Shown one piece after another: positions 1-64,000 of a stretch of 64,000 nt of DNA. The notes beneath the pieces were generated by a model. The model had not been told where the DNA came from, did not search any database, and saw only the letters and a list, made by a program, of their open reading frames with translations. This DNA comes from Fomitopsis serialis (taxonomy: Eukaryota; Basidiomycota; Agaricomycetes; Polyporales; Fomitopsidaceae). The position numbers and the translations under genes are program-made. Each line of letters begins with the position of its first letter. Within the stretch, counting starts at the first letter, position 1. The DNA lies in the NCBI RefSeq assembly GCF_022376445.1, contig NW_025955031.1, positions 1-64,000 of the forward strand. Reading direction: 5' to 3'.

Positions 1-61
1 TCTCGTCTATCCCCGAAAACTCTACATGTGGCCACCTACGACTCACTGGGCGGATACTTAG

Positions 62-1049
62 GTGGCTGCGCCATCTACAATGGCTACACTCCGACAGCTG
101 CGCGGCGTCATGGATGTAGGATTTATAGGAGGCTCGACCTACAGGAAGCTCTGCTGGCAATTGGGTTCTCAAGGTGAATATTTCTATCCGTATGTAGTCT
201 GAAATCCATGCTCAACGAGATCGTAGTATCAGAGGACTTTGACTACGTGTTCGCTGAATGCGGCCTCATTGCATATAAGAGAGGACTCAAACTGCCGCAC
301 GAACGCTTCGTCGATCTGATCGGCGAGGATCGTTACAAGAATTTAGTCAATTTCATTCTGCGGTACATCGCCGATATCGATATACCGATCAAGAGGTCAG
401 TGGTCTTCGGCTTACCATCTGAGCTCCCAATTGCTGACAGCGTGCCACATCTCAGAGGTACCTTTGTGGAATTTCGCGATGGACTGATCAATGTCTGTCC
501 GCAGGGACGCAACACGACGTCAGTTCAGAGTTGGGTCATTTGAGACCCGCGTACCGTCACTTATCTAGTCGTAGAACACAGGAGCAGGACATGTTCGACG
601 AGTATGACAAGGCTAGCTGTCTGCTGACATCGCCAAACACGTTGTAGCTCACGAACGACGACTAGGTCCATCAAGTACGCACCAAGATGATACAAGCGCT
701 CAAGGATGCGCTTCCTGCTTACAACCTTGTGTGCGCGATCGGAGGGCGCACATCCTTTGACGTTTTCCCGCGTGGATGGGACAAGACTTACGCACTCCGG
801 CATCTCGAGGGAGAAGGGTACAGCGAGATTCACTACTTCGGTGACAAGACGCACGAGGTATGTGATCTGACGTTTGTCGCCCCTCGTAGTCATATGTACA
901 GACAACATTTTCCTCAGGGTGGGAATGACTTTGAGATATTCCATGACCCGCGGATCATAGGACACACTGTGGATAGACCTGAAGATACAGGTCGGCAAAT
1001 AGAAGACCTCTTTCTCAAAGAAAAACAGTTTGGCGGTGGCCCAACCTGA
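62..1049 (+). CDS. SEC53: Phosphomannomutase (PMM/Sec53 family), 5' end missing
   Basis: Cytosolic phosphomannomutase interconverts mannose-6-phosphate and mannose-1-phosphate for GDP-mannose, N-glycan and GPI synthesis. The split reading contains family landmarks: MLNEIVVSEDFDYVFAE-like start of the cap region (208 on), DIDIPIKR then GTFVEFRDG across an intron, FDEYDK, IGGRTSFDVFPRGWDKTY, FGDKTHE and, after a further intron, GGNDFEIF and IGHTV. The stop is at 1047-1049. Exon limits seen: 62-173, 198-392 or so, and three later exons; the intron after FDEYDK has a GC donor. The catalytic DxDGT motif would lie in an exon left of the window. The usual GGSD motif reads GGST (about 134-145), and the junction near 173/198 is one base out of frame, so this could be a diverged copy or carry a sequence error. 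Identity is strong; functionality is less sure. Confidence 0.85.
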
Positions 1050-1664
1050 CGTATCAATGCCCGTGTACAGTACCCATCTGCTCTACGGAAAGAGGAAGAA
1101 ATATGAGTTTGCCATCATCATTCCGTCAAGCACTCAAGCACTCTCAATTGACGTGGGTATCGGGCCGCGCTTGCCAATGCCCTCAGTGTTATTCCTCGGT
1201 CTGTCTGGCGAAGAACTGCAACTCGTTGACCTTCCCAACCGAAATGGATCCAGTGCACAGCTACCCACTACACACACCTCTGACCCTTTTGTAAGACATC
1301 ATGCAACGCATGTGAACTCTGAGTGCACGATGTGCCTCATCACGGTGATGTGGGTTGTACAGGTGATTTACAGGGCTCGATGCTGATGAGTACAGGTCGA
1401 GGCAACGACAGTACAACCTTCTGTGTAACTCCAACGTGTCAATGTGTTCTGACAGCAGTGCACGGCTGCCTGTAGCGTAGCATCCAAGTCGATGACAATA
1501 CGTGGAGCAGCTCAGTATCGACCTCAATGTCACGGACGAGTATGTAGTTTCGGTACAAGATTCCGCCAATCTTACAACATCGCCCACATACTCCATACAC
1601 AAGTACTAATCAGCAGTCCATCCCATCTCAAATTATCCATAAATACTCCACCCAACTTTCAGCA
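1050..1664. other. Convergent intergenic region
   Basis: This lies between the 3' ends of the phosphomannomutase gene and the CUE-domain gene. Open frames here are short and look like nothing I recognise; I see no repeat or RNA gene. Confidence 0.5.
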
Positions 1665-3324
1665 TTAACGCTTCCCTTCGCCCTCCTCAAACGGGTTCTC
1701 CACATACTCCAGCTCGTCCTCGCTCTCCTGGCGCTGCATCGCCCCCGCGCCGGTGGTCGACTGCGGTATCAGCAGCGACACGGGGCGTTTCGGGAGCAGT
1801 CCGAGTTTCGCTGTCAACGCCACGCGGCTGTGAGCATACGTTCTTGTGGCTTTCAGGAACAGGCACGGGCGCGAGTGTAAGACATGCCGGGTAGGGGTAG
1901 GGCAGAACGGCATGGAACGGCTGGAATACAAGGCTTACCTGCGTCGATGGGGCTACCGGTAGACGTCCGCGGCGGCTGGGGGACCTCACCTGAGGGACGG
2001 GGCGAAGACATCGATATCCGGCTTGTCGCTGGTGGGCTCGACGTGCGGGCGCCTGGCGTCGAAGGTAGAGATGCTACGAAGTGCCCCCAAGTCAATTCGG
2101 CATCACGGATAATGCAGTTGGCGGGCTCACCAGTAGAACCAACGTCGTATCCCCGGACGTCAGTGCTTGACTGGGGCTGCTGGTTGTACAGTGCGGCCGG
2201 CGGTGTTTGCACGTCGTACGGGGCGTTAGGGTTGTTGGAGCCGTAATATTGCTGTGCGACGGCCTGCGATGCTGTGTGTCGGTCGACCTGCGATGAAGAA
2301 GCGGGGCCCCTCTGGCTGGTCTGATTGACTGGGGGTTGGCCCGACCTGATCTTCACATGAGCACTTGAAGGAGCCTGCTGAATGTATGCGCACCGTTGGT
2401 TGTATTGTTCGTTCAACTCTGTGATCTTCGCTTTCGCCTTTGTGACGATCGAGCTGAACGTCCGTTTACCACCTACCCAGCACGTTGCACGTCAGTCGAC
2501 CAGTCGCAAATGAAACTAGAACATGCTACGGAGAAATCAAGGACTCACTTTCAGCCATCTTGCCCAGTGTCTCCTGGAACTCCTGGAGGTCGCCGCGCTC
2601 GTTCCCCGTCACGTACTGCTGTTGCTGCTGCTGTGGTCCCTGAGGTCCCTGCTGCCTTGGTTGATAAGGCACGTCATTCCTCCGAGGCCATGACTGGCCC
2701 GACGCGTGCTGCTGCTGCTGATCCTCCAAAGCAAGCTGCCGAGCGAGCTGCTCGTCGAGGGCGAGGTCGTGGTGTTGCTGAAACACGACACGGATCAGGA
2801 ACATATAGCATAGCCACAGTGAAGAAAACGTACAGGCTGCTCGTGAGTGGCGGACGATACGTAGTCCGGATCGCTCATCCCCAGCAAGACATCGATCGCG
2901 CTGTCTTGATCGTAGTTGACGGACTCGAGCACGGACTGGCTATATGCACGCGAGTGGTCAGAGCTTCGCGCGTAGTCGAGCATGAAGGTTGCATACAGGA
3001 TAAGAGTATCGAAATCCGGGAACATCCCTCGCAGCAACGCGACTTGCGGATGCTCATTCTCCGTCGGGGCGGGTGCTTCGGGACCATGCTCGGTCGACGG
3101 AGCTACGGATGCTTCAGCGCGAGAATCAAGGCGAGGTGGCAGTTCAGGAGTCTCCTCGTCTCCACCAGGGTCAGCGCCCAGGTTGAGTGAGGTATCTGTG
3201 GCGGTTGCTGAGGCATCTGGCGGGATGTTTCACGCGTCAATGCCACCATTGCAGTGCAGCGATCGAATGGAGATGCCGCACCATGCGTAGCTGGGTGTTC
3301 TTGGGAGCTTGCGTCGCCCGACAT
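1665..3324 (-). CDS. CUE-domain ubiquitin-binding protein (Cue5-like)
   Basis: Proteins of this type bind ubiquitin through a CUE domain and in yeast act as ubiquitin-Atg8 adaptors for autophagy. The start is the ATG at 3322-3324. After an acidic, Pro/Glu-rich N-terminal part comes the CUE motif LLRGMFPDFDTLIL (about 2999-3040) with the second half YDQDSAIDVLLGM. Exon 2 starts QHHDLALDEQLARQLALE, then runs into Gln-rich tracts (QQQQQQ near 2620), a helical stretch GKRTFSSIVTKAKAKI and a long Pro/Ser/Gln region. The C-terminal exon carries LGLLPKRPVSL and ends ELEYVENPFEEGEGKR, which I know as the conserved tail of basidiomycete Cue5-like proteins. The first about 50 residues are in another frame from the acidic part, so either a short intron or a one-base error lies near 3190-3230. 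Family assignment is firm; the exact exon plan is not. Confidence 0.82.
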
Positions 3325-4109
3325 GGTGGTAGATTGAGGTGAAGCTTGGGGCGGCGCAGAATGATAGATCGCTTCAAATAGGTGTTGTAGCGGACTGCGC
3401 GGCAGTCTGCGCGGCGTTGCGCAGCGCGCGGACTCGACTCCCGCGAGATCGCGCCGTGACGCGTGACCGGTTTAATTGATCCGCCTCAGAGTTCCACTAT
3501 TACAGTAGTTCACTGACTTCCTTAACTTACCATCTAACGAAGTTACTTACTCACTTATTGATTGGCATACTAATCCTAAGCGACTTACTTATGATTCTTC
3601 TAATGACTGTACTATACGTGTCATATATCATACTACCGCTACCATCTACACTTTGGTCAAGGTCGGCATGTCGGGAAGTCCTAAGAATCCTGACCGAACA
3701 AATCGTTGAAGAGGTCGGCGAGTGTACGTGTTCTATATTATATGCCAATCACAGTTTGACGTACTAGATGTTGCATACATACTGTACGCGTACTCTAGAG
3801 ACATCTGACCCAAGTCCCGTTTACATACGTCGTAGTGCTCAACGTCTAACAAAGGGATGACCGAGCCACGTACCTTTCAATTGCGTCTTTAATGGGACAG
3901 CAGCTCCAGTTCATGCGGAGTGAAGCGTGTAGTACATGTCGAAGTGACCTTATAGATCACCTCCGAGATCCATTGGCAGTGGTTTGTACGACATCAGGAG
4001 AGGTAATGTTTCCGACAGCGGTTACGACCTGGCCTGCCACCGCAGCCGCGTACAGCAGTAGTCAATGGAGTCAGCGTTCCGCAGGAATGATTTTATTAGG
4101 TTTGAACGT
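3325..4109. other. Intergenic region with CUE-gene promoter side
   Basis: The first about 150 bases are GC-rich (CGCG-dense around 3400-3470) and probably hold the promoter of the minus-strand CUE gene. The rest is AT-richer and shows no convincing gene. Confidence 0.4.
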
Positions 4110-4900
4110 ACTCACTAAGATCTGCGTGGGGTCGAAACGCAGCTGGTTCTCGCATGGGCCCTGCACTGGACGCCTGAAGATGAAAAAAAAAACTCCAGAC
4201 AGAGTATCTGTATCTCTCTACAATGTCTCCCTGCAGCCCCGCACCACTGACATCAAACACAACACTTGTGCTCTTTGGTGGCTCTACGACTACGCAGGCG
4301 TTCGCGGCGAGCACAGCTCACCGAGTGCACATATGTATACCAGGGACAGCTGCTCACCCAAGATGTTACTGCACCGCCTGAAACGCCCGCCATACTAAAG
4401 GACACTGATGATCAGTACCACAAAGCTCACTTTGAACATAATACTGACGTAAACATACCAGCGACCTAATAGGGACTGCCTTGTAGCGATCAGTAAGTGA
4501 ACGCAAAACGTTCAGCTTAGCAGAGCTGACTGAGGACCCATCATTTGTGACACTGCAGCTGCACTGGCTGAAGCCCACGATTGCGCAGACCCGTACCTCC
4601 ATGTGGCTGTTCAAACGTTCAAACTCCACACTTCCGGCACCGGCGCCGAGTAGGAGCAAGCTAACGTTGTAATGATAGTGAGAACACGAGGTACGTTGCC
4701 TGGTAGGCAAACTTACACGCCACGGTAATCATTTGGCTCAGCTTGTCTTTGGATTGGGCCACATCCGTAGGCCCGTATCCGGGTCGCTGCGTGCGCAGTA
4801 CATAGACAGAAATGAGATGCCAGGAAGGAGTAGGACACCGCAGCACAATGCATGACGTTGAACAGCGAGCGTCGCAGAGTTGAGAATTCGCCAACATGCC
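4110..4900 (-). CDS. Possible uncharacterised multi-exon gene
   Basis: I do not recognise this gene. On the minus strand several short stretches look coding and are bounded by plausible splice sites: a segment with GYGPTDVAQSKDKLSQMI (about 4735-4790) followed by a GTAAGT donor, then a segment with LLLLGAGAGSVEFERLNSHM (about 4600-4660) followed by a GTACGG donor, then one with VLRSLTDRYKAVPIR (about 4470-4515), and last VQGPCENQLRFDPTQIL (about 4125-4175) before another donor. No complete frame can be joined by eye. It may be an intact gene with many introns or a decaying one. Function unknown. Confidence 0.3.
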
Positions 4901-5190
4901 ACAGACGAACTCTGCTATGTGATCTGGACAAGTACCGCTAGCGGGGCTTTATTAGAGCAACTTGGCGTTGCAGCAATTTCAATGCATGGTCAAGGAAGAC
5001 GGTGGTAGAGGACGCGCATGCCTGAGGTTCGAGGAGGCCAATGGCAAAAGGAGACTGCGGGCGGAGCCAGGAGCAAAGACGGGCCCGACTCGGAGGGAAA
5101 CGCGACAGAACGCGACATGTCACAAGAAGGTCACGCGTGACGGACCGCGTCAGGGACGCGTCGTCGTCGTGAACGTTGAACGTGAACAAG

Positions 5191-5218
5191 ACGTCCGAGA
5201 CCCAACGTCCGAGACCCA
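5191..5218. repeat. Tandem 14-bp direct repeat
   Basis: Two exact copies of acgtccgagaccca (5191-5204 and 5205-5218), followed by the start of a third. It sits about 45 bases upstream of a TATA-like box, in a stretch rich in ACGCG elements, so it may be part of a promoter. Confidence 0.7.
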
Positions 5219-5262
5219 ACGTCGACCTATCACTTCCGACTTTTCCATCCCTAACTTCTGGG

Positions 5263-5270
5263 TATAAAAA
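5263..5270 (+). promoter_or_regulatory. TATA-like box without a visible gene
   Basis: The motif tataaaaa stands downstream of ACGCGT/GACGCG clusters (5100-5160) and the tandem repeat, and is followed by a pyrimidine-rich stretch (5310-5330), as in fungal core promoters. No convincing open frame starts within 150 bases downstream. Confidence 0.4.
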
Positions 5271-5299
5271 ATAACGAGGTGCTAGACTGTTTGCTACTG

Positions 5300-6705
5300 A
5301 TACGACTGCATTTTCACCTCTCTTGTACCACTGCCAGTGTAGTATTGACTGGGCCAACTTGACGCGACTCGCAGGGAATTTGGCTTATGGCTACATAAGG
5401 TCGGTCACTGCTTCCTTTCCGTGGGCGAGTACTTGTAAACGCTGATAACTACGATGTGCCGCGCGCAGTCGTCCACTATCAGCCGTTTTCTAGACTCGCC
5501 GCCGAGCCGCCGTCGCCCTCTGCAATCCATAATCGAAACCCGTCAATCCTTTTTTTAAAATGGTCCGAGCTCATACGGCATGCATGAAGTGAATGTTGTC
5601 AGGAAGGCATAAGGCGGCGTGAACGTCAGGCACATCCGTGATAGTCTTGGGTCTTCCGAGCTATTGCCTCGTGGTCTTACCCCGACGGGTCGATGGCAAG
5701 GGTCGTGGCAGGTACGCGAGTCCCCTTGTCGGTTGCTCCGTGCAAGTACGGTCGTGATATCAAAGCCTGCGGGTACGTAGGCATGGCGCAATGGTCCATT
5801 CGCACGTACTATTTGGGGAGTATGGCCCAATGCTACCGTTGTCTAATGCGATGTTGTTAACGCTCCAATAGAGATTTCACAACGCCTCAATCGACGGCTC
5901 GCCAACGTGGGTTCCGTTCTACGTGCATGCATGGTCCGGTGAGTGTCCGCCAAGTTCGCACTGGAAGCAACGCAGGTCCGAGTCGCATAAGGTTCACGCG
6001 CACGCAGGCAGCTATTTCCTTTTTCCAGGTTGCCAGCCAGTTGACACGGACTGAGATTCAGCACACGGTTCAGGCTCTTCGAGCTGCCAATCGACGCAAC
6101 TTCGTGGAAGAGCGGAGTCGTAGCACAGCGCCGCGGCCGCACTTGTCACTGTACGGCGTAGGCCCGTCACGATGTGACTACAACCGTGCTGCCGCTTCGG
6201 CCGTGGATATCTCACGAATCCCAGTTTGGCAAGTCGTATTGTGTGAGTGTTCCTGATTCGAGCATCCTTGTTCTTTGCAAGGGGCCCTCGTTGCGAACGA
6301 CACCGAGCAATTTTCGATGCGCCCGTTCTGATTTGCTGGCCCATACAACGGGGCGGCTCTGAACAACGAGGCCCGTCGATCGAAACCCCGACCCTTCGCG
6401 GAAGCAAATTGAGTCTGTTTCAGGAACGTTCTTCCGAGGCGACGATGGGACCCATACTCGCCTACACTGGATCACGCTAACGTACGGCAGGCTCCAACGT
6501 GGCGTCGCCGGGCCCCTTCCCGTTGTATTCTGCTACGCGGTCACCATGGCCTGGACAACGGACTTGACGTGTGTCGTGGCTGTGAGGTGTGACCTCAGTT
6601 GGCCTACTCATCTATTAGAAGCACAGACATCATGATGCTCCATCATACTCTTTAAAGCAGGCCGGCCTCTGCGATCCTTTGCTCTCCTCACTCTTCCATG
6701 AGACT
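5300..6705. other. Region without an assignable gene
   Basis: Both strands carry overlapping open frames of 60-130 codons between about 5550 and 6480, but none shows a family motif and they mutually overlap, as expected from moderately GC-rich non-coding or decayed DNA. The part just before 6706 is pyrimidine-rich and probably holds the leader of the next gene. Confidence 0.4.
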
Positions 6706-8555
6706 ATGGCTCTCAAGAGATACCTCAGCACTCTCGTGTTCCCCACCTCTCCTCGTCGTTCTCGTACAGCGTCCAGTGAATCGCCAGTCAGCGCGCGCTC
6801 GCCCATCGAGGACCTGCGGGACTTTTGGAAAGCGACTTTCGAAGAGTCACTCAAGCAAGGCGAGAGGTACAGGGAGGACGCACTGGCTCGCATGCGTGCG
6901 CAGCGGGGGCTACTCTCCGACGCAGAGGTATGGGATCTGCAGACCATGAACGACGGGTACGTTGAGCTCACACGATACTACGACTTCCGAGTTTCACCTG
7001 CTTTTCCACAGGCTTGTGGTGGAACGAGACGATCTCTCGGACTTTGCCCAGAGCCCGGAGAGGCTGAGCTTTGAGGTCGTTTCACGAGCATCCCGATACA
7101 AGTCTCGCGCCCAGTCCCTGTACTCGGAAGTGAGGGTGAGCAGCACCTCGGCACTGCGTTGCGACTCGACTCTGACACTATCGATGCAGGAGGTCGTCCG
7201 GCGCTCCCGGGCCAGTATCGAGAGCGCCCAGATGAGAGCTTCCGAGTACAGGCACGCGGAGCAACGAGGGGCAGTCACCAGACACGCAGACGTTTCTGAC
7301 AGCCTTCCGTGTACGTCCAGCCCCCCATTCCACCTCAGGGACCGGATGCTCACAACCTCGGTGTTTGATAGGTGGAAGTTCGGCTATACATAGCCGTTCA
7401 CAGCAGCGCGCCGAGGGCCACTATGCCGGAGCGGAACTCTGCGGTTCGCCGCCGGCATGCAACTCTTCCTCGTCTTCGTCCTCCTACAGTCGTTTCCCCC
7501 TTGCCTCTTCCGACAGACATGCGGCTCTCATTGGCTCCGTGTCGAAACCACACGGATCATCATGGGAAACCACGATTGACGATGAGAATTATGGTGCGCC
7601 GTGTTCCGTCATGTTGCCACTGTCTAGCATCGGCCTGACAACCGTGCATCGCTGTCTAGGCATCCGACAGGTATCCTCAGGTCCTGGTACCAATGAAACC
7701 ATCCTTCCGAGGTCTGAGAAGCAAGGGGTCGACATTGGCCAATGGGCAGCGGATATCGGAAAGCATATGGGCGGTGTGGCCCAGAGACGTGGTGCATACG
7801 AGCGGCGCTCAACTCAATCAGACTTGTCGGAACTGTCAGAGTTCTCGCCCGGCCCACCTACACCGCACTCCTCGCCGCAGTCCTCTCCACCCTCGGCGGA
7901 CTTGTCTACGTCTCCTGCCTTCCTCAAAAAGCTCGACGATGCCCTGAAAGGTCTCAACGTCTCCCTCACAGGTCAGGGTCCTACCTTGGAAGCGTCATTC
8001 GTATTAGTCACTGATCCGTTAACTTATACAGGTCTCGATGTGGGATCTGTCGAAGATCACAGCCAAGTGTTCGTGGACACGTCGTTCACGATGCACCGAA
8101 CGTCTCCCACTCATCTCCTAAGCCGTGGCAAGACGCACATGCTTCGCGGACCCAGGGATCCCATTCGGGCGACGCAGTCGCAGCTCAACCCCGTATTACC
8201 GCTTCCGTTCCGCCCCGTGCCTGACCTTAGACGTGCTGCAAGCCAGCCTCAGTTGCAGTCGCGGGCCCCGCGCGAGCGACTCCCGGTGCTATTCACGCGG
8301 GAGGACATTGAGGCGCTCCGAGTCATGACGAGCGACCTCGCATCGTCGACCAGTCCTCCCACGGATGACGACGAAGACATTGAGGACGAGGAGGATCTCT
8401 TCAAGGACGATTGCACGGTGGAGACGGCATCTGTCGTCGTGCAACCATATGGCCATTCTCGCGCCAACACTACAGATCGCCCTATCATTTGTTCGCCTGA
8501 AGGGTTTCCGCTCAGGACGCCACCCTTGAACTGGTTCGAGGGCGTCAAGTATTAA
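6706..8555 (+). CDS. Uncharacterised coiled-coil / Ser-Pro-rich acidic protein
   Basis: I do not recognise a domain. The start chosen is the ATG at 6706 (MALKRYLS). Exons resolve as 6706-6956, 7012-about 7129, 7190-7310, 7372 to about 7970 and 8033-8555, with phases that join. The N-terminal about 150 residues are rich in Glu/Arg/Lys and look helical (LRDFWKATFEESLKQGERYR; RRSRASIESAQMRASEYRH). Then come a run of seven Ser (near 7470), a Ser/Pro-rich part (SEFSPGPPTPHSSPQSSPPS), and an acidic cluster DDDEDIEDEEDLFKDD near 8370-8410. The last putative intron (about 7971-8032) is 63-64 nt and nearly frame-neutral, so it may be retained. The protein is about 540 residues, probably soluble. Confidence 0.7.
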
Positions 8556-9005
8556 CGAATTCTCTGGGTGTTGGACTGGAGACTCACTTTGCATGAAACA
8601 TTGGTTTTTATCTCGCTGTCATATAGCTCTCGTTACGCTCTATCATGCTCTGCTCACGACACACTCACTACCCTCTTGGAAGATACTGTATTCACAAACC
8701 ACAAATTCTTTAACTGTAACATCCTGTAGTAGGCATCTGTATCGTTAACATTGAGTCTTGATTCGATACCTTTCTTTACCACGTAATAGACGCAACCTGT
8801 ATCATTCATGGTCCGGATACAACCCTACGCCGGAATCTACTGTCGTTCTCCCGCGGTCATGAATCAAGAGACTCACGTCTACCTCTGTCAGAAGATGTCG
8901 CGGTGTATCACTCCCAATTCCCACCGCACATAGTTGAGTTGCCGGAGAGGACGCGCAAAAGGACATTGATTGTCAGCCTTCCATTAAGTTATCCTATGAC
9001 AGTGA
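8556..9005. other. Convergent 3' flanks
   Basis: Lies between the stop of the coiled-coil gene and the stop of VMA16. AT-rich, no open frame of note, no recognisable RNA. Confidence 0.5.
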
Positions 9006-10009
9006 TCACAAGTCGACGTATCGATGCACGTAGGGCGATGCGACAGCGGGCGCCACTGGCACGGTTCCTCCGCCCTTGAATTCATTCGCTTGGCTAATCA
9101 TGAGCAGTCCGACTGCAAGGGATACACACGTAAGCATCTCAGAAGACGAATTCAAGGAGTGGTGGAGACGTACCGATGAGCCCGAAGAGACCCATGATGC
9201 TCCCGAATACCTCCACGATGAGGATCTTCACGAACAAGTCCGGGTCGGCGGCATCGGCCAGTGCAGCCGTCGACCCAGTGATGCCCACACAGACGCCGCA
9301 CAGGAGGTTGCACGCGCCTACGGTGAGCCCTCCCCAGAAAAGCGCATAGCCTGCAGATGGGCCGCGGATGTTTAGAGAATGTACGGGCGGTGTCAATGCA
9401 CGAGATCATACCGGTGAAGTAGTTCTCGCGGGTATAGAGCTCCGCCTCGGGAACGTTCGTAATCTTCGCGGAGTAGACAATGCCAATGATCTGTGTGGTG
9501 TAAGGAGAGGGACAGGATCATGTTGCGAGCAAGCAAACTTACGACACCGTAGATGGCCACGACTTCACAGAAGATGATACTGGACAGGTGAGTCAGGCGA
9601 CTGCGTCGTCCATCGGAATGGAATTGCATACCTGATGAGGTTCTTAGTTCGGATCCGGGGAGCCCGAACGCCCCCACCAAGGATGGACGACCCGGTAATG
9701 AAAATACCCCTACGAGGCGAGGTAAGGTGAGCCCAACTGCGAAGTATCAGACAACGAGCGCACCATCCAGCGCCCAGCACGCTCAAGCCAATGCAAAGGC
9801 CGATGCCGGTCGCCGCCCAAGCATATGGGCTTGTCTCTTCCAAGAAACGGCCGACATTGAAGGCCTCACCGGAACCTGAGTATCATGCTCAGCACCGCTC
9901 GCGGTACAGCTGCGATACGCGTACTCACCAGTGAAGAGAAGGTAGAGGCCTATTATAGTCACCAAAAGGTTGGCAGACCATAAGTGTAGTATGAAGTCAA
10001 CACGCCCAT
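9006..10009 (-). CDS. VMA16: V-type ATPase proteolipid subunit c'' (VMA16)
   Basis: Membrane Vo subunit that forms the rotor ring with c and c' and carries protons across vacuolar and Golgi membranes. Read on the minus strand: [13 protein letters not shown] (first membrane helix), [109 protein letters not shown], and a hydrophilic tail ending YVHRYVDL (stop 9006-9008). The proton-carrying Glu is in [11 protein letters not shown]. At least six short introns. The best start is the ATG at 10007-10009 ([11 protein letters not shown]), but this frame meets the first helix one base out, at a run of four T near 9966-9969. One more T would join them, so I read it as a base-calling error. Confidence 0.9.
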
Positions 10010-10167
10010 CGTGGCGGGCAGCGTTCAAAGGGTGTGGTGGTCGCTGTGCTCGCCGGCGGTGACGAGGGCCGCAGGGCACGTGCATAGTTCGGCCGTTTGC
10101 GAGCGCTGGGTCCCGCTTGTGGCGGGACATGTTCGCGCCGCGCTTGTCTGCAGAGACCAATGTAACC
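10010..10167. promoter_or_regulatory. Shared promoter between VMA16 and ARL3
   Basis: The two start codons diverge with 158 bases between them, so the genes must share or abut promoter elements. The stretch is very GC-rich and has no obvious TATA box. A longer upstream frame for VMA16 exists but would start inside the ARL3 initiation codon, so I did not use it. Confidence 0.5.
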
Positions 10168-11072
10168 ATGTATCATCTCCTCAAAGGGTTCTACGAATAT
10201 TTCACTAGGTTCGTGCTGTGTGTTCCGTGAACGCAAACTGCAGCTTAAACCTCATAGAAAGGAGGAGTTCTCGGTGATTATCCTTGGCCTTGATGGCGCT
10301 GGCAAGACAGTACGCGTTTACCACACTTGTCTCGTATCAAATCCCTAACGAGATTCCTCAGACATTGCTGGAGAAGATCAAGACCCTATACAGTGACACT
10401 CCAGGCCTTCCTTCGGACAAGATCGCGCCGACAGTCGGTCAGAACAGTACGTATATACTTCGCAAGTGTCGGTGGCATAAGTGACGTTGGCAGTGTAGTG
10501 GGTAAGATAACGTTACCGTCTACCATCCTGCAGTTCTGGGACCTGGGCGGTCAAAGGGGTATTCGCTCCATATGGCACCGTTACTACGATGATTGCCATG
10601 CTGTCGTCTTCGTCCTGGACGCCCAGGACCGAGAGAGATTGGGCGAAGGCTGGGAAGTATTCGGTACGTGTCTTTCGCATCGCTGCCCCGACTGTTGCTG
10701 TGTGCTCATGCTGAGCAAGGGTCCTAAGACAACGTCCTTTCAAATCCCAAGATCCTCGGTGTTCCGTTGCTGCTGCTCGCGAACAAGCAGGACAGCCCGC
10801 ACAGCCTCTCCGTCGAAGAGATCCGCAATGACTACGAAGAATGGTATCGGAGTAAACAGGATGCGGCTCGTCGGAGGTATGGGGATGAGATTGAGTTAGA
10901 ACACCGCAGAGACCGGATGGCGAGTCTCGATGTAATGGGCATATCCGCACTGGAAGGGTGAGTATGGCTCCTGTATGTGGTGCGAGATGTTGACTCCGTC
11001 ACAAGGACCGGCGTCCGAGCAGCGGTGGACTGGCTGTTCATCGAGTACAGAATAGTTGCCGAAGGTGAGTAG
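10168..11072 (+). CDS. ARL3: ARF-related small GTPase ARL3/ARFRP1
   Basis: Golgi small GTPase; in yeast Arl3p is N-terminally acetylated, docks on Sys1 and recruits Arl1. The start MYHLLKGFYEYF lacks the Gly2 of myristoylated ARFs, as in this subfamily. Visible motifs: GLDGAGKT (P-loop, from about 10281), PTVGQN (switch I), WDLGGQ (switch II), NKQD (guanine base) and SALEG near the end. Introns interrupt after TR, after KT, after QN, after VF and after EG. The literal frame ends at 11070-11072. The tail expected for the family (WLFIRVQNS, then a stop) is present one base out of frame from about 11040, with its stop at 11066-11068, so a single base is probably missing near 11038-11042. Confidence 0.9.
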
Positions 11073-11498
11073 CATTGTGTGTGCGAGGTTGGGCAATCTG
11101 ACAGGCAGTACAGGGATGAGCAAACAGACGGTAGATAACTTTGCTCGCGCACAAGCATACATACCTGCTACTTCACTCTCAGCCACGAAGGACTTGCCAG
11201 TGGACGACGGTTATTTCTTAGCTGTGACTTCATCTCCAGAGTGTTGCATGCTACAGAATGAATACTACATGTTTATCTGTTTCGTGTACTTACTACATGC
11301 TATGTAATTGAGCGTTTGAACGCGTGCGGTCAGAACGCTGAGGCTATGACTGCGCCTCAAAGGGGTCGCTGCGCAGGCGCTTGCGACTCAACCGTGACAC
11401 GCTATACGTCTCGTCCTCGGTTCTGAGCTCACTGCTCACAGAAGACACGGGTCGTGCGAGTGTCTATCTTTGAACGGAAAACCAGCTCATAGGCATGC
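11073..11498. other. Intergenic region before the CLC gene
   Basis: No convincing gene seen. It contains the ARL3 3' flank and presumably the CLC promoter; start signals for the next gene are ambiguous. Confidence 0.4.
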
Positions 11499-14400
11499 AT
11501 GTCGCGTGAACGAGCGCCGAGTACCACAATGGCTCCCCGGACGAACGGGACGAAGATACGAGCGAATCAGTCAGCTGCTGTCGGCTTCCGTGGCTCTTGC
11601 GCTCCCAGCTAACTCGCATTGCTCCTTGTAGGAAGTATGAAGACTTCACGACAATAGGTGCGCAGCCTTTGGCGGCACGGCCTACTGAAATCGACGATGT
11701 CGTAGACTGGATACAGGATGCGATCGTCGAGCGAAACAGACGTCTCCGAACACACGCAAGCTACATTCTGCATATATTGGGCATGGGTCGAGATGGGAGG
11801 TCGCATGGGCGTGGACGTGGTCGAAGTCCTCCATCTTTGCGGATGCAGCACAGAGTTGGTTCGTGGTCAGCCTAGTCGGTGAGTTGTCTTTCACATGCCC
11901 CCGATGGCGTCGAAATGGGAGGGATGATACTGGCAGCGATTGAGAGGATGCCAGGATCCTCATGTCATCGCGGTAATACTGGGAGACTGTACTCTGGAAG
12001 GCTCGTCCGCTGCATGGTTCTAGACCAGCTGTTTTCCTGGAATCGGGCATTTGAGTCTCGCCGTTGTTGGTGAGTTCAGTGCGGGAGTTCATGCCTTTTC
12101 GTTACGGCGACCTAGCGCAATGAACTGCTACCAAGCAACCTACCTGCTTTGCGCTGCCTTATGTTCAAGCCTTAGGTCCGACTGACGTTGGTGCATCCTT
12201 ACAGGTGTCTGCATTGGGGTCAATGCTGCCTGATATCCATTATCACTGCCTGGCTATCCGACCTCAAAATGGGCTACTGCCACGACGGGTGGTGGCTGAA
12301 CAGGCAGTTCTGCTGCTGGGAGATAGAGAACGACGATGCTGGCTGTGATTCCTGGCACAGGTGGAGCACTGTGCTGCCTGTGCGGTGGACCATCTACGTG
12401 ATCTTCGCTGTAAGCATAATGTCATGCAACACCAGCGCATCGCAGCTCAGGTGCCTTCTAGGGTACATTCTGCTTTACCGCCGCCCATCTTGTACGGTCG
12501 ATCGCGAAGTACGCGGCGGGGTCAGGAATCTCAGAAATCAAGTGTATTCTCGGCGGATTCATCATGAAGGGATATCTGGGCTTCGGGACGTTCTTCATCA
12601 AGAGCATGACGTTGGTGTGTAGTCTTACTACTCGCCGATCGTCACCTATCAATCAGTCATAGCCTCTAGTCATTGCCTCGGGTCTCTCAGTTGGTAAGGA
12701 GGGTCCCTCTGTGCATGTCGCGTGCTGCATAGGGTACCTCGTTGCTAGCTTATTCAAGCGTTATCACCTGAGCCAAGGTGTGTGTACTAGTGTCCCTTTT
12801 GGTGATCTCAACTCACCTTTACGTAGGCAAAATGAGGGAAATATTGACCGCGTCCAGTGCGGCTGGAGTCGCGGTCGCCTTCGGTTCCCCGATCGGTGGA
12901 GTACTCTTCTCGATCGAAGTAGGTGCAGATCACCAACTCGACTGCCGGTGCTAAGACGGCCAATTTGTAGGAGATGAGCAGCGTCTTCAGTATCAAAACG
13001 ATGTGGAGAAGCTTTTTCTGTGCGCTCATGGCGACAGTCACATTATCTGTGAGTCACTATTGGCAGTTCGAGAGTGTCGCTCAATGCACTTCGGCACCAC
13101 AGGCTATGAATCCGTATCGCAGCGGGAAACTGGTATTGTTCCAGGTGACTTACGATCGCGATTGGCACTTCTTCGAAGTCATGTTCTTCGTCATTTTGGG
13201 TATCTTCGGCGTAAGTCTACAGTGGTTTCCTCGTTGACACGCCACTCAAGGGTCGCAGGGTTTGTATGGAGCTTTGTGGTGAAGTTTAATCTACAGTGGC
13301 TGCTTTCCGACGGAAGCACCTGGGTAGCTTCCCCGTCTCCGAAGCCGTCATTTTAGCAACCATCACGGCAATGGTCGGATACTTCAACCGTTTCGTCCGG
13401 ATTGACATGACGGAAAGCATGTCCATCTCTTCCGTGAATGTCAAGGGCTGGAGGGCGACTACGACAACATCTGCCAGTACGTTTCTCGGGCAACGCTGTT
13501 GCAAACTGTCCTAATATTTCATCAGGACATCTGAACAGTGGCCGATGGTCAACTCTCTGTTCCTTGCGACGATCCTTCGGATTGGACTTGTGGTCATCTC
13601 GTATGGTTGCAAGGTCCCTGCGGGTATCTTCGTCCCCTCATGGCGATCGGTGCTACTTCGGACGCATGCTCGGATCATGGTAAGGCTCTGTATAGGCACG
13701 TACATCTGAAGCCTACTTGTATATATGACGCTGACGGCAGTTGTAGAGCTTTCCCGGAATCCAGTATGTTCGCCGTTTGCCAGCACGACGTGCAATGTAT
13801 CACCCCTGGGACGTATGCATTCCTCGGTGCTGCTGCAGCTCTCAGGTGGGACCCCATGTTAAGATCTGCACAGTACCCATGCTCATTGATTCATATAGCG
13901 GAGTCATGAGGTTAACAGTGACGGTTGTTGTCATCATGTTCGAGCTGACTGGTGCTTTGACGTACATTTTGCCGACCATGGTAGGCGGTCATATTAAGCC
14001 GGTCTCACGCATTCTGACGGCTCTTCGCAGATCGTCCTACTTGTGACGAAGGCCGTCGGCGACTTCCTTGGAACAACCGGTATTGCAGATGAGATGATCC
14101 GCTTCAACGGCTATCCGTTCCTCGAGAGGGATGACGAGGCTTACGATGTACCTGGTGCGTGTCGCGTTTCCGTGCTCGTGGTCACAAGTACTGATGGCTA
14201 GCAGTGTCGAGAGTCATGAAGACGCAATTGCATACCATACCCGCGTCTGGCATCTGCATTCGTGATGTCGGTGAGTAATGCATTCCTCGGCCAGTGTGTG
14301 TACTGATTGGTACAGAGGAGCGACTAAAGACTACCGATGTCAAGGGATTCCCTGTAGTCTCTGCTGATGGAAATCATATCTTGTTAGGCTACATCGACCG

Positions 14401-15063
14401 CGTGGAATTGGTATACGTGCTTGGTATGTGCAAGTGCTTTAGTCTGGAACCTTCTGCTAATCCGTCTACAGACAGAGCACGTCGAGTGCAGAATATTTCC
14501 TCAACCACGCCATGCTCGTTCGCATCTGACCAGGATGACCATATACAGATCGAATTCCAGGTTGATTTTCCAGGAATGGCAACTGGTCCTGCTCTTGGGA
14601 TCGACGAGGACATATCAATGGAAATTCTGGAAACGACCGCTACTCCTGGGGTGTTGAAGTTCTGGCCTTGGGTCAATCAAGTTTGTGCTTCCTGGTCATC
14701 GTTACCGATGACGATACTCACAGTAGCTGCACTAGACCCCATTCACTGTCTCGCCTCAACTCCCGTTGGAGATTGCTATGCAGATGTTCAAGCGAATGGG
14801 GTAAGTTTTCGCCTTCTTGTTCAATACTTTACCTTTACTCATCAGTACTTAGGCCGAGAGTCATCCTTGTCGAAGACCGTGGGGAATTGATCGGGCTGGT
14901 AACTGTTAAAGACGTGCTACGGTTCACTTTGACAGAACACAGCCGGACGCAGTCACCATGGAGCGAGGCAGAATTCGAGGGTATCATCGAGGAAGCATGG
15001 GCATGGACAACTGACCGGTTTTATGCATTTCTATCTTATTGCCGCGCTCTTGTCAGACGATAG
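11499..15063 (+). CDS. CLC-type chloride/proton exchanger with CBS domains (Gef1-like)
   Basis: Intracellular CLC transporter, expected in Golgi, endosomal or vacuolar membranes. The start is uncertain (ATG at 11499 or 11529). Landmarks in order: [49 protein letters not shown] (first ion-binding loop), [10 protein letters not shown] (gating Glu), [28 protein letters not shown] (position of the proton Glu), [41 protein letters not shown], then two CBS segments ([34 protein letters not shown] with [19 protein letters not shown]). About 15 introns. Keeping this frame needs at least five single bases restored, mostly at short homopolymers (near 12229, 13277, 13303, 13413, 13640). The gap between about 11880 and 12203 makes one intron unusually long. 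Confidence 0.85.
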
Positions 15064-15683
15064 CTAACTTATTGCTTCATACATTACTTCTGGGATATGC
15101 GTACAATCCATGCTAGTTTCATCAGCTCTGCGAATTAGTGCCGCTGGCTTTGCAGCCATGTAGGCCATCGGTGGATGTTGGAGATTCGGGAGAGCCAATG
15201 GACAAGGGGGACACAGCACATGTGAGATGGGGCCAGGAATTACGGAGTTGTGCAGTGGGCACAGGCATCGTACATGCAACGTTACCGGACACAGGCCTGG
15301 CACGCGCACGTCACCGATACTTACTTGACCCGTTAGTGACTCTACGCCATTGATTCAACTGCTCATGGCGACCATGAGCTTGCGGGTTGACTAAGACGAA
15401 ACACAAGTGTCCTATTGACACACGCAGTGCCCGTGCCCTAATACAATTGGATGCCACACCCCGTATTGTCGAAAACCCATGCTACCTAGAACAAGCGAAT
15501 GTCTGTCTCGAGCACATAACCGACATAACTTACTGCCGTCCCTCCAAGTCCTCAAGCTTCAATTCCCAACAAATGGTCATGCGTGCTGCAGCATCTCGAC
15601 CCGCGTTGCGGCCGAGGGATCATTCTGTACGTTGAGACCGCACAACAAATTAGCGAAGCGGCCTGATGATGATGGTCCTTTAC
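15064..15683. other. Convergent intergenic region
   Basis: Lies between the CLC stop and the end of the F-box gene frame. No gene, RNA or repeat identified. Confidence 0.4.
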
Positions 15684-17339
15684 TCACGAACTCCATGCAT
15701 ACGAGCCAGGATGCAGGGTCGCAAAAATGTCAATCCCTGCTGCCTCGAGGACCCTCGGCGTCTTCGGCGGTATTCTTCTGTTCAACTTGCATACTGTGAA
15801 GGAGTACCTTGTCCACGTCCTGCCTCCAGCTGGCGAATTCTTGAAAGCTATGCACAGTACTCCAAGGACACTCAGCTTTCCTTCGCAACTTGACCAAGTC
15901 CATAGTACCACGCACCTCAATATATCTCGTTCGTGCGAGTGTGGCATCTTCCGTCTGACGAGCTCGTCCAACCGATCGTACCGTTCTCGTAGTGCTGAAC
16001 CCATCCCAATAAGCTCATTACCAGACGTCCAAGTGTTGTTGTCATCGTGAGTGCCTATACAGATGCCGCGTGAGGCAACAGTACCGGAGAAGCGCCTCTC
16101 CTGCAGTATACTGTCCAATCGCGCCAGGACATTGTCCTGCTCCAGTGTCGTCAAGATGGCATCCAGGTCATCGGTCGTGTGGTCCATCCGAAGCCATAAC
16201 ATAACAGACATAACCTAGAGATGTTTCGAGACGATGCGAGAAAGGATATGCGAGACCCAATGCCACCACGGGGAGGGGTGGTACAGCCAGATCTCCAACC
16301 TTCGCAGGTGGTCGTGGTGTGACAGGTTGTAATGTCGCTCTGTAAGCATAATTTTGTCAGCGGAGTGACTTGAGAGAGAACTAAGAATCTTTGCCGACTG
16401 TGGCATTAATTGCACCATCACGAACAGGAGAGCTAGGGTCGATATGGAGCTCAACCGCTTCTGCCGATGCAGAACTCGCCTCCAGCAAAGCCTGGCTTCT
16501 GCTGACTGGCGAGGATGAATCCAACTCGCTGTCCACCCCAAGAACGAGAGTGCGCACTCGAGAAGCCCGGCTAATCTGTACGAGGAAGTCTTCGACTGCT
16601 GGTGCAACCCATCGCAGATCGAGATACTCCAGATTTGCACAGTTCAGTGGGAGGGAGGCCGGGGAGACTTTCTGTTCCTGCAGGCAGTCAACATTGTAGC
16701 ACCATAACTTCCTCAGCCGCGGGAGTGTTGAGACGAGCTGGGACAGCTGGGCAGCGCTCGACAAGGTGACATTGGAGATGCGTACAGTGTCGATGTAGCT
16801 GAACACCCCTAGGAAGCCGATGTCCTCCATTCGGACCGAGCCGATGGTCCACTCAGCATCTTCAACGGTGAGCCTCGACAACCTCGGAGCCTTGCCGGCG
16901 AGCATAACGGCAAACGTCCCTAGGTGTCGGATCGGTTGACGCTCCCCGGGAAGAGCACCCGATATGACGACTTGTTGAATGACCTCACGGAGGCGAGGTT
17001 TTGCGCGGAGTGTCTTAGAGAGCGAGAGGACATCCTTCCGGTCTCGTAGATGGATGCGTTGACGAAGATGGTACCAAGTCAGGGAGTACCAGTCTTGACA
17101 TACGAGCGCGCAGGATGTGAGAGCGGTCAGATGCGGCTCGCCCTTTATGATATTGAAACTGATATCCAATCCCGTAGCCATGTGGTCGATAATCCGCTCA
17201 CAGACCTCCACAGGAAGCCGCGGGATAGAAGGACCATGAGAGGATCCCTCGGACGTTGCGACTGTACTATATTCTACATGTGTAAACCACGTTACCCGCG
17301 TCCGGACGGTGACACTTACATCGACATGTCTTCGTCCAT
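15684..17339 (-). CDS. F-box / leucine-rich protein
   Basis: Basidiomycete F-box proteins act as substrate receptors of SCF ubiquitin ligases. The large exon (about 17270 down to 16400) starts an F-box with IPRLPVEVCERIIDHM and continues CALVCQDWYSLTWYHLRQRI, the usual fungal pattern of F-box plus a short helix. Then come leucine-rich strands such as LPRLRKLWCYNV and CANLEYLDLRWV. A likely start is the ATG at 17337-17339 (MDEDMS) with an intron before the F-box, although the phase there does not close cleanly. After an intron near 16340-16395 the C-terminal part reads DHLRRLEIWLYHPSPWWHWV and then WLRMDHTTDDLDAILTTLEQ (about 16200-16140). The end is uncertain; the open frame runs to 15684. 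The substrate is unknown. Confidence 0.65.
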
Positions 17340-18409
17340 TCCACAAAGTGGACTACACGCTGCGATGACGTGAATCGTGATCGAGCTGCGCCGCCGATGG
17401 AAGTGGCAAGGTTTCGTGTGCGACGACCACGCTGATCCTCAGGCCTCAACGGTGAAGACACCTGACTAGTACTGACATTGTCTCAGATCACAGCTCTCCA
17501 GAAGCAAGGATGATGTGATAACACAGTACCTGATTTCCGGTATGTATACTGGCTACCAGAGAAAACCAAGATGTGTCGTCCTGGTCGTCGGTTCGCGAGG
17601 TGCTAGCGCGACGCTGAAAGGAAAGTACAATGTCAGTAAAGAAATTCGCTGGCAAAAGCGGTGCCGTACCTCGTGAGGACGTTCAAAAATTCTTGGTATG
17701 GTCTGCAAACACTTGAAGCTGGACGAGGGGGAGAGCCCAGGGACAGCGAAAGCAATGATGATAGGTGATGCATATATATGCATTATTACATTGAACTTGA
17801 ACGTAGCGCTCGCTCGCTGGGGCGTATAGAAGCGTCGAATACAGACACAGGATGCCGGTTCTTTGCTTTCCACAGTGGACGCCATGGGATCCAGGCTGTT
17901 CGCAGCCGATCAGCGAGGATAGCCCTCTACGGTCTAAAACCTCTGAAAAGCAATACTCACGTCACTAATATTTCAGCGGCGAGTGTACGAGAAGCGCACA
18001 CAGAGGATTACTCTCCTTGGATACAGTGCACCTCATTCTGGTGAGAGCGCGGGCAGGTGTGTCCGAACCTTGAACTTAGCATAATGAACGCTTATCGATA
18101 ATCAAGATGGACCACATAGACGTGAATCGAGGCTGTGCAGGGTTACGAACAGGGAAAGTGAGCATAGAAAGGCAGTGATAATGAGAAAGGCCGCACAGCC
18201 CGGGGATACGAGACGACAAGGAGAAACTGGAGGCCACAGCCTTCCTACAGAGTTAGCGTGGTTCCACGGCTTTACAGTCCAGGGCCTGATCAAACTGCCA
18301 GTGAGATGCACCAGCCAAAGTACCTCGAGGAGTAAGTGGAAAGGTGGGACACATCGCATAAGGTCGACACAGATAGCATGTCATACATACGGGGACTAAC
18401 ACAGATGAA
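17340..18409. other. Region without a confident gene; contains a 16-bp palindrome
   Basis: A minus-strand open frame (17885-17553, 110 codons, starting MASTVESKEP) is the only candidate and has no recognisable domain. A perfect palindrome, atgcatatatatgcat, is at 17768-17783. The rest shows nothing assignable. Confidence 0.4.
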
Positions 18410-18850
18410 ATGTCAGCGACAGGGATGGCACGGCAGGAAGCGCTTACTGCAAGGAGATATCTCGCCGTCCTGAAGACATGCTCTATACCAAGCACAGTCC
18501 GCACCAACACACACTCTTCCCTCTGGACCAGCCGAGCTCGCATTTTCGCTACCTGGCCGAACATCGTTTCTGACCTAGCACTCAATAGTCGGTATCGTCC
18601 TGCACCATGTCGGCGACGAGCGGTCGTAAGAACTCCATATTGCGGCACGTCTATAGGATACGTGGATGAGTAGTGTTCGCACTGAATCACAGCCACGTAC
18701 TCACCTCCATGAAGCTTTCTCTGATAAAACCGTCCAGATAGTAGATATCGGTGCGGAATGGATCTACGGGCTCGTCGTAGCCTCCATCCTGGAACTCCGG
18801 TCTTCGAGCCACGCATGGCGGTCGCGCCAGAAATGTCCATGATTCTTGAG
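18410..18850 (-). pseudogene. Deletion-truncated FunK1-like kinase remnant
   Basis: On the minus strand the N-terminal family signature HFWRDRHAWLE (about 18790-18835) is joined directly, with a shift of frame, to the post-activation segment DPFRTDIYY (about 18745-18770) and RESFMEV. After an intron-like gap follow MEFLRPLVADMVQDD (about 18600-18645), then, with the KRPT segment missing, a tail LVRTVLGIEHVFRTARYL (about 18455-18510). The whole catalytic core (VTLK lysine, HRD, DFG) is absent, so this cannot be an active kinase. It is closest to kinases D and E, which share the tail LVRTVLGI/HIFRTARYL. Confidence 0.75.
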
Positions 18851-19084
18851 TTCATCGTGCGTCTTGAACGCTGAATTTGAAGTCACAGCTTGAGCCCACT
18901 TAGGGGTTTTGGTCCGACTTCCAGTTCGACCTAGTTGTCAACGGGTAGGAGGAATATGACGCTGTAGCCGTGCGCTCGAACAGGACGAAACAAAAGCCTC
19001 CGTGGCAATCAACTTCCCCTATTTTGTCTTCAGAGGACGAGTCAACTATGCCTCCTCCGACTGGGCTATTGTTGCGGCTCGTTG

Positions 19085-19110
19085 CGGGCCAGGTTTACGG
19101 GCCAGGTTTA
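19085..19110. repeat. Tandem 13-bp direct repeat
   Basis: Two exact adjacent copies of cgggccaggttta (19085-19097 and 19098-19110) in non-coding DNA between the kinase remnant and kinase A. Otherwise 18851-19704 holds no gene I can support. Confidence 0.7.
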
Positions 19111-19704
19111 CATATTTAGCTGCTTCGGAGTCATGATTGAGACGCAACATGCGGGTGGTGTTGTCAGTGAATATTTCTGATTGCCAGATGAGGTTGAAAT
19201 CGGATTTGGTTATTGCCTGATGTGAGCTGCTGTGACGAAGGTCGGGGAGGAGGAAGACCACGAAGACGAGGAGGCGCCAACGCCGCCGCTTGCCGCCAGT
19301 ACCGCGGCCACCGTCCTACGGTCATCGTCATTCTCCTCCTCTTCCTCCTCTTCCATTCCTTCACAGGCACTGGCTGCAGCATGACCATCGAATCCTGCCT
19401 ATGAAGTAAGCCAGGGCATTACTACGCTATTGCTGTAACTGTATCGGCCATTCTTGCTACGGAGCCTTGTCCTGTCTGCGGTTCAAGAGAATCGTCTACT
19501 CTGCGCACGGGGACTAGTCAACAATCAAGCAGGGTTACAGATGCGCCGTGACAATGCGGGGTTTTGGCCGTACACTGGCAACCTCCACAATAGCCTGAAC
19601 TCTGAGACTTGCACAATACATGGGATATCACCGACCTCAAAACCTGGCTACCCTCCTTAGTATGACGTGGTATTGCCTCTCTCTCCGCTGCAATTGCTTT
19701 CGCT

Positions 19705-21067
19705 ATGACTTCTCAAGCATGTATAATTGGGACTGGTACTACGGCGGCCCGACTCAAACTCGCGGACGGCGGACTCGCGACACACGAATATCACTGGCGC
19801 GATCGGCAGGCATGGCTTCGGGAACAGGGCTACATGCTGCGACCACGATACAGGCCAGATTGGAAGCCTTCCTGGCTAGGTACAGCCAAGTACCACCGAG
19901 ATTGCGAAGATGGCCTCATTACGTTGGTAAGTAGGTGTGTATCTAGTCATTCATTCCTAGTCACGTCTCATTCTCTCGGCAGTGGCCTACTGTCCTAGAT
20001 GCTAGGCGTCTGTCCGATGGTCTACCGGTGATGTTGAAGGCAATTGACACTGTCATTCACCCGTTTGAGGTGGAAATAGGACGATACTTGTCCTCTGAGC
20101 AACTGCTGCACGATCCGCGGAATCACTGTGTGCATATGCTTGAGGTCCTTCGAGATCCCATTGATATCAAGAAGTCCATAATCGTTATGCCCCTTCTCAA
20201 GCGGTTCGGAAATCCAGAATTTCAGACGTTCGGAGAGGTGGTCGCCTTCTTCAAACAGGCGATCGAGGTGAGTGCTCAGCCTTCGTGTCCGTACAAACCC
20301 TGAATCCTAGCTCCAGGGCTTACACTTCATGCATGATCACCACGTTGCTCATCGGTGCGATAAGAGTGCTTTGCTGGGGCATGTCGCAGCGCTCATTCGC
20401 TTCCAGGGATATCTCGATTTTGAATGTCATGATGGACGCGACACCGATGTATTCGAAGGGATTATGGCACCCTGTAAGCGCAGTCTACAACCGTAGATTC
20501 ACTGGAGGCGCGGAGCACTCAAGTCGCACCGAGCGACCCATCAAGTACTTCTACATCGACTTCGGGCTATCACGCAGGTACGATCCTGCGGACGGTCCAC
20601 CGCGTGAATTGCCGATTCGGGGCGGTGACAAGAGCGTCCCGGAATTTCAAGAAGACGGCTACGACGTAGCTTCTGACCCCTTCCGTACCGACATCTACTA
20701 CCTTGGAAACCTCATGCGGACTACCTTCTTTGAGGTACGTGTTTCATTGAGTCATTCGTGCCGTGTAGTCAGAGCTACATTAATCCGCACTCGCATCGGT
20801 CTACAGAAGTACCGCGGGTTCGGGTTCATGAAGCAGCTCGTGGCTGACATGGTACAAGACGATCCGGAGAAGCGACCGACTATCGCAGAAGTGGGGACCC
20901 GGTTCGACAAGATATGCCGCCGGCTTTCGTGGTGGAAGCTCCGGACGAGGCTAGTGGCCAAAGAAGAGACCGGCTTGGAGCGAGCCGTGTTTAGTACGAT
21001 GCATTTCTTCTGGACAGCGAAGCTCGTCGCCAAACGGCTGCCTTCCGTACCAATTCCTTCTTCATGA
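19705..21067 (+). CDS. FunK1-like protein kinase A (orphan, plus strand)
   Basis: Exons resolve cleanly: 19705-19926, 19983-20267, 20317-20354, 20407-20734 and 20807-21067, about 378 residues. The N-terminal signature is HEYHWRDRQAWLREQGYML with RPRYRPDWKPSWLGT; next is DGLPVMLKAID with the presumed ATP-binding Lys and HPFEVEIGRYLSSEQ with a candidate helix-C Glu. The catalytic loop is split by an intron: HHVAHR / DISILNVMMD. The metal-binding motif is IDFGLSRRYD and the activation-segment end is SVPEFQEDGY, followed by DPFRTDIYYLGNLMR and DDPEKRPTIAEV. The residues needed for phosphotransfer are therefore present, but no glycine-rich loop is visible. It is the only intact copy on the plus strand and has no P gene divergent from it. 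Tail KRLPSVPIPSS groups it with kinases F, G and H. Confidence 0.88.
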
Positions 21068-21589
21068 GACACACTTGTTCATGTGCGTCCATTGATTTCG
21101 CTTTTACTGTCAATATATGTCGCTGTGCGATTATATTATTTCTCGATCATGGCTCGACTAGAAATTGTCATGGTCATGCTTATTGCTGTGCACGCAGGCC
21201 CCAACATCGCGTCGGGATCATATGGACTCGGTGCCCTTGCGAGCAATGTGAAGGACAAAGGCTTACTTTGTGTGCGTCGCTGCAACGAACCCAGTCGGAT
21301 GATTTCGATCGGGCTGGAATTACAATATCATTCTCGTATCCATGCGAGTCCATATATGCCATCAAACTAAACAACGTCCAAGTCAGTCCCAAGTCAGTCC
21401 ATATCAGTCCATTTGGGTTCCCGGTACAACAGGCAGCTCTTCTGCGACACAATGTCACGGAATCACACGAGATCGGTCTACGCAACGTTAGTATGTGATG
21501 CCAGAAGGGAAACATCCCACTGACCAGGCTATCCAGGTTGCATCACTACTCTCGGCCAGTCCGAGCCACTGCGCGTAGGACGACATGAA
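21068..21589. other. Downstream region of kinase A
   Basis: No gene identified. Contains the kinase A 3' flank and unassignable short frames. Confidence 0.4.
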
Positions 21590-22180
21590 GTTAAGACGTA
21601 TTCAAGACGAGCTAGTACCTACCGGTGGGGAGCGTGGGTTGCTCGTCGGACTCCGAGTCGCCGACTCGATGTTCGTCCTCACCATGATAATCAGGCGACG
21701 GTGCTGTAGGCCAAGGTTCAAAACGAAGGAACTCAACGCGAAAAGACATGTCACTTACTGGCGCTGAATGCCGAAGACACAGGGGATCCCGAGTTCTTCA
21801 TCTTGTTCAAGACCAGCTGGTTCCTTATCGGTCTGGCGCCATACTATGATGTGCTGCGTCAGACGGGGTCCTACAAGCCGACTCGCTCGTATGTAGTACG
21901 TACCACCACAGAGCTCTTCAGCTGTCTGGCAGCAAGCTTGGCGAAGACCGCAGCCACAAACGGCTGCGTAACGTCTGATGCGTGTTCCGCCTGCGGAACA
22001 CTGTTGCAGAAGTCGGCAGACCTGTGATCTGAAGACATTGAGCGTATGAGATAGCTGTGAGGTGCTGAGGAGGAAGAGAGGGTTGCTGGTATGAACTAAC
22101 GACTCGGAGAGGACATAATATGTATACGGACACCTGTGGAAGAGGTACTCAGAGGTACGCAAATCTGAACAAGCCCGGCC
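21590..22180 (-). CDS. Possible uncharacterised gene, minus strand
   Basis: Three stretches look coding on the minus strand: SDVTQPFVAAVFAKLAARQL (about 21920-21985), ending at a GTACGT donor; then QTDKEPAGLEQDEELGIPCV (about 21775-21835) before a GTAAGT donor; and an acidic piece YHGEDEHRVGDSESDEQP (about 21630-21690) before a GTAGGT donor. The frames do not all join without a base change. I recognise no domain. It may be a decayed accessory gene. Confidence 0.3.
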
Positions 22181-22514
22181 GCTGCACAAGATGCATGGTA
22201 TGAGGCCTTAGAAACCAGCGATGACAGCTTCTGGCACAGGGCTATTGTGGTGCGGCCAGCATCGCTGCAACGAACATACAGCTGTCATTGTCACAGCTCT
22301 ACTCGCGCGGTCGGTTCCAATCTATGCGCGCCCGCGACGATGAGGCACACAGGCACACACAGAGACATACGGATATTACAGTTTGGACAACGTATGTGGC
22401 AGTGGCGCACTAAGCAAAAACACACGTGGAACGAGCTGTCGACGTGACCAGGAGAACAATAACCCGACTTCGGGTATATCGATTTTGAGGAGCCCGCGTT
22501 GTGGGCACCCTAGG

Positions 22515-23650
22515 CATCGGTGGGTATCGGAATGGCAGGCAGACGAAGGAGGGTGTAAGCTGTTGTCCGAAGGTGTCCAAAGCCCCTGGCCGGCTCTCCT
22601 TTCTCGAAATGAGTCGCTGACGGCACTGTCGTCGAGAAAGTTTGCCTTGTATAGTTGCAAAATTGTTCACGGGTTCATTGATAGTGGGTCGTTTCTGGGG
22701 CTCGGTGGCGACCATCGCGGCGGCCAGATTGTCCATGAATTCCATGCTCTCGGAAATGGGTTCCTAGGTAGTACAAGTCAGTTCGGAAAGGTCAATCACT
22801 AGCCTTGTCGTATGTGTCGCCTTGGAACATCAGAACGCTCTTGTCGACGCCGAGTATGTGCTCTTCGAGTGGATGGTCGTCATCCAGGCTATACCCGGGC
22901 CTCCTCGATAGACCGAAGTCGATGAAGCATTATTTTGCCAGGCGTTCGGTCCGTGCGGATGGCTTCACCTGCCCACTACGGTCCTTCGTCCATGAGTCGT
23001 TGGGTGGTATGAAGTCGGATGTAGCGGCAAAGGATCCATTATGACGTTAAGCGGGACTGAGACCTGCTTCATTAATAGGCTGGCGGTGATACCGCTAGCA
23101 TGCCGAGGCTTACCGGTAAGCAATGAGATTGTGTTGCATCAATCGAAGGCCCTGAAGATATACAGTAAGTCAACCTCGGCTCTGGCGTCGTCTACGGACT
23201 GTCACCGTGCGCACCTCCAGTCCTTGAGAAAAGAATTTAACTGCCTCGTCAACAGTTCCAAGTGAAGTTTGTCCTACATCTTCAAAAATGCATGGATTCG
23301 ACTTCACTGGCATGAGTTCCTCGCAAAAAGTCCCTTGCGTCGATGCCCTGAGTTGTCTGTCTTCCAAATAATCAGAGCTCCGCCGGAGAGGCGCGTCGCG
23401 TCGAGATGTGAGCATGCTCACGGTAGTCAGTCTGCAGCGGCATTGAAAACACTGATTACAGCGTGCACGAATTAGCCAGCCGGCTTCGCATGTCAACGCT
23501 AGTCTCTTCGTATCCTTTTATGCAGCTTCCAGTCCAGCCTATATCGTGGACGCAGCCTGTACCCATGCTCCTCAAGGCCTCAAGGCCTCAGGCCTCAGGC
23601 CTCAAGCCAAGGTTGCCGGTCCCGCCAGTAGCGTTGCGCATGAGTGAGTC
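22515..23650 (-). pseudogene. Decayed FunK1-like kinase B
   Basis: Order and orientation of family segments are kept, but the frame is broken many times. From the 5' side: WRDRQPWLE (about 23610-23640) interrupted by a tandem-repeat insertion and resuming EEHGYRLRPRYRLDWK; GTVDEAVKFFSQGLE (about 23210-23260); a degraded catalytic-loop exon near 23100-23140; DPLPLHP (about 23010-23035), FIDFGLSRR with breaks (about 22910-22930), and FMDNLAAAMVATEPQKRPTI (about 22680-22740). The DPLPL and MVATxPQKRPT wording makes it the sister of kinase C. No P gene is visible on its 5' side. Confidence 0.75.
23571..23607. repeat. Short CCTCAAGG/CCTCAGG minisatellite inside kinase B
   Basis: About five tandem units of ctcaaggc / ctcaggc lie inside the codons for the conserved WLEEHGY motif of pseudogene B. 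In every other copy that motif is uninterrupted, so the repeat is an insertion or slippage expansion that breaks the frame. Confidence 0.7.
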
Positions 23651-24334
23651 GACCCCGCGGCGCATGCCAGTGAGGCTTAGTTTCGCGGGTTTGACAATGA
23701 GCCTGTTGCATATTACCGTATGCCACAGTGGTCGAGGCTCATGACAGAACATAGTAGCAAACGCGATATCTAGAGCTGCAGCAGGCCGTCGTGGACGACA
23801 ACAGGCCGCATCACGATTCACGCTACGGCGACCGGTCGGACAGTGACACCATCACGTGTCACGCTGACCCATATGTACACTGTAACGCAGCTGCAGCTGT
23901 ACCACCTTCAATCATCTGGTAGACTCGCGATCGTACCCATCCGTGTACGGGCTTCAGGCTGCTGATACGGGGATGACTGAACTGATATACGTATGCTCCC
24001 TGTACAAGCCTGACCATCCTTCAAGTTCAAGCTGAGCACAAAGAGCATTCTTGTGGATCCCGAAGATCATGGCCAGCCCTGGTACGAAGGCATCTTGATG
24101 ACTTCCCGTTAGCTCACCTCTGTGTCCAGTCACTTTGGCACTCAGGCTATGCTCGCGATGGTCGTTTCTCGACCGTTCGACGGCGCGGTGATACCAACTA
24201 AGTCCATGCCAAGGTTCATGATTGACATTGGATAATTCCTATCGTCCAGACTGTCACTTGCCGCCGTGCCCGCGAACACACATGGCGATTGCACGTCGGT
24301 TCCGGTCTACTTGTCGGACTCCATCGAAGGAGAC

Positions 24335-24500
24335 TCAGAATGAAACCGGCAAAGCGACCCACCGTCGAAAGGATGAAATTGCGGTTCGATTGGCTGGCCT
24401 GCGGGCTTTGACGGTCGTTATTGCGGTCTTAAATGTAGACAATGGCTTTGTACGTGCTGTGTTCAATGTAACACACGTCGTCCAAAATACGTAGGGACGA
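24335..24500 (+). pseudogene. Kinase C-terminal remnant on the plus strand
   Basis: Around 24350-24400 the plus strand reads AKRPTVERMKLRFDWLA, matching the family segment EKRPTIAEVETRFDEIYRRLSW. In shifted frames GFVRAVFNVTHV (about 24440-24480) matches the tail GFKRAVLGTMHVFRTA. The long minus-strand frame over this segment is just its antisense. No catalytic part could be found upstream (23651-24334), where I see nothing else. Confidence 0.5.
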
Positions 24501-24682
24501 CAGTTAGCCGTTCTAATGCCTCCCTTCATGTTAATATTGGTGAGTATAGGTCTTTGTGTTCTTATTTGCCTCGGGCTCCACTGGTTACTCCCGTTCTCAG
24601 TACTGCATAGGCAATAATGGCACCGCGTCAGAAGCACCTGACTTCGGACCAGCGACAAGCAGCATGACTCTCCCATCCGTCT

Positions 24683-25353
24683 TACGGTCACGATCCACGC
24701 CCACAAAGACGAAATTCTGCCGCTTCGAGTAGCACGGTATGCGATACAGTACCGACTTGGATCATACTTCTCAAAAGGTTTTCCATTGTGCGAGTGTCAA
24801 CTCCAGGTGCGACAGAGTCCCATGGCGACAGATACCCGGACGGAGCGCTCTACAGAGCTCGCACACAAAGGCGACATGCTCGCCGAGGGCGCTGATCGCA
24901 GGACACGAGCGGCCACACGAAGCAGCCGATGCACAGAACCACGCCGCGCCTATGCCATTAGTAGACGCAGACGACAGAGTTGATCGCTCACACCGGGTCG
25001 AATGGGACCCGTACACAGCTTGCCAGCGACTGACCTATTGTTCTAGCCGTGCATCCGGGACTAGAATCGTGCCTCCATCAGTAGCGGTGCCTTGTATTTA
25101 CTACAGAGTGTGTCAGGTTCAGCCGAGAATTGCGACCTACTAGACGCAATCTTTCATGTTTCCTTCTGGGGTCAAGTTGAACGATGGTAATCTTTCATAC
25201 CATGGCGCGCACGGAGGTATTCATGCGGCTCATCCATCTCTCGCCTGTCTTCAAGGCCAATACGCCGGCGGATGAGAGTTGATGCACCGGCCTGTCAGTG
25301 ACACGATGAAAAATGATTCCGAGAAGCATCTTACGACTAACTTGAAGGAGGGA
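24683..25353. repeat. Duplicated block X, copy 1
   Basis: About 670 bases align by eye with 30963-31689 at high identity, broken by small indels; shared stretches include caggtgcgacagagtccca and ctagccgtgcatccgggac. On the minus strand both copies contain the same broken coding traces (FHxVTDRP...QLSS; VPDARLEQ; EHVAFVCELC; RQNFVFVGVDRD here). I read it as a decayed gene of unknown kind. It sits about 310 bases beyond the 3' end of kinase C. Confidence 0.7.
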
Positions 25354-25666
25354 GGTAGACGCTAGACAATGTCGACGAACCTACAGGCAGGAGGAGTGAT
25401 CCAGGCTGACCGGTTGAAGCTGAAGGCGGTTGCCTCCGATTCGTACTCGCTTCGAATCTAATATCATCGTCGCGCGACGCGCGCGTTATTGAGAGTGGCA
25501 TGCGACTGACTGCATTCACAGGTGCAAGACGCCAGGTTTCCAATTAAATGAAAGCACGGTGCTCGAAAGGTCGGAAAAGCAGCGAAACCAAGACAACAGC
25601 AGAGCAATGACGATCTGGGTATGTGAGTAACGACATAACAAATTCCGATGTGCACCGTGCAATACC

Positions 25667-26948
25667 CTAAGAAACAGCGGGTGTAGGTATCGCAGGTTTA
25701 CGGAGCAGGATGTAAGCCGTCGTCCGAAGCAAGTGTCCAATGCCCCTGAAAGCCCGACCTAGCGGGCCTTCCTTCCTGTATACCAGCCGTTGGCGACATT
25801 TCCACCAGGGAAGTTTGCTTTGGATAGTCGCAAAGCGGCTCACGGCTTCGTCTGCAGTGGGGCGTTTCTGGGGGTCAGTCGCGACCATCGTCGCGACCAG
25901 GTCACTCAAGAATTCTAGCCCCGAGTACATCTATGTCGATATTAGCATACGGCCAGACGGAACAATGAACAGAGGCTACCTTCAAGAACTCCTCGCGAAA
26001 ACGGTTCCCAAGATAGTAGATGTCGGTTGCGAATGGATCACTGGCCTTATCATACCCATCGTCCTGAAACTCCGGCACAGTTTTGTCGCCTCCGAATATT
26101 GGCAACTCCAGTGGATGCTCGTCTTCCGGACCGTACTTCCTGGAAAGGCCGAAGTCGATGAAGTAGTACCTCGTCGGACGTTCAGTACGGGTGTATGGCC
26201 TCACACTCCTACTGAAGTCCCGCGTCATAGTATCATCGGTGGGGTGGTATAACTTTGGGTACAGTGGCAACGGATCCATCATGACATTGAGCATCGAAAT
26301 ATCACTGTGGTTAATATGGTCATTATACGGATTTCATGCGCCAGCACTGCTGCTCACCGGTGAGCGATGCGATGTTGATGTATGAATTGAAGGCCCTGAG
26401 TCTTCGTATTCAACACAGTTTGTTGCCGTTGAGCGTTAGACGCACCTCCAATGTTTGGCGAAAGAAATCAACGGCTTCGCCAACAGTGTCGAAACGAGGT
26501 CTGTGGTAAGCTTTGAGGATGGGCATTATGATAATGGAGATATCCTGCTCTATTGGGTCTTGCAGAACCTCGAGGATCTGCACGCAATGATTTCGCGGAT
26601 CCGACTTCATCGGCTCTTCGCAGAACATTCGAGCTATTTCCACCTCGTATGGGTGCACAGAATGCTCTATCATCTTGAGCGTGACAAGAGCTCCGTCCAA
26701 AATGCGTGTCGCATCAATAATATGAGGGTGCTAATGCGCATTAGTCCGAAGCATCATTCGTATATACGGACAAGACGCACACGTAGCATACGTCCATCCT
26801 CGCAGGAGAGGTGCGACTTTGTGGTCCCCTCCCACGAAGGCTTCCAATCCTGCCTGTATCGCGGGCGAAGCATGTACCCGTGTTCCTCAAGCCAGGGCTG
26901 TCGGTCGCGCCAGGCTATTTCGTCCTCGGTAAGCTGCCCACGCACCAT
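25667..26948 (-). CDS. FunK1-like protein kinase C
   Basis: Start at the ATG 26946-26948 (MVRGQLTEDEIAWRDRQPWL). The same five-exon plan as kinase A can be followed: N-terminal signature to CEDGR; IIDATRILDGALVTLKMIEH with the ATP-binding Lys; QFIHQHRIAHR (about 26350-26395), spliced to DISMLNVMMD; FIDFGLSRKYG; TVPEFQDDGYDK; DPFATDIYYLGN; MVATDPQKRPTADEA; stop at 25667-25669 after KPAIPTPAVS. Donor sites after exon 1 are not clear-cut. Catalytic residues are all in place. The variants DPLPLYP and FLSDLVATMVATD separate it, with pseudogene B, from the other copies. It is head to head with P1. Confidence 0.85.
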
Positions 26949-28298
26949 TGTGGTAGTCGAGCCTTGAATGTGGATGTCAGGAGTCTGAGCTATACCGCTT
27001 GCTGAGGGAGTCAGACTAGCTAAGGAACGAGAGAGACCACGGAACGGTATACATGGCCATGGTTCAACGCAAGAACAACAACAGACAATAACCGGCGAGC
27101 TGCGTGGGTACACGAAGTCGGGAGACGCCGGCGCCTGTCGGGTCCTGTATCGCCATCAACAACGCCGCGGCGCGCTGGCACAGGCTGGCACGCGCCCCAG
27201 ATGCGCCCATAGACTCCTCCTCCTGGATTCGCAGCTGTTGTTCTTGGACTCGTCTTCGTTGAATTTCAACACTTAGGTCTTTGCCAGATGCGACCCGCCG
27301 GCCGCGGGAATTCGGGAGAACTTGAACAACGCTTATGGTTTCTGAACATGCTTGTCCGGTCTTGCTGACACTCAGGCTGCCATGGACCTCAGACCAGCCT
27401 CGGATCGGCGACTGCGCCATTGGCCCAGGTGCTGAGTACTGAGTACTGAGCTATGATCCTGCTAGCTGGGAATCGGATATGCATGCATGGTGACCCCAGG
27501 GACAGAAACGACAACGCTTCAAGCTCGCGCTCAATATGTACTACCCGCGCACAGCGTGAACAGTACGACTGAATGGTGCTTGTATGTTACGATCAACCGT
27601 ATCATATGTTTGTCCAAGACGTCGGTACGTCGTGACTCGATACTTGGGCGTGACTTACTAATTTCTGTGCAGATGTTTGGCTGTTGTAACTTAACACCTC
27701 CGTGCCAAGCAAGGCAATTTGCGAACCGTGGTTACTATTGTGGAATCCACCACCCTCAAGCCCGATTAACAGGCTGTACAAACGAACAACATCGTATGCA
27801 GTTTGCGAACGGTTACGACACTAAGTCAGTGGATGGCTCATAGCGTTCGAGAACGGAATCCGGCGACGTCCAGGCCTACATATAGGCGGTGTTGTCCTTA
27901 TAATAGGTCTGAGCATCGTGGTATGTGACCTCATCACGGCTTCACATTTTTACGGCATTGTATAGCTTCTGAGGCGACTGAGGATTCAGTTCGGCTCCAA
28001 AGTCTTGTTCCTAACTTGACATCCAGAGCATGACGACGGCGATGTAATAAGCTACGAGGGTAGATAAGGAATCAAACTCGCTCTTGAATATCTCTGATCT
28101 CGGAGTATCTCTTACGTGATGAGGGTGGATGGAGGCACAGATTCAAGTTATGATGACCAGGCATCCGCGTTGCCAGGGCGAAGGATTTGGAGAGGTTTGT
28201 GTTGTTCCATTTCTCCCGCATGCCTGCCTATATGAGGCCCGCAGCGACAATCCACAAGGTATTCTCCCAGCTCGGACTTCTAGATACCTCTTCCTACA
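26949..28298. promoter_or_regulatory. Divergent spacer between kinase C and P1
   Basis: 1350 bases, the longest of the five kinase-P spacers. A TATA-like tatatga is at 28229-28235, about 65 bases before the P1 start. A minus-strand frame (27420-27064) with a helical piece VEIQRRRVQEQQLRIQEEES might be a small exon, but nothing supports it further. Confidence 0.45.
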
Positions 28299-29229
28299 AT
28301 GCCTATCACCGTCGAAGACTTCCTGGACACCGCAGACTTTGCTGCCAACTCATCTACTGCCTATAAAACAGTCATCGGTCCTCTCGTTCGCATGTTATGG
28401 CCATACAAGCTATTGCGCAAGGGCGACAAGCGTCTTTCTTCTGCCCTTGATTTACTGGACGAGGGGCGCGGTTACATGGATCGCAAGCTGCATCGAAAGT
28501 ACCATGATCGACATGATGAGTAAGCCACGATTTACGATATCCCGTCCTTGATTCGCGTCTCATCAGATGGCCACCGATACGGCAGGCTTTTCGATTTAGG
28601 ACAGACGTTGCGTAGCATTGGTGGCATTCCTAGCTGGTCGCAATACAAAGACTTCCAGCGGTATAAGGCGGACGCCAAGGTACTCTACCAGGATACCGCG
28701 GTGAGTCCACTCATAACCCCCCGTGCATGTTACATCCTCATTGTCTTTTCGCTATTTAGATCTCTTCCAGGCAAGCCAGAAGCCTGCATATACGGAAACT
28801 GATGGATAACACGAATTGCGCGACTGCGGCTGGCACGTCTCATTTATATTGCATGGCGACAGTATGTCATGACATGACTGTCCACGTAGTAGGTCTTGAA
28901 TCCCAGCGCGCGGACAATCACCACTGTACCGGCCTCACGACAGGTACATAGCCCCTGTTGATCATTGCGGTCTGCTGATAACCCTTGCAGTGGAGGATGC
29001 GGATGAGCGTGACATAACGGAACAGTTAGCCGAGGGCTCAGGCCGACTGGGAAACCAATACCCATCTTCCGCTTGCATTCCACTCCGCGAATTTGAGACT
29101 TCCACGAGACGCTACATCGACTCAATACAGGACGACAGCTCCATTCTGCAGCACCGCCCAATGTGGGCAGGTGATGAAGGTTCCATGCCCGGGCCCCGAC
29201 GACCTCGCAGGTATGTGCTTGAATGCTAG
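28299..29229 (+). CDS. P1: small accessory protein paired with kinase C
   Basis: No known domain recognised. Exon 1 (28299-28519) starts MPITVEDFLDTADFAANSS and carries the family core LLRKGDKRLSSALDLL and YMDRKLHRKYHDRHD. Exon 2 (about 28567-28700) contains LGQTLRSIGGIPSWSQYKDF and RYKADAKVL. Exon 3 starts at 28760 with ISSRQARS, the family's SS-x-x-AR motif. A last exon (about 28991 on) reads EDADERDITEQLAEGSGRLG and ends near DSIQDDSSILQHRP; the exact end is uncertain. The exon 1/2 junction is one base off in the frame that keeps the family homology, so either a different splice site is used or a base is missing. A partial second copy follows. Confidence 0.6.
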
Positions 29230-29810
29230 ACGTGACCTTGAGCTGATGACCTTGATGAACATAGGTAAGCTTATGTGCGATCGCTCATATAGCCGCGACG
29301 CTCACAAATGCTCAACAAGATACTCGCTTTAGCGCATGCTGCAACTTATGACGTGAATAGGCGTAACTTAGCACTTTGAGCATGGACTCGATCGAAACCA
29401 AGGGGCTGGCCCCCATGACTGTTGTTACTCGTATGTACGCATCTTCTTATCCCCGGAGCATATATGTTGGCAAGATAGTGTTCTGTCTTCAAATCCAGGG
29501 TGCTTACGCTGGGTGTGTAATAGTGACTAGTCGCTCGCTTGACGGGTTGTATCCAATAATGTATCATATGCAACAGAACTCTGAGTATCGGGCTGCTGAA
29601 TGCGCATCCCACGCGTTGGCTTACACGATATGACGGTCTGCAGCGGAGACAACGGCACCGTCACCGACGACAGTGTCCGCAAGCATGAAGACGTATCCGG
29701 AAGAACGTCCACCAAGCGCAATCTCGGAGTACGTGGGGCATGGGACAACAAGCAAGGAAACTCCGCGAACTTAGAAGCGAACGGGGCTATTCGTCACTAT
29801 TTAATTGAGC

Positions 29811-30499
29811 ACCACGATGGTGGCAGGATCGGATACGTTGTCCCTCTGCAGACCGTCCCAAGGAGAAATTATGAAAAGTATACTGACGCAGTATCTTCCA
29901 GGAAGGACAGTCGCTTCGCAAGATCACAGGAATCCTCAACATGGACCAGTATGCCACTATACGTGAGTACAAGCACAACGCGAAAGAGTTACAGAAGAGG
30001 ATGTCGGTAAGCCTGAGCCCAGTATCATAAAATGGTTCACGTACTCACAGCTCAACGAATGCTAGATCTCGTCCCAGATAGCGAGAAGCGATAATATCTG
30101 GGCGAAGTTGCATATGTCAGAAAGCGCACATACCGGTACGTTCCATCGCATCTTCGTCACTTGGCCTGAGCGTGAATCGTTTTTATGCATAAAGCTTTCG
30201 TTATCCATGAAGACGTCGACAATGAGATCAGTACTGCGGCAGGTATGTTGACGCTCGCAATCACCTACACCTCGAAGTGCAAACCTTCATATGTCATGTC
30301 AGACGGGACGCGAGACAGCATTGATATAACCGAGCAACGGCAGTCTCTGGCCCAGGGTCGGTTGACTAGAAACCATCCATCCACTGTGAACATCCCGCTC
30401 ACGAATCTCGAGTCGTCGACTACGCATGACGCCGACTCTCTACAAGACAACGGTTCTGTCCTGCAGTATCGCCCCATGCAGACGGATGACGTAGCTTGA
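29811..30499 (+). pseudogene. P1b: 5'-truncated tandem copy of P1
   Basis: After an intron near 29879-29902 the frame reads EGQSLRKITGILNMDQY and REYKHNAKELQKRM, parallel to exon 2 of P1. Then ISSQIARSDNIWAKL (about 30065-30110) parallels exon 3. The last exon (about 30300-30499) reads DSIDITEQRQSLAQGRL and ends DSLQDNGSVLQYRP, parallel to the end of P1. No exon 1 with the GDK core could be found, so it is truncated or its first exon is decayed (29230-29810). Confidence 0.6.
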
Positions 30500-30962
30500 C
30501 AGCCTATGTTCAGTAGGTTCCTCGAACGGTTAGTGTTTGGGTGACCGGGTCCCAGATAAATTCCAAGACTGACAAGGAGTCTCATGCTCATAGCCTTTGA
30601 AAGCACGGACGAGGAGCTGCGTCACTACGGCTATCGGATGTTCCATGTATAACCAAGCAGCTTGTATCTGTACGTCGAAAGACGAAGTGTGCAACATCTT
30701 TTGCTGTAGCCACAAGCTTCTTACGCTCTTTACTCGCTCGATACCACCGGGCTGGTCCCTGTGCTTGACGCACAGAGGCATGTTTTCAGTAAGTAGAGCC
30801 TGAGTATTCAATATTCAATACTCAACTATGTACTGTCCGAACCAAGTCCGAACCATCCAAGTCTGAATAAGGCGCGATGCTTGGCCCGTCCCTAGGTTGC
30901 TATTCCGATGGCTCCGGAACCTGAGACAGTGAACGACGAGCTCTCTGCATGATATCTTACAG

Positions 30963-31689
30963 TCACGATACACACTCACAAATACGAAACTCTGCCGCTC
31001 TGAGTAGCGCGGGATCCGGACGCGATACAGCACCGACACATCGGTTCATCACTGTACTTCTCAGTGCCAGTGGGTTTTCCATTGTGCAGATGAGTCAATT
31101 CCAGGTGCGACAGAGTCCCATAGCGACAGATACCTGGACGGAGCGCTCATACAGAGCTCGCACACAAAGGCGACATGCTCGCCCGGGGCGCTGATCGAAG
31201 AACACGAGCGATCACACGAAGCAGCCGACGGCACAGACCATACTGCGCCAATGCCGTGACTAGGCTAGTATGCACATCGGTTCGAATGGGGCCCGTACAC
31301 AGCATGCCAGCGACCAACGTATTGTTCTAGCCGTGCATCCGGGACTAGAATCGTGCGTCCATTCATAGCCGCGGTGTCTTGTATTTACTGCAAAGCCTGT
31401 CAGGTACAGCCGAGAATTGCGACCTTACCAGTAGACGCAATCCTTCAGGTTTCCTTCTGGGGTCAAGTTGAACAATGGCAACCCCTGCATACCATGGCTC
31501 GCACGGCTCTGAAACGTCACCAAACGGCGTTCGCCTCGGTGCATATGCACAGGTCCGGAGGTAATCCGGCTCACTCATTTCCCGCCTCTCTTCAGAGCTA
31601 AAGCGTCGGTGGATGAGAGTTGACGCGCAGGTCTGTCAGTGACAAGGTGAAAATTGATTTCGAGAAGCCTCTCACGATTGAGGAGGGAG
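30963..31689. repeat. Duplicated block X, copy 2
   Basis: Partner of the block at 24683-25353 and in the same position relative to its neighbour: about 410 bases beyond the 3' end of kinase D. The broken minus-strand coding traces correspond (RQSFVFVSVYRD; VPDARLEQYVGRWHAVYG; LLEINFHLVTDRP). A further minus-strand open piece just outside it (31910-31690, ending near MEYVGHRWGQH) may be the start of the same decayed gene. I cannot name the product. Confidence 0.7.
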
Positions 31690-32100
31690 GCCTGAGACGA
31701 AAGGCGATGAATCGACGGACCGACAGACGAGAGCTCTGGTCCAGGGTGACGGCAAGGCGGCGTCTTCCGAATCGCGTGCTCGCTTCGTTGGCCTTTTGCG
31801 CAATGGAACCGATGTCCAGATGTTGTCCCCATCTGTGCCCAACATACTCCATGACTGGAATATGAATAGGCAACGCGGTACTAGCTGTCGTGAGGATGTT
31901 TCGGAACAATTACGACTCAATGATCATATACATACCGGAGGTTCCGCGAAGGTTCCGCGCAGCAAGGTTCACGAACTTGAAGGTACAACGAGATCGTAGG
32001 ACCTCTTCCATAATCATCCGGGGGAGTATGTAGTAGTGTAAGTGACTAGATAGCAACAGAGCAAAGCAGACGTCGACGATGTAAGCACAGGGATGAGCTA

Positions 32101-33430
32101 TCAGTATGTTGGAGTCGGGATGGCAGGCAATCGCTTGACGAGATATCGCGCCGTCCGGAAGATGTGTTTTATTCCAAGTACAGTCCGGACGAGCACGTTC
32201 TCGTCCCTCTGGACCAGCCGAGCCCGCAGATTCCACGACGCGAGCTGGCTGAATAGCTTCTCAGATCTAGAGGCGACCTCCTCGATGGTCGGTCTTGACT
32301 CTGGATCGTTTTGCACCATGTCGGCGACAAAAGATCGCATGAACTCCATGTTACAGTATGGCTGCAGGGCACAGACGTGAGCGTGCTGAGCGCTGAAGCA
32401 CGGCGAGACACTCACCTCCAGAAAACCCTCCCGAATGAAGCTGCCTAAGTAGTAGATATCCGTACGGAATGGATCTGCTGGCTTGTCGTAACCGTCACCC
32501 TGAAACTCCGGTACGTTCTTGTCTCCACCGAAAATAGGCAGCTCGCGGGGGGGTCCGTTGTCGGGATCGTACTTGCGAGAGAGGCCAAAGTCGATGTGAT
32601 AGTATTTCGGTGGTCGCTCAGTTCGGGCGTAGTGTTTCACGCGCCCAGAGTAATCACGTTTCATGATAGACACTCTGGGATGCCACATGTCTGGATACAT
32701 TGGCGTACCGTCCATCATGACATTAAGGATTGATATGTCACTGCCGGGTATCAAACATTGCTTTCCTCATGGATAGAACGAACTCACCGATGGGCAACGT
32801 GTTGCTCATGCATGAATTGCAGTCCCTATACCGACGAAAGGATAAGCCGAGAGAGATTGGTCAGACACAGAAGCAAACGTACCTCTATCACCTGCTGTAG
32901 ACATGCGACTGCCTCGCCGACGGTGGCAAAGTCTGGATCATCGAATTGTCGGAGGAGGGGTAAGACAATGATCTTAATATTACCCTCCACAGGGTCAGGA
33001 AGGACATCCAACGTGCGAACACAACGATTGCGCGGGTCTGATGTCATAGTTTCAGACGACAAAAAGTGTCCGAGATCCACTTCGTAGGGGTGTATATCGG
33101 TGTCCACTTTCTTGAGCATAACCATCGCGCCGTCCGATATCCTCGTGGCATCCAGAACACCGCCGGTCTGCAGAGGGTATGAAGTCGTTATGTTCCGGTA
33201 TAAGTGACCCAATGAAGACCTACAATGATGGCCAGGCCGTCCTCACATGATAATAACGATTTGCTGGTTCCAAGCCAGGATGGTTGCCAGTCAGGCTTGT
33301 ATCGCGGCCGAAGCATATAGCCGTGTTCCTCGAGCCAAACCTGGCGATCTCGCCAGAAATGTTCGTGAGGTCTGAGCCCGCCGTGGAGACGACCAGGTGG
33401 AGGCGTTGCATCGGAGGATTGAGTTGTCAT
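32101..33430 (-). CDS. FunK1-like protein kinase D
   Basis: Start ATG at 33428-33430 (MTTQSSDATPPPGRLHGG). Exon 1 has HEHFWRDRQVWLEEHGYML and PDWQPSWLGTSK; exon 2 has VLDATRISDGAMVMLKKVD and HPYEVDLGHFLSSE; a short exon encodes GLQFMHEQHVAHR (about 32780-32818), spliced to DISILNVMMD; exon 4 has IDFGLSRKYD, NVPEFQGDGYDK and DPFRTDIYYLGSFIRE; exon 5 has MRSFVADMVQNDPESRPTI and ends PAIPTPTY (stop 32101-32103). Every exon is open, which makes this one of the best-preserved copies. Head to head with P2. It pairs with kinase E in sequence type (MYPxMWHP, HIFRTARYL/LFHTARHI tails). Confidence 0.9.
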
Positions 33431-34337
33431 CGCGCGTACATTCGACGATTACGAGTAGAGGGCTAGTGCTCAGAGCTGCTGAGGTGATAAGTGATACTTA
33501 GGTCTGTGCGCCGGGGACGAAGAGAAGGGATGGATGCGCTCACAATAGTTGAGTCAGAGCTCATTGTGTCCAAGTCGAGTCTCAGAGCAATACATACCCA
33601 CGGTCCGCGTTGTAAGCAGTACCTGTTGCGATCCTCACAGTGATGGGCCAACAAGGTCCGTGCGCGCTTGCTTGAGCGCCCACTCGCTTTCCTATGGTGG
33701 CTGTTCCACCGCCTCAGCGTAGCACGGTGCTGCGTGAATACTTACGTGTCGCGGCCGCCTTTGTCTATCCCATCTCGGGACACTTCTTTTCTCAAGGGTT
33801 CAGGTCCACCTTAGGACGCCTGAAGTGCATGCCCTCAATAACCGAATCATGTCTATCACGGTCAGTCCTCTCAGGTTGGTGGGAAATTGGAATGATGATC
33901 CCCTCGGCATGCGAGTGTGCATCGGACGGATTGACAGGAACACATGACAGTGTTACAAGAGTACTGGCACAGCGCAAAATCCATTGTCCATTTTTCCGCA
34001 ATTGAGAGCAAATCTTGCAGCCGATACCATGGTATGTGTCTATCAAAACGGTGTAGAATTTGTTCAAGTCTTGACGCAGATCCGAGGGGTCGTCTGTCAG
34101 TTACCGTACGTACGCTGACAATCAGTGGCGGCTCAAGACAACAAGACTTATTGATCGGACATCCTTGTAGCTTACGTTCGCTTCCCGACTTCCATCGGAT
34201 GTACACGGTAACCAGATGCCAGGGTTTTTCCCTAGCTGGTGCACGTTGTACACAATCGCTGCATCCGAGCGCCTGGCCTTTCTATATCATCCAGGAGAAA
34301 CGAAGAATAAGGGATTCGATCATACTCATCGCTCAAC
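33431..34337. promoter_or_regulatory. Divergent spacer between kinase D and P2
   Basis: 907 bases. A TATA-like ctatatca is at 34282-34289, about 50 bases before the P2 start. Short frames on both strands show no family features. Confidence 0.45.
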
Positions 34338-35364
34338 ATGTCCTCCGGCTGGGACACATTTACCGACGTTGCACAGTTAGGAGCTAACTTCACCACCATT
34401 GCTGGTGGACTCGGGAAGCCGCTTCTCTGTCTAGGCAAGATTACTGGGTCTTTGACACCGTTTGGAGCTCTCGTGGAAGCCGACGCAAAACAGAAGAAGA
34501 CGGAGAAACTGCTCTACGACATGAAAGACATCATGGACATACACACTCATGACAAGCTGCAGAGCGACTTCGAGGAGTAGGTGTGCTTTGGTGTGACAAT
34601 GAGCCGTATCGCTGAATCAAAACACAGACTGTTCGTTACCAGAGAGCGGATGAATCTTAGCTGGCGGCAAGACCCCAAGCAGCTCAAAATGTTGTTCAAT
34701 GCGATGTACGCGTTCAGAAAGCTAGCGGTTCAGTTGTATAAGGAAACTAAGGTACGTGTACTGACATGCCACGGTTCTAAGTACCGTCAGCCTACTATTT
34801 GCTAGCCGAAGTCTTATGTGACTGTACTTACAGAGATCGTCCCAACTCGCGAGGAAAGCACACATGCGAGATGTGAAGGAAACCAGGAAACGGAACACAA
34901 ATGGATCTGGACCTCCGGACGCTGGACGAACCCCCAATGGTAACCATCATTTGCAGCCTGTGTATCATATCATCTGACTGCTCTCGGCAGGAACGTCTCG
35001 TGAGACTCGCCACGAATTGCCGTCAGATTCCAACGCAGGAAGGCCTGCGGATCAAAGCAGTCAGTAGACATTCGCTTCATCGTTCGATAGGTTTGGTTGA
35101 AATTCGCATGTCATAGACATCCCGAGAACGCCGCTCGAGGCAACCAATGTCCCAATTCAACTGCATGTTTACCTCGCAACGCCCGACGAGAACCCATTCC
35201 GTGATCGGCCAGCGATTGTTTTGTCAGAAGTCGACTTGCAGGCTTCCGTCGCTGAGGATCAGCTGAACATGGCACTCATGCCCAGGAACTTGGACGCTGA
35301 GGAGACGATCATCCTCCAAAGCATGTCTTTTTCTGAAGCATTCCCTGGCGGTGTGATACATTGA
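34338..35364 (+). CDS. P2: small accessory protein paired with kinase D
   Basis: Unrecognised family. Exon 1 (34338-34576, phase 2 end) starts MSSGWDTFTDVAQLGANF, is weakly hydrophobic, and continues EADAKQKKTEKLLYDMKDIM and HTHDKLQSDFE. Exon 2 is 34628-34751 (LFVTRERMNLSWRQDPKQL; FRKLAVQLYKETK). Exon 3 (34834-34939) opens RSSQLARKAHMRD. Exon 4 (from 34991) is polar and Ser-rich. The last exon (from about 35116) contains ATPDENPFRDRPAIVLSEVD and ends RNLDAEETIILQSM then FSEAFPGGVIH, stop 35362-35364. The C-terminal part is shared closely with P3. It looks like a soluble, largely helical protein with a polar linker. Confidence 0.7.
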
Positions 35365-35791
35365 GATGCGACTGGACGAACCGAGTGACGGGTACGTAGT
35401 GTCGGTAATTTTAAGTCTATGGTTGTTAACCGGGCGCGCATTTTAATTCCCAGAACCCACAAGAATGGAAACCGGCCGTCTCGGATCCTGCTTGTTTGTA
35501 CGCGTACAGACAGACGCCAATGATTGTGGCAACTGCTCAGACGAGCGGAGGACTCGACTAAAATATTTCACTTCTTCTGCTATTGTTGTATCCTTATATC
35601 GTATTCATGTACTACCGCTGGTCGCATTACATACCCAATATAATCTCATATGACTGTCCAACTCGCACCCACAGATGTCAGACGGCGGCTACAAAATCAC
35701 AGCATCAGGTAAGGATACATTGGACCTTCAGTAATGCAGACCAAATACCAGGAAGACCATATTAGAAGCAGAAGGAACGGAATAGCTGATA
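35365..35791. other. Tail-to-tail gap between P2 and kinase E
   Basis: No gene seen. Unlike the gaps beyond kinases C and D, no block X is present here. Confidence 0.4.
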
Positions 35792-37134
35792 TCATTTCGA
35801 TGGTAATGGGACAGCAGGTAGACGTCTGACGATGTGTCGCGCCGTGTGGAAAAGGTGCGATATGTTACGCGTGGTCCGCGTGAACGCCGTCTCCTCTCTC
35901 TCCACGAGCCTGGCTCGTAGCTTCCACGATGAAAGCTGACCGAAGAGCAGTTCCGATCTTGAGGCGACCTCGTCGATGGTTGGCCTCTTGTCTGGGTTGT
36001 CCTGGACCATGTCGTCGACAAGCGGCCGCATGAAATCCACGTTACGATACTTCTGTAGCGGCTGTGAGCGTGCACGCTAGACGTAGCGGGAGATGACTCA
36101 CCTCCAAGAACGCCTCGCGGATCAAACTGCCCAGGTAGTAAATATCCGTGCGGAATGGGTCCCACGGTTTGTCGTATCCTTCACCTTGGAACTCGGGAAC
36201 GCTCTTGTCTCCGCCGCGGATAGGCAGCTCACGAGGAGGCCCATCTTCCGGATTGTACTTGCGGGAGAGCCCGAAGTCGATGTAGTAGTACTTCGGTGGC
36301 CTCTCGGTCCGGCTGTAGTGCTTCACGGATCCGGAGTAGTAGTCGCGGTTGAAGATAGGCATCTGGGGATGCCACATGTTTGGATACATTGCCGATGCGT
36401 CCATCATGACATTAAGAATGGTGATATCGCTATGAGCAGTGAGTGTCATTCCTTTACTCGCGTGAATGGCTCGAGCTTACCGATGAGCGACATGCTGTGC
36501 ATGTATGAATTGCAATCCCTGGGCAAATAGTAGCGGTCAGTGCAATAACATCGGCAACGGCAGGCAACTGGCTCACCTCGATGAGCTGTTTGAACAGAGC
36601 GACTGCCTCCCCACAGTTGAAAAGTCAGGACTGTTGAACCTTCGCAGAAGGGGCATCACAATAATGGAGACATCCTGCTCGCTTGGATCGGGAAGAACGT
36701 CCACCAAACGCATACAATGATTGCGCGGGTCAGAGGCAACGGGCTCAGAGGATAGGAACCGTGTGATTTCCACTTCATGAGGATGAACACGAGAGTTCAC
36801 CTGCTTGAGCATCACTAACGTGCCGTCCGATATCCTGGTGGCATCAAGTATGTTGCCGCTCTACAGAAAGGAGCCTGATCATGAGAGAGGCAAGATTGAG
36901 CGTTAAGTGAAGACTAACGAGAATAGTTAGTCCGTCTTCACACCCTATGAAGGACTTGTCTGTGCCGAGCCAAGATGGTTTCCAGTCCGGTCTATAGCGC
37001 GGTCGGAGCATGTACCCGCGCTCTTGAAGCCAGGGTTGTCGATCGCGCCATGCGCGTTCACGGTCGTTGAGTCCGCCATGACGGAAGTCAAGAGTTGGCG
37101 GCGGTTCCGCCATTTCTGAGGGCACGCTAGTCAT
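35792..37134 (-). CDS. FunK1-like protein kinase E
   Basis: Start ATG 37132-37134 (MTSVPSEMAEPPPTLDF). Signature exon: AWRDRQPWLQERGYMLRPRY and SWLGTDK. Exon 2: DGTLVMLKQVN, HPHEVEITRFLSSE and IIVMPLLRRF; then the reading slips one base near 36614-36620, where GTGGGGAGGC should probably be GTGGGCGAGGC to give TVGEAVALFKQ. Later exons are open: DITILNVMMDASAMYP, IDFGLSRKYN, SVPEFQGEGYDKPWDPF, FMRPLVDDMVQDNPDKRPTI, and a tail PAVPLPSK (stop 35792-35794). HRD and DFG are intact. I treat the slip as a base error, not as a pseudogene. Head to head with P3. Confidence 0.82.
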
Positions 37135-38137
37135 GGAAGGTGCATTCGGGGATGGGTCTGCCGGTGCTGGTCGGGTGAGATTTGTGAGGGAGTCGTGTTG
37201 TTGGACTACAGGGACAGGGTGTGCATCCCAACCGCCCCGAACGAATTGTCTCCGTGCAAGACTGATGTACCCACGCTCACAACAAAGGGCGACAAAAACG
37301 CCGTGTCAACGTTCAACGTAACCTTTCGGCGCTAAGTACTGTCATTGATGAGCGCCCAGAAAGTAGCGTGCGAGGAGCGGAAGCACATGTCTGATGCCAT
37401 TCCGCCCAGGTCGAGCGTAGCCTGGCATACGCGTACGAACCAGGCCTGCTTCAAACTGCTCTGGACGACCGAACCTTAGCTTGGACATAGCTGCTTCGGA
37501 CTATTTGTCTCCAGTGCGTTGCCTAAAATCGGACACAGAACTTGAACACAGCGATTAGACTGAATCGCAATCCAGTCTGTTCGAGTCTAAATGGCGACCT
37601 TCGCGGCTCGGAGGTACAAGCTTTTCTGACATTTGTGCGTGTAACACGGTGGTCGTGGCTTGTCGTGGGGTGCACATCGAGACTAGTATCTCGCTCAGAG
37701 AACAAAAGCCGGGGCATCACCTCATGGAGACAGCCTCAATCGAGAAGGCCGGACCTGACTCGGAGGCCTGAGGTCTCAATCAAGTGGACGTTGTCTACTC
37801 ATCACGTAAGTGCACAATTATCGCAAGAGATTACGAGCTGTACAGCGCCCCGTCAAACGGGCGGTGTGGACCTCATGTCACCGAAGTTAAGGGCAGTTGC
37901 TCACATCAAGACCGATGCAGAACAAGGATGGGAGCTTTTGCTCCATCGCGTCGTACGTTACAGCGTTCCTGAAACGTCTTTGCATCTACAACGCAGCTGG
38001 TAACTATGTACGTTTTCCGTACCGCCACCTATGATAGTTCTACTCCCACACATTCCGCGTGTATATATTGTGGGCAGGACGGATTCGGTGCAAGCGGAAC
38101 AATCCTTCACTGATATTCACACTTCTAACTCGACACC
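37135..38137. promoter_or_regulatory. Divergent spacer between kinase E and P3
   Basis: 1003 bases. A clear TATA-like tatatatt is at 38062-38069, 69 bases before the P3 start codon. No other gene supported. Confidence 0.45.
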
Positions 38138-39174
38138 ATGTCTCCCTTCGTCGCCGTAGCCAGTGGCCTCCTACAGGTGGGAGCTAATATTGCCACGATA
38201 GCGGAAACGATTGTCCTCCTTTCCAAGCGTACAAACAAACCCCACCCCTCCAAGGCGGAGACTGCTTTAGCACCGACTGATGCAATCCTAGCCGACATAC
38301 TCAAGCTACTAGAAGATCATCAAGATAAAATAGATACCGCGACTCACAGTGAATTGCACGAAAGATACGACAGGTGAGCTTGAGTGCGATTGCTTTCATC
38401 CCTATGTTTGAGCTGATGTCAGGGCGATAGACTTGTGGTCGCAAGAGAAATCCTGGTGCATGACGGCAAAACCAAGGGGCGCCTTAACCGCCGCCGTCAT
38501 CAGGAGCACGAGGAATCTGTCGTTGTTTTGAACATGGACGTCATAGTACGTCTTATGAAAATTAAGTGTATCGTCGTCGCCTGGCTCTTATGTTCCTGCA
38601 GAGATCGTCAGGCCTGGCTCGTAGCCTGACAATGTGGGATAAGAACAGCGTCCAGAAGACAAGCGAATCGAGGACAAGCTCCAGACCCCAGGCTTCCGGC
38701 TCTTCTGGTACGGATTTAAACGCCGCTCCTGTACATATGCCTGACACGACATCATTAACACGTAGCACAATTGCCGACTTCGCCTACCAATGCCGGTTCT
38801 TCCAATGAAGGTCAAGGGAATGTAAGAGATGATCCATTCAGTGACCCCAGCGGCAAGTAGTCATTCTAGCCTGCTGTAAGTCATCTGTTGTTTGACTCGA
38901 TGGATTTGCAGGAGAGCCGGCGACGGCGGCTGCTAGCGGAAGTGGAAGCGAACAGTATGTTTATGCCGCATCTGCAGCTTTGAACCCGTTCCACAACAAC
39001 CCGGCGATCATCGTATCAACCGTCGACTTGGCGGCAGTCGGTGAAAACTCTCGGCTCCAGGTAGCACTAATACCGAGAAATCTCGAAGAATCGATCGTCC
39101 TCCGTTCCATGCCCTTTGCGGAGGCGTTTCCCGGGAATGTCATACAGAGGAGTATGTCGGAAATTCACGAGTAG
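38138..39174 (+). CDS. P3: small accessory protein paired with kinase E
   Basis: Unrecognised family. Exon 1 (38138-38373, phase 2 end) starts MSPFVAVASGLLQVGANI, with a mildly hydrophobic first 30 residues, then DAILADILKLLEDHQDKIDT and HSELHERYD. Exon 2 is 38431-38545 (LVVAREILVHDGKTKGRLN). Exon 3 (38602 on) opens RSSGLARSLTMWDKN. Two more exons follow: a Ser/Asn-rich one near 38770-38810, and a last one from about 38912 with SAALNPFHNNPAIIVSTVD, RNLEESIVLRSM and FAEAFPGNVIQ, stop at 39172-39174. Exon plan and tail match P2. Confidence 0.7.
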
Positions 39175-39962
39175 TGGGTGAGTATGTCTGTCGTCGTGCA
39201 TCTCGAAGTCCGCTAAGCCTATGTTAACCAGACGTCTAGGTTGGAACACCAAAGATGTCGCCGGCGACACAAGTGCTGAGCTTTATACGTCATGAGGGGG
39301 AATGATACCGCTGGGCACACAGGTTACCAGTATACTTACATTGTAATCAACGGACTGCAGGGTTGTGATAATCGACGTGCATTAAATTGGTCCCTGTCAG
39401 TGGCGAAACGTCTCCGAGGCTACATTAATGAGCAAACAGTATGTTAAGCGAGTCAATTTGTCCGTACAGATCACATTACTGTCACCGCTTGAAAATGTGA
39501 TCAAGTGGACTCCAAATTTGCGGATGGGCAAACGGAAGGACGGAAGGTGCTTCAAGTTACTAGTACCGTGACAGGCTGGGATTGCAAGTATGCCATCGAG
39601 TCTTGGGGCAGGCACATGCTGTTAGAAGCAACATCAATGCATATGCAGTAAGCCTTCACAGTAGAGGACCCGTATGATGTCGTCGTGTGTCACTGCCAGA
39701 GAAACTGCGATGTTGCCTGATGTTGCGCATTTCCGAATTTGTAGCGCGGTGCACTGCTCAGATCCTGATCTGATCTGCCAAAAGCGGCGGGCCTGCTGAG
39801 TCAGCGGACGCTTACGCCTCGCCGACTCCTCTCTTCACTGCTCTCCACCATCTGCTCGCTGTCTTTCACGACGACCACGACCATTTCCTCACGACCACGA
39901 CCATTCCTTCGTTCACCTATCCTCCTGGTTTTGAAACTGTGGCGACCCTCGCTTCCAATGCG
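39175..39962. other. Boundary between the array and the housekeeping island
   Basis: AT-rich first half with no gene. The last about 150 bases are pyrimidine-rich with a repeated ACGACCACGACCA motif near 39870-39905 and probably form the CCR4 promoter and leader. Confidence 0.45.
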
Positions 39963-42637
39963 ATGTACTATCCGCAACAGTCCCCGGGCATTGCCCACAA
40001 GCTCCCTGCACATCAACATCCTCCCGTCCATGATCAGTCACCCTGGTCGCGTCAACACCACCCTGTGCTAGGGCCTCCTGGCCATGGACAGCCTCCGACA
40101 TCCCCGGCGTACCCCCTCTTCACTAATGGCGCACTAAGCGCTATGCAGCACCATCCTCACGCGCACATGCCGGGTCCGCTCGCGCACCATCACCACCACC
40201 AGAATTCGCTCTCGCACACGCATTTTCCGTCACCACCAAATGGAAATGGGATGCCTGGACATGGTTTGGGGCAGACGGGTTCTCCGGGGAGCGTGGCGGC
40301 ACCACAGATGACCGTTCACTGGCAGCAACAGTTGTTGAAGTGCGAGGTGAGTAGTTCCTTCCAGTTCGATTCACAGCTATGCGTTTTTCCACTGCATTAT
40401 TTCTTGCTTTGGTCCGTTGTCGCAGACCGCTGCGTCAATGATGATCTAAAGGTAGCGTTCTAGTGAGGCCGGTCGAGCGGAAGTGAGATATCCTTCCTCG
40501 CCCTTCCTCGAATGACTATTCGCATCTTATTGTATTACTTGACCTACACTTTTGACCTACTTGTCTTTCGTCTGCAACTTCGTTTCTACTTGCGCAGAAC
40601 AAAGACTGACTCGATGTCAGATGAGTCGGGCGTCGCGCTCACCTCACCATCGAGCGCGCGCGAGCGCTATGGCTTCTCGTACAGTGCAGAAGGCCGCGAT
40701 CCCCATCACGAATCCCAACGCCATCAAGATAGTAGAGACCAATGGCCACTCGAAGGATGCCGACGGTGCATCGACTGCATCTCCTTCCACGACCTCCGCG
40801 AGCGCGGCATCGCCGGCGGCCTCCAATGCGACTGCAAACGGCGCCGACCATCCCACAGCTACTGTGGCCCCCGTTGCAGAGGCGTCCCGTCCCACTGCAC
40901 CAAAGCCTACGGGTAACACTTGGAGCTCGCTGGACATGGGCGGCGTGAACATCAAGAGCATACCGCGGACGTCTGGTCTCTTCTCATTCACCTTCCTCAT
41001 CAACCTGTACCTGAACCATAACTCACTGTCAAGCATACCTCCGGAGATTGCGAAGCTGCGGCACCTCGAGCTGCTGGACCTGTCGGGCAATAACCTTGTC
41101 AGCATCCCGTCCGAGCTCGGCATGTTAACGTCGCTGAAGGAGTTGTATCTGTTCGACAACCACCTCACGACTATCCCGTCCGAGCTCGGTAGTCTACACC
41201 AACTGCAGACACTCGGGATCGAGGGCAATCCGCTGGACGCGTCGTACAAGCAGATCGTGCAGAAGGACGGCACGCCCGCACTGATCTCGTACCTCCGCGA
41301 CTCGTGTCCTAGTCCCAACCCACCATCAGAACGACAATGGGTGGATCTTATCAGTACAGCGGAGCGGGAAGCGTACAAGGCAGATCCGAATGTGGAGACG
41401 GTGACTGCGCTATGCTACAACATTCTCTGTGATCGATTTGCCACAGAGCGGATCTACGGGTACACCCCGTCGTGGGCGCTGGAGTGGGATTACCGGAAGG
41501 AGCTTATCCTCGCGGAGATTCTCTCGCACGAATCCGACTTCGTGTGCTTGCAGGAGGTGGATATCGCCAACTTCGAGGAGTACTTCACGCCGAACATGTC
41601 AGAGCGGGATTACGAGGGGGTGTTTTGGCCAAAGTCGCGGTACAAGACGATTAGTGAGGCGGACAGGAGGCTTGTTGATGGGTGTGCGACCTTCTACAAG
41701 GCGTCAAAGTGAGTATCAGACTAAATGCTTGCTTGTATGTTTCTGACTGCTGGGTCAGGTACACACTCGTTGAAAAGCACCTCGTCGAGTTCAGCGCGGC
41801 GGCCATGCAACGCTCTGACTTCAAGAAGACGGACGACATGTTCAATCGCGTGTTGGGCAAGGACCACATCGCGGTCGTGTGTCTGCTCGAGAATAAGCAC
41901 ACCGGGACACGCTTCATCGTCGCGAACGCGCACATCCACTGGGATCCGAACTTCCGCGATGTCAAGCTCGTGCAGGTCGCTCTCCTCGTCGAGGAGCTGG
42001 AAAAGATGGCGAGCGGGTTCGCCAGGTACCCGCCCCGTCTACCTCCTACTCCCTCATCAGCCGGTGGCGGCGCGAACACCCCCGGTGCAGGAGATCACAA
42101 CGCGTCGTCGCGACCACCGCCTGTGTACTCGGATGGCACCAAGATCCCACTCATCATCTGTGGTGACTTCAACTCGTTGCCGGCTAGCGGCGTGTACGAG
42201 TTCTTGTCGAACGGCTCCGTGGCACACAACCATGCGGACTTCATGGGCCACACGTACGGGAAGTACACGTCGGAAGGCTTGAGGCATCGACTGGGCTTGA
42301 AGAGCGCATATGCGGCGACGGGCGAGCCTCCGATGACGAACTACACACCGAGCTTCCAGGGCCCAATCGACTACATTTGGTATTCGATGTCGAACTTGTC
42401 TGTCAACGCCGTCCTCGGAGAGGTGGACAATGCGTACTTGGAGAAGGTCGTCGGGTTCCCGAACGCCCACTTCCCGTCAGAGTGAGTACATATGATCTGG
42501 AACCTACAAATTGTGAGCTGATCCGTTCCCGCAGCCACTTGTGCATTGTCTCCGAGTTCCGCGTACGCCCTCCGAAAGAGCCGCAGCCTGCTCGCCCTCC
42601 ACCCGTCTTCCCCGAGTCGTCAAGAGCACACGCATAG
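39963..42637 (+). CDS. CCR4: CCR4 deadenylase (leucine-rich repeat + EEP nuclease)
   Basis: Catalytic poly(A) nuclease of the CCR4-NOT complex; shortens mRNA tails in the cytoplasm. Exon 1 (39963 to about 40348) encodes a Gln/His/Pro-rich N-terminus (MYYPQQSPGIAHKLP; a run of five His) ending WQQQLLKCE. After a 272-nt intron, exon 2 (40621-41708) starts SRASRSPHHRARASAMASR, a conserved fungal stretch, then three or four leucine-rich repeats (NLYLNHNSLSSIPPEIAKLR; LELLDLSGNNLVSIPSEL; LKELYLFDNHLTTIPSEL) and the nuclease. Catalytic Glu is in VCLQEVD; exon 3 (41758-42481) has NAHIHWDP, CGDFNSLPASGVYEFL and NYTPSFQGPIDYIWYS; exon 4 (42535-42637) has HLCIVSEFR with the catalytic His. All exons are open. 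Length fits the family. Confidence 0.95.
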
Positions 42638-43238
42638 GGGGTATCATGGCACCACCACATACCCTGCATCGTACATCCCACCTCCGCCCTCTTTCATCTT
42701 CCCTGCATATACTTCCTTTTTGTAAATATGCCGCAGGGCGTATCCTTCGCGTTTCCGTGTGATAAGCCGTGTCCCTTCTTCTTTAAGATAATGTTCATTA
42801 CTGTTCTTGTTATTTGCATTTTGTCTGTTTGTGTCTTGAGCTTCGTACATCCTCGTCTTGGTCGTCTGTCCGAATCCCACGTCCGTTCTGTCTCTGCTTT
42901 GCTTTCCGGTCCTCGTCCGTGTCGTGTCGCGTTGAACACCCTGCAAACTGTAGCATGTGCGTGTACGTCTTGTCCTATACTATATGAAATCTTCTCAAAC
43001 CTCCGACACTCGCCCGAGTCTGCGCTCCGAGGCCTACATCTCTGTTCATTGACTAGGCTACTGTGCACCGGCGGTGTGGTATGAGCAGGCTCGACGCCCG
43101 AATCAGATAAGTGCAGAGACGAGCGCGTAGGCGCCCAGTAGCCGTACGATTCGAGATTTCAGACATGGTGCAATGGCCTGAGGCCCGTACAAAAGCCATG
43201 CCTGCTCCTCGCCGTCTCCCCCCATCCCCGCATCTGCC
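42638..43238. other. CCR4 3' flank and MVD1 promoter region
   Basis: T-rich first half consistent with a 3' untranslated region (42660-42860). No separate gene seen; the open frames are low-complexity. Confidence 0.45.
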
Positions 43239-44549
43239 ATGGCCGTCTACCAAGCGACTGCGTCTGCCCCCGTGAACATTGCGTGCATCAAGTGAGCTGC
43301 TGTGCGTGGATAGGGGTGCGTATGCGATACTGACTGGCGCGGACAGGTACTGGGGCAAGCGGGACACGAAGCTCATCCTTCCGACGAACTCGTCCCTCTC
43401 GGTTACGCTTGACCAGGACCACCTACGCTCGACGACGACCTCGAGGCGGACCCTGCGTTTGAGAAGGATAGGCTGTGGTTGAATGGCGTCGAGGAGGAGA
43501 TTAAGGAGGTGGGCCGGCTTGCGACGTGCATCCGGGAGATGAAGCGGATGCGGAAAGAGGTTGAGGGGAAGGACTCTGTCTACCCAAGGTGCGTGTGTGT
43601 AGGCTTCCAATGTACGTTGAGATAGTGAACTGGTATTGCGGTCCAGCTCTCGACGTACGCCGTCCACATCTCCTCGCGAAACAACTTCCCTACCGCGGCA
43701 GGCCTCGCTTCCTCAGCCTCGGGCTTTGCAGCACTCGTCTCCTCGCTCGCTGCTCTCTACCAACTCCCCGCCTCCCCCTCTGAACTCTCCCTCATCGCGC
43801 GCCAGGGCTCCGGCTCTGCCTGTCGTTCGCTCTTCGGCGGTTCGTAGCTTGGGAATGGGCTCAAAGGCCGACGGCTCCGACTCGCTCGCCGTTGAGGTCG
43901 CACCACGTGAGCACTGGCCAGCATCCACGCCCTCATCTGCGTCGTCTCAGACGATAAGAAGGGCACGTCGTCCACCTCGGGCATGCAGCGCACGGTGGAG
44001 ACCTCGGCGCTGCTCCAGCACCGCATCAAGCACGTCGTGCCCGCGCGCATGAAGGCGATCAGCGAGGCGATCCTCGCGCGCGACTTCGACGCGTTCGCGC
44101 GGATCACGATGCAGGACTCGAACCAGTTCCACGCCGTCGCGCTCGACACGGACCCGCCGATCTTCTACATGAACGACGTCTCGCGCGCGATCATCGCGCT
44201 CGTCGTCGAGTACAACCGCGTCGCCGTCGCGGCCGGCGGGAAGCTCAAGGCGGCGTACACGTACGACGCGGGCCCGAACGCGGTCATCTACGCGCCGAAG
44301 GAGAACCTGAAGGAGATCGTCGAGTTGATCGTGAACTACTTCCCCCAGGCGGAGTCGTTCAAGGACCCCTTCGGGCTGTTCGGTGCGCTGGTGTGCAGGG
44401 CAAGGTCGTCGAGACTTCAACGCTGCAGTGGCGAAGCCTTTCGGCGTGGGCGCTGTGAAGAACCTGATCCACACGAGGGTCGGCGACGGCCCCAGGTACT
44501 TGGGGCGGAGGAGGCGCTGCTGGGTGCGGATGGATTGCCGAAGGCGTAG
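43239..44549 (+). CDS. MVD1: Mevalonate diphosphate decarboxylase
   Basis: Converts mevalonate-5-diphosphate to isopentenyl diphosphate in the sterol pathway. Start ATG 43239 ([18 protein letters not shown]), exon 1 to 43291; exon 2 (43347-43588) [20 protein letters not shown] and [16 protein letters not shown]; exon 3 from 43647 with [30 protein letters not shown] (GHMP ATP-binding loop), [42 protein letters not shown] and a tail ending LGADGLPKA (44547-44549). To stay in this frame a single base must be restored at about six places: near 43442 (GGG read as GG), 43843 and 43856, 43920, in 44375-44420, and 44510. Because the gene is normally single-copy and essential, I take these as consensus errors. 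Confidence 0.92.
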
Positions 44550-44923
44550 TGATTTTGTATTTGAGATTTTACTGTGCGGGGTGCTCACACTTAGATGGAT
44601 ATATCAATGCTGTATTCTTACTTTCCCTACGCGAGCTGAGCTGGTTCGCTTCACCGTCGACTCGCGATCGGGCGTGCGGAGCCTGCACTCGCTTCGATGA
44701 CATCATGCGTATTGAACGTCAACTTGGGCATGCCAGATTGGTCGGAAAATGATATTATTCCATTTTACGGGCGCACATCGTGAAGGCAGACACGTCGTGA
44801 CGAGCTCTGGTATATACCGTCGACAGCGCGGGCACCCTGCCATGCCCCCTTGTCTCTTCCCCTCATTGCCCGCCCTGCTTCTGCCCGTCTCCTCTCCCTG
44901 CCCGCATCCAATTCCGCTGCAAG
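44550..44923. other. Spacer between MVD1 and the cupin gene
   Basis: Contains the MVD1 3' flank and a pyrimidine-rich leader (44830-44910) before the cupin start. Nothing else seen. Confidence 0.45.
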
Positions 44924-45635
44924 ATGACGCTCCCAAAACCAAACACTCAGCCGCCCAGGAGTGCCTTGGTCCTCCACAATCTTCCGAAGATCGCCGCCGA
45001 GAGTGACAAGTTCAGGAGGGTCCTCTTCACCGGAAAACACAGCCAGGTAGCCTTGAAATGTCGTTTCGGCCGCATATATCGAGCTGATTCGCTCGCCAGC
45101 TTGTCATCATGACTGTACCTGTTGGCGGAGAGATTGGCGAGGTACGCAGGTTGCCGATACCCATGAATCATGGCCTAAATGCATCCCTGTCAATAGGAGA
45201 CGCATAGTGTAGACCAGCACCTCTACTTCGTCTCTGGCACTGCACAAGTCATCACGGATGGGAAGAAGGTGCGCGGCGAAGATCCCAGTTTGGACGACCT
45301 GCTGATTTGCCTTGGCAGAAAGAAGACATCGCCTCAGGCGACCACGTCGTAATCCCTGCCGGAACGCTGCACAACGTGAGTCCGACGCGTCGGCGAGACT
45401 CAACAAGAACTCACTTGACATCAAATTCCCAGTTCGTCAACATCGGACCAACGCCGCTCATCGTGACCACTGTATGTCACTTCACCCTACCCAGTGTACT
45501 CAGCTCACCACAGCACCCACGTAGGTCTATGCCCCCGCAGAGCACAAGGCAGACACGGTTCACGATACTTTGGAACAAGGCGAGAAGCTGGAGGACGAGG
45601 GCAAGGACGAACCTCCCAAATGGGCCAAGGAGTGA
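44924..45635 (+). CDS. Single-domain cupin protein
   Basis: Small cupin of unknown substrate; similar short cupins are widespread in bacteria and fungi. Exon 1 starts at 44924 (MTLPKPNTQPPRSALVL; FRRVLFTGKHSQ). Exon 2 (45100 on) is LVIMTVPVGGEIGE; exon 3 starts 45197 with ETHSVDQHLYFVSGTAQVI, giving the first cupin motif with its metal ligands (Glu, His, Gln/His). Then KEDIASGDHVVIPAGTLHN (second motif with His), FVNIGPTPLIVTTV, and YAPAEHKADTVHDT. The tail is acidic, EDEGKDEPPKWAKE, stop 45633-45635. Six exons, all phase-compatible. Probably a cytosolic metal-binding protein of about 135 residues. Confidence 0.85.
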
Positions 45636-46119
45636 TCGCCGTCGCGAGCCACGGGAAGTCATGATTGTGACAATAGCAACGTGTATGATAGGAGAGGCCT
45701 GAGTAACGGAAATGTTACAGCATGCAGAGTATCAATCACAGGAAGGTCGCTCACAACGTCTGAAAGACCACAAGAAGTACTGTGACTCCGACTTCGAGAG
45801 TGGTAGGCGGCGATAAGACGTGCACCGCCATACTTCGCCGCGGGACGTGAGTACCTGGATGTGCACGGTTTGCGGGGAGGTTACCTCATGATTATAGTTT
45901 CCTGGCAAATGAGAACGGTGCCGTTACGAGCATCGCCATGAAGTTGGGACGTCTTGGGGCCAAATGTACCTGTGTCGTCCTATGTTGGGCAGTGCATTGG
46001 AAATCGTGACCAAATGGTGCTCGGCCATTGGACCACAACCTGTGAGCTCGACGGACTCCGCGTCAGCTTCGACACGGGCGAAGTCACCACACCGGCCGCC
46101 TTGGAAGCGCGTCGAGGTC
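45636..46119. other. Upstream region of the small cysteine peptide gene
   Basis: No gene seen. The last about 100 bases before the TATA box are GC-rich and probably carry upstream activating elements. Confidence 0.4.
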
Positions 46120-46128
46120 TATAAAAGG
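46120..46128 (+). promoter_or_regulatory. TATA box of the small cysteine peptide gene
   Basis: TATAAAAGG, 92 bases before the start codon at 46212. It is followed by a C/A-rich, G-poor leader (caaccactcaccaacccaac and similar), the typical build of strongly expressed fungal genes. Confidence 0.75.
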
Positions 46129-46211
46129 CGGTCGTGAGCACCAGCAATCCCCAGTCCTCGACTACACAACCACTCACCAACCCAACCTCTCCAACCCAAC
46201 TCTCGAACAAC

Positions 46212-46362
46212 ATGTCTGTGAGTGTGTTCTGGTCAACGTGGTGATCCAGGCTGTGGCTGACAGGGGTAACAGGACAAGGCTACCTGCGCTAACGTCCAGG
46301 CCAACGGCGGCTCCTGCACCTACCCCGCCTGCGGCTGCGCCGAGCCCCCCAAGAGCAAGTAG
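46212..46362 (+). CDS. Very short cysteine-containing peptide (31 residues)
   Basis: Exon 1 is only ATG TCT (46212-46217) followed by a GTGAGT donor; the intron ends GGGTAACAG at 46272; exon 2 is 46273-46362 with stop TAG. The predicted peptide has 31 residues with Cys at 7, 17, 22 and 24 (motifs GGSCTYPACGCAEPP). All codons of exon 2 are C-ending or otherwise preferred (GCC, AAC, GGC, TCC, ACC, TAC), as in highly expressed genes. The CxC pair and the size recall fungal metallothionein-like peptides, but four Cys is few, so that is only a suggestion. No signal peptide. Confidence 0.65.
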
Positions 46363-47463
46363 ACGCTCTTCGACTGTCGTCTCTTGTCGTGCTTCACAGG
46401 TATGTCGTCTCAACGCATACGGAGTGGGAGAGGGGCTGATATGGTGTGTGCAAGTGGCCGGTCGTTGACGGATAGCCTCTCGGCTGGGTTGGATGGATCT
46501 TGTCTAGCTCCCGGGTCGTCGGTCTGTTGATGCTGTAGTCAAACGTCGCTTGCGGAACGTATAAAGGGCTTGCATTGTATTCCAATTGTGTGATAAGGCC
46601 TACTCTCCGATAACAACAGTAAGAGTATACGCCCAGCAGGAAGATTGCAGCACTGATCCACCCAGGCGACTTGCAGGCGATCGGGACCCAGATTGAATTG
46701 ATGTGTATCGGCCACCTTAGCGATCATAGAAAGAGGTTTCAGGAGTAGATCATCTTGCACTGCGAGGTCTCAGCACGGTACGACACCAAATGATCACGAT
46801 GGTCATGGGCAGCACAGTGGAGGGACAAGATTTGCAGGAAGCCTGGCAAGCGCCTGTCCCCGCGTGTTGCGCCGTGTTTGGCGCTGTGGGTCCGCGCGAC
46901 TCGCCGACCACGCGGACCGACGCCCGATCAGCATTCCGATTGGCCTTCAGATTGCGGGGCGCCGATCACGGGACGTGTGCGCTAATTCTGACTCCGCGGC
47001 GCGCCGCGACGACGCAGCGTGCTTGTACTTTTCTTGTGGGTGCATGAGGTGTCGGGGTGGATGTGGGCAATGTCCTGATGGAAGCTGCGTTGTCTTTTCG
47101 TTTCCGAAAATGTGTGTGGGGGATAGTAAGTTGTTGATGGCAGCATAAGACTACATGCATCGTTGTACGTCTCAGAGTATGTCGACATAGATCGCCCCGC
47201 ATCACGATTCAAGATGCATTCCCAACGCTCATCCTCTCATTGAGAGCCGGCTTCGAGGTGGCTGACCATGGGAGTCTCCCCTGCAATAGCCTCCTCGGCA
47301 GTACATCGGTTCTCACAAGCAACGGAGGAGACGACGTCGTGCTTGTCTACCAGCGATGGCCTCTACCGAGAAAACACGAAGATGAGAATCGGACGAGGGC
47401 TGATGTAAAATGTACCGACATCAGGGGCAGCGTCCCATCGGTCGACACATGCCGAACGCCACA
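46363..47463. other. Intergenic region
   Basis: Tail-to-tail space between the small peptide gene and the zinc-knuckle gene. Open frames at 46790-47150 on both strands overlap and lack motifs; I see no gene. Confidence 0.4.
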
Positions 47464-49273
47464 TCATTGTTTCGCTTTTCCCTTCTTCCGGCGGTTCTTC
47501 AGCACGCGCGGGCATTGAGACACGAAGTGCAAACCGCCGCAATACGAGCAATCCCTGATCAGAAAGTCCGGACGGTTCTTCAGCTCAGGGCAGTCATACA
47601 CCCAGTGGTCCTTGTGGCACAGCGAGCACGGGTGCTTGGGCGGGCGGGTGGCGCGCTCCGGGCAGTCCCGCGGGCCATGCCCGACGCTGCCGCAGATGTA
47701 GCACTTCCGATTGGCGAGCTGGACGCGGCCCTCCCCGTCGGCCGGCTTCCTTCCGGTGCAGTCGATGGACCAGTGGTCCGGGCTCCCGCATCTCCAGCAT
47801 GGAGTCGGCGGCTTCGCCGTCGCCCGTTGGGGGCAGTTGTTGATGTGGTGGAGGCCGTTGCAGGCCAGACAGGTGGGTGGCTTCTGAGGCTCCGGGCAGT
47901 CGCGGACGTGATGACGACCCTTGCATCGGAAGCACCTAGGCTTTTTCTGTTTCTTGGTCGACGTGGCAGGGGCGGCGCTCGATGCGGGCGGTGACGGTGA
48001 TGGAGGCGAAGGTTGGACCAGTGACGAGGGGTTCCACCGGGGGTCGTGCGCGAGCTCCGAGGAACCTACCTTCGTGAAGCCGAGTCGGTCTTGCAGCTCC
48101 CACATGTGCTCGATGATAAGCGCCAGACGGACGTCTTGTAGGGTGACGCTGGATTGGGACTGCGGCTCGGGAGCCTCGGTCGCAACACCTGGGATAACGG
48201 CGTTCGCGGTGTAGGTCTTGAACGTGAGGCTCTGCCCTTCTCGAGTGACAGTATACTTCGTGTCAGCCTGAACCGCGAGTTGATCTCGCCTTAGTTGAGA
48301 ATCTAAGTGACGATCCAGTGGGCATCACGCACCGACTCTCTGTGCACCACCTCGTTCATAAGCTGCTCCGCTAAGGACTTAGCCTTCAATGGCTCCTTCG
48401 CAGCAGTCTAAAACAAACAAGGACATTGCTACCAGTGAGCAAGGAAGTGACGATCCAGCAGGCAGTACGCACCAGTTCCTTGTGGCAAGCGCGCAGCATG
48501 TCAAGCATGAAAGTTTGAGCCGAGGCCTCGGTCTTGAACGTTCCCGCTTTTGTCAGAACCTTTTCATTGTTGCCCTCCGCGTCAGCAGTGGAGGAGACAT
48601 ACCACCCTCGACCGTACAACGGATCGAGATAGGTCTGGGCTTGCTCGTCCGTGAGGACGTCTCGCGAATAAGGTGGTATGTCCGGGAACGGCGGAAGGGC
48701 TTGAGCGACTGTGACCGATCGCTGATCCCGCTCGCCTTGTTGGGGTGACGGATCTTCGCCAACGATGCTCGACGCGAAGGCCTCAGCCAACCGGACATCC
48801 TTCGTGTTGAGTACTTGTGTCCGAGCGCCGCGTGCAAAGGGTGAAAGGCCAGTGGTACCAGAGTGTGCGGCAGCTGAATCAAGCACAGCGTAGTCCTGTG
48901 GCTGATTAGAACCCCTTGGCAGGATCTCCTGTAACTTTTCAAATTCTTCCAACTGGTTTCGCCGCACTCAGCCTAGGTCCGCAAGAGCGACACCGAGCAA
49001 AGCACGCACCGTGTACGTCCACTGCTTCCGCTTCATCTCATCCAGTCTGCCCACCCTCGGCCCCTCTGACGACGTCGTAGCACCGCTGTCATCCTTCGAC
49101 TGCTCTTGTGTGTCTTGATTGGTAGCATCCTTGTCGCCCGAGTTCGTCGAGAACGACGCGACGTACTGGCCCGAGCATGGCCGGAATGGCAAGGCGGGCT
49201 TCAGCGACGTTTTCCGGAGGGCATGCTGGGCGATCCGCAGTGCCTTTCCGTAGGTTCGGCGAGCATGTTGCAT
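47464..49273 (-). CDS. Predicted mitochondrial protein with pterin-dehydratase-like fold and six CCHC zinc knuckles
   Basis: Start ATG 49271-49273. The first residues (MQHARRTYGKALRIAQHALR) look like a mitochondrial presequence. An in-frame TGA (48968-48970) is avoided by a 58-nt intron from GTGCGTGC to AAACCAG, which joins KRKQWTYT to LEEFEKLQEI. The middle part (LTDEQAQTYLDPLYGRGWYV; EASAQTFMLDMLRACHKEL; GQSLTFKTYT; VTLQDVRLALIIEH) has the strand-helix order and the final LxTH...D-x-x-LAxxIE-like pattern of pterin-4a-carbinolamine dehydratases, but the HHP active-site motif is not visible. Two 65-nt introns lie at 48408-48472 and 48268-48332. The last exon (48267-47464) continues in frame through a Pro/Ser linker into six knuckles: CFRCKGRHHVRDC, CLACNGLHHINNC, CWRCGSPDHWSIDC, CYICGSVGHGPRDC, CSLCHKDHWVYDC, CSYCGGLHFVSQC. 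Two separate genes remain possible. Confidence 0.6.
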
Positions 49274-50203
49274 CTACAGCGTAGCAATGTAGAGAGGCCA
49301 AGGTAACGTCAGTGTGGAGACAGAGGAGCTGTGAGTTTCAGTGACCGTGGGAACAAAATTGGTAGACTCAAAAACTGCTTGCTATTCCCGGCTACCCGGG
49401 CCGGAGGGGCCAGTACTTACTCTCACCAAGTCCTCACTTCCGCTCATCCACGAGCAGTATCCGGCCTCGACATACACGTATGGGATTCTCCCGGGTGAGC
49501 GTGGGGCGAATATGGTACGCAATACGCGCTGTTAGAAGCGAGGATTGCTTCACGGAGACGGGTTGTGCGATGGTATGTCCCTCGATTCATATGATGCACG
49601 GTGCTACTGTGCGACCGAGGGCTATGCCGGGATGCCTGCGTCTTGGTTCCTCCTTGGTCATTTCTCTCGTACTCTATGATGCGGCGCGATCAGTCGAGGC
49701 GCATCGCATAGACCACTAAGCGTGGTTACAGTCTTCGCCTGTGTGTTCAAGCTGAACAGCATCTCACCCGTCCTCTACCGTGGTGGGGGTACTGGACGTT
49801 AGTATTGGGCACATTTGCCGAACTGCCCAGACTCTAGCCAGTATATTGGTTTTATGCCGTTATCTTTTTCGCAGTGGTTGCGATCCCGGACGAGTCGAGT
49901 CGCCGATGCGCGAGGCCTGGCAAGACTCGGTGAAGCAAGTGGGTCGCATCCTATCCGAGCATAGCGTTCAGCGCCATATTGCTCGAGCTGCTGCAACGGC
50001 TAGCATGGGATGCTGATGCATGGTGCTTGTATGGGATCGGAGGCTTGGGTGCCCGACGCCCCACTTGTACGAGCGATGACGCGCCCGTTGGCGTAACGTA
50101 CACCAGAGGGCGATTCCGAATACTTCAAAAGGACCGTGTCCGGAACTGTCTTCGCAGCAGCTTCGCGAACAAACATCACTGCCTCTCGGTCCTCAGCTAC
50201 CCA
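49274..50203. other. Divergent intergenic region
   Basis: Lies between the starts of the zinc-knuckle gene and the NmrA-like gene. It presumably holds both promoters; no other gene seen. Confidence 0.45.
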
Positions 50204-51365
50204 ATGTCTCGCGCAACTGGTCCTCTCGACACCGTCGCGCTGTTCGGCGCGACCGGCATGCTCGGGAGCACGTTCCTTGACGCCTTGCTGGACGATGTCG
50301 TCCAAGGGTACAAGCCCAAAGTGCTCGCCTTCATGCGCGCCGGAAACTCCCTCGGCGACAGACACAAGCATCATGCGCGACTGCAGGTCGTGCAATGCGA
50401 CTATCCCAAAGGAGGGGACGACCTCGTGGAAAATCTCTGCGGCGTGGATGCGCTCGTCAGTGTCCTCAACGGAGGTGGATACGCGGCGCACTACATTCTG
50501 CTTGATGCAGCCATTAAAGCCGGTTCGTGCTTTACCCTATTCGACGTCTCACACCTATGCTTATGGTAGCCGTCCCCCAGGTGTCAAGCGGTTCTATCCC
50601 TCGGAATATGGTCATCATAACCTCTACCGTGCACCGGGCGACGCTGGGTCGCGCCTTCTTCCTGTATGTGACAGACTCCATGGAGCATGTTCACATTTTT
50701 GACCACGCTACTTATCTGTGTAGCTCTGGGACGAGAAAGAACGCTTCATAATGCACTTGAAGCTGCATCCCGATGTCCTAGCCGGCAAATTGGAGTACAC
50801 GCTCGTCGGTGCCGGCGACGTGTGGGATCAGGTTCGAACGACCACCCTCACAATCACACCGTGCTAATTCCGACCATCGGCTTAGCCACCCGAGCCTTTC
50901 TGGTGCCCCTGGGACCAGGACGTCGACACGTACGACGTCCCCGTCGTCGGCGACGGCGACGCCCTCGCGGACTGGTCTTCGAGGAAAGACATCGCACACT
51001 ACGTCGTCGCGACGCTCGCCAAGCCCGCGCTCTCTGCCAACGCGGTCCTCAACTTCCCAAGCGAGACCATCTCGCAGAACGCGATGGTCGAGCTCCTGCG
51101 CAAGTACGCGGGCGCGAAGGGCCGCAAGGTCACCGTCCGGCACTTCTCGGCGGACGACGCGCACCGGTTCGCGGCGGACGCGAGCGCGGCGCCGCAGGAG
51201 ATCGCGAAGAGCTCGGCGATCCCCGTCGACTTCTACTTCGTGGTTAAGTGCCTCCAGGGGTCGGGCACGTTCAGGCGGACGCCGTGGGAGTGCCATTGGG
51301 ATTTGTTCCCGGAGGTGAAGAGGACGACGTTTGAGGAGTACCTGAAAGAGAAGTTTGGAGAATGA
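50204..51365 (+). CDS. NmrA-like / isoflavone-reductase-like NAD(P)-binding protein
   Basis: Atypical short-chain dehydrogenase family; members bind NADPH and either reduce small aromatics or act as redox sensors. Start ATG 50204 (MSRATGPLDTVALFGATGML). The dinucleotide loop is FGATGMLGSTFLD. Then FMRAGNSLG, VVQCDYPKGGDDL and GVDALVSVLNGGG; exon 2 (50581-50663) has the family motif KRFYPSEYGHHNL; exon 3 (50724-50831) LWDEKERFIMHLKLHPD and YTLVGAGDVWDQ; exon 4 (50895-51365) PFWCPWDQDVDTYDVPVVG, SSRKDIAHYVVATL and a tail TTFEEYLKEKFGE. All four exons join in phase. Probably cytosolic. Substrate unknown. Confidence 0.85.
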
Positions 51366-52106
51366 TGTGACTGCTGCGTTGCTACTACCTGATACACGTG
51401 GATGAAAGTGCGTTGTATTTATACTTGTACGCAACTTGTACGTGCTGCGATTACTGCTCAATGATAGTCCAGGGTCGTGCGTATTGTGTTGTCGGTATGA
51501 ACTTAACCGCACCGAGAAAGTTGAATGCGTACATCTGATTAGGACACGCTTATTGCGGTGCCTGCGATCCGGGAAGCTCCGATCCTCGGTGTCCTGTCCA
51601 TGTCAATGCTTGACATTGCCCTCAATGGACACACGCTTCTCAGGCTCCTTGTCCGGCGAGAAGCATCAGTATTCAACGTTTCAACGCCCAGCCAGCCCTC
51701 AGCCATGCTCTATTGGGAGCTTAGTGGGCCGGTTGCCTAGTATGAGCAACCATCTCTGCCGCGAGGAACATACTTAGTGGGGCCAGTATGTCCCGGAATA
51801 CTGCGCATGATCGTCCAAGGTACTCTCATGCAACCAGAACTACCGTCTTGTACTGGCGGAATATGTCTTGTAGTGTCGGTACCAATCTGGTGACTACCAT
51901 TGCATGCTGTACGTTGTGCAACCGGCTTTCGCGAGGCCCATTGCTGAGCGCTGAGCACTGACCATTGAATACAGAGCTCAGCCTCGGCAGGTGCAGAGTT
52001 CTCGCGCAGCGAAGAACTTGTCACACGCACTGGCAGCCTGAAGATTGTACATCATGTAAGTTGAACATTGTATCAAGTCACGGTTGGGATTTCCACTTGC
52101 CTGCAG
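51366..52106. other. Right boundary of the housekeeping island
   Basis: No gene seen. The kinase-P array resumes just after this stretch. Confidence 0.4.
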
Positions 52107-52174
52107 CGCAGGCCGCCCAAACATTGGCTACTTCGTACTTAGATGTTGCTACTGATTCCAGTCGTGCGCAGTAG
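52107..52174 (+). pseudogene. P-family exon remnant beyond kinase F
   Basis: After an acceptor-like CTGCAG the frame reads QAAQTLATSYLDVATDS and stops at 52174. The same exon wording (QAAQTLAFTSAADRPP) occurs at about 57180 beyond kinase G. I take both as leftovers of P-type genes whose other exons have decayed. Confidence 0.4.
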
Positions 52175-52350
52175 TATGTCAGAGCATAATCTTTGCTAGA
52201 ATGAAGACAAGAGATGCGCAGCAATGAGGACGACTCAACGACGGTCTCCGATCAAAAAATTAACCAAACAATGCGATATCCTCCGGCAACAGTAGATCGA
52301 CAGCAGACAACAATGACGACGTAGTGTAGTGAATGGTATGAGAGTGTGTA

Positions 52351-53697
52351 TCATGAAGAGGGAACGGGTATGGCAGGCCGCCGCTGGGCGACAAGCTTCG
52401 CTGTCCGGTAGACGTGCATCGTACCACGCACCGCACGCACGATCACACTCTCGGTCTTTCCCACCAGTCTCGCTCGTAGCGTCCACCACGAAAGGCGTCG
52501 ATATATCTCGTCGAACCGCGCCTCTACTTCCGCGATAGTCGGGCGCTTCTCCGGATCGTCCTGCACCATGTCGGATATGAGCTCTCGCATGAAGTGTAAG
52601 CCCCGATATTTCTGTAGGACATTGTGCGATTTAGCGTGGCTGAGAAGGATTACTGTAAATGCGAGACAGCATACATTCAAAAATGTAGTTCGCATGAGAT
52701 TGCCAAGATAGTAGATGTCGGTGCGAAAGGGATCGGAAGCCACATCGTAGCCTTCACCTTGGAATTCTGGGACGCTCTTGTCGCCACCCATAATTGGAAA
52801 CTCCCTCGGTGGCGCGTCTGCAGGGTTGTATTTGCGCGACAGACCGAAGTCGATGTAGAAGTACTTGACTGGTCGCTCGGTGCGGCTCCAGTGCTTCGCG
52901 GGTCCCGAGAAGTCACGGGTATATACCGACATGCGAGGGTGCCATAACGTCTCCGAATACATTGGTACTGCGTCCATCATGACGTTTAAAATCGAGATGT
53001 CCCTAGGAGATGAGGTGAGCTTCGCAACCGAGTCAGAAGAAGAATGTAGTCACCGATGAGCAACATGATGGTCGTGCATGAAGTGCAGGCCCTAGGAATT
53101 GGATGGTCTGAGAATGAACAAAGACGTGGGACTTGTGTGCTCACTACGATGGCCTGCTTGAAGAAAGCAACCACTTCTCCGATTGTCAAGAACTGAGGCT
53201 CCCTGAATGGCTTCAGGAGAGGCATAACGATGATAGATACCTTCGGATCCATCGGATCTCGTAGGACGTCAAGGATGCGCACGCAGTGGTTCCGCGGATC
53301 CTGTGCCATCTGTTCAGACGACAGAAACTCTCCAATCTCTACCTCGAACGGGTGGACGACATTATTGACTGCCTTCAATGTCACCAGCAGGCCGTCGGAT
53401 TGCCGGGTTGCATCTAGGATGGTATCCACCTACAGGGGACTGAGATGACACCATGAGATGTTCGCTGTATGGGCGCACCAGTGTGCTTTGGCCGTCTTCG
53501 CAGAGGACGTAGGGCCTCCCGCTACCTAACCACGAAGGCTTCCAGTCTGGCCTGTAACGTGGGCGGAGCTCATATCCGCGCTCCTGAAGCCACGGCTGTC
53601 GATCGCGCCAGAAGTATTCATGCTCCTCGAGCCCACCACGGATTTTGGGGGCCGGTGTACCAGCCTGACCGTCGGTCGTGGATGGTTGTGCAGTCAT
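52351..53697 (-). CDS. FunK1-like protein kinase F
   Basis: Start ATG 53695-53697 (MTAQPSTTDGQAGTPAPK). Signature exon: HEYFWRDRQPWLQERGYEL and DWKPSWLGSGR. Exon 2: TILDATRQSDGLLVTLKAVN, HPFEVEIGEFLSSEQ, VSIIVMPLLKPF. Short exon GLHFMHDHHVAHR (about 53055-53093), spliced to DISILNVMMDAVPMYS. Exon 4: WSRTERPVKYFYIDFGLS, SVPEFQGEGYDV and DPFRTDIYYLGNLMR. Exon 5: FMRELISDMVQDDPEKRPTI, FDEIYRRLSWWTLRARLV and a tail PAIPVPSS (stop 52351-52353). All exons open and all catalytic residues present. Head to head with P4; its MTAQPSTxD start is shared with kinase G. Confidence 0.9.
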
Positions 53698-54474
53698 AAC
53701 AACCCGTTATCAGTCAAAGTAGACTGAGGGGAGTACAGTGGCAGCGTTGCAGCATACTTCGCAGATAGACAGACTTCAAGTTGGGGGTTCCTGCACGACA
53801 GTCTCAGCCAATGCTGTTGTTCAAGTCACGGCGGTGTGGGCGTCAGTGCGGCGAGCGCCCATGCGATCGGGCGGCGGCGACGCGGCAAGACTCGGAACTC
53901 TCTGATCGCGTGTCCACACCGTCTTGTTACTACCACTGGCACAGGTTACTACAGCTGTCTCCGAGACATGTCTTCTAATATTCATGTACTAGCATCCCGT
54001 CTTGCGGCAGCTCCCTGTCGTGCTTCGCTGTTTGGTTCACTTTTCGTTGCCAGTCCTCAAGTGATGCCGCCTTGGGTGTCCATCTTCATGTGACCGCCGG
54101 GAACCTATGGTGTCGTTCCGGGGGACTGGCCTAACAAGAAGGGACGTAATGGGCCAGCGAAGAGCCATTGTTCTCCAAATCAACGTAAAAGACGTCCTGT
54201 CGAACTGTCATCTTGGCGCACCGTTGCAATAAGGACTATTGTTACCGTGGTGGAGCTCGGCCTCAGAGCGAGGATCCGAGTTATACGCACAGCCGACTTC
54301 CAAATTGATGTGAGGTACGCATCTTGTTTTCAGTCGTTCGTATCCAAGGCATTTACCTTTCTTTGACATGCCTTATTTATCACAGCGTCAGCCGTGATTT
54401 ATATACGCTTGCAGTGCTACCAAGTTGCCCCAACCATCTACGTTGCCTCCACTCCCGTTTGCATTGCTTTCAAC
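53698..54474. promoter_or_regulatory. Divergent spacer between kinase F and P4
   Basis: 777 bases. A TATA-like tttatatac is at 54398-54406, about 70 bases before the P4 start. The kinase side shows no clear TATA box. Confidence 0.45.
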
Positions 54475-55486
54475 ATGATGTCTCTGAACGACGCCAGCGT
54501 CAGCCAAATCAGCACGGATTCTGATAGCTCGCAGAAGCAATCACAGTTTATACTGTTCAGCGTCATCCCTGCGTCCTTCAGGGCCTCATCCATGCTGAAG
54601 GAAGGTGATAAGGCCCAACGTGTGACGCTGAAGCTACTCGAGAAGACGCAAACCTACATGGACAAACCCCTTCACAACCGTTTGCACCAGCGTTACGATG
54701 GGTATGAACTCAGTCCCTCCATGTGTATCTTATACAGTCGTTGATGTGGTTGCAGGCTCAAAGAAGGCAGGCTGTCAATCAAGCGCGGCTTTTTCGCGAG
54801 GGGCAAACAATGGGATGAAATCGTGGTGTACAGGAAGGGGTCTGTCGAGCTGAGCGATTTTACTGTGGTATGTAGTATCACCTGCTATCATTGTCGGCGA
54901 CTGACTTTGCTGATGATGATGACGTCAGGTCTCGTCAGAAATTGCGCGCAGTAAGCAGATGTGGAACAACAAGTTTCGAGAGTCTTCACCGGCCCAAGCC
55001 AGTCATTTATCTCCATCCAACTCAGGTAGGGGCTGCGTCATAGTCCCATCTCGTCCTACAGCATTGACCGTCAGCAGCCTCCCAGCCAGACTACGCTTTT
55101 GCTAGGTCAGCCTTGGCCGATGCCGTGCCGACTAACAGTGCAAATCAAGATGGCGTAAACAATATTTCAGGCTCCTCAGGTTCGTACTTTTCTCAATGTT
55201 TGCTCCGAGTCCACTGTTTCTCAACGTCCCCTCAATGCTAGTTGGTCCCGTACATGAACTCGAAGAGGACGACACGACGCGACCATCCGAGTACGGGATC
55301 TGTGAGCTGGACTCGAAGGGCTTCCTAATCAATAGTGACAAGGCCTCCGTCTTGACGGACATCGAGTTACAGAAAATGGTCGAACGTGGAGACATAGAGT
55401 TCACGTCTGAGCCTGCCGAGGATGACTCGGAGAGCAACCCATTTGCCGATAGCGGCGAGGTTGCTGGGCAGATGACAGGTGCATGA
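54475..55486 (+). CDS. P4: small accessory protein paired with kinase F
   Basis: Unrecognised family. Exon 1 (54475-54701, phase 2 end) starts MMSLNDASVSQISTDSDSS and carries FILFSVIPASFRASSMLKEG, then DKAQRVTLKLLEKTQTYMDK and HNRLHQRYD. Exon 2 (54756-54867): LKEGRLSIKRGFFARGKQWD and VVYRKGSVELSDFTV. Exon 3 (54929-55025) opens VSSEIARSKQMWNNKF. Exon 4 (about 55107-55182) is ALADAVPTNSANQDGVNNIS. The last exon reads VHELEEDDTTRPSEYG, LTDIELQKMVERGDIEF and DDSESNPFADSGEVAG, stop at 55484-55486. All junctions close in phase. Acidic tail; about 240 residues; no signal peptide or membrane helix. Confidence 0.75.
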
Positions 55487-56499
55487 AGGACACTCGCCCG
55501 GAGGCAGCAGCCCCAGAGTTGTCTTTTAGTTCGAAGATGGACTTTCCTATCAATAACCGGCGGCGCGCGGGCGCGAACTGGCCCATTGCACATGGTACTT
55601 GTAGAATATTCGTTATTTGTAATCTCACACTGCTACGAACATCAGATGACCATTGCTTCTACCTCTTGCCAATGGATGCACCAGTGAACATCGTCTACAT
55701 AGGCTGAAAGATCTATCTATCGTGTGTGCCCTCGTAGACTCGCGTTGACTACATAGACCTCGTGGCCTGCTTTTAGCTTTTGTAAATTATCATGTCCTGC
55801 GATGACGAGGAAGGATACGCTCGTTGTGTCTGAACTAGACCTTTTTGTCATTCTAAAGGACGGTCATCGTCCAGAATCCTCGCGACATCTGCGTACGCTG
55901 TCCGGATGCACTCGGCGCCAATCGGAGGTGCCCGATCGCAGTCCTCCTCCATCATGCTGCCGCATCAGCATTCCTGCATTCCGAGTCCCTCAAGCTCAAG
56001 CTTAGAGCGCTCTTCTCCCTCTCCCTACTGCATCGGTCATTATCGTTCAATATCCACCGTGACGGTCAATACTACTACCAGTAGTGTCGGGTGGAGTCGC
56101 GCAGGCGGCGGCTACACTGCCAGATACTATCTAGTACTAGTACTACTTCTTGGCAGGGCCCTGGCATACTAGCCGACGACCGTCTCTCTCCCTATAATAA
56201 GTACATAAGGATGAGAACGCCGCCATGCGTTACTGCGTCATGCTTCTGGGTAGCGAAGTGCGCACTAGATTTCATTTGCCACCTTATGCTGTTGTCTGAG
56301 GTCAGTGAATATTTGAACAGCGTCCACACATCTTCCCCGCCTGTCGGAACCGAATACGGTCTCATCTTGGTACTGCATCACCGTTTCAGAATTGTCATCG
56401 CGGCACCGGGAGCCTGAGCATAGCAGCCCATTTTATTAAGTATTACGCAGCATTCATATTATGAGCAGCCTCTTTAACCGATCCTTTCTTCGCGGACGA
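55487..56499. other. Region after P4 without an assignable gene
   Basis: Short frames only. A TACTACTACTAG-like repeat tract occurs near 56069-56080 and 56130-56150. Nothing recognisable. Confidence 0.4.
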
Positions 56500-57310
56500 A
56501 GCGAATGTCAGCACCCAGTCCACGGCGAGCGATGCTGACGCGAACGATGACTTGCCCTACACATCCCTAGGTCTGTCATCTCTTCGACTCTCGCGTCATC
56601 GGCGATCGCAGCTGAACATGACTCAGACGAGATACGCGACCTCTTCGCGGCTCTGAAGCTGGAGGGCATCTTCAACGATCACACCGTTTTCGCTGATCTC
56701 TCGGAGCCGGAGCTGCAAGTATCAGTCGGGGTCAAGGTCAAACTTCCCGGAGACGATGCTGACGCAAACACACCGGCACCTCAATGGATGTCCTTTTCGC
56801 GCCACAAATGCACGAGTCTTGTGTATCTTCCAATCCGGCTACTTTGGATTGATATAATAGTAATGACCAGTAGATGCGACTTGAAGTAGCCCATAGCGAG
56901 GACCCCACTATGGTACAGAATGCTATATTCATACTCTGCCAGTGAGTAAGCGTGGCTGGCCTGCAGTGTACAATGGTGCCGTGAGTATGATTTCTTTGGA
57001 CTAGAGGTTCACCCACACTGTGGCTTGCGCTGGTCAGCGTACAGCCCAGCGACTGGCATGGGTGCCATGGGTGACATAGTCTGCGCGCTACTAGCCTCCT
57101 CACAGCGAAATCCTTGTTACGCGCAGCCTGACTCGGAGGTGCATCAGTTAACGGCTGCAATTGCCAATTACCTGCAACACAGGCTGCCCAAACATTGGCC
57201 TTCACTTCTGCTGCCGATAGACCTCCAATAGGCCCGATCGACGGCGAGGAAAATAGCCCCATAGCCATGTCGCAGAGCGTACATGATAGTCAATCTGGCG
57301 CAAGCCACCA
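56500..57310 (+). pseudogene. Probable decayed P-type gene (P7)
   Basis: Two pieces look coding. One, open from about 56571 to 56889 without an ATG, reads HDSDEIRDLFAALKLEGIF and HTVFADLSEPELQVSVGVKV. The other, near 57170-57310, reads QAAQTLAFTSAADRPP and PIDGEENSPIAMSQSVHD. Between them the sequence aligns with 61885-62240, the continuation of remnant P6. I could not find an exon 1 with the GDK core, so the assignment to the P family is weak. Confidence 0.35.
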
Positions 57311-57650
57311 TCTTCTTTCGTTAGTGCCTGATATTTACGGCAGAGAAATGCAGTAGCCGATCACTGCGCATGATTGCCCGTGCTCTCATATCAGCGCCGT
57401 GTGCTTGTAGTATGCTGTCTTTGTGTACGACTACTGAGGGGCGCTCCGTCGGTGAACGTTGCTATCTGGATTCGTGGCATCTGAGGCTGCCACGCGATAA
57501 AACTTGTATTGGAATGTCGCCGATGTTCGGTACCGCCTTGCCACATGAGTGACAGCAGTATGACAGACGACCCATGGAAGGGATAGTTTGTTGGCCAGGT
57601 CCAGCGCAGCCAGACGCAAGAACACTACCTTAGCATTGATCCGAGCCGCG
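56890..57650. repeat. Duplicated block Y, copy 1
   Basis: Aligns by eye with 61885-62570; shared stretches include cactgtggcttgcgctggtc, tatgatttcttgggact-like and gggcgctccgtcg. Both copies lie just beyond the 3' end of a kinase (G here) in the F/G/H group. Confidence 0.65.
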
Positions 57651-57814
57651 CGTAGTGCTGTCTCAGAGCCCAGGTGTCTAGAATGAATGATGACAACAGA
57701 TGCGCAGCGGTGACGAGTCAAGCCAATAGCCAAATAATGTGATATCCTCCAGCAGTAAGTAGATCGACAGCAGATGATAGCGCAAAGTATGGTGGATGGG
57801 TATGAGCGTGCAGA

Positions 57815-59142
57815 TTATGAAGGAATCGGTACGGAAGGCAGCCGCTTGGCAACGAACCTCGCTGTCCGAAAGACATGCAGCATACCAAGCACAGCTCGCT
57901 TGAAGCCGCTCTCGTCTTGATGTACGAGCCTCGTCCGGAGCTTCCACCACGAAAGCCGGCGATATATCTCGTTGAATCGAGTTTCGACCTCTGCGATAGT
58001 CGGTCGCTTCTGCGGGTCGTCTTGCACCATGTCCTGCACCAGCTGCTCCATGAACTCGAAGCCACGATAGGGCTGAGAATCGACATTCAATAGTGTAGAT
58101 CGCACGAGTGGTCAAAAACATACTTTCAAAAAGGTTATTCGTAAGAGATTGCCAAGATAGTAGATGTCGGTACGGAAAGGGTCGGCAGGTACGTCGTAGC
58201 CTTCTCCTTGGAACTCGGGGACGGTCTTGTCGCCACCAAATACCGGTAACTCTTGTGGCGGACCGCTCGAAGGCTCGTATTTTCGGGACAACCCGAAATC
58301 AATGTAGAAATATCTTGGTGGCTGCTCGGTGCGACTACAGTGCTTTGCCTTGCCGGAGAAGTCTCGAGTGAAACTTGAGACTTCAGGGTGCCATAGCTTC
58401 TTTGAATACATCGGCATGGCGTCCATCATAACGTTCAAGATGGAGATGTCCCTGATGAACGGCTCTAAGCTTTGCAATGTAGCCAGTATGAGAATATTGC
58501 ACACCGATGAGCAACATGATGGTCGTGCATGAAATGTAGTCCCTAGGTAATGGGTCAATCACCGCAGTAAATGAAACGCGGCTCATGTACATACCTCAAT
58601 CGCCTGCTTGAAGAACGCGACAGCCTCTCCGATTGTTGAAAATTCCGGTTCGTCAAAGATCTTGAGGAAAGGCATGACAATAATCGACTTCTTCGGGTCC
58701 ATTGGATCCTGCAATACGTCGAGGACGCGTATGCAGTGGTTCTTCATGTCCTGTGCTAGTTGCTCAGATGACAGGAATTGCCCTATGGCCACCTCGAACG
58801 GGTGAACGCCAGTGTCGACCGCCTTCAGCGTCACCAACGAACCATCCGACTGCCGGGTGGCATCAAGGATGGTATCTACCTGACGACAGAATGAGACAAG
58901 ACCGTGAACGACTTGCCGGAGGAGCGTACCATTGTGCTTTGACCGTCCTCGCATAACTCATAGTCCCTGTCCGTACCTAGCCAAGAAGGTTTCCAATCTG
59001 GCATATACCGTGGGCGCAACATGTACCCGCGCTCCTGGAGCCATGGCTGTCGATCACGCCAGAAGTATTCGTGCTTTGCGAGCCCGCCGGGTATTTGGGC
59101 AGCTGGCATACCAGCGTCGGCCGTGGAAGGTTGCGCGGTCAT
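57815..59142 (-). CDS. FunK1-like protein kinase G
   Basis: Start ATG 59140-59142 (MTAQPSTADAGMPAAQIPGG). Signature exon: HEYFWRDRQPWLQERGYML, PDWKPSWLGTDRDYELCEDG. Exon 2: TILDATRQSDGSLVTLKAVD, HPFEVAIGQFLSSEQ, IIVMPFLKIF, TIGEAVAFFKQAIE. Short exon near 58500-58545, spliced to DISILNVMMDAMPMYSKKLW. Exon 4: FYIDFGLSRKYE, TVPEFQGEGYDVPADPFRTD. Exon 5: FMEQLVQDMVQDDPQKRPTI, RLSWWKLRTRLVHQDESGF, tail KRLPSVPIPS (stop TAA at 57815-57817). Exons are open. In helix C the usual EVE reads EVA, so the Glu partner of the Lys may be shifted. Head to head with P5. Confidence 0.9.
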
Positions 59143-59914
59143 AAAGACCCAGATTCCGTCAAGATTGAGCGGGGAGTATACGGTGACAGTCTCGCAACAT
59201 ACCGCGCGGGGCACAGACTTGGAGGATCCTCTCCAAGTCCTATTGTTTGTTCGTTCAAGGCGCCGCTGTCACGGTCACGATGTGGGCGTTTGTACGCAAG
59301 CGCCCATGTGATCGAGCGTCTATGGTGAGACCGTCGCCGCCAACTCGCCGCCGACTCCCTGTGGACCTGGTTGACTTCAATCTGAACTTTGAAGGTGGCT
59401 GCCGGCAGCGCGCGATCCTACCGCCTATACCGCGTTTGACGACCTTCAGAATACTTCGTGTGGGCTCTGCACCAGACACCAGACACATTGGAATCCGCGA
59501 TTCAAGGCGCCGCATCGTATGCTACTACACTGCACAAGTTTGTCGTCCTACTCTTGCAGCTCGAGACGCTCGCCAGACAAGGAAGTACATACCGGGTGGA
59601 AAATCCTTGTTTTCGACTCCGTACGTCAGAGAAGCTACGTGGCTCCATTGGAAAATCGTCGCAACAAGAAAGTCTCGCATGTCACTGACACCGGCCTGGG
59701 AAGCATCCATGCACGCTAGACCAGCGGATCTTGACGTGATGCCCGCGTACCTAGGCAGGCGACCCTTTTCGAAACGACCAGTATCCAGGGCGTCCAGCCA
59801 TTTTTGTCATGCGTTATCTTCCACAGCCTCTGCCGCGGTTTAAATACATTCCAAGCACGTCAACCCGTTAGTTCACTTACCTCCAGATATCTGCTCTCGT
59901 TTGCGTCTGACAGA
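59143..59914. promoter_or_regulatory. Divergent spacer between kinase G and P5
   Basis: 772 bases, nearly the same length as the F-P4 spacer. A TATA-like tttaaata lies at 59839-59846, about 70 bases before the P5 start. No other gene supported. Confidence 0.45.
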
Positions 59915-60921
59915 ATGTCTCTGCCCGACGGTGACCTCGGTGGAAGCGGCAACGCCAGTCAAACTCAAGACAAGCCTCGTCGATTCATCCTTCTTAGTCT
60001 GCCCGAGTCCGTCCTGGCCTCAGTCGTACTGAAGGAAGGCGATAAGGCACAAGCGAAGACGCTACAGCTACTGGAGGAGACGCATGCCTACATGGATAAA
60101 CACGTTCATAACCGTTTACATGAAAGATACGACGAGTACGGCATTCAGACTCCCTCTGCTGTTGAACATGACTGATGTCATTTTTGCAGCTTGAAGACTA
60201 ACAGGCTCGAGATGAAGCACGGATTCATCAAGCGAATACAACAATGGGATAAAATTGTGGTCTACAGGGATAGATCTATCAAGTTGAAGAAGCTGACCGT
60301 GGTACGTAGCACGACTTTTTCGTCACGATCATGGACTGGCGATGGCGCAGTCCTCATTGTTGATGGCGGCAATGTCAGGTCTCTTCAGAGCTCGCACGGA
60401 GCGAGGAGTTGTGGAAGCATAAACGTCACAGGTCTTCGCCAAAAAACAATCGACCGTCACACGATGCAGGTGAGCTGTACCACGCGTTGTGTCGTTCCGA
60501 TTTGGACTCATGATTCGTACCAGCCTCGACATCTCGTCAATCCACCGTGGATGAAACGCTGGCAGAGTTTGACCATGCTTCACCAGTTACGAGCCAACTC
60601 GGTGCAAATGTTGATGCGCCTGCCACTTCCCCTGGTTGGTGCTCTCTATAGGAATTACGTGCTCTAAGTCTCACCATAGTTTCTTGCACAGTTGATCCTC
60701 CAGCTGCACCAGAAGATGCTATCACAGTTCAGCCGCGTTACGTCGCTGTTGAAGCGGACTCGGAGGGGCAGCCCGTTGGTGGCCCCGTCTCCTTCCACTC
60801 GGAGATCGAACTACAGGATATGATCAAACGCGGACAGCTCGAGGAGGTACTCGAGACGCCCGATGACAGTAATCCATTCGCGGATAGCCGTGGAGTAGCT
60901 GTATCACCAGACGCAGCGTGA
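59915..60921 (+). CDS. P5: small accessory protein paired with kinase G
   Basis: Unrecognised family, closest to P4. Exon 1 (59915-60135, phase 2 end) starts MSLPDGDLGGSGNASQTQ, then RRFILLSLPESVLASVVLKE, GDKAQAKTLQLLEETHAYMD and HNRLHERYD. Exon 2 (60190-60301): LKTNRLEMKHGFIKRIQQWD and VVYRDRSIKLKKLTV. Exon 3 (60379-60470) opens VSSELARSEELWKHK. Exon 4 (from about 60530) is polar: STSRQSTVDETLAEFDHASP. The last exon (from about 60690) reads VQPRYVAVEADSEGQP, SEIELQDMIKRGQLEEVLE and DDSNPFADSRGVAV, stop 60919-60921. All junctions close in phase. About 250 residues, acidic C-terminus. Confidence 0.75.
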
Positions 60922-61585
60922 AGAATCATCAATCATGGGATATTCACAGGTAGGTGACTTGTATGTTCTTGTAATGGCGTACTTACAAGCAATAGGACTG
61001 TAGGAGTCGCTCGATCGCATCTAACCAAGGTTGACTCGGAGTTATGGGTCTATGGATCTTGTACTCCGTGGAGTTATAGTCCGGGGACGAACTCGGTGAC
61101 TGATACTCGCGCGCGGGCGCGCTGACTCGTAATATACTTGTAATTACTGTCAATAACAGCTCTACATGGGCGTCGTTACATTCGTTGTACTCTTGAAATA
61201 GTCGCTCCTTCTGCTTCACATCACCACGAGGGTAATCAACGCTTTCGAGTCGATGTACTTATTGATGACACCAAAGTCAGGCCGCCAGCCCGCTGAATAG
61301 GGAGCGCTGAAGAGTATTAGCGAGATAGTATTGCCGAATTCCGGTGCTGTCTGCATACTACAACCAGTGCGGAAGCTGTTGCGTTAGCCTGGTAACTTGG
61401 TGCCACAGCTGAGTCGAAAATTCCGAGCACATGTAAAGCTGAATTCACGACTCGCGCGTGGGCCGCGTGGGCTCAGGGGGGACGACCATGATAAAGTCAT
61501 AACCTCAAAGGAAAACTAGATGGACAGTAAACGAGCAACGATAATATAGTGTTAAACCAATTCGGAATCCGACTGCATACGTTGA
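60922..61585. other. Region after P5 without an assignable gene
   Basis: A minus-strand frame (61219-60983) starting MKQKERLFQEYNECNDAHVE has no recognisable motif. Nothing else seen. Confidence 0.35.
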
Positions 61586-61735
61586 TCATGAAAAGGGTAT
61601 CGGTGCGGGAGGCCGCCACTTGGCGACGAACTTCGCTGTCCGGAAGATGTGCAGTGTACCAAGCACGACTCGGTCAAAAACAGTTTCGTCTTTATGCACC
61701 AGCCTCCCTCGCAGCTTCCACCACGAGAGTTGGCG
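61586..61735 (-). pseudogene. Kinase C-terminal remnant next to P6
   Basis: The last exon end of a kinase of the F/G/H type: SWWKLRGRLVHKDETVFDRV, VLGTLHIFRTAKFVAK and a tail PPAPIPFS, with the stop (tca on the plus strand) at 61586-61588. It breaks off abruptly where the P6 remnant starts on the other strand. All catalytic parts are missing. Confidence 0.7.
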
Positions 61736-61739
61736 GTAA

Positions 61740-62240
61740 ATCCTTTGCAGCGAAGCTCGCTGGGCCCCTCAGGTCCTTACGGGCACTGCGGCAAGGCGAC
61801 AAAGCCCAGGCTACGACGATGCAACTAATAGAAGAGCATCGTAGGATTCTGGATAGTCAAGTCCATGAAAGTTTGCTCGCGGAACTTTATGGTGCAGAAT
61901 CCTATACCTATACTCTGAGTCCGCGTGGCTTGGGCTGCGGTGTACATTGGTGCAGTGAATATGATTTCTTGGGACTGGAGTTTCACTCACACTGTGGCTT
62001 GCGCTGGTCAGCGCGCAGGCCAGCCTGTCGTGGGCGATGCCATGGGCCACATAGTCGGCCCTCTACAACACAGGCCTCGGATGTTCTAACCTTGATTTGC
62101 ACTTCGTTAATGAGTCGCTACTGTCGATGATGGACCTCGATTCATGGCGAGAACAACAGTCCCATAGCCATGGGAGCCTCAGATTTTTTCAATCCTGCGC
62201 GAGCTCCCATCTCCGAAGCCCTTCGTTAGTGCCTTGAAAA
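61740..62240 (+). pseudogene. P6: decayed P-type gene
   Basis: The plus strand reads GPLRSLRALRQGDKAQATTM and QLIEEHRRILDSQVHESLL (about 61765-61880), matching the GDKAQ...LLEETHAYMD...NRLH core of P4 and P5 and the GPLVRML...GDK of P1. The expected start codon and the preceding residues are replaced by the kinase remnant, and later exons are broken. The continuation aligns with 56890 onward. Confidence 0.65.
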
Positions 62241-62570
62241 TTGCAGGATCCGATCACTGAGCGCGGATGCGGGCCATGTTTCCATATTAACGCTATGTGC
62301 TTGCGTGCCGTCTTTGTGTGCGAATACTGAAGGGCGCTCCGTCGACTAGGGTGTCTGTTGCCAGGGGGTTCCATGGCATCTGAGGCTGACACATAAGAAT
62401 AGAACTATGTAGCGGAACGGCGCCCATGTCCGGCACCGTACAAACCATCTTGCCAGCCGATAGGTGCACCATGCCCGTAGTGGAAGGTGTTGTTTGTCGG
62501 TCAGGTCCGCCGCAGGAAGGTGCAACAATTGCAACCTAGCGTTGATGACCCAGGCCGTGGTACAGACCTC
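61885..62570. repeat. Duplicated block Y, copy 2
   Basis: Partner of 56890-57650, here lying beyond the 3' end of kinase H. Its first part overlaps the P6 remnant, so the block appears to have begun as the 3' half of a P gene plus flanking DNA that was copied together with the kinase. Confidence 0.65.
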
Positions 62571-62759
62571 AGGATCCATGTGTTCCTGAAACGATCATGG
62601 CAAGACTCGCACCGCAGTGAGAACAGGGATGGAACAGGGTATACGGTCGGATGTTCGATCCATAATCAAGAACTGTGATAGCATCCAGCAAAGTACAGGT
62701 AGAAAAACAGCGACGATAGCGTGGAGAGTACGACCATTGCATCCACCGAGGCAGGTAGA

Positions 62760-64000
62760 TCATGAAGAGGGAATCGGGATGGGAGGCCGCCGCTTGGCGA
62801 CGGACTGCGCTTTCACGAAGAAGTGCATCGTGTCCAGTATGGCACGCACAAAGCCATTTTCACCTCTATGCACTAGCCGCGACCGAAGCTGCCACGACGA
62901 CAGGCGGCGATAGCCGTCGTTGAAACGCGTCTCCACCTCAGCAATGGTCGGTCGCTTCCCCGGGTCGGCTTGTACCATGTCTGCCACGAGCTCTTCCATG
63001 AACTCGAATCCGCGGAAGTGCTTGCAGCCAATGTGAGTCAGTGAAGCACAAACGGAACACTGAGAAACGCACATTCAAGAACGTGAGCCGGAAAAGATTG
63101 CCGAGGTAGTATATATCGGTACGGAAGGGATCCGCCGGCGCATCGTAGCCGTCTCCTTGGAACTCCGGGACGCTTTTGTCGCCGCCCAAGATTGGCAGCT
63201 CCCGTGGTGACTCATCTTCCGGCTCGTATTTGCGTGACAATCCAAAGTCAATGTAGAAGTATTTCATCGGTCGCTCGGTACGGCTGAAGTGCTTCGCGCT
63301 TCCGGAGAAGTCGCGAGTATACCTAGGTGATTCAGGATGCCACAACTTCTTTGAGTACAATGGTACTGCGTCCATCATGACGTTCCGAGTTGATATATCC
63401 CTTTGGACCGAGGTGAGATTCGCTACCAAGTCTAATAAGTGGTGCTGTCGCACCGGTGAGCGACAAGATGGTCGTGCATGAAGTGTAGTCCCTAGGGAGT
63501 AGATGAGCGCGGAAGCGAGTCGGAGCGAAGGTAACACGCATACCTTAATCATCTGTATACAGAAAGCGACAGCTTCTCCTACCGTTAAAAACTCTGGCTT
63601 ATGATAGCTCTTGAGGAGAGGCATGACAACTATTGACAGCTTGGAGTCAATCGGATCCTGCAGCACGTCGAGGATGCGCACGCAATGATTCCGAGGATCC
63701 TGTGCTAGTTGCTCAGACGACAGGAATTCTCCAATTTCAACCTCGAACGGATGAACGGCAGTATCGACCCTCTTCAATGTCACCAACAAACCATCGGACT
63801 GTCGAGTGGCATCCAAAATGGTCGGCATCTGAACAGAGTGAGATGACATCCGGGGTCCGCAAAAGACGAGCGTACCAGCGTGCTTTGGCCATCTTCGCAA
63901 TCTCTGTAGAACTTGTCTGTACCCAACCACGAGGGCTTCCAGTCTGGCCTGTATCGTGGGCGTAACATGTATCCCCGCTCCTGGAGCCAAGGTTGCCGAT
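62760..64000 (-). CDS. FunK1-like protein kinase H, cut by the window edge
   Basis: The start lies to the right of the window. Visible from the edge inward: RDRQPWLQERGYMLRPRYRP, SWLGTDKFYRDCEDGQSTLV; exon 2 TILDATRQSDGLLVTLKRVD, HPFEVEIGEFLSSEQ, IVVMPLLKSY, TVGEAVAFCIQMIK; a short exon near 63455-63495 for HFMHDHLVAHR, spliced to DISTRNVMMDAVPLYSKKLW; exon 4 KYFYIDFGLSRKYEPED, SVPEFQGDGYDAPADPFRTD; exon 5 FMEELVADMVQADPGKRPTI and tail PIPIPSS (stop 62760-62762). The catalytic residues are present; the usual ILN before VMMD reads TRN here. A partner P gene would be expected on the plus strand just beyond the window. Confidence 0.88.

Follow-up and report, generated by a model that had tools for sequence, protein, structure and literature searches.

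A divergently transcribed kinase and small-protein gene pair, duplicated as a unit in a tandem array of Fomitopsis serialis

At one locus of Fomitopsis serialis, genes encoding kinases lie head to head with genes encoding a small protein, here termed P, and the arrangement recurs along the DNA. Does this recurrence reflect a joint function or joint regulation of the two genes, or only the way in which the segment was copied? The question was addressed in a window of 64,000 nucleotides (the whole stretch of DNA analysed, positions 1 to 64,000 of contig NW_025955031.1, here C679), in the remainder of the contig and in the 66 Mb genome, including contigs of the second haplotype.

Layout of the array and relationships of its kinases

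The initial annotation had described five pairs with the kinase on the minus strand and the P gene on the plus strand; all five were recovered at the places and with the very start-to-start gaps it had given. In the first, kinase C (25667..26948, minus strand; 5 exons by spliced alignment) is separated by 1350 bases from P1 (28299..29351, plus strand; public protein P0005, from whose model the end was taken). Kinase D (32101..33430, minus; spliced alignment) and P2 (34338..35364, plus; 5 exons, with NPFRD in the tail) follow with a gap of 907 bases, then kinase E (35792..37134, minus), which in the assembly used has a one-base frameshift in the G-run of exon 2, and P3 (38138..39174, plus; 3' part covered by public model P0002) with a gap of 1003 bases. 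The fourth unit comprises kinase F (52351..53697, minus; spliced alignment) and P4 (54475..55486, plus; 5 exons; missing from the examined part of haplotype contig C206), and the fifth kinase G (57815..59142, minus; spliced alignment) and P5 (59915..60921, plus; 5 exons), at gaps of 777 and 772 bases, respectively.

Because the contig carries another five pairs beyond the window (H/P6, I/P7, J/P8, K/P9 and L/P10), the count of five was understated; the array on C679 has ten pairs, and the distance between kinase C and P10 is about 57 kb. Kinase H (62760..64000, minus) extends past the window end to contig position 64094, and its partner P6 lies outside the window at contig positions 64912-65969. 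Start gaps are 817 bases for H/P6, 779 for I/P7, 788 for J/P8, 754 for L/P10 and 750 for K/P9, or 732 for the latter if an in-frame ATG 18 bases upstream is used, giving a range of 732-1350 over the ten pairs; an M2/q32 pair on the other haplotype has a gap of 883 bases. A relic of a further unit (61595..61875) consists of a kinase C-terminal piece (minus, 61595-61753) adjoining a P exon-1 piece (plus, 61780-61875). The window has further kinase copies: kinase B (19705..21067, plus), of the same family and inverted, has no detectable P within 1.5 kb upstream; a decayed copy (22593..23782, minus; 4 frame breaks in the alignment) has no adjoining P by tblastn with P2 and P3; and a decayed C-terminal fragment lies at 18418..18800 (minus; spliced alignment). 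The kinase is directly left of P in 10/10 pairs (p 0.0006 upon shuffling an order of 24 entries, which counts genes and decayed copies but not the 61.6-kb relic); the proper null for such a fixed order is, however, tandem duplication, which predicts exactly this order.

The kinases had been called FunK1-like. They are best matched as generic protein kinases: PF00069 matches all ten at E <= 0.01, and in the two kinases for which Pfam bit scores are known, B and G, it scores 32.5 and 37 bits against a cut-off of 31.7. The FunK1 profile PF17667 scores 19.9 and 19.6 bits in the same two, below its curated cut-off of 24.1; it matches 7/10 kinases at E <= 0.01 (best 1.6e-4) and, run against the genome, had no place on C679 among the matches listed. 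The part of the name that stood is the catalytic loop, where Ser at position 8 of subdomain VIB, a mark of FunK1 according to the accessible text of PMC3203195, is nearly invariant in ten kinases (Thr in E). The same text describes FunK1 as fungal, strongly expanded and duplicated in a lineage-specific manner, with Ser replacing the catalytic-loop Lys, all of which is seen here; it mentions no fixed small partner, unlike the present array. On these sequence features the array kinase is related to FunK1. The catalytic K, HRD, N and D-x-G are invariant in 10/10 aligned kinases (K93, H181, R182, D183, N188, D233 and G235), and a Gly-rich loop of the usual kind could not be made out by eye.

Joint duplication of kinase and P genes

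Seven of the P genes (P1-P5, P8 and P9) have public gene models. The public P4 model (260 aa) equals the spliced model built here, and the others match our models over the exons common to the two, as far as later exons in which they diverge; exon phases are 2,0,1,1 in P2, P4 and P5. The possibility that the P exons are not genes, or that the repeats were produced by assembly error, is extremely improbable. Single-base homopolymer differences between the haplotype copies of D and E do speak for some error, and the frameshift of kinase E is likely an assembly error because its haplotype-2 copy is intact at the G-run and shifted elsewhere. Against an artefact at the scale of the array, the P exons are common to public models and those made here, third codon positions are the most variable in 7/7 P pairs, and two haplotype contigs repeat the order of those units that they carry; moreover, protein differences of 22-49% among the paired kinases show that these are not doubled reads.

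The distance matrices of kinases and P proteins agree (r 0.82 over 11 pairs, with a Mantel p of 5e-5, the lowest value that 20,000 permutations allow), as they do in the eight units F-M2 only (r 0.72, p 0.003). P diverges faster than the kinase. Of seven P pairs, the four with the least saturation have dN/dS ratios of 0.27-0.40; for five pairs of kinase paralogues the ratio is about 0.07-0.16. Purifying selection on P holds over deep divergence (dS above 1). These values support both genes being protein-coding and under purifying selection. Combined, the mirrored distances and the selection on both genes show that an ancestral segment carrying a kinase and a P gene, divergently transcribed, was duplicated as a unit, so that the repeated two-gene unit of the initial annotation is borne out. 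The partner, orientation and spacing are fixed because the segment was copied as such.

By themselves, the fixed partner, orientation and spacing do not show joint regulation, which the initial annotation had read from them: tandem duplication suffices. Spacer 8-mers common to the units exceed shuffles, and the commonest lies near the kinase start and is also found ahead of a P-less kinase (C799), so a bidirectional promoter was rejected as a candidate and the shared motif looks kinase-linked.

Kinases without P and the nature of the P family

The coupling of kinase and P is not obligatory, because four kinases of the same family at other loci have no P scoring clear of shuffles in their upstream stretches and because, on haplotype 2, three P genes are deleted or broken by insertions while the adjoining kinases are intact. 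Both findings speak against an obligatory joint function. Conversely, no intact P without an adjoining kinase was seen in the genome. Kinase M of C679 has frame breaks and no detectable P beside it, whereas on the other haplotype M2 is unbroken and q32 is present; units J, K and L are absent from C206. Identity between haplotypes in nine aligned array pieces is 86.2% (M/M2), 93.1% (around C), 95.6-98.2% (five pieces) and 99.8% (two), compared with values of 97%, 97% and 100% for three pieces from flanks or intervals; divergence is not clearly greater in the array than in the flanks.

The kinases at C512 and C601 also adjoin a small divergent reading frame. That of C512 resembles P in its intron phases, 2 and 0, and starts with a hydrophobic stretch, but spliced P alignments are not clear of shuffles and profile comparison gives a probability of 0.1-0.5%. 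The idea of such a frame as a general partner of these kinases was therefore set aside. A relative lies at C223.

By sequence, P is an unclassified small-protein family. None of 11 P proteins scanned gave a Pfam or NCBIfam hit over the cut-off, which is known for single P proteins only and was not reached there (best E 0.028 and 0.016, respectively, both unconvincing), and comparison with PDB profiles gave no sequence link. P was detected at one locus only, all 30/30 hits of an N-terminal consensus falling on the array and its haplotype contigs. Among 5.8 billion proteins, no relative was found outside F. serialis save two metagenome proteins, P0006 (87% to P1) and P0009 (47% to q32, 46% to P8); the two P-bearing metagenome contigs are 959 and 1452 bases long. 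Two of the three protein searches were limited to scoring the 8000 candidates with the most words in common, and members present in the database were missed (P8 and P9 in one search, P1, P2 and P4 in another), so polypore relatives with an identity of about 50% or lower could have escaped them. The accessible text of the open-licence literature on FunK1, on the genome of F. serialis (also Neoantrodia or Antrodia serialis) and on Polyporales or head-to-head kinase expansion holds no description of a kinase/P pair.

P is predicted to be a helical bundle and carries an acidic tail. In P4, residues 31-130 form a predicted bundle (ten-residue pLDDT means 83-97); a P0009-first model gave the same four helices (33-55, 62-83, 87-92 and 94-130), which is no independent proof because its alignment was nearly the same. 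The P4 fold had no Foldseek match with E <= 0.001, and the plant NLR, DnaK lid, FAT and designed-bundle rows (VIA-align) were set aside as within the usual range for helical bundles. A hydrophobic segment precedes the bundle in q32, P0009 and P3. The motif NPFxD is exact in 6/11 P proteins, with variants in P3 and P0009; [ND]PF occurs in 8/13 against 0.47 expected by shuffling and is lacking in four of 11 (P1, P8, P9 and q32), and the motifs of P4-P7 may be one by descent. The conserved core of all 17 kinase sequences tested also carries [ND]PFxTD. For all these reasons, an NPF-type motif by itself is little proof.

Possible meanings of the pairing

The interpretation that we favour, though tentatively and with rather less than even confidence, is that P is a kinase-controlled adaptor of the membrane and endocytosis, cooperating with its co-duplicated kinase; cooperation would not be obligatory, since kinases persist without P. 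From sequence and predicted fold, P would be a cytoplasmic adaptor whose mostly basic bundle sits at the membrane, in some copies with a preceding hydrophobic segment. Its Ser/Thr-rich linker would be a likely substrate of the adjoining kinase, which would switch the adaptor on or off, and through NPFxD-type motifs the acidic tail may be recognised by Sla1, an endocytic adaptor; duplication would then have produced a set of parallel kinase-adaptor channels. Drs2p, Dnf1p and DnfA are P4-ATPases, from which P differs in being small and helical and in having no more than one hydrophobic segment. These three are named as NPFxD/Sla1 cargo in the accessible text of PMC7889276, which gives NPFX(1,2)D as a yeast endocytic signal and DPFxD, NPF and DPF as weaker ones; P tails are similar in often carrying NPFxD, DPFxD or NPF, and the genome has one match to the Sla1-type SHD1 domain (G000:C1:822699-822890).

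Tandem copying alone may equally have kept together two genes of separate functions and no regulatory link, P being on its way out, and we rate this about as probable, likewise somewhat below even. The three losses of P beside intact haplotype-2 kinases, the P-less upstream stretches at the four other loci, the faster divergence of P and the commonest spacer 8-mer, kinase-proximal and also preceding a P-less kinase, all agree with it, as does kinase B, which groups with F, G, H and I in the tree yet has no P. It fits less well with purifying selection on P over dS above 1, with distances mirrored even within the F-M2 subset and with the failure to find an intact P lacking an adjoining kinase. 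The one-way loss (three P genes broken or deleted with the kinase intact, the reverse never seen) would also be expected if P were a membrane-active helical effector in a poison-antidote or allorecognition system with the kinase as guard or antidote: loss of P alone would be a tolerated, 'resistant' state and loss of the kinase alone would not. The broken M without P opposite the M2/q32 pair, the copy-number difference at J, K and L and the hydrophobic segments of q32, P0009 and P3 are consistent with this, and the accessible text of PMC6660238 gives the kinase domain as the resistance part of Spok drivers. We consider it unlikely, however, as the events are few, haplotype divergence in the array does not clearly exceed that of the flanks, Pfam finds no toxic domain in P and a younger gene would be lost first under mere co-copying as well. 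In its boldest form, which we likewise consider unlikely, it would be a two-gene system of a mushroom-forming fungus in which each kinase guards a fast-evolving, membrane-active helical partner of its own, such pairs having been multiplied in tandem; the two haplotypes of the strain differ in how many copies and which P genes they carry.

Known systems offer partial parallels. The Spok block of Podospora varies between strains, as the array does between haplotypes, and kinase activity is its antidote half, a role only proposed here by analogy; according to the accessible text of PMC6660238, Spok is one protein with predicted nuclease and kinase domains, whereas here the genes are separate, none of the 11 P proteins has a Pfam nuclease hit and nothing in the array shows killing or drive. 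Plant paired immune-receptor (NLR) genes also lie head to head in units of two whose partners stay together when duplicated, like the divergent units here, but belong to other protein families, and the kinase-P pairing breaks often. HeLo/MLKL-type membrane executioners are helical bundles, sometimes with a hydrophobic N-terminal segment, which the predicted P bundle and the segment of some copies would resemble; they have no sequence link to P and the structure match is not decisive.

For the expanded kinase families of mushrooms, few substrates or partners are known to us, and a kinase whose small partner has remained the same in all ten copies provides a concrete candidate kinase-substrate set, for which the second haplotype supplies natural P-minus controls. 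If the one-way loss reflects toxicity, the array would represent a novel class of conflict locus in fungi; if the P tails bind Sla1, the array kinases would be linked to endocytosis.

Extent and gene content of the array

The array of head-to-head units, each made of a kinase gene on the minus strand and a gene for a small protein, P, on the plus strand, continues past the window. In whole-genome searches (66.2 Mb in 806 contigs), kinase G had 145 matches and two P proteins had 31 and 18; these were then modelled. Besides C/P1, D/P2, E/P3, F/P4 and G/P5, contig C679 (202,363 bases, the window being its first 64,000) carries H/P6, I/P7, J/P8, K/P9 and L/P10, as well as a broken kinase M, beside which no P was detectable on this contig. 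Public database proteins that match the P genes bear the name of Fomitopsis serialis, a polypore in the family Fomitopsidaceae. In the window, the five start-to-start gaps of the initial annotation were reproduced to the base. A spliced alignment across the window, with kinase B as query, gave 5 exons for each of the minus-strand kinases (C to H), and kinase B itself on the plus strand; 2 decayed kinase copies were also found. Models built by hand for P2, P4 and P5 hold an unbroken reading frame of 5 exons between ATG and stop codon, and their intron phases are 2, 0, 1 and 1. Exons of the hand-built P models are common to public gene models: P0003 is P4 in full, P0001 exons 1-4 of P5, P0004 exons 1-3 of P2, P0002 exons 3-5 of P3 and P0005 is P1, while P0007 (P8) and P0008 (P9) depart from the first hand models from exon 4 onward. 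At about 29.6-30.5 kb, a partial second copy of the P1 exons, decayed in look, was seen by eye.

Genome-wide, P was detected at the array locus only, second-haplotype contigs included. A consensus of its N-terminal domain gave 30 matches at E <= 10 in the whole genome, all 30 on C679, C206 or C400; the remaining matches of the two P-protein searches, one on C800 in the first and three on C17, C46 and C201 in the second, had E values of 0.27 or worse. C206 and C400, which abut at window position 43,270, are other-haplotype copies of the array region, because nine collinear pieces align with C679 at 86-99.8% identity. The kinase family was found by kinase G on further contigs (C799, C120, C35, C512, C179, C601, C585 and C1), with weak matches on C292 and C56.

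At 46212-46362, the window holds a tiny gene of two exons, whose 31-residue product has four Cys and was judged metallothionein-like by eye. The gene belongs to a large family of micro-peptide genes that are nearly identical to one another, the most curious of the side findings: at E <= 1 the peptide matches 38 genome places, on both haplotypes, 24 of them 87-97% identical, and the genes have upstream DNA in common in part. An F-box-like gene (by eye) on the minus strand at 15300-18000 belongs to a dispersed family, with 51 stretches on other contigs matching the segment at 66-85% identity.

Kinase and P were co-duplicated as a unit

The array consists of kinase and P co-duplicated as a unit. 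Kinase and P distances were correlated over 11 pairs (r 0.82; a Mantel test gave p 5e-5, its lowest attainable value), namely the ten of C679, with haplotype-2 copies standing in for D, E and G, and the pair M2/q32 of C206; with the eight units F to M2 only, r was 0.72 (p 0.003). Wherever the two trees are resolved they are concordant, although support in the P tree is modest. The kinase tree groups F-I with B (100/100) and the P tree groups P4-P7 (86/73); J, M and M2 are united in the former (100/99), and P8 and the metagenome relative P0009 in the latter (84/82), where q32 is unresolved and P1-P3 sit on long branches with no placement. Orientation and spacing are constant because the unit was duplicated whole; being inherited, this constancy is not independent evidence for the joint regulation that the initial annotation had read from it. 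The 8-mer most often shared by the kinase-P spacers, TGGGCGCT, is present in 7 of 11 units, in one orientation or the other, at 143-245 bases from the start of the kinase; it likewise lies upstream of the C799 kinase, which is without P.

For P, dN was 0.37-0.44 against a dS of 1.07-1.42 (the four least saturated of seven pairs tested), and for the kinase 0.13-0.16 against 0.95-1.96 (four of five paralogue pairs); dS of kinase allele pairs was 0.01-0.04. Therefore, both are real genes under selection and P is the faster-evolving.

Features of the kinase and of P

All ten kinases match Pkinase (PF00069) at E <= 0.01, and the kinases aligned do not vary in catalytic Lys, HRD, Asn or D-x-G. Their earlier description as FunK1-like is favoured by a Ser in place of the catalytic-loop Lys (Thr in kinase E), a FunK1 mark according to PMC3203195, and by matches of seven kinases to FunK1 (PF17667). 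Against it, the two bit scores known are under the cut-off and no place on C679 was among the matches listed in a PF17667 genome search (at least 165 matches). 'FunK1-related' is a fair name; membership of FunK1 itself is not established.

Profile scans of Pfam and NCBIfam gave no family for P. In P4, AlphaFold2 (19 aligned rows, single-exon translations among them) predicted helices at 33-57, 64-83, 88-93 and 95-132, with confidence high there and low elsewhere (overall pLDDT 67). With P0009 as leading sequence the same bundle was predicted, with weak tail strands (pLDDT 67), and fold searches with the P4 model returned nothing beyond a generic helical bundle. The bundle is preceded by a hydrophobic stretch (19-residue hydropathy 1.98 in q32, 1.75 in P0009, 1.67 in P3 and 0.6-1.4 in the others); the head has a net charge between 0 and +8, the tail being acidic. 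An exact NPFxD is present in 6 of 11 P (tail-shuffle probability 0.002 or less for each) and [ND]PF in 8 of 13 P sequences, against 0.47 expected; P1, P8, P9 and q32 have no motif of the NPFxD type, and common descent may account for that of P4-P7. Caution with the P motif is called for by [ND]PFxTD in the conserved core of 17/17 kinase sequences tested, haplotype copies counted. In yeast, NPFX(1,2)D is an endocytic signal, DPFxD, NPF and DPF being weaker, and DnfA of Aspergillus uses the signal too (review, PMC7889276). SHD1 has one match in the genome.

A second small-protein family, with a hydrophobic start, was seen on C512 (L089, L091) and C223 (L092). A kinase of the array's family on C512 stands head to head with one member and has a weak match downstream; the third member is on C223. 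Intron phases are 2 and 0, as in P, but no sequence link to P was found. On C601, a small helical-looking reading frame (42789-43082, minus strand) is divergent to the kinase and has itself as sole genome match.

Breaking of the pair and possible roles

The link between kinase and P can be broken in one direction, P being lost and the kinase kept, and the events are few. Haplotype 2 was covered by C400 and by C206, the latter at 7.9-34.1 kb apart from two gaps, and here the frames of kinases F2, G2, H2, I2 and M2 are unbroken. A 2.9 kb segment of C679 that holds P4 (53,888-56,795) has no counterpart there, and a P4 search in the part of C206 read found paralogues only. Insertions of about 3 kb and about 2.2 kb interrupt exon 1 of P6 and of P7, respectively, and in P7 the exons behind it are lost; the two insertions (C206, 18816-21839 and 25543-27726), each read in part, are different and each has inverted terminal sequences. 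Haplotype 2 lacks units J, K and L over the region covered by the haplotype alignment; M2 and q32 are both present, and kinase M on C679 has two frame breaks. Upstream stretches read for B and for the kinases of C799, C35, C512 and C601, all intact in look, were P-less: scores of five P loci, each taken with other members, were 119-320 (shuffles 39-60), and six P-less upstream stretches gave 48-57.5, not clear of the 37-73 of their shuffles. No intact P without an adjoining kinase was seen in the loci examined, the C400 copy of P3 having no clean model.

One-base shifts in D2, E and E2 all lie in homopolymers and each is missing at the same place in the other haplotype. The single-base differences are located at 36577-36860 of the window (kinase E exon 2) and in the C400 copies of D and E, with one copy frame-broken each; these breaks are probably assembly errors.

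The reading preferred here is that of a co-duplicated unit of kinase and adaptor; the co-duplication is shown, and the role of P, probably a client of the neighbouring kinase and possibly an endocytic adaptor, is inferred. That kinase and P are two unrelated, hitch-hiking genes is about as likely.

Because the loss of P is one-way, the array may also be read, less probably, as a poison-antidote or allorecognition module. Spok drivers have a kinase domain as their resistance half (PMC6660238). However, the haplotype divergence of the array is not clearly above that of its flanks, and the small number of losses also weighs against such a module.
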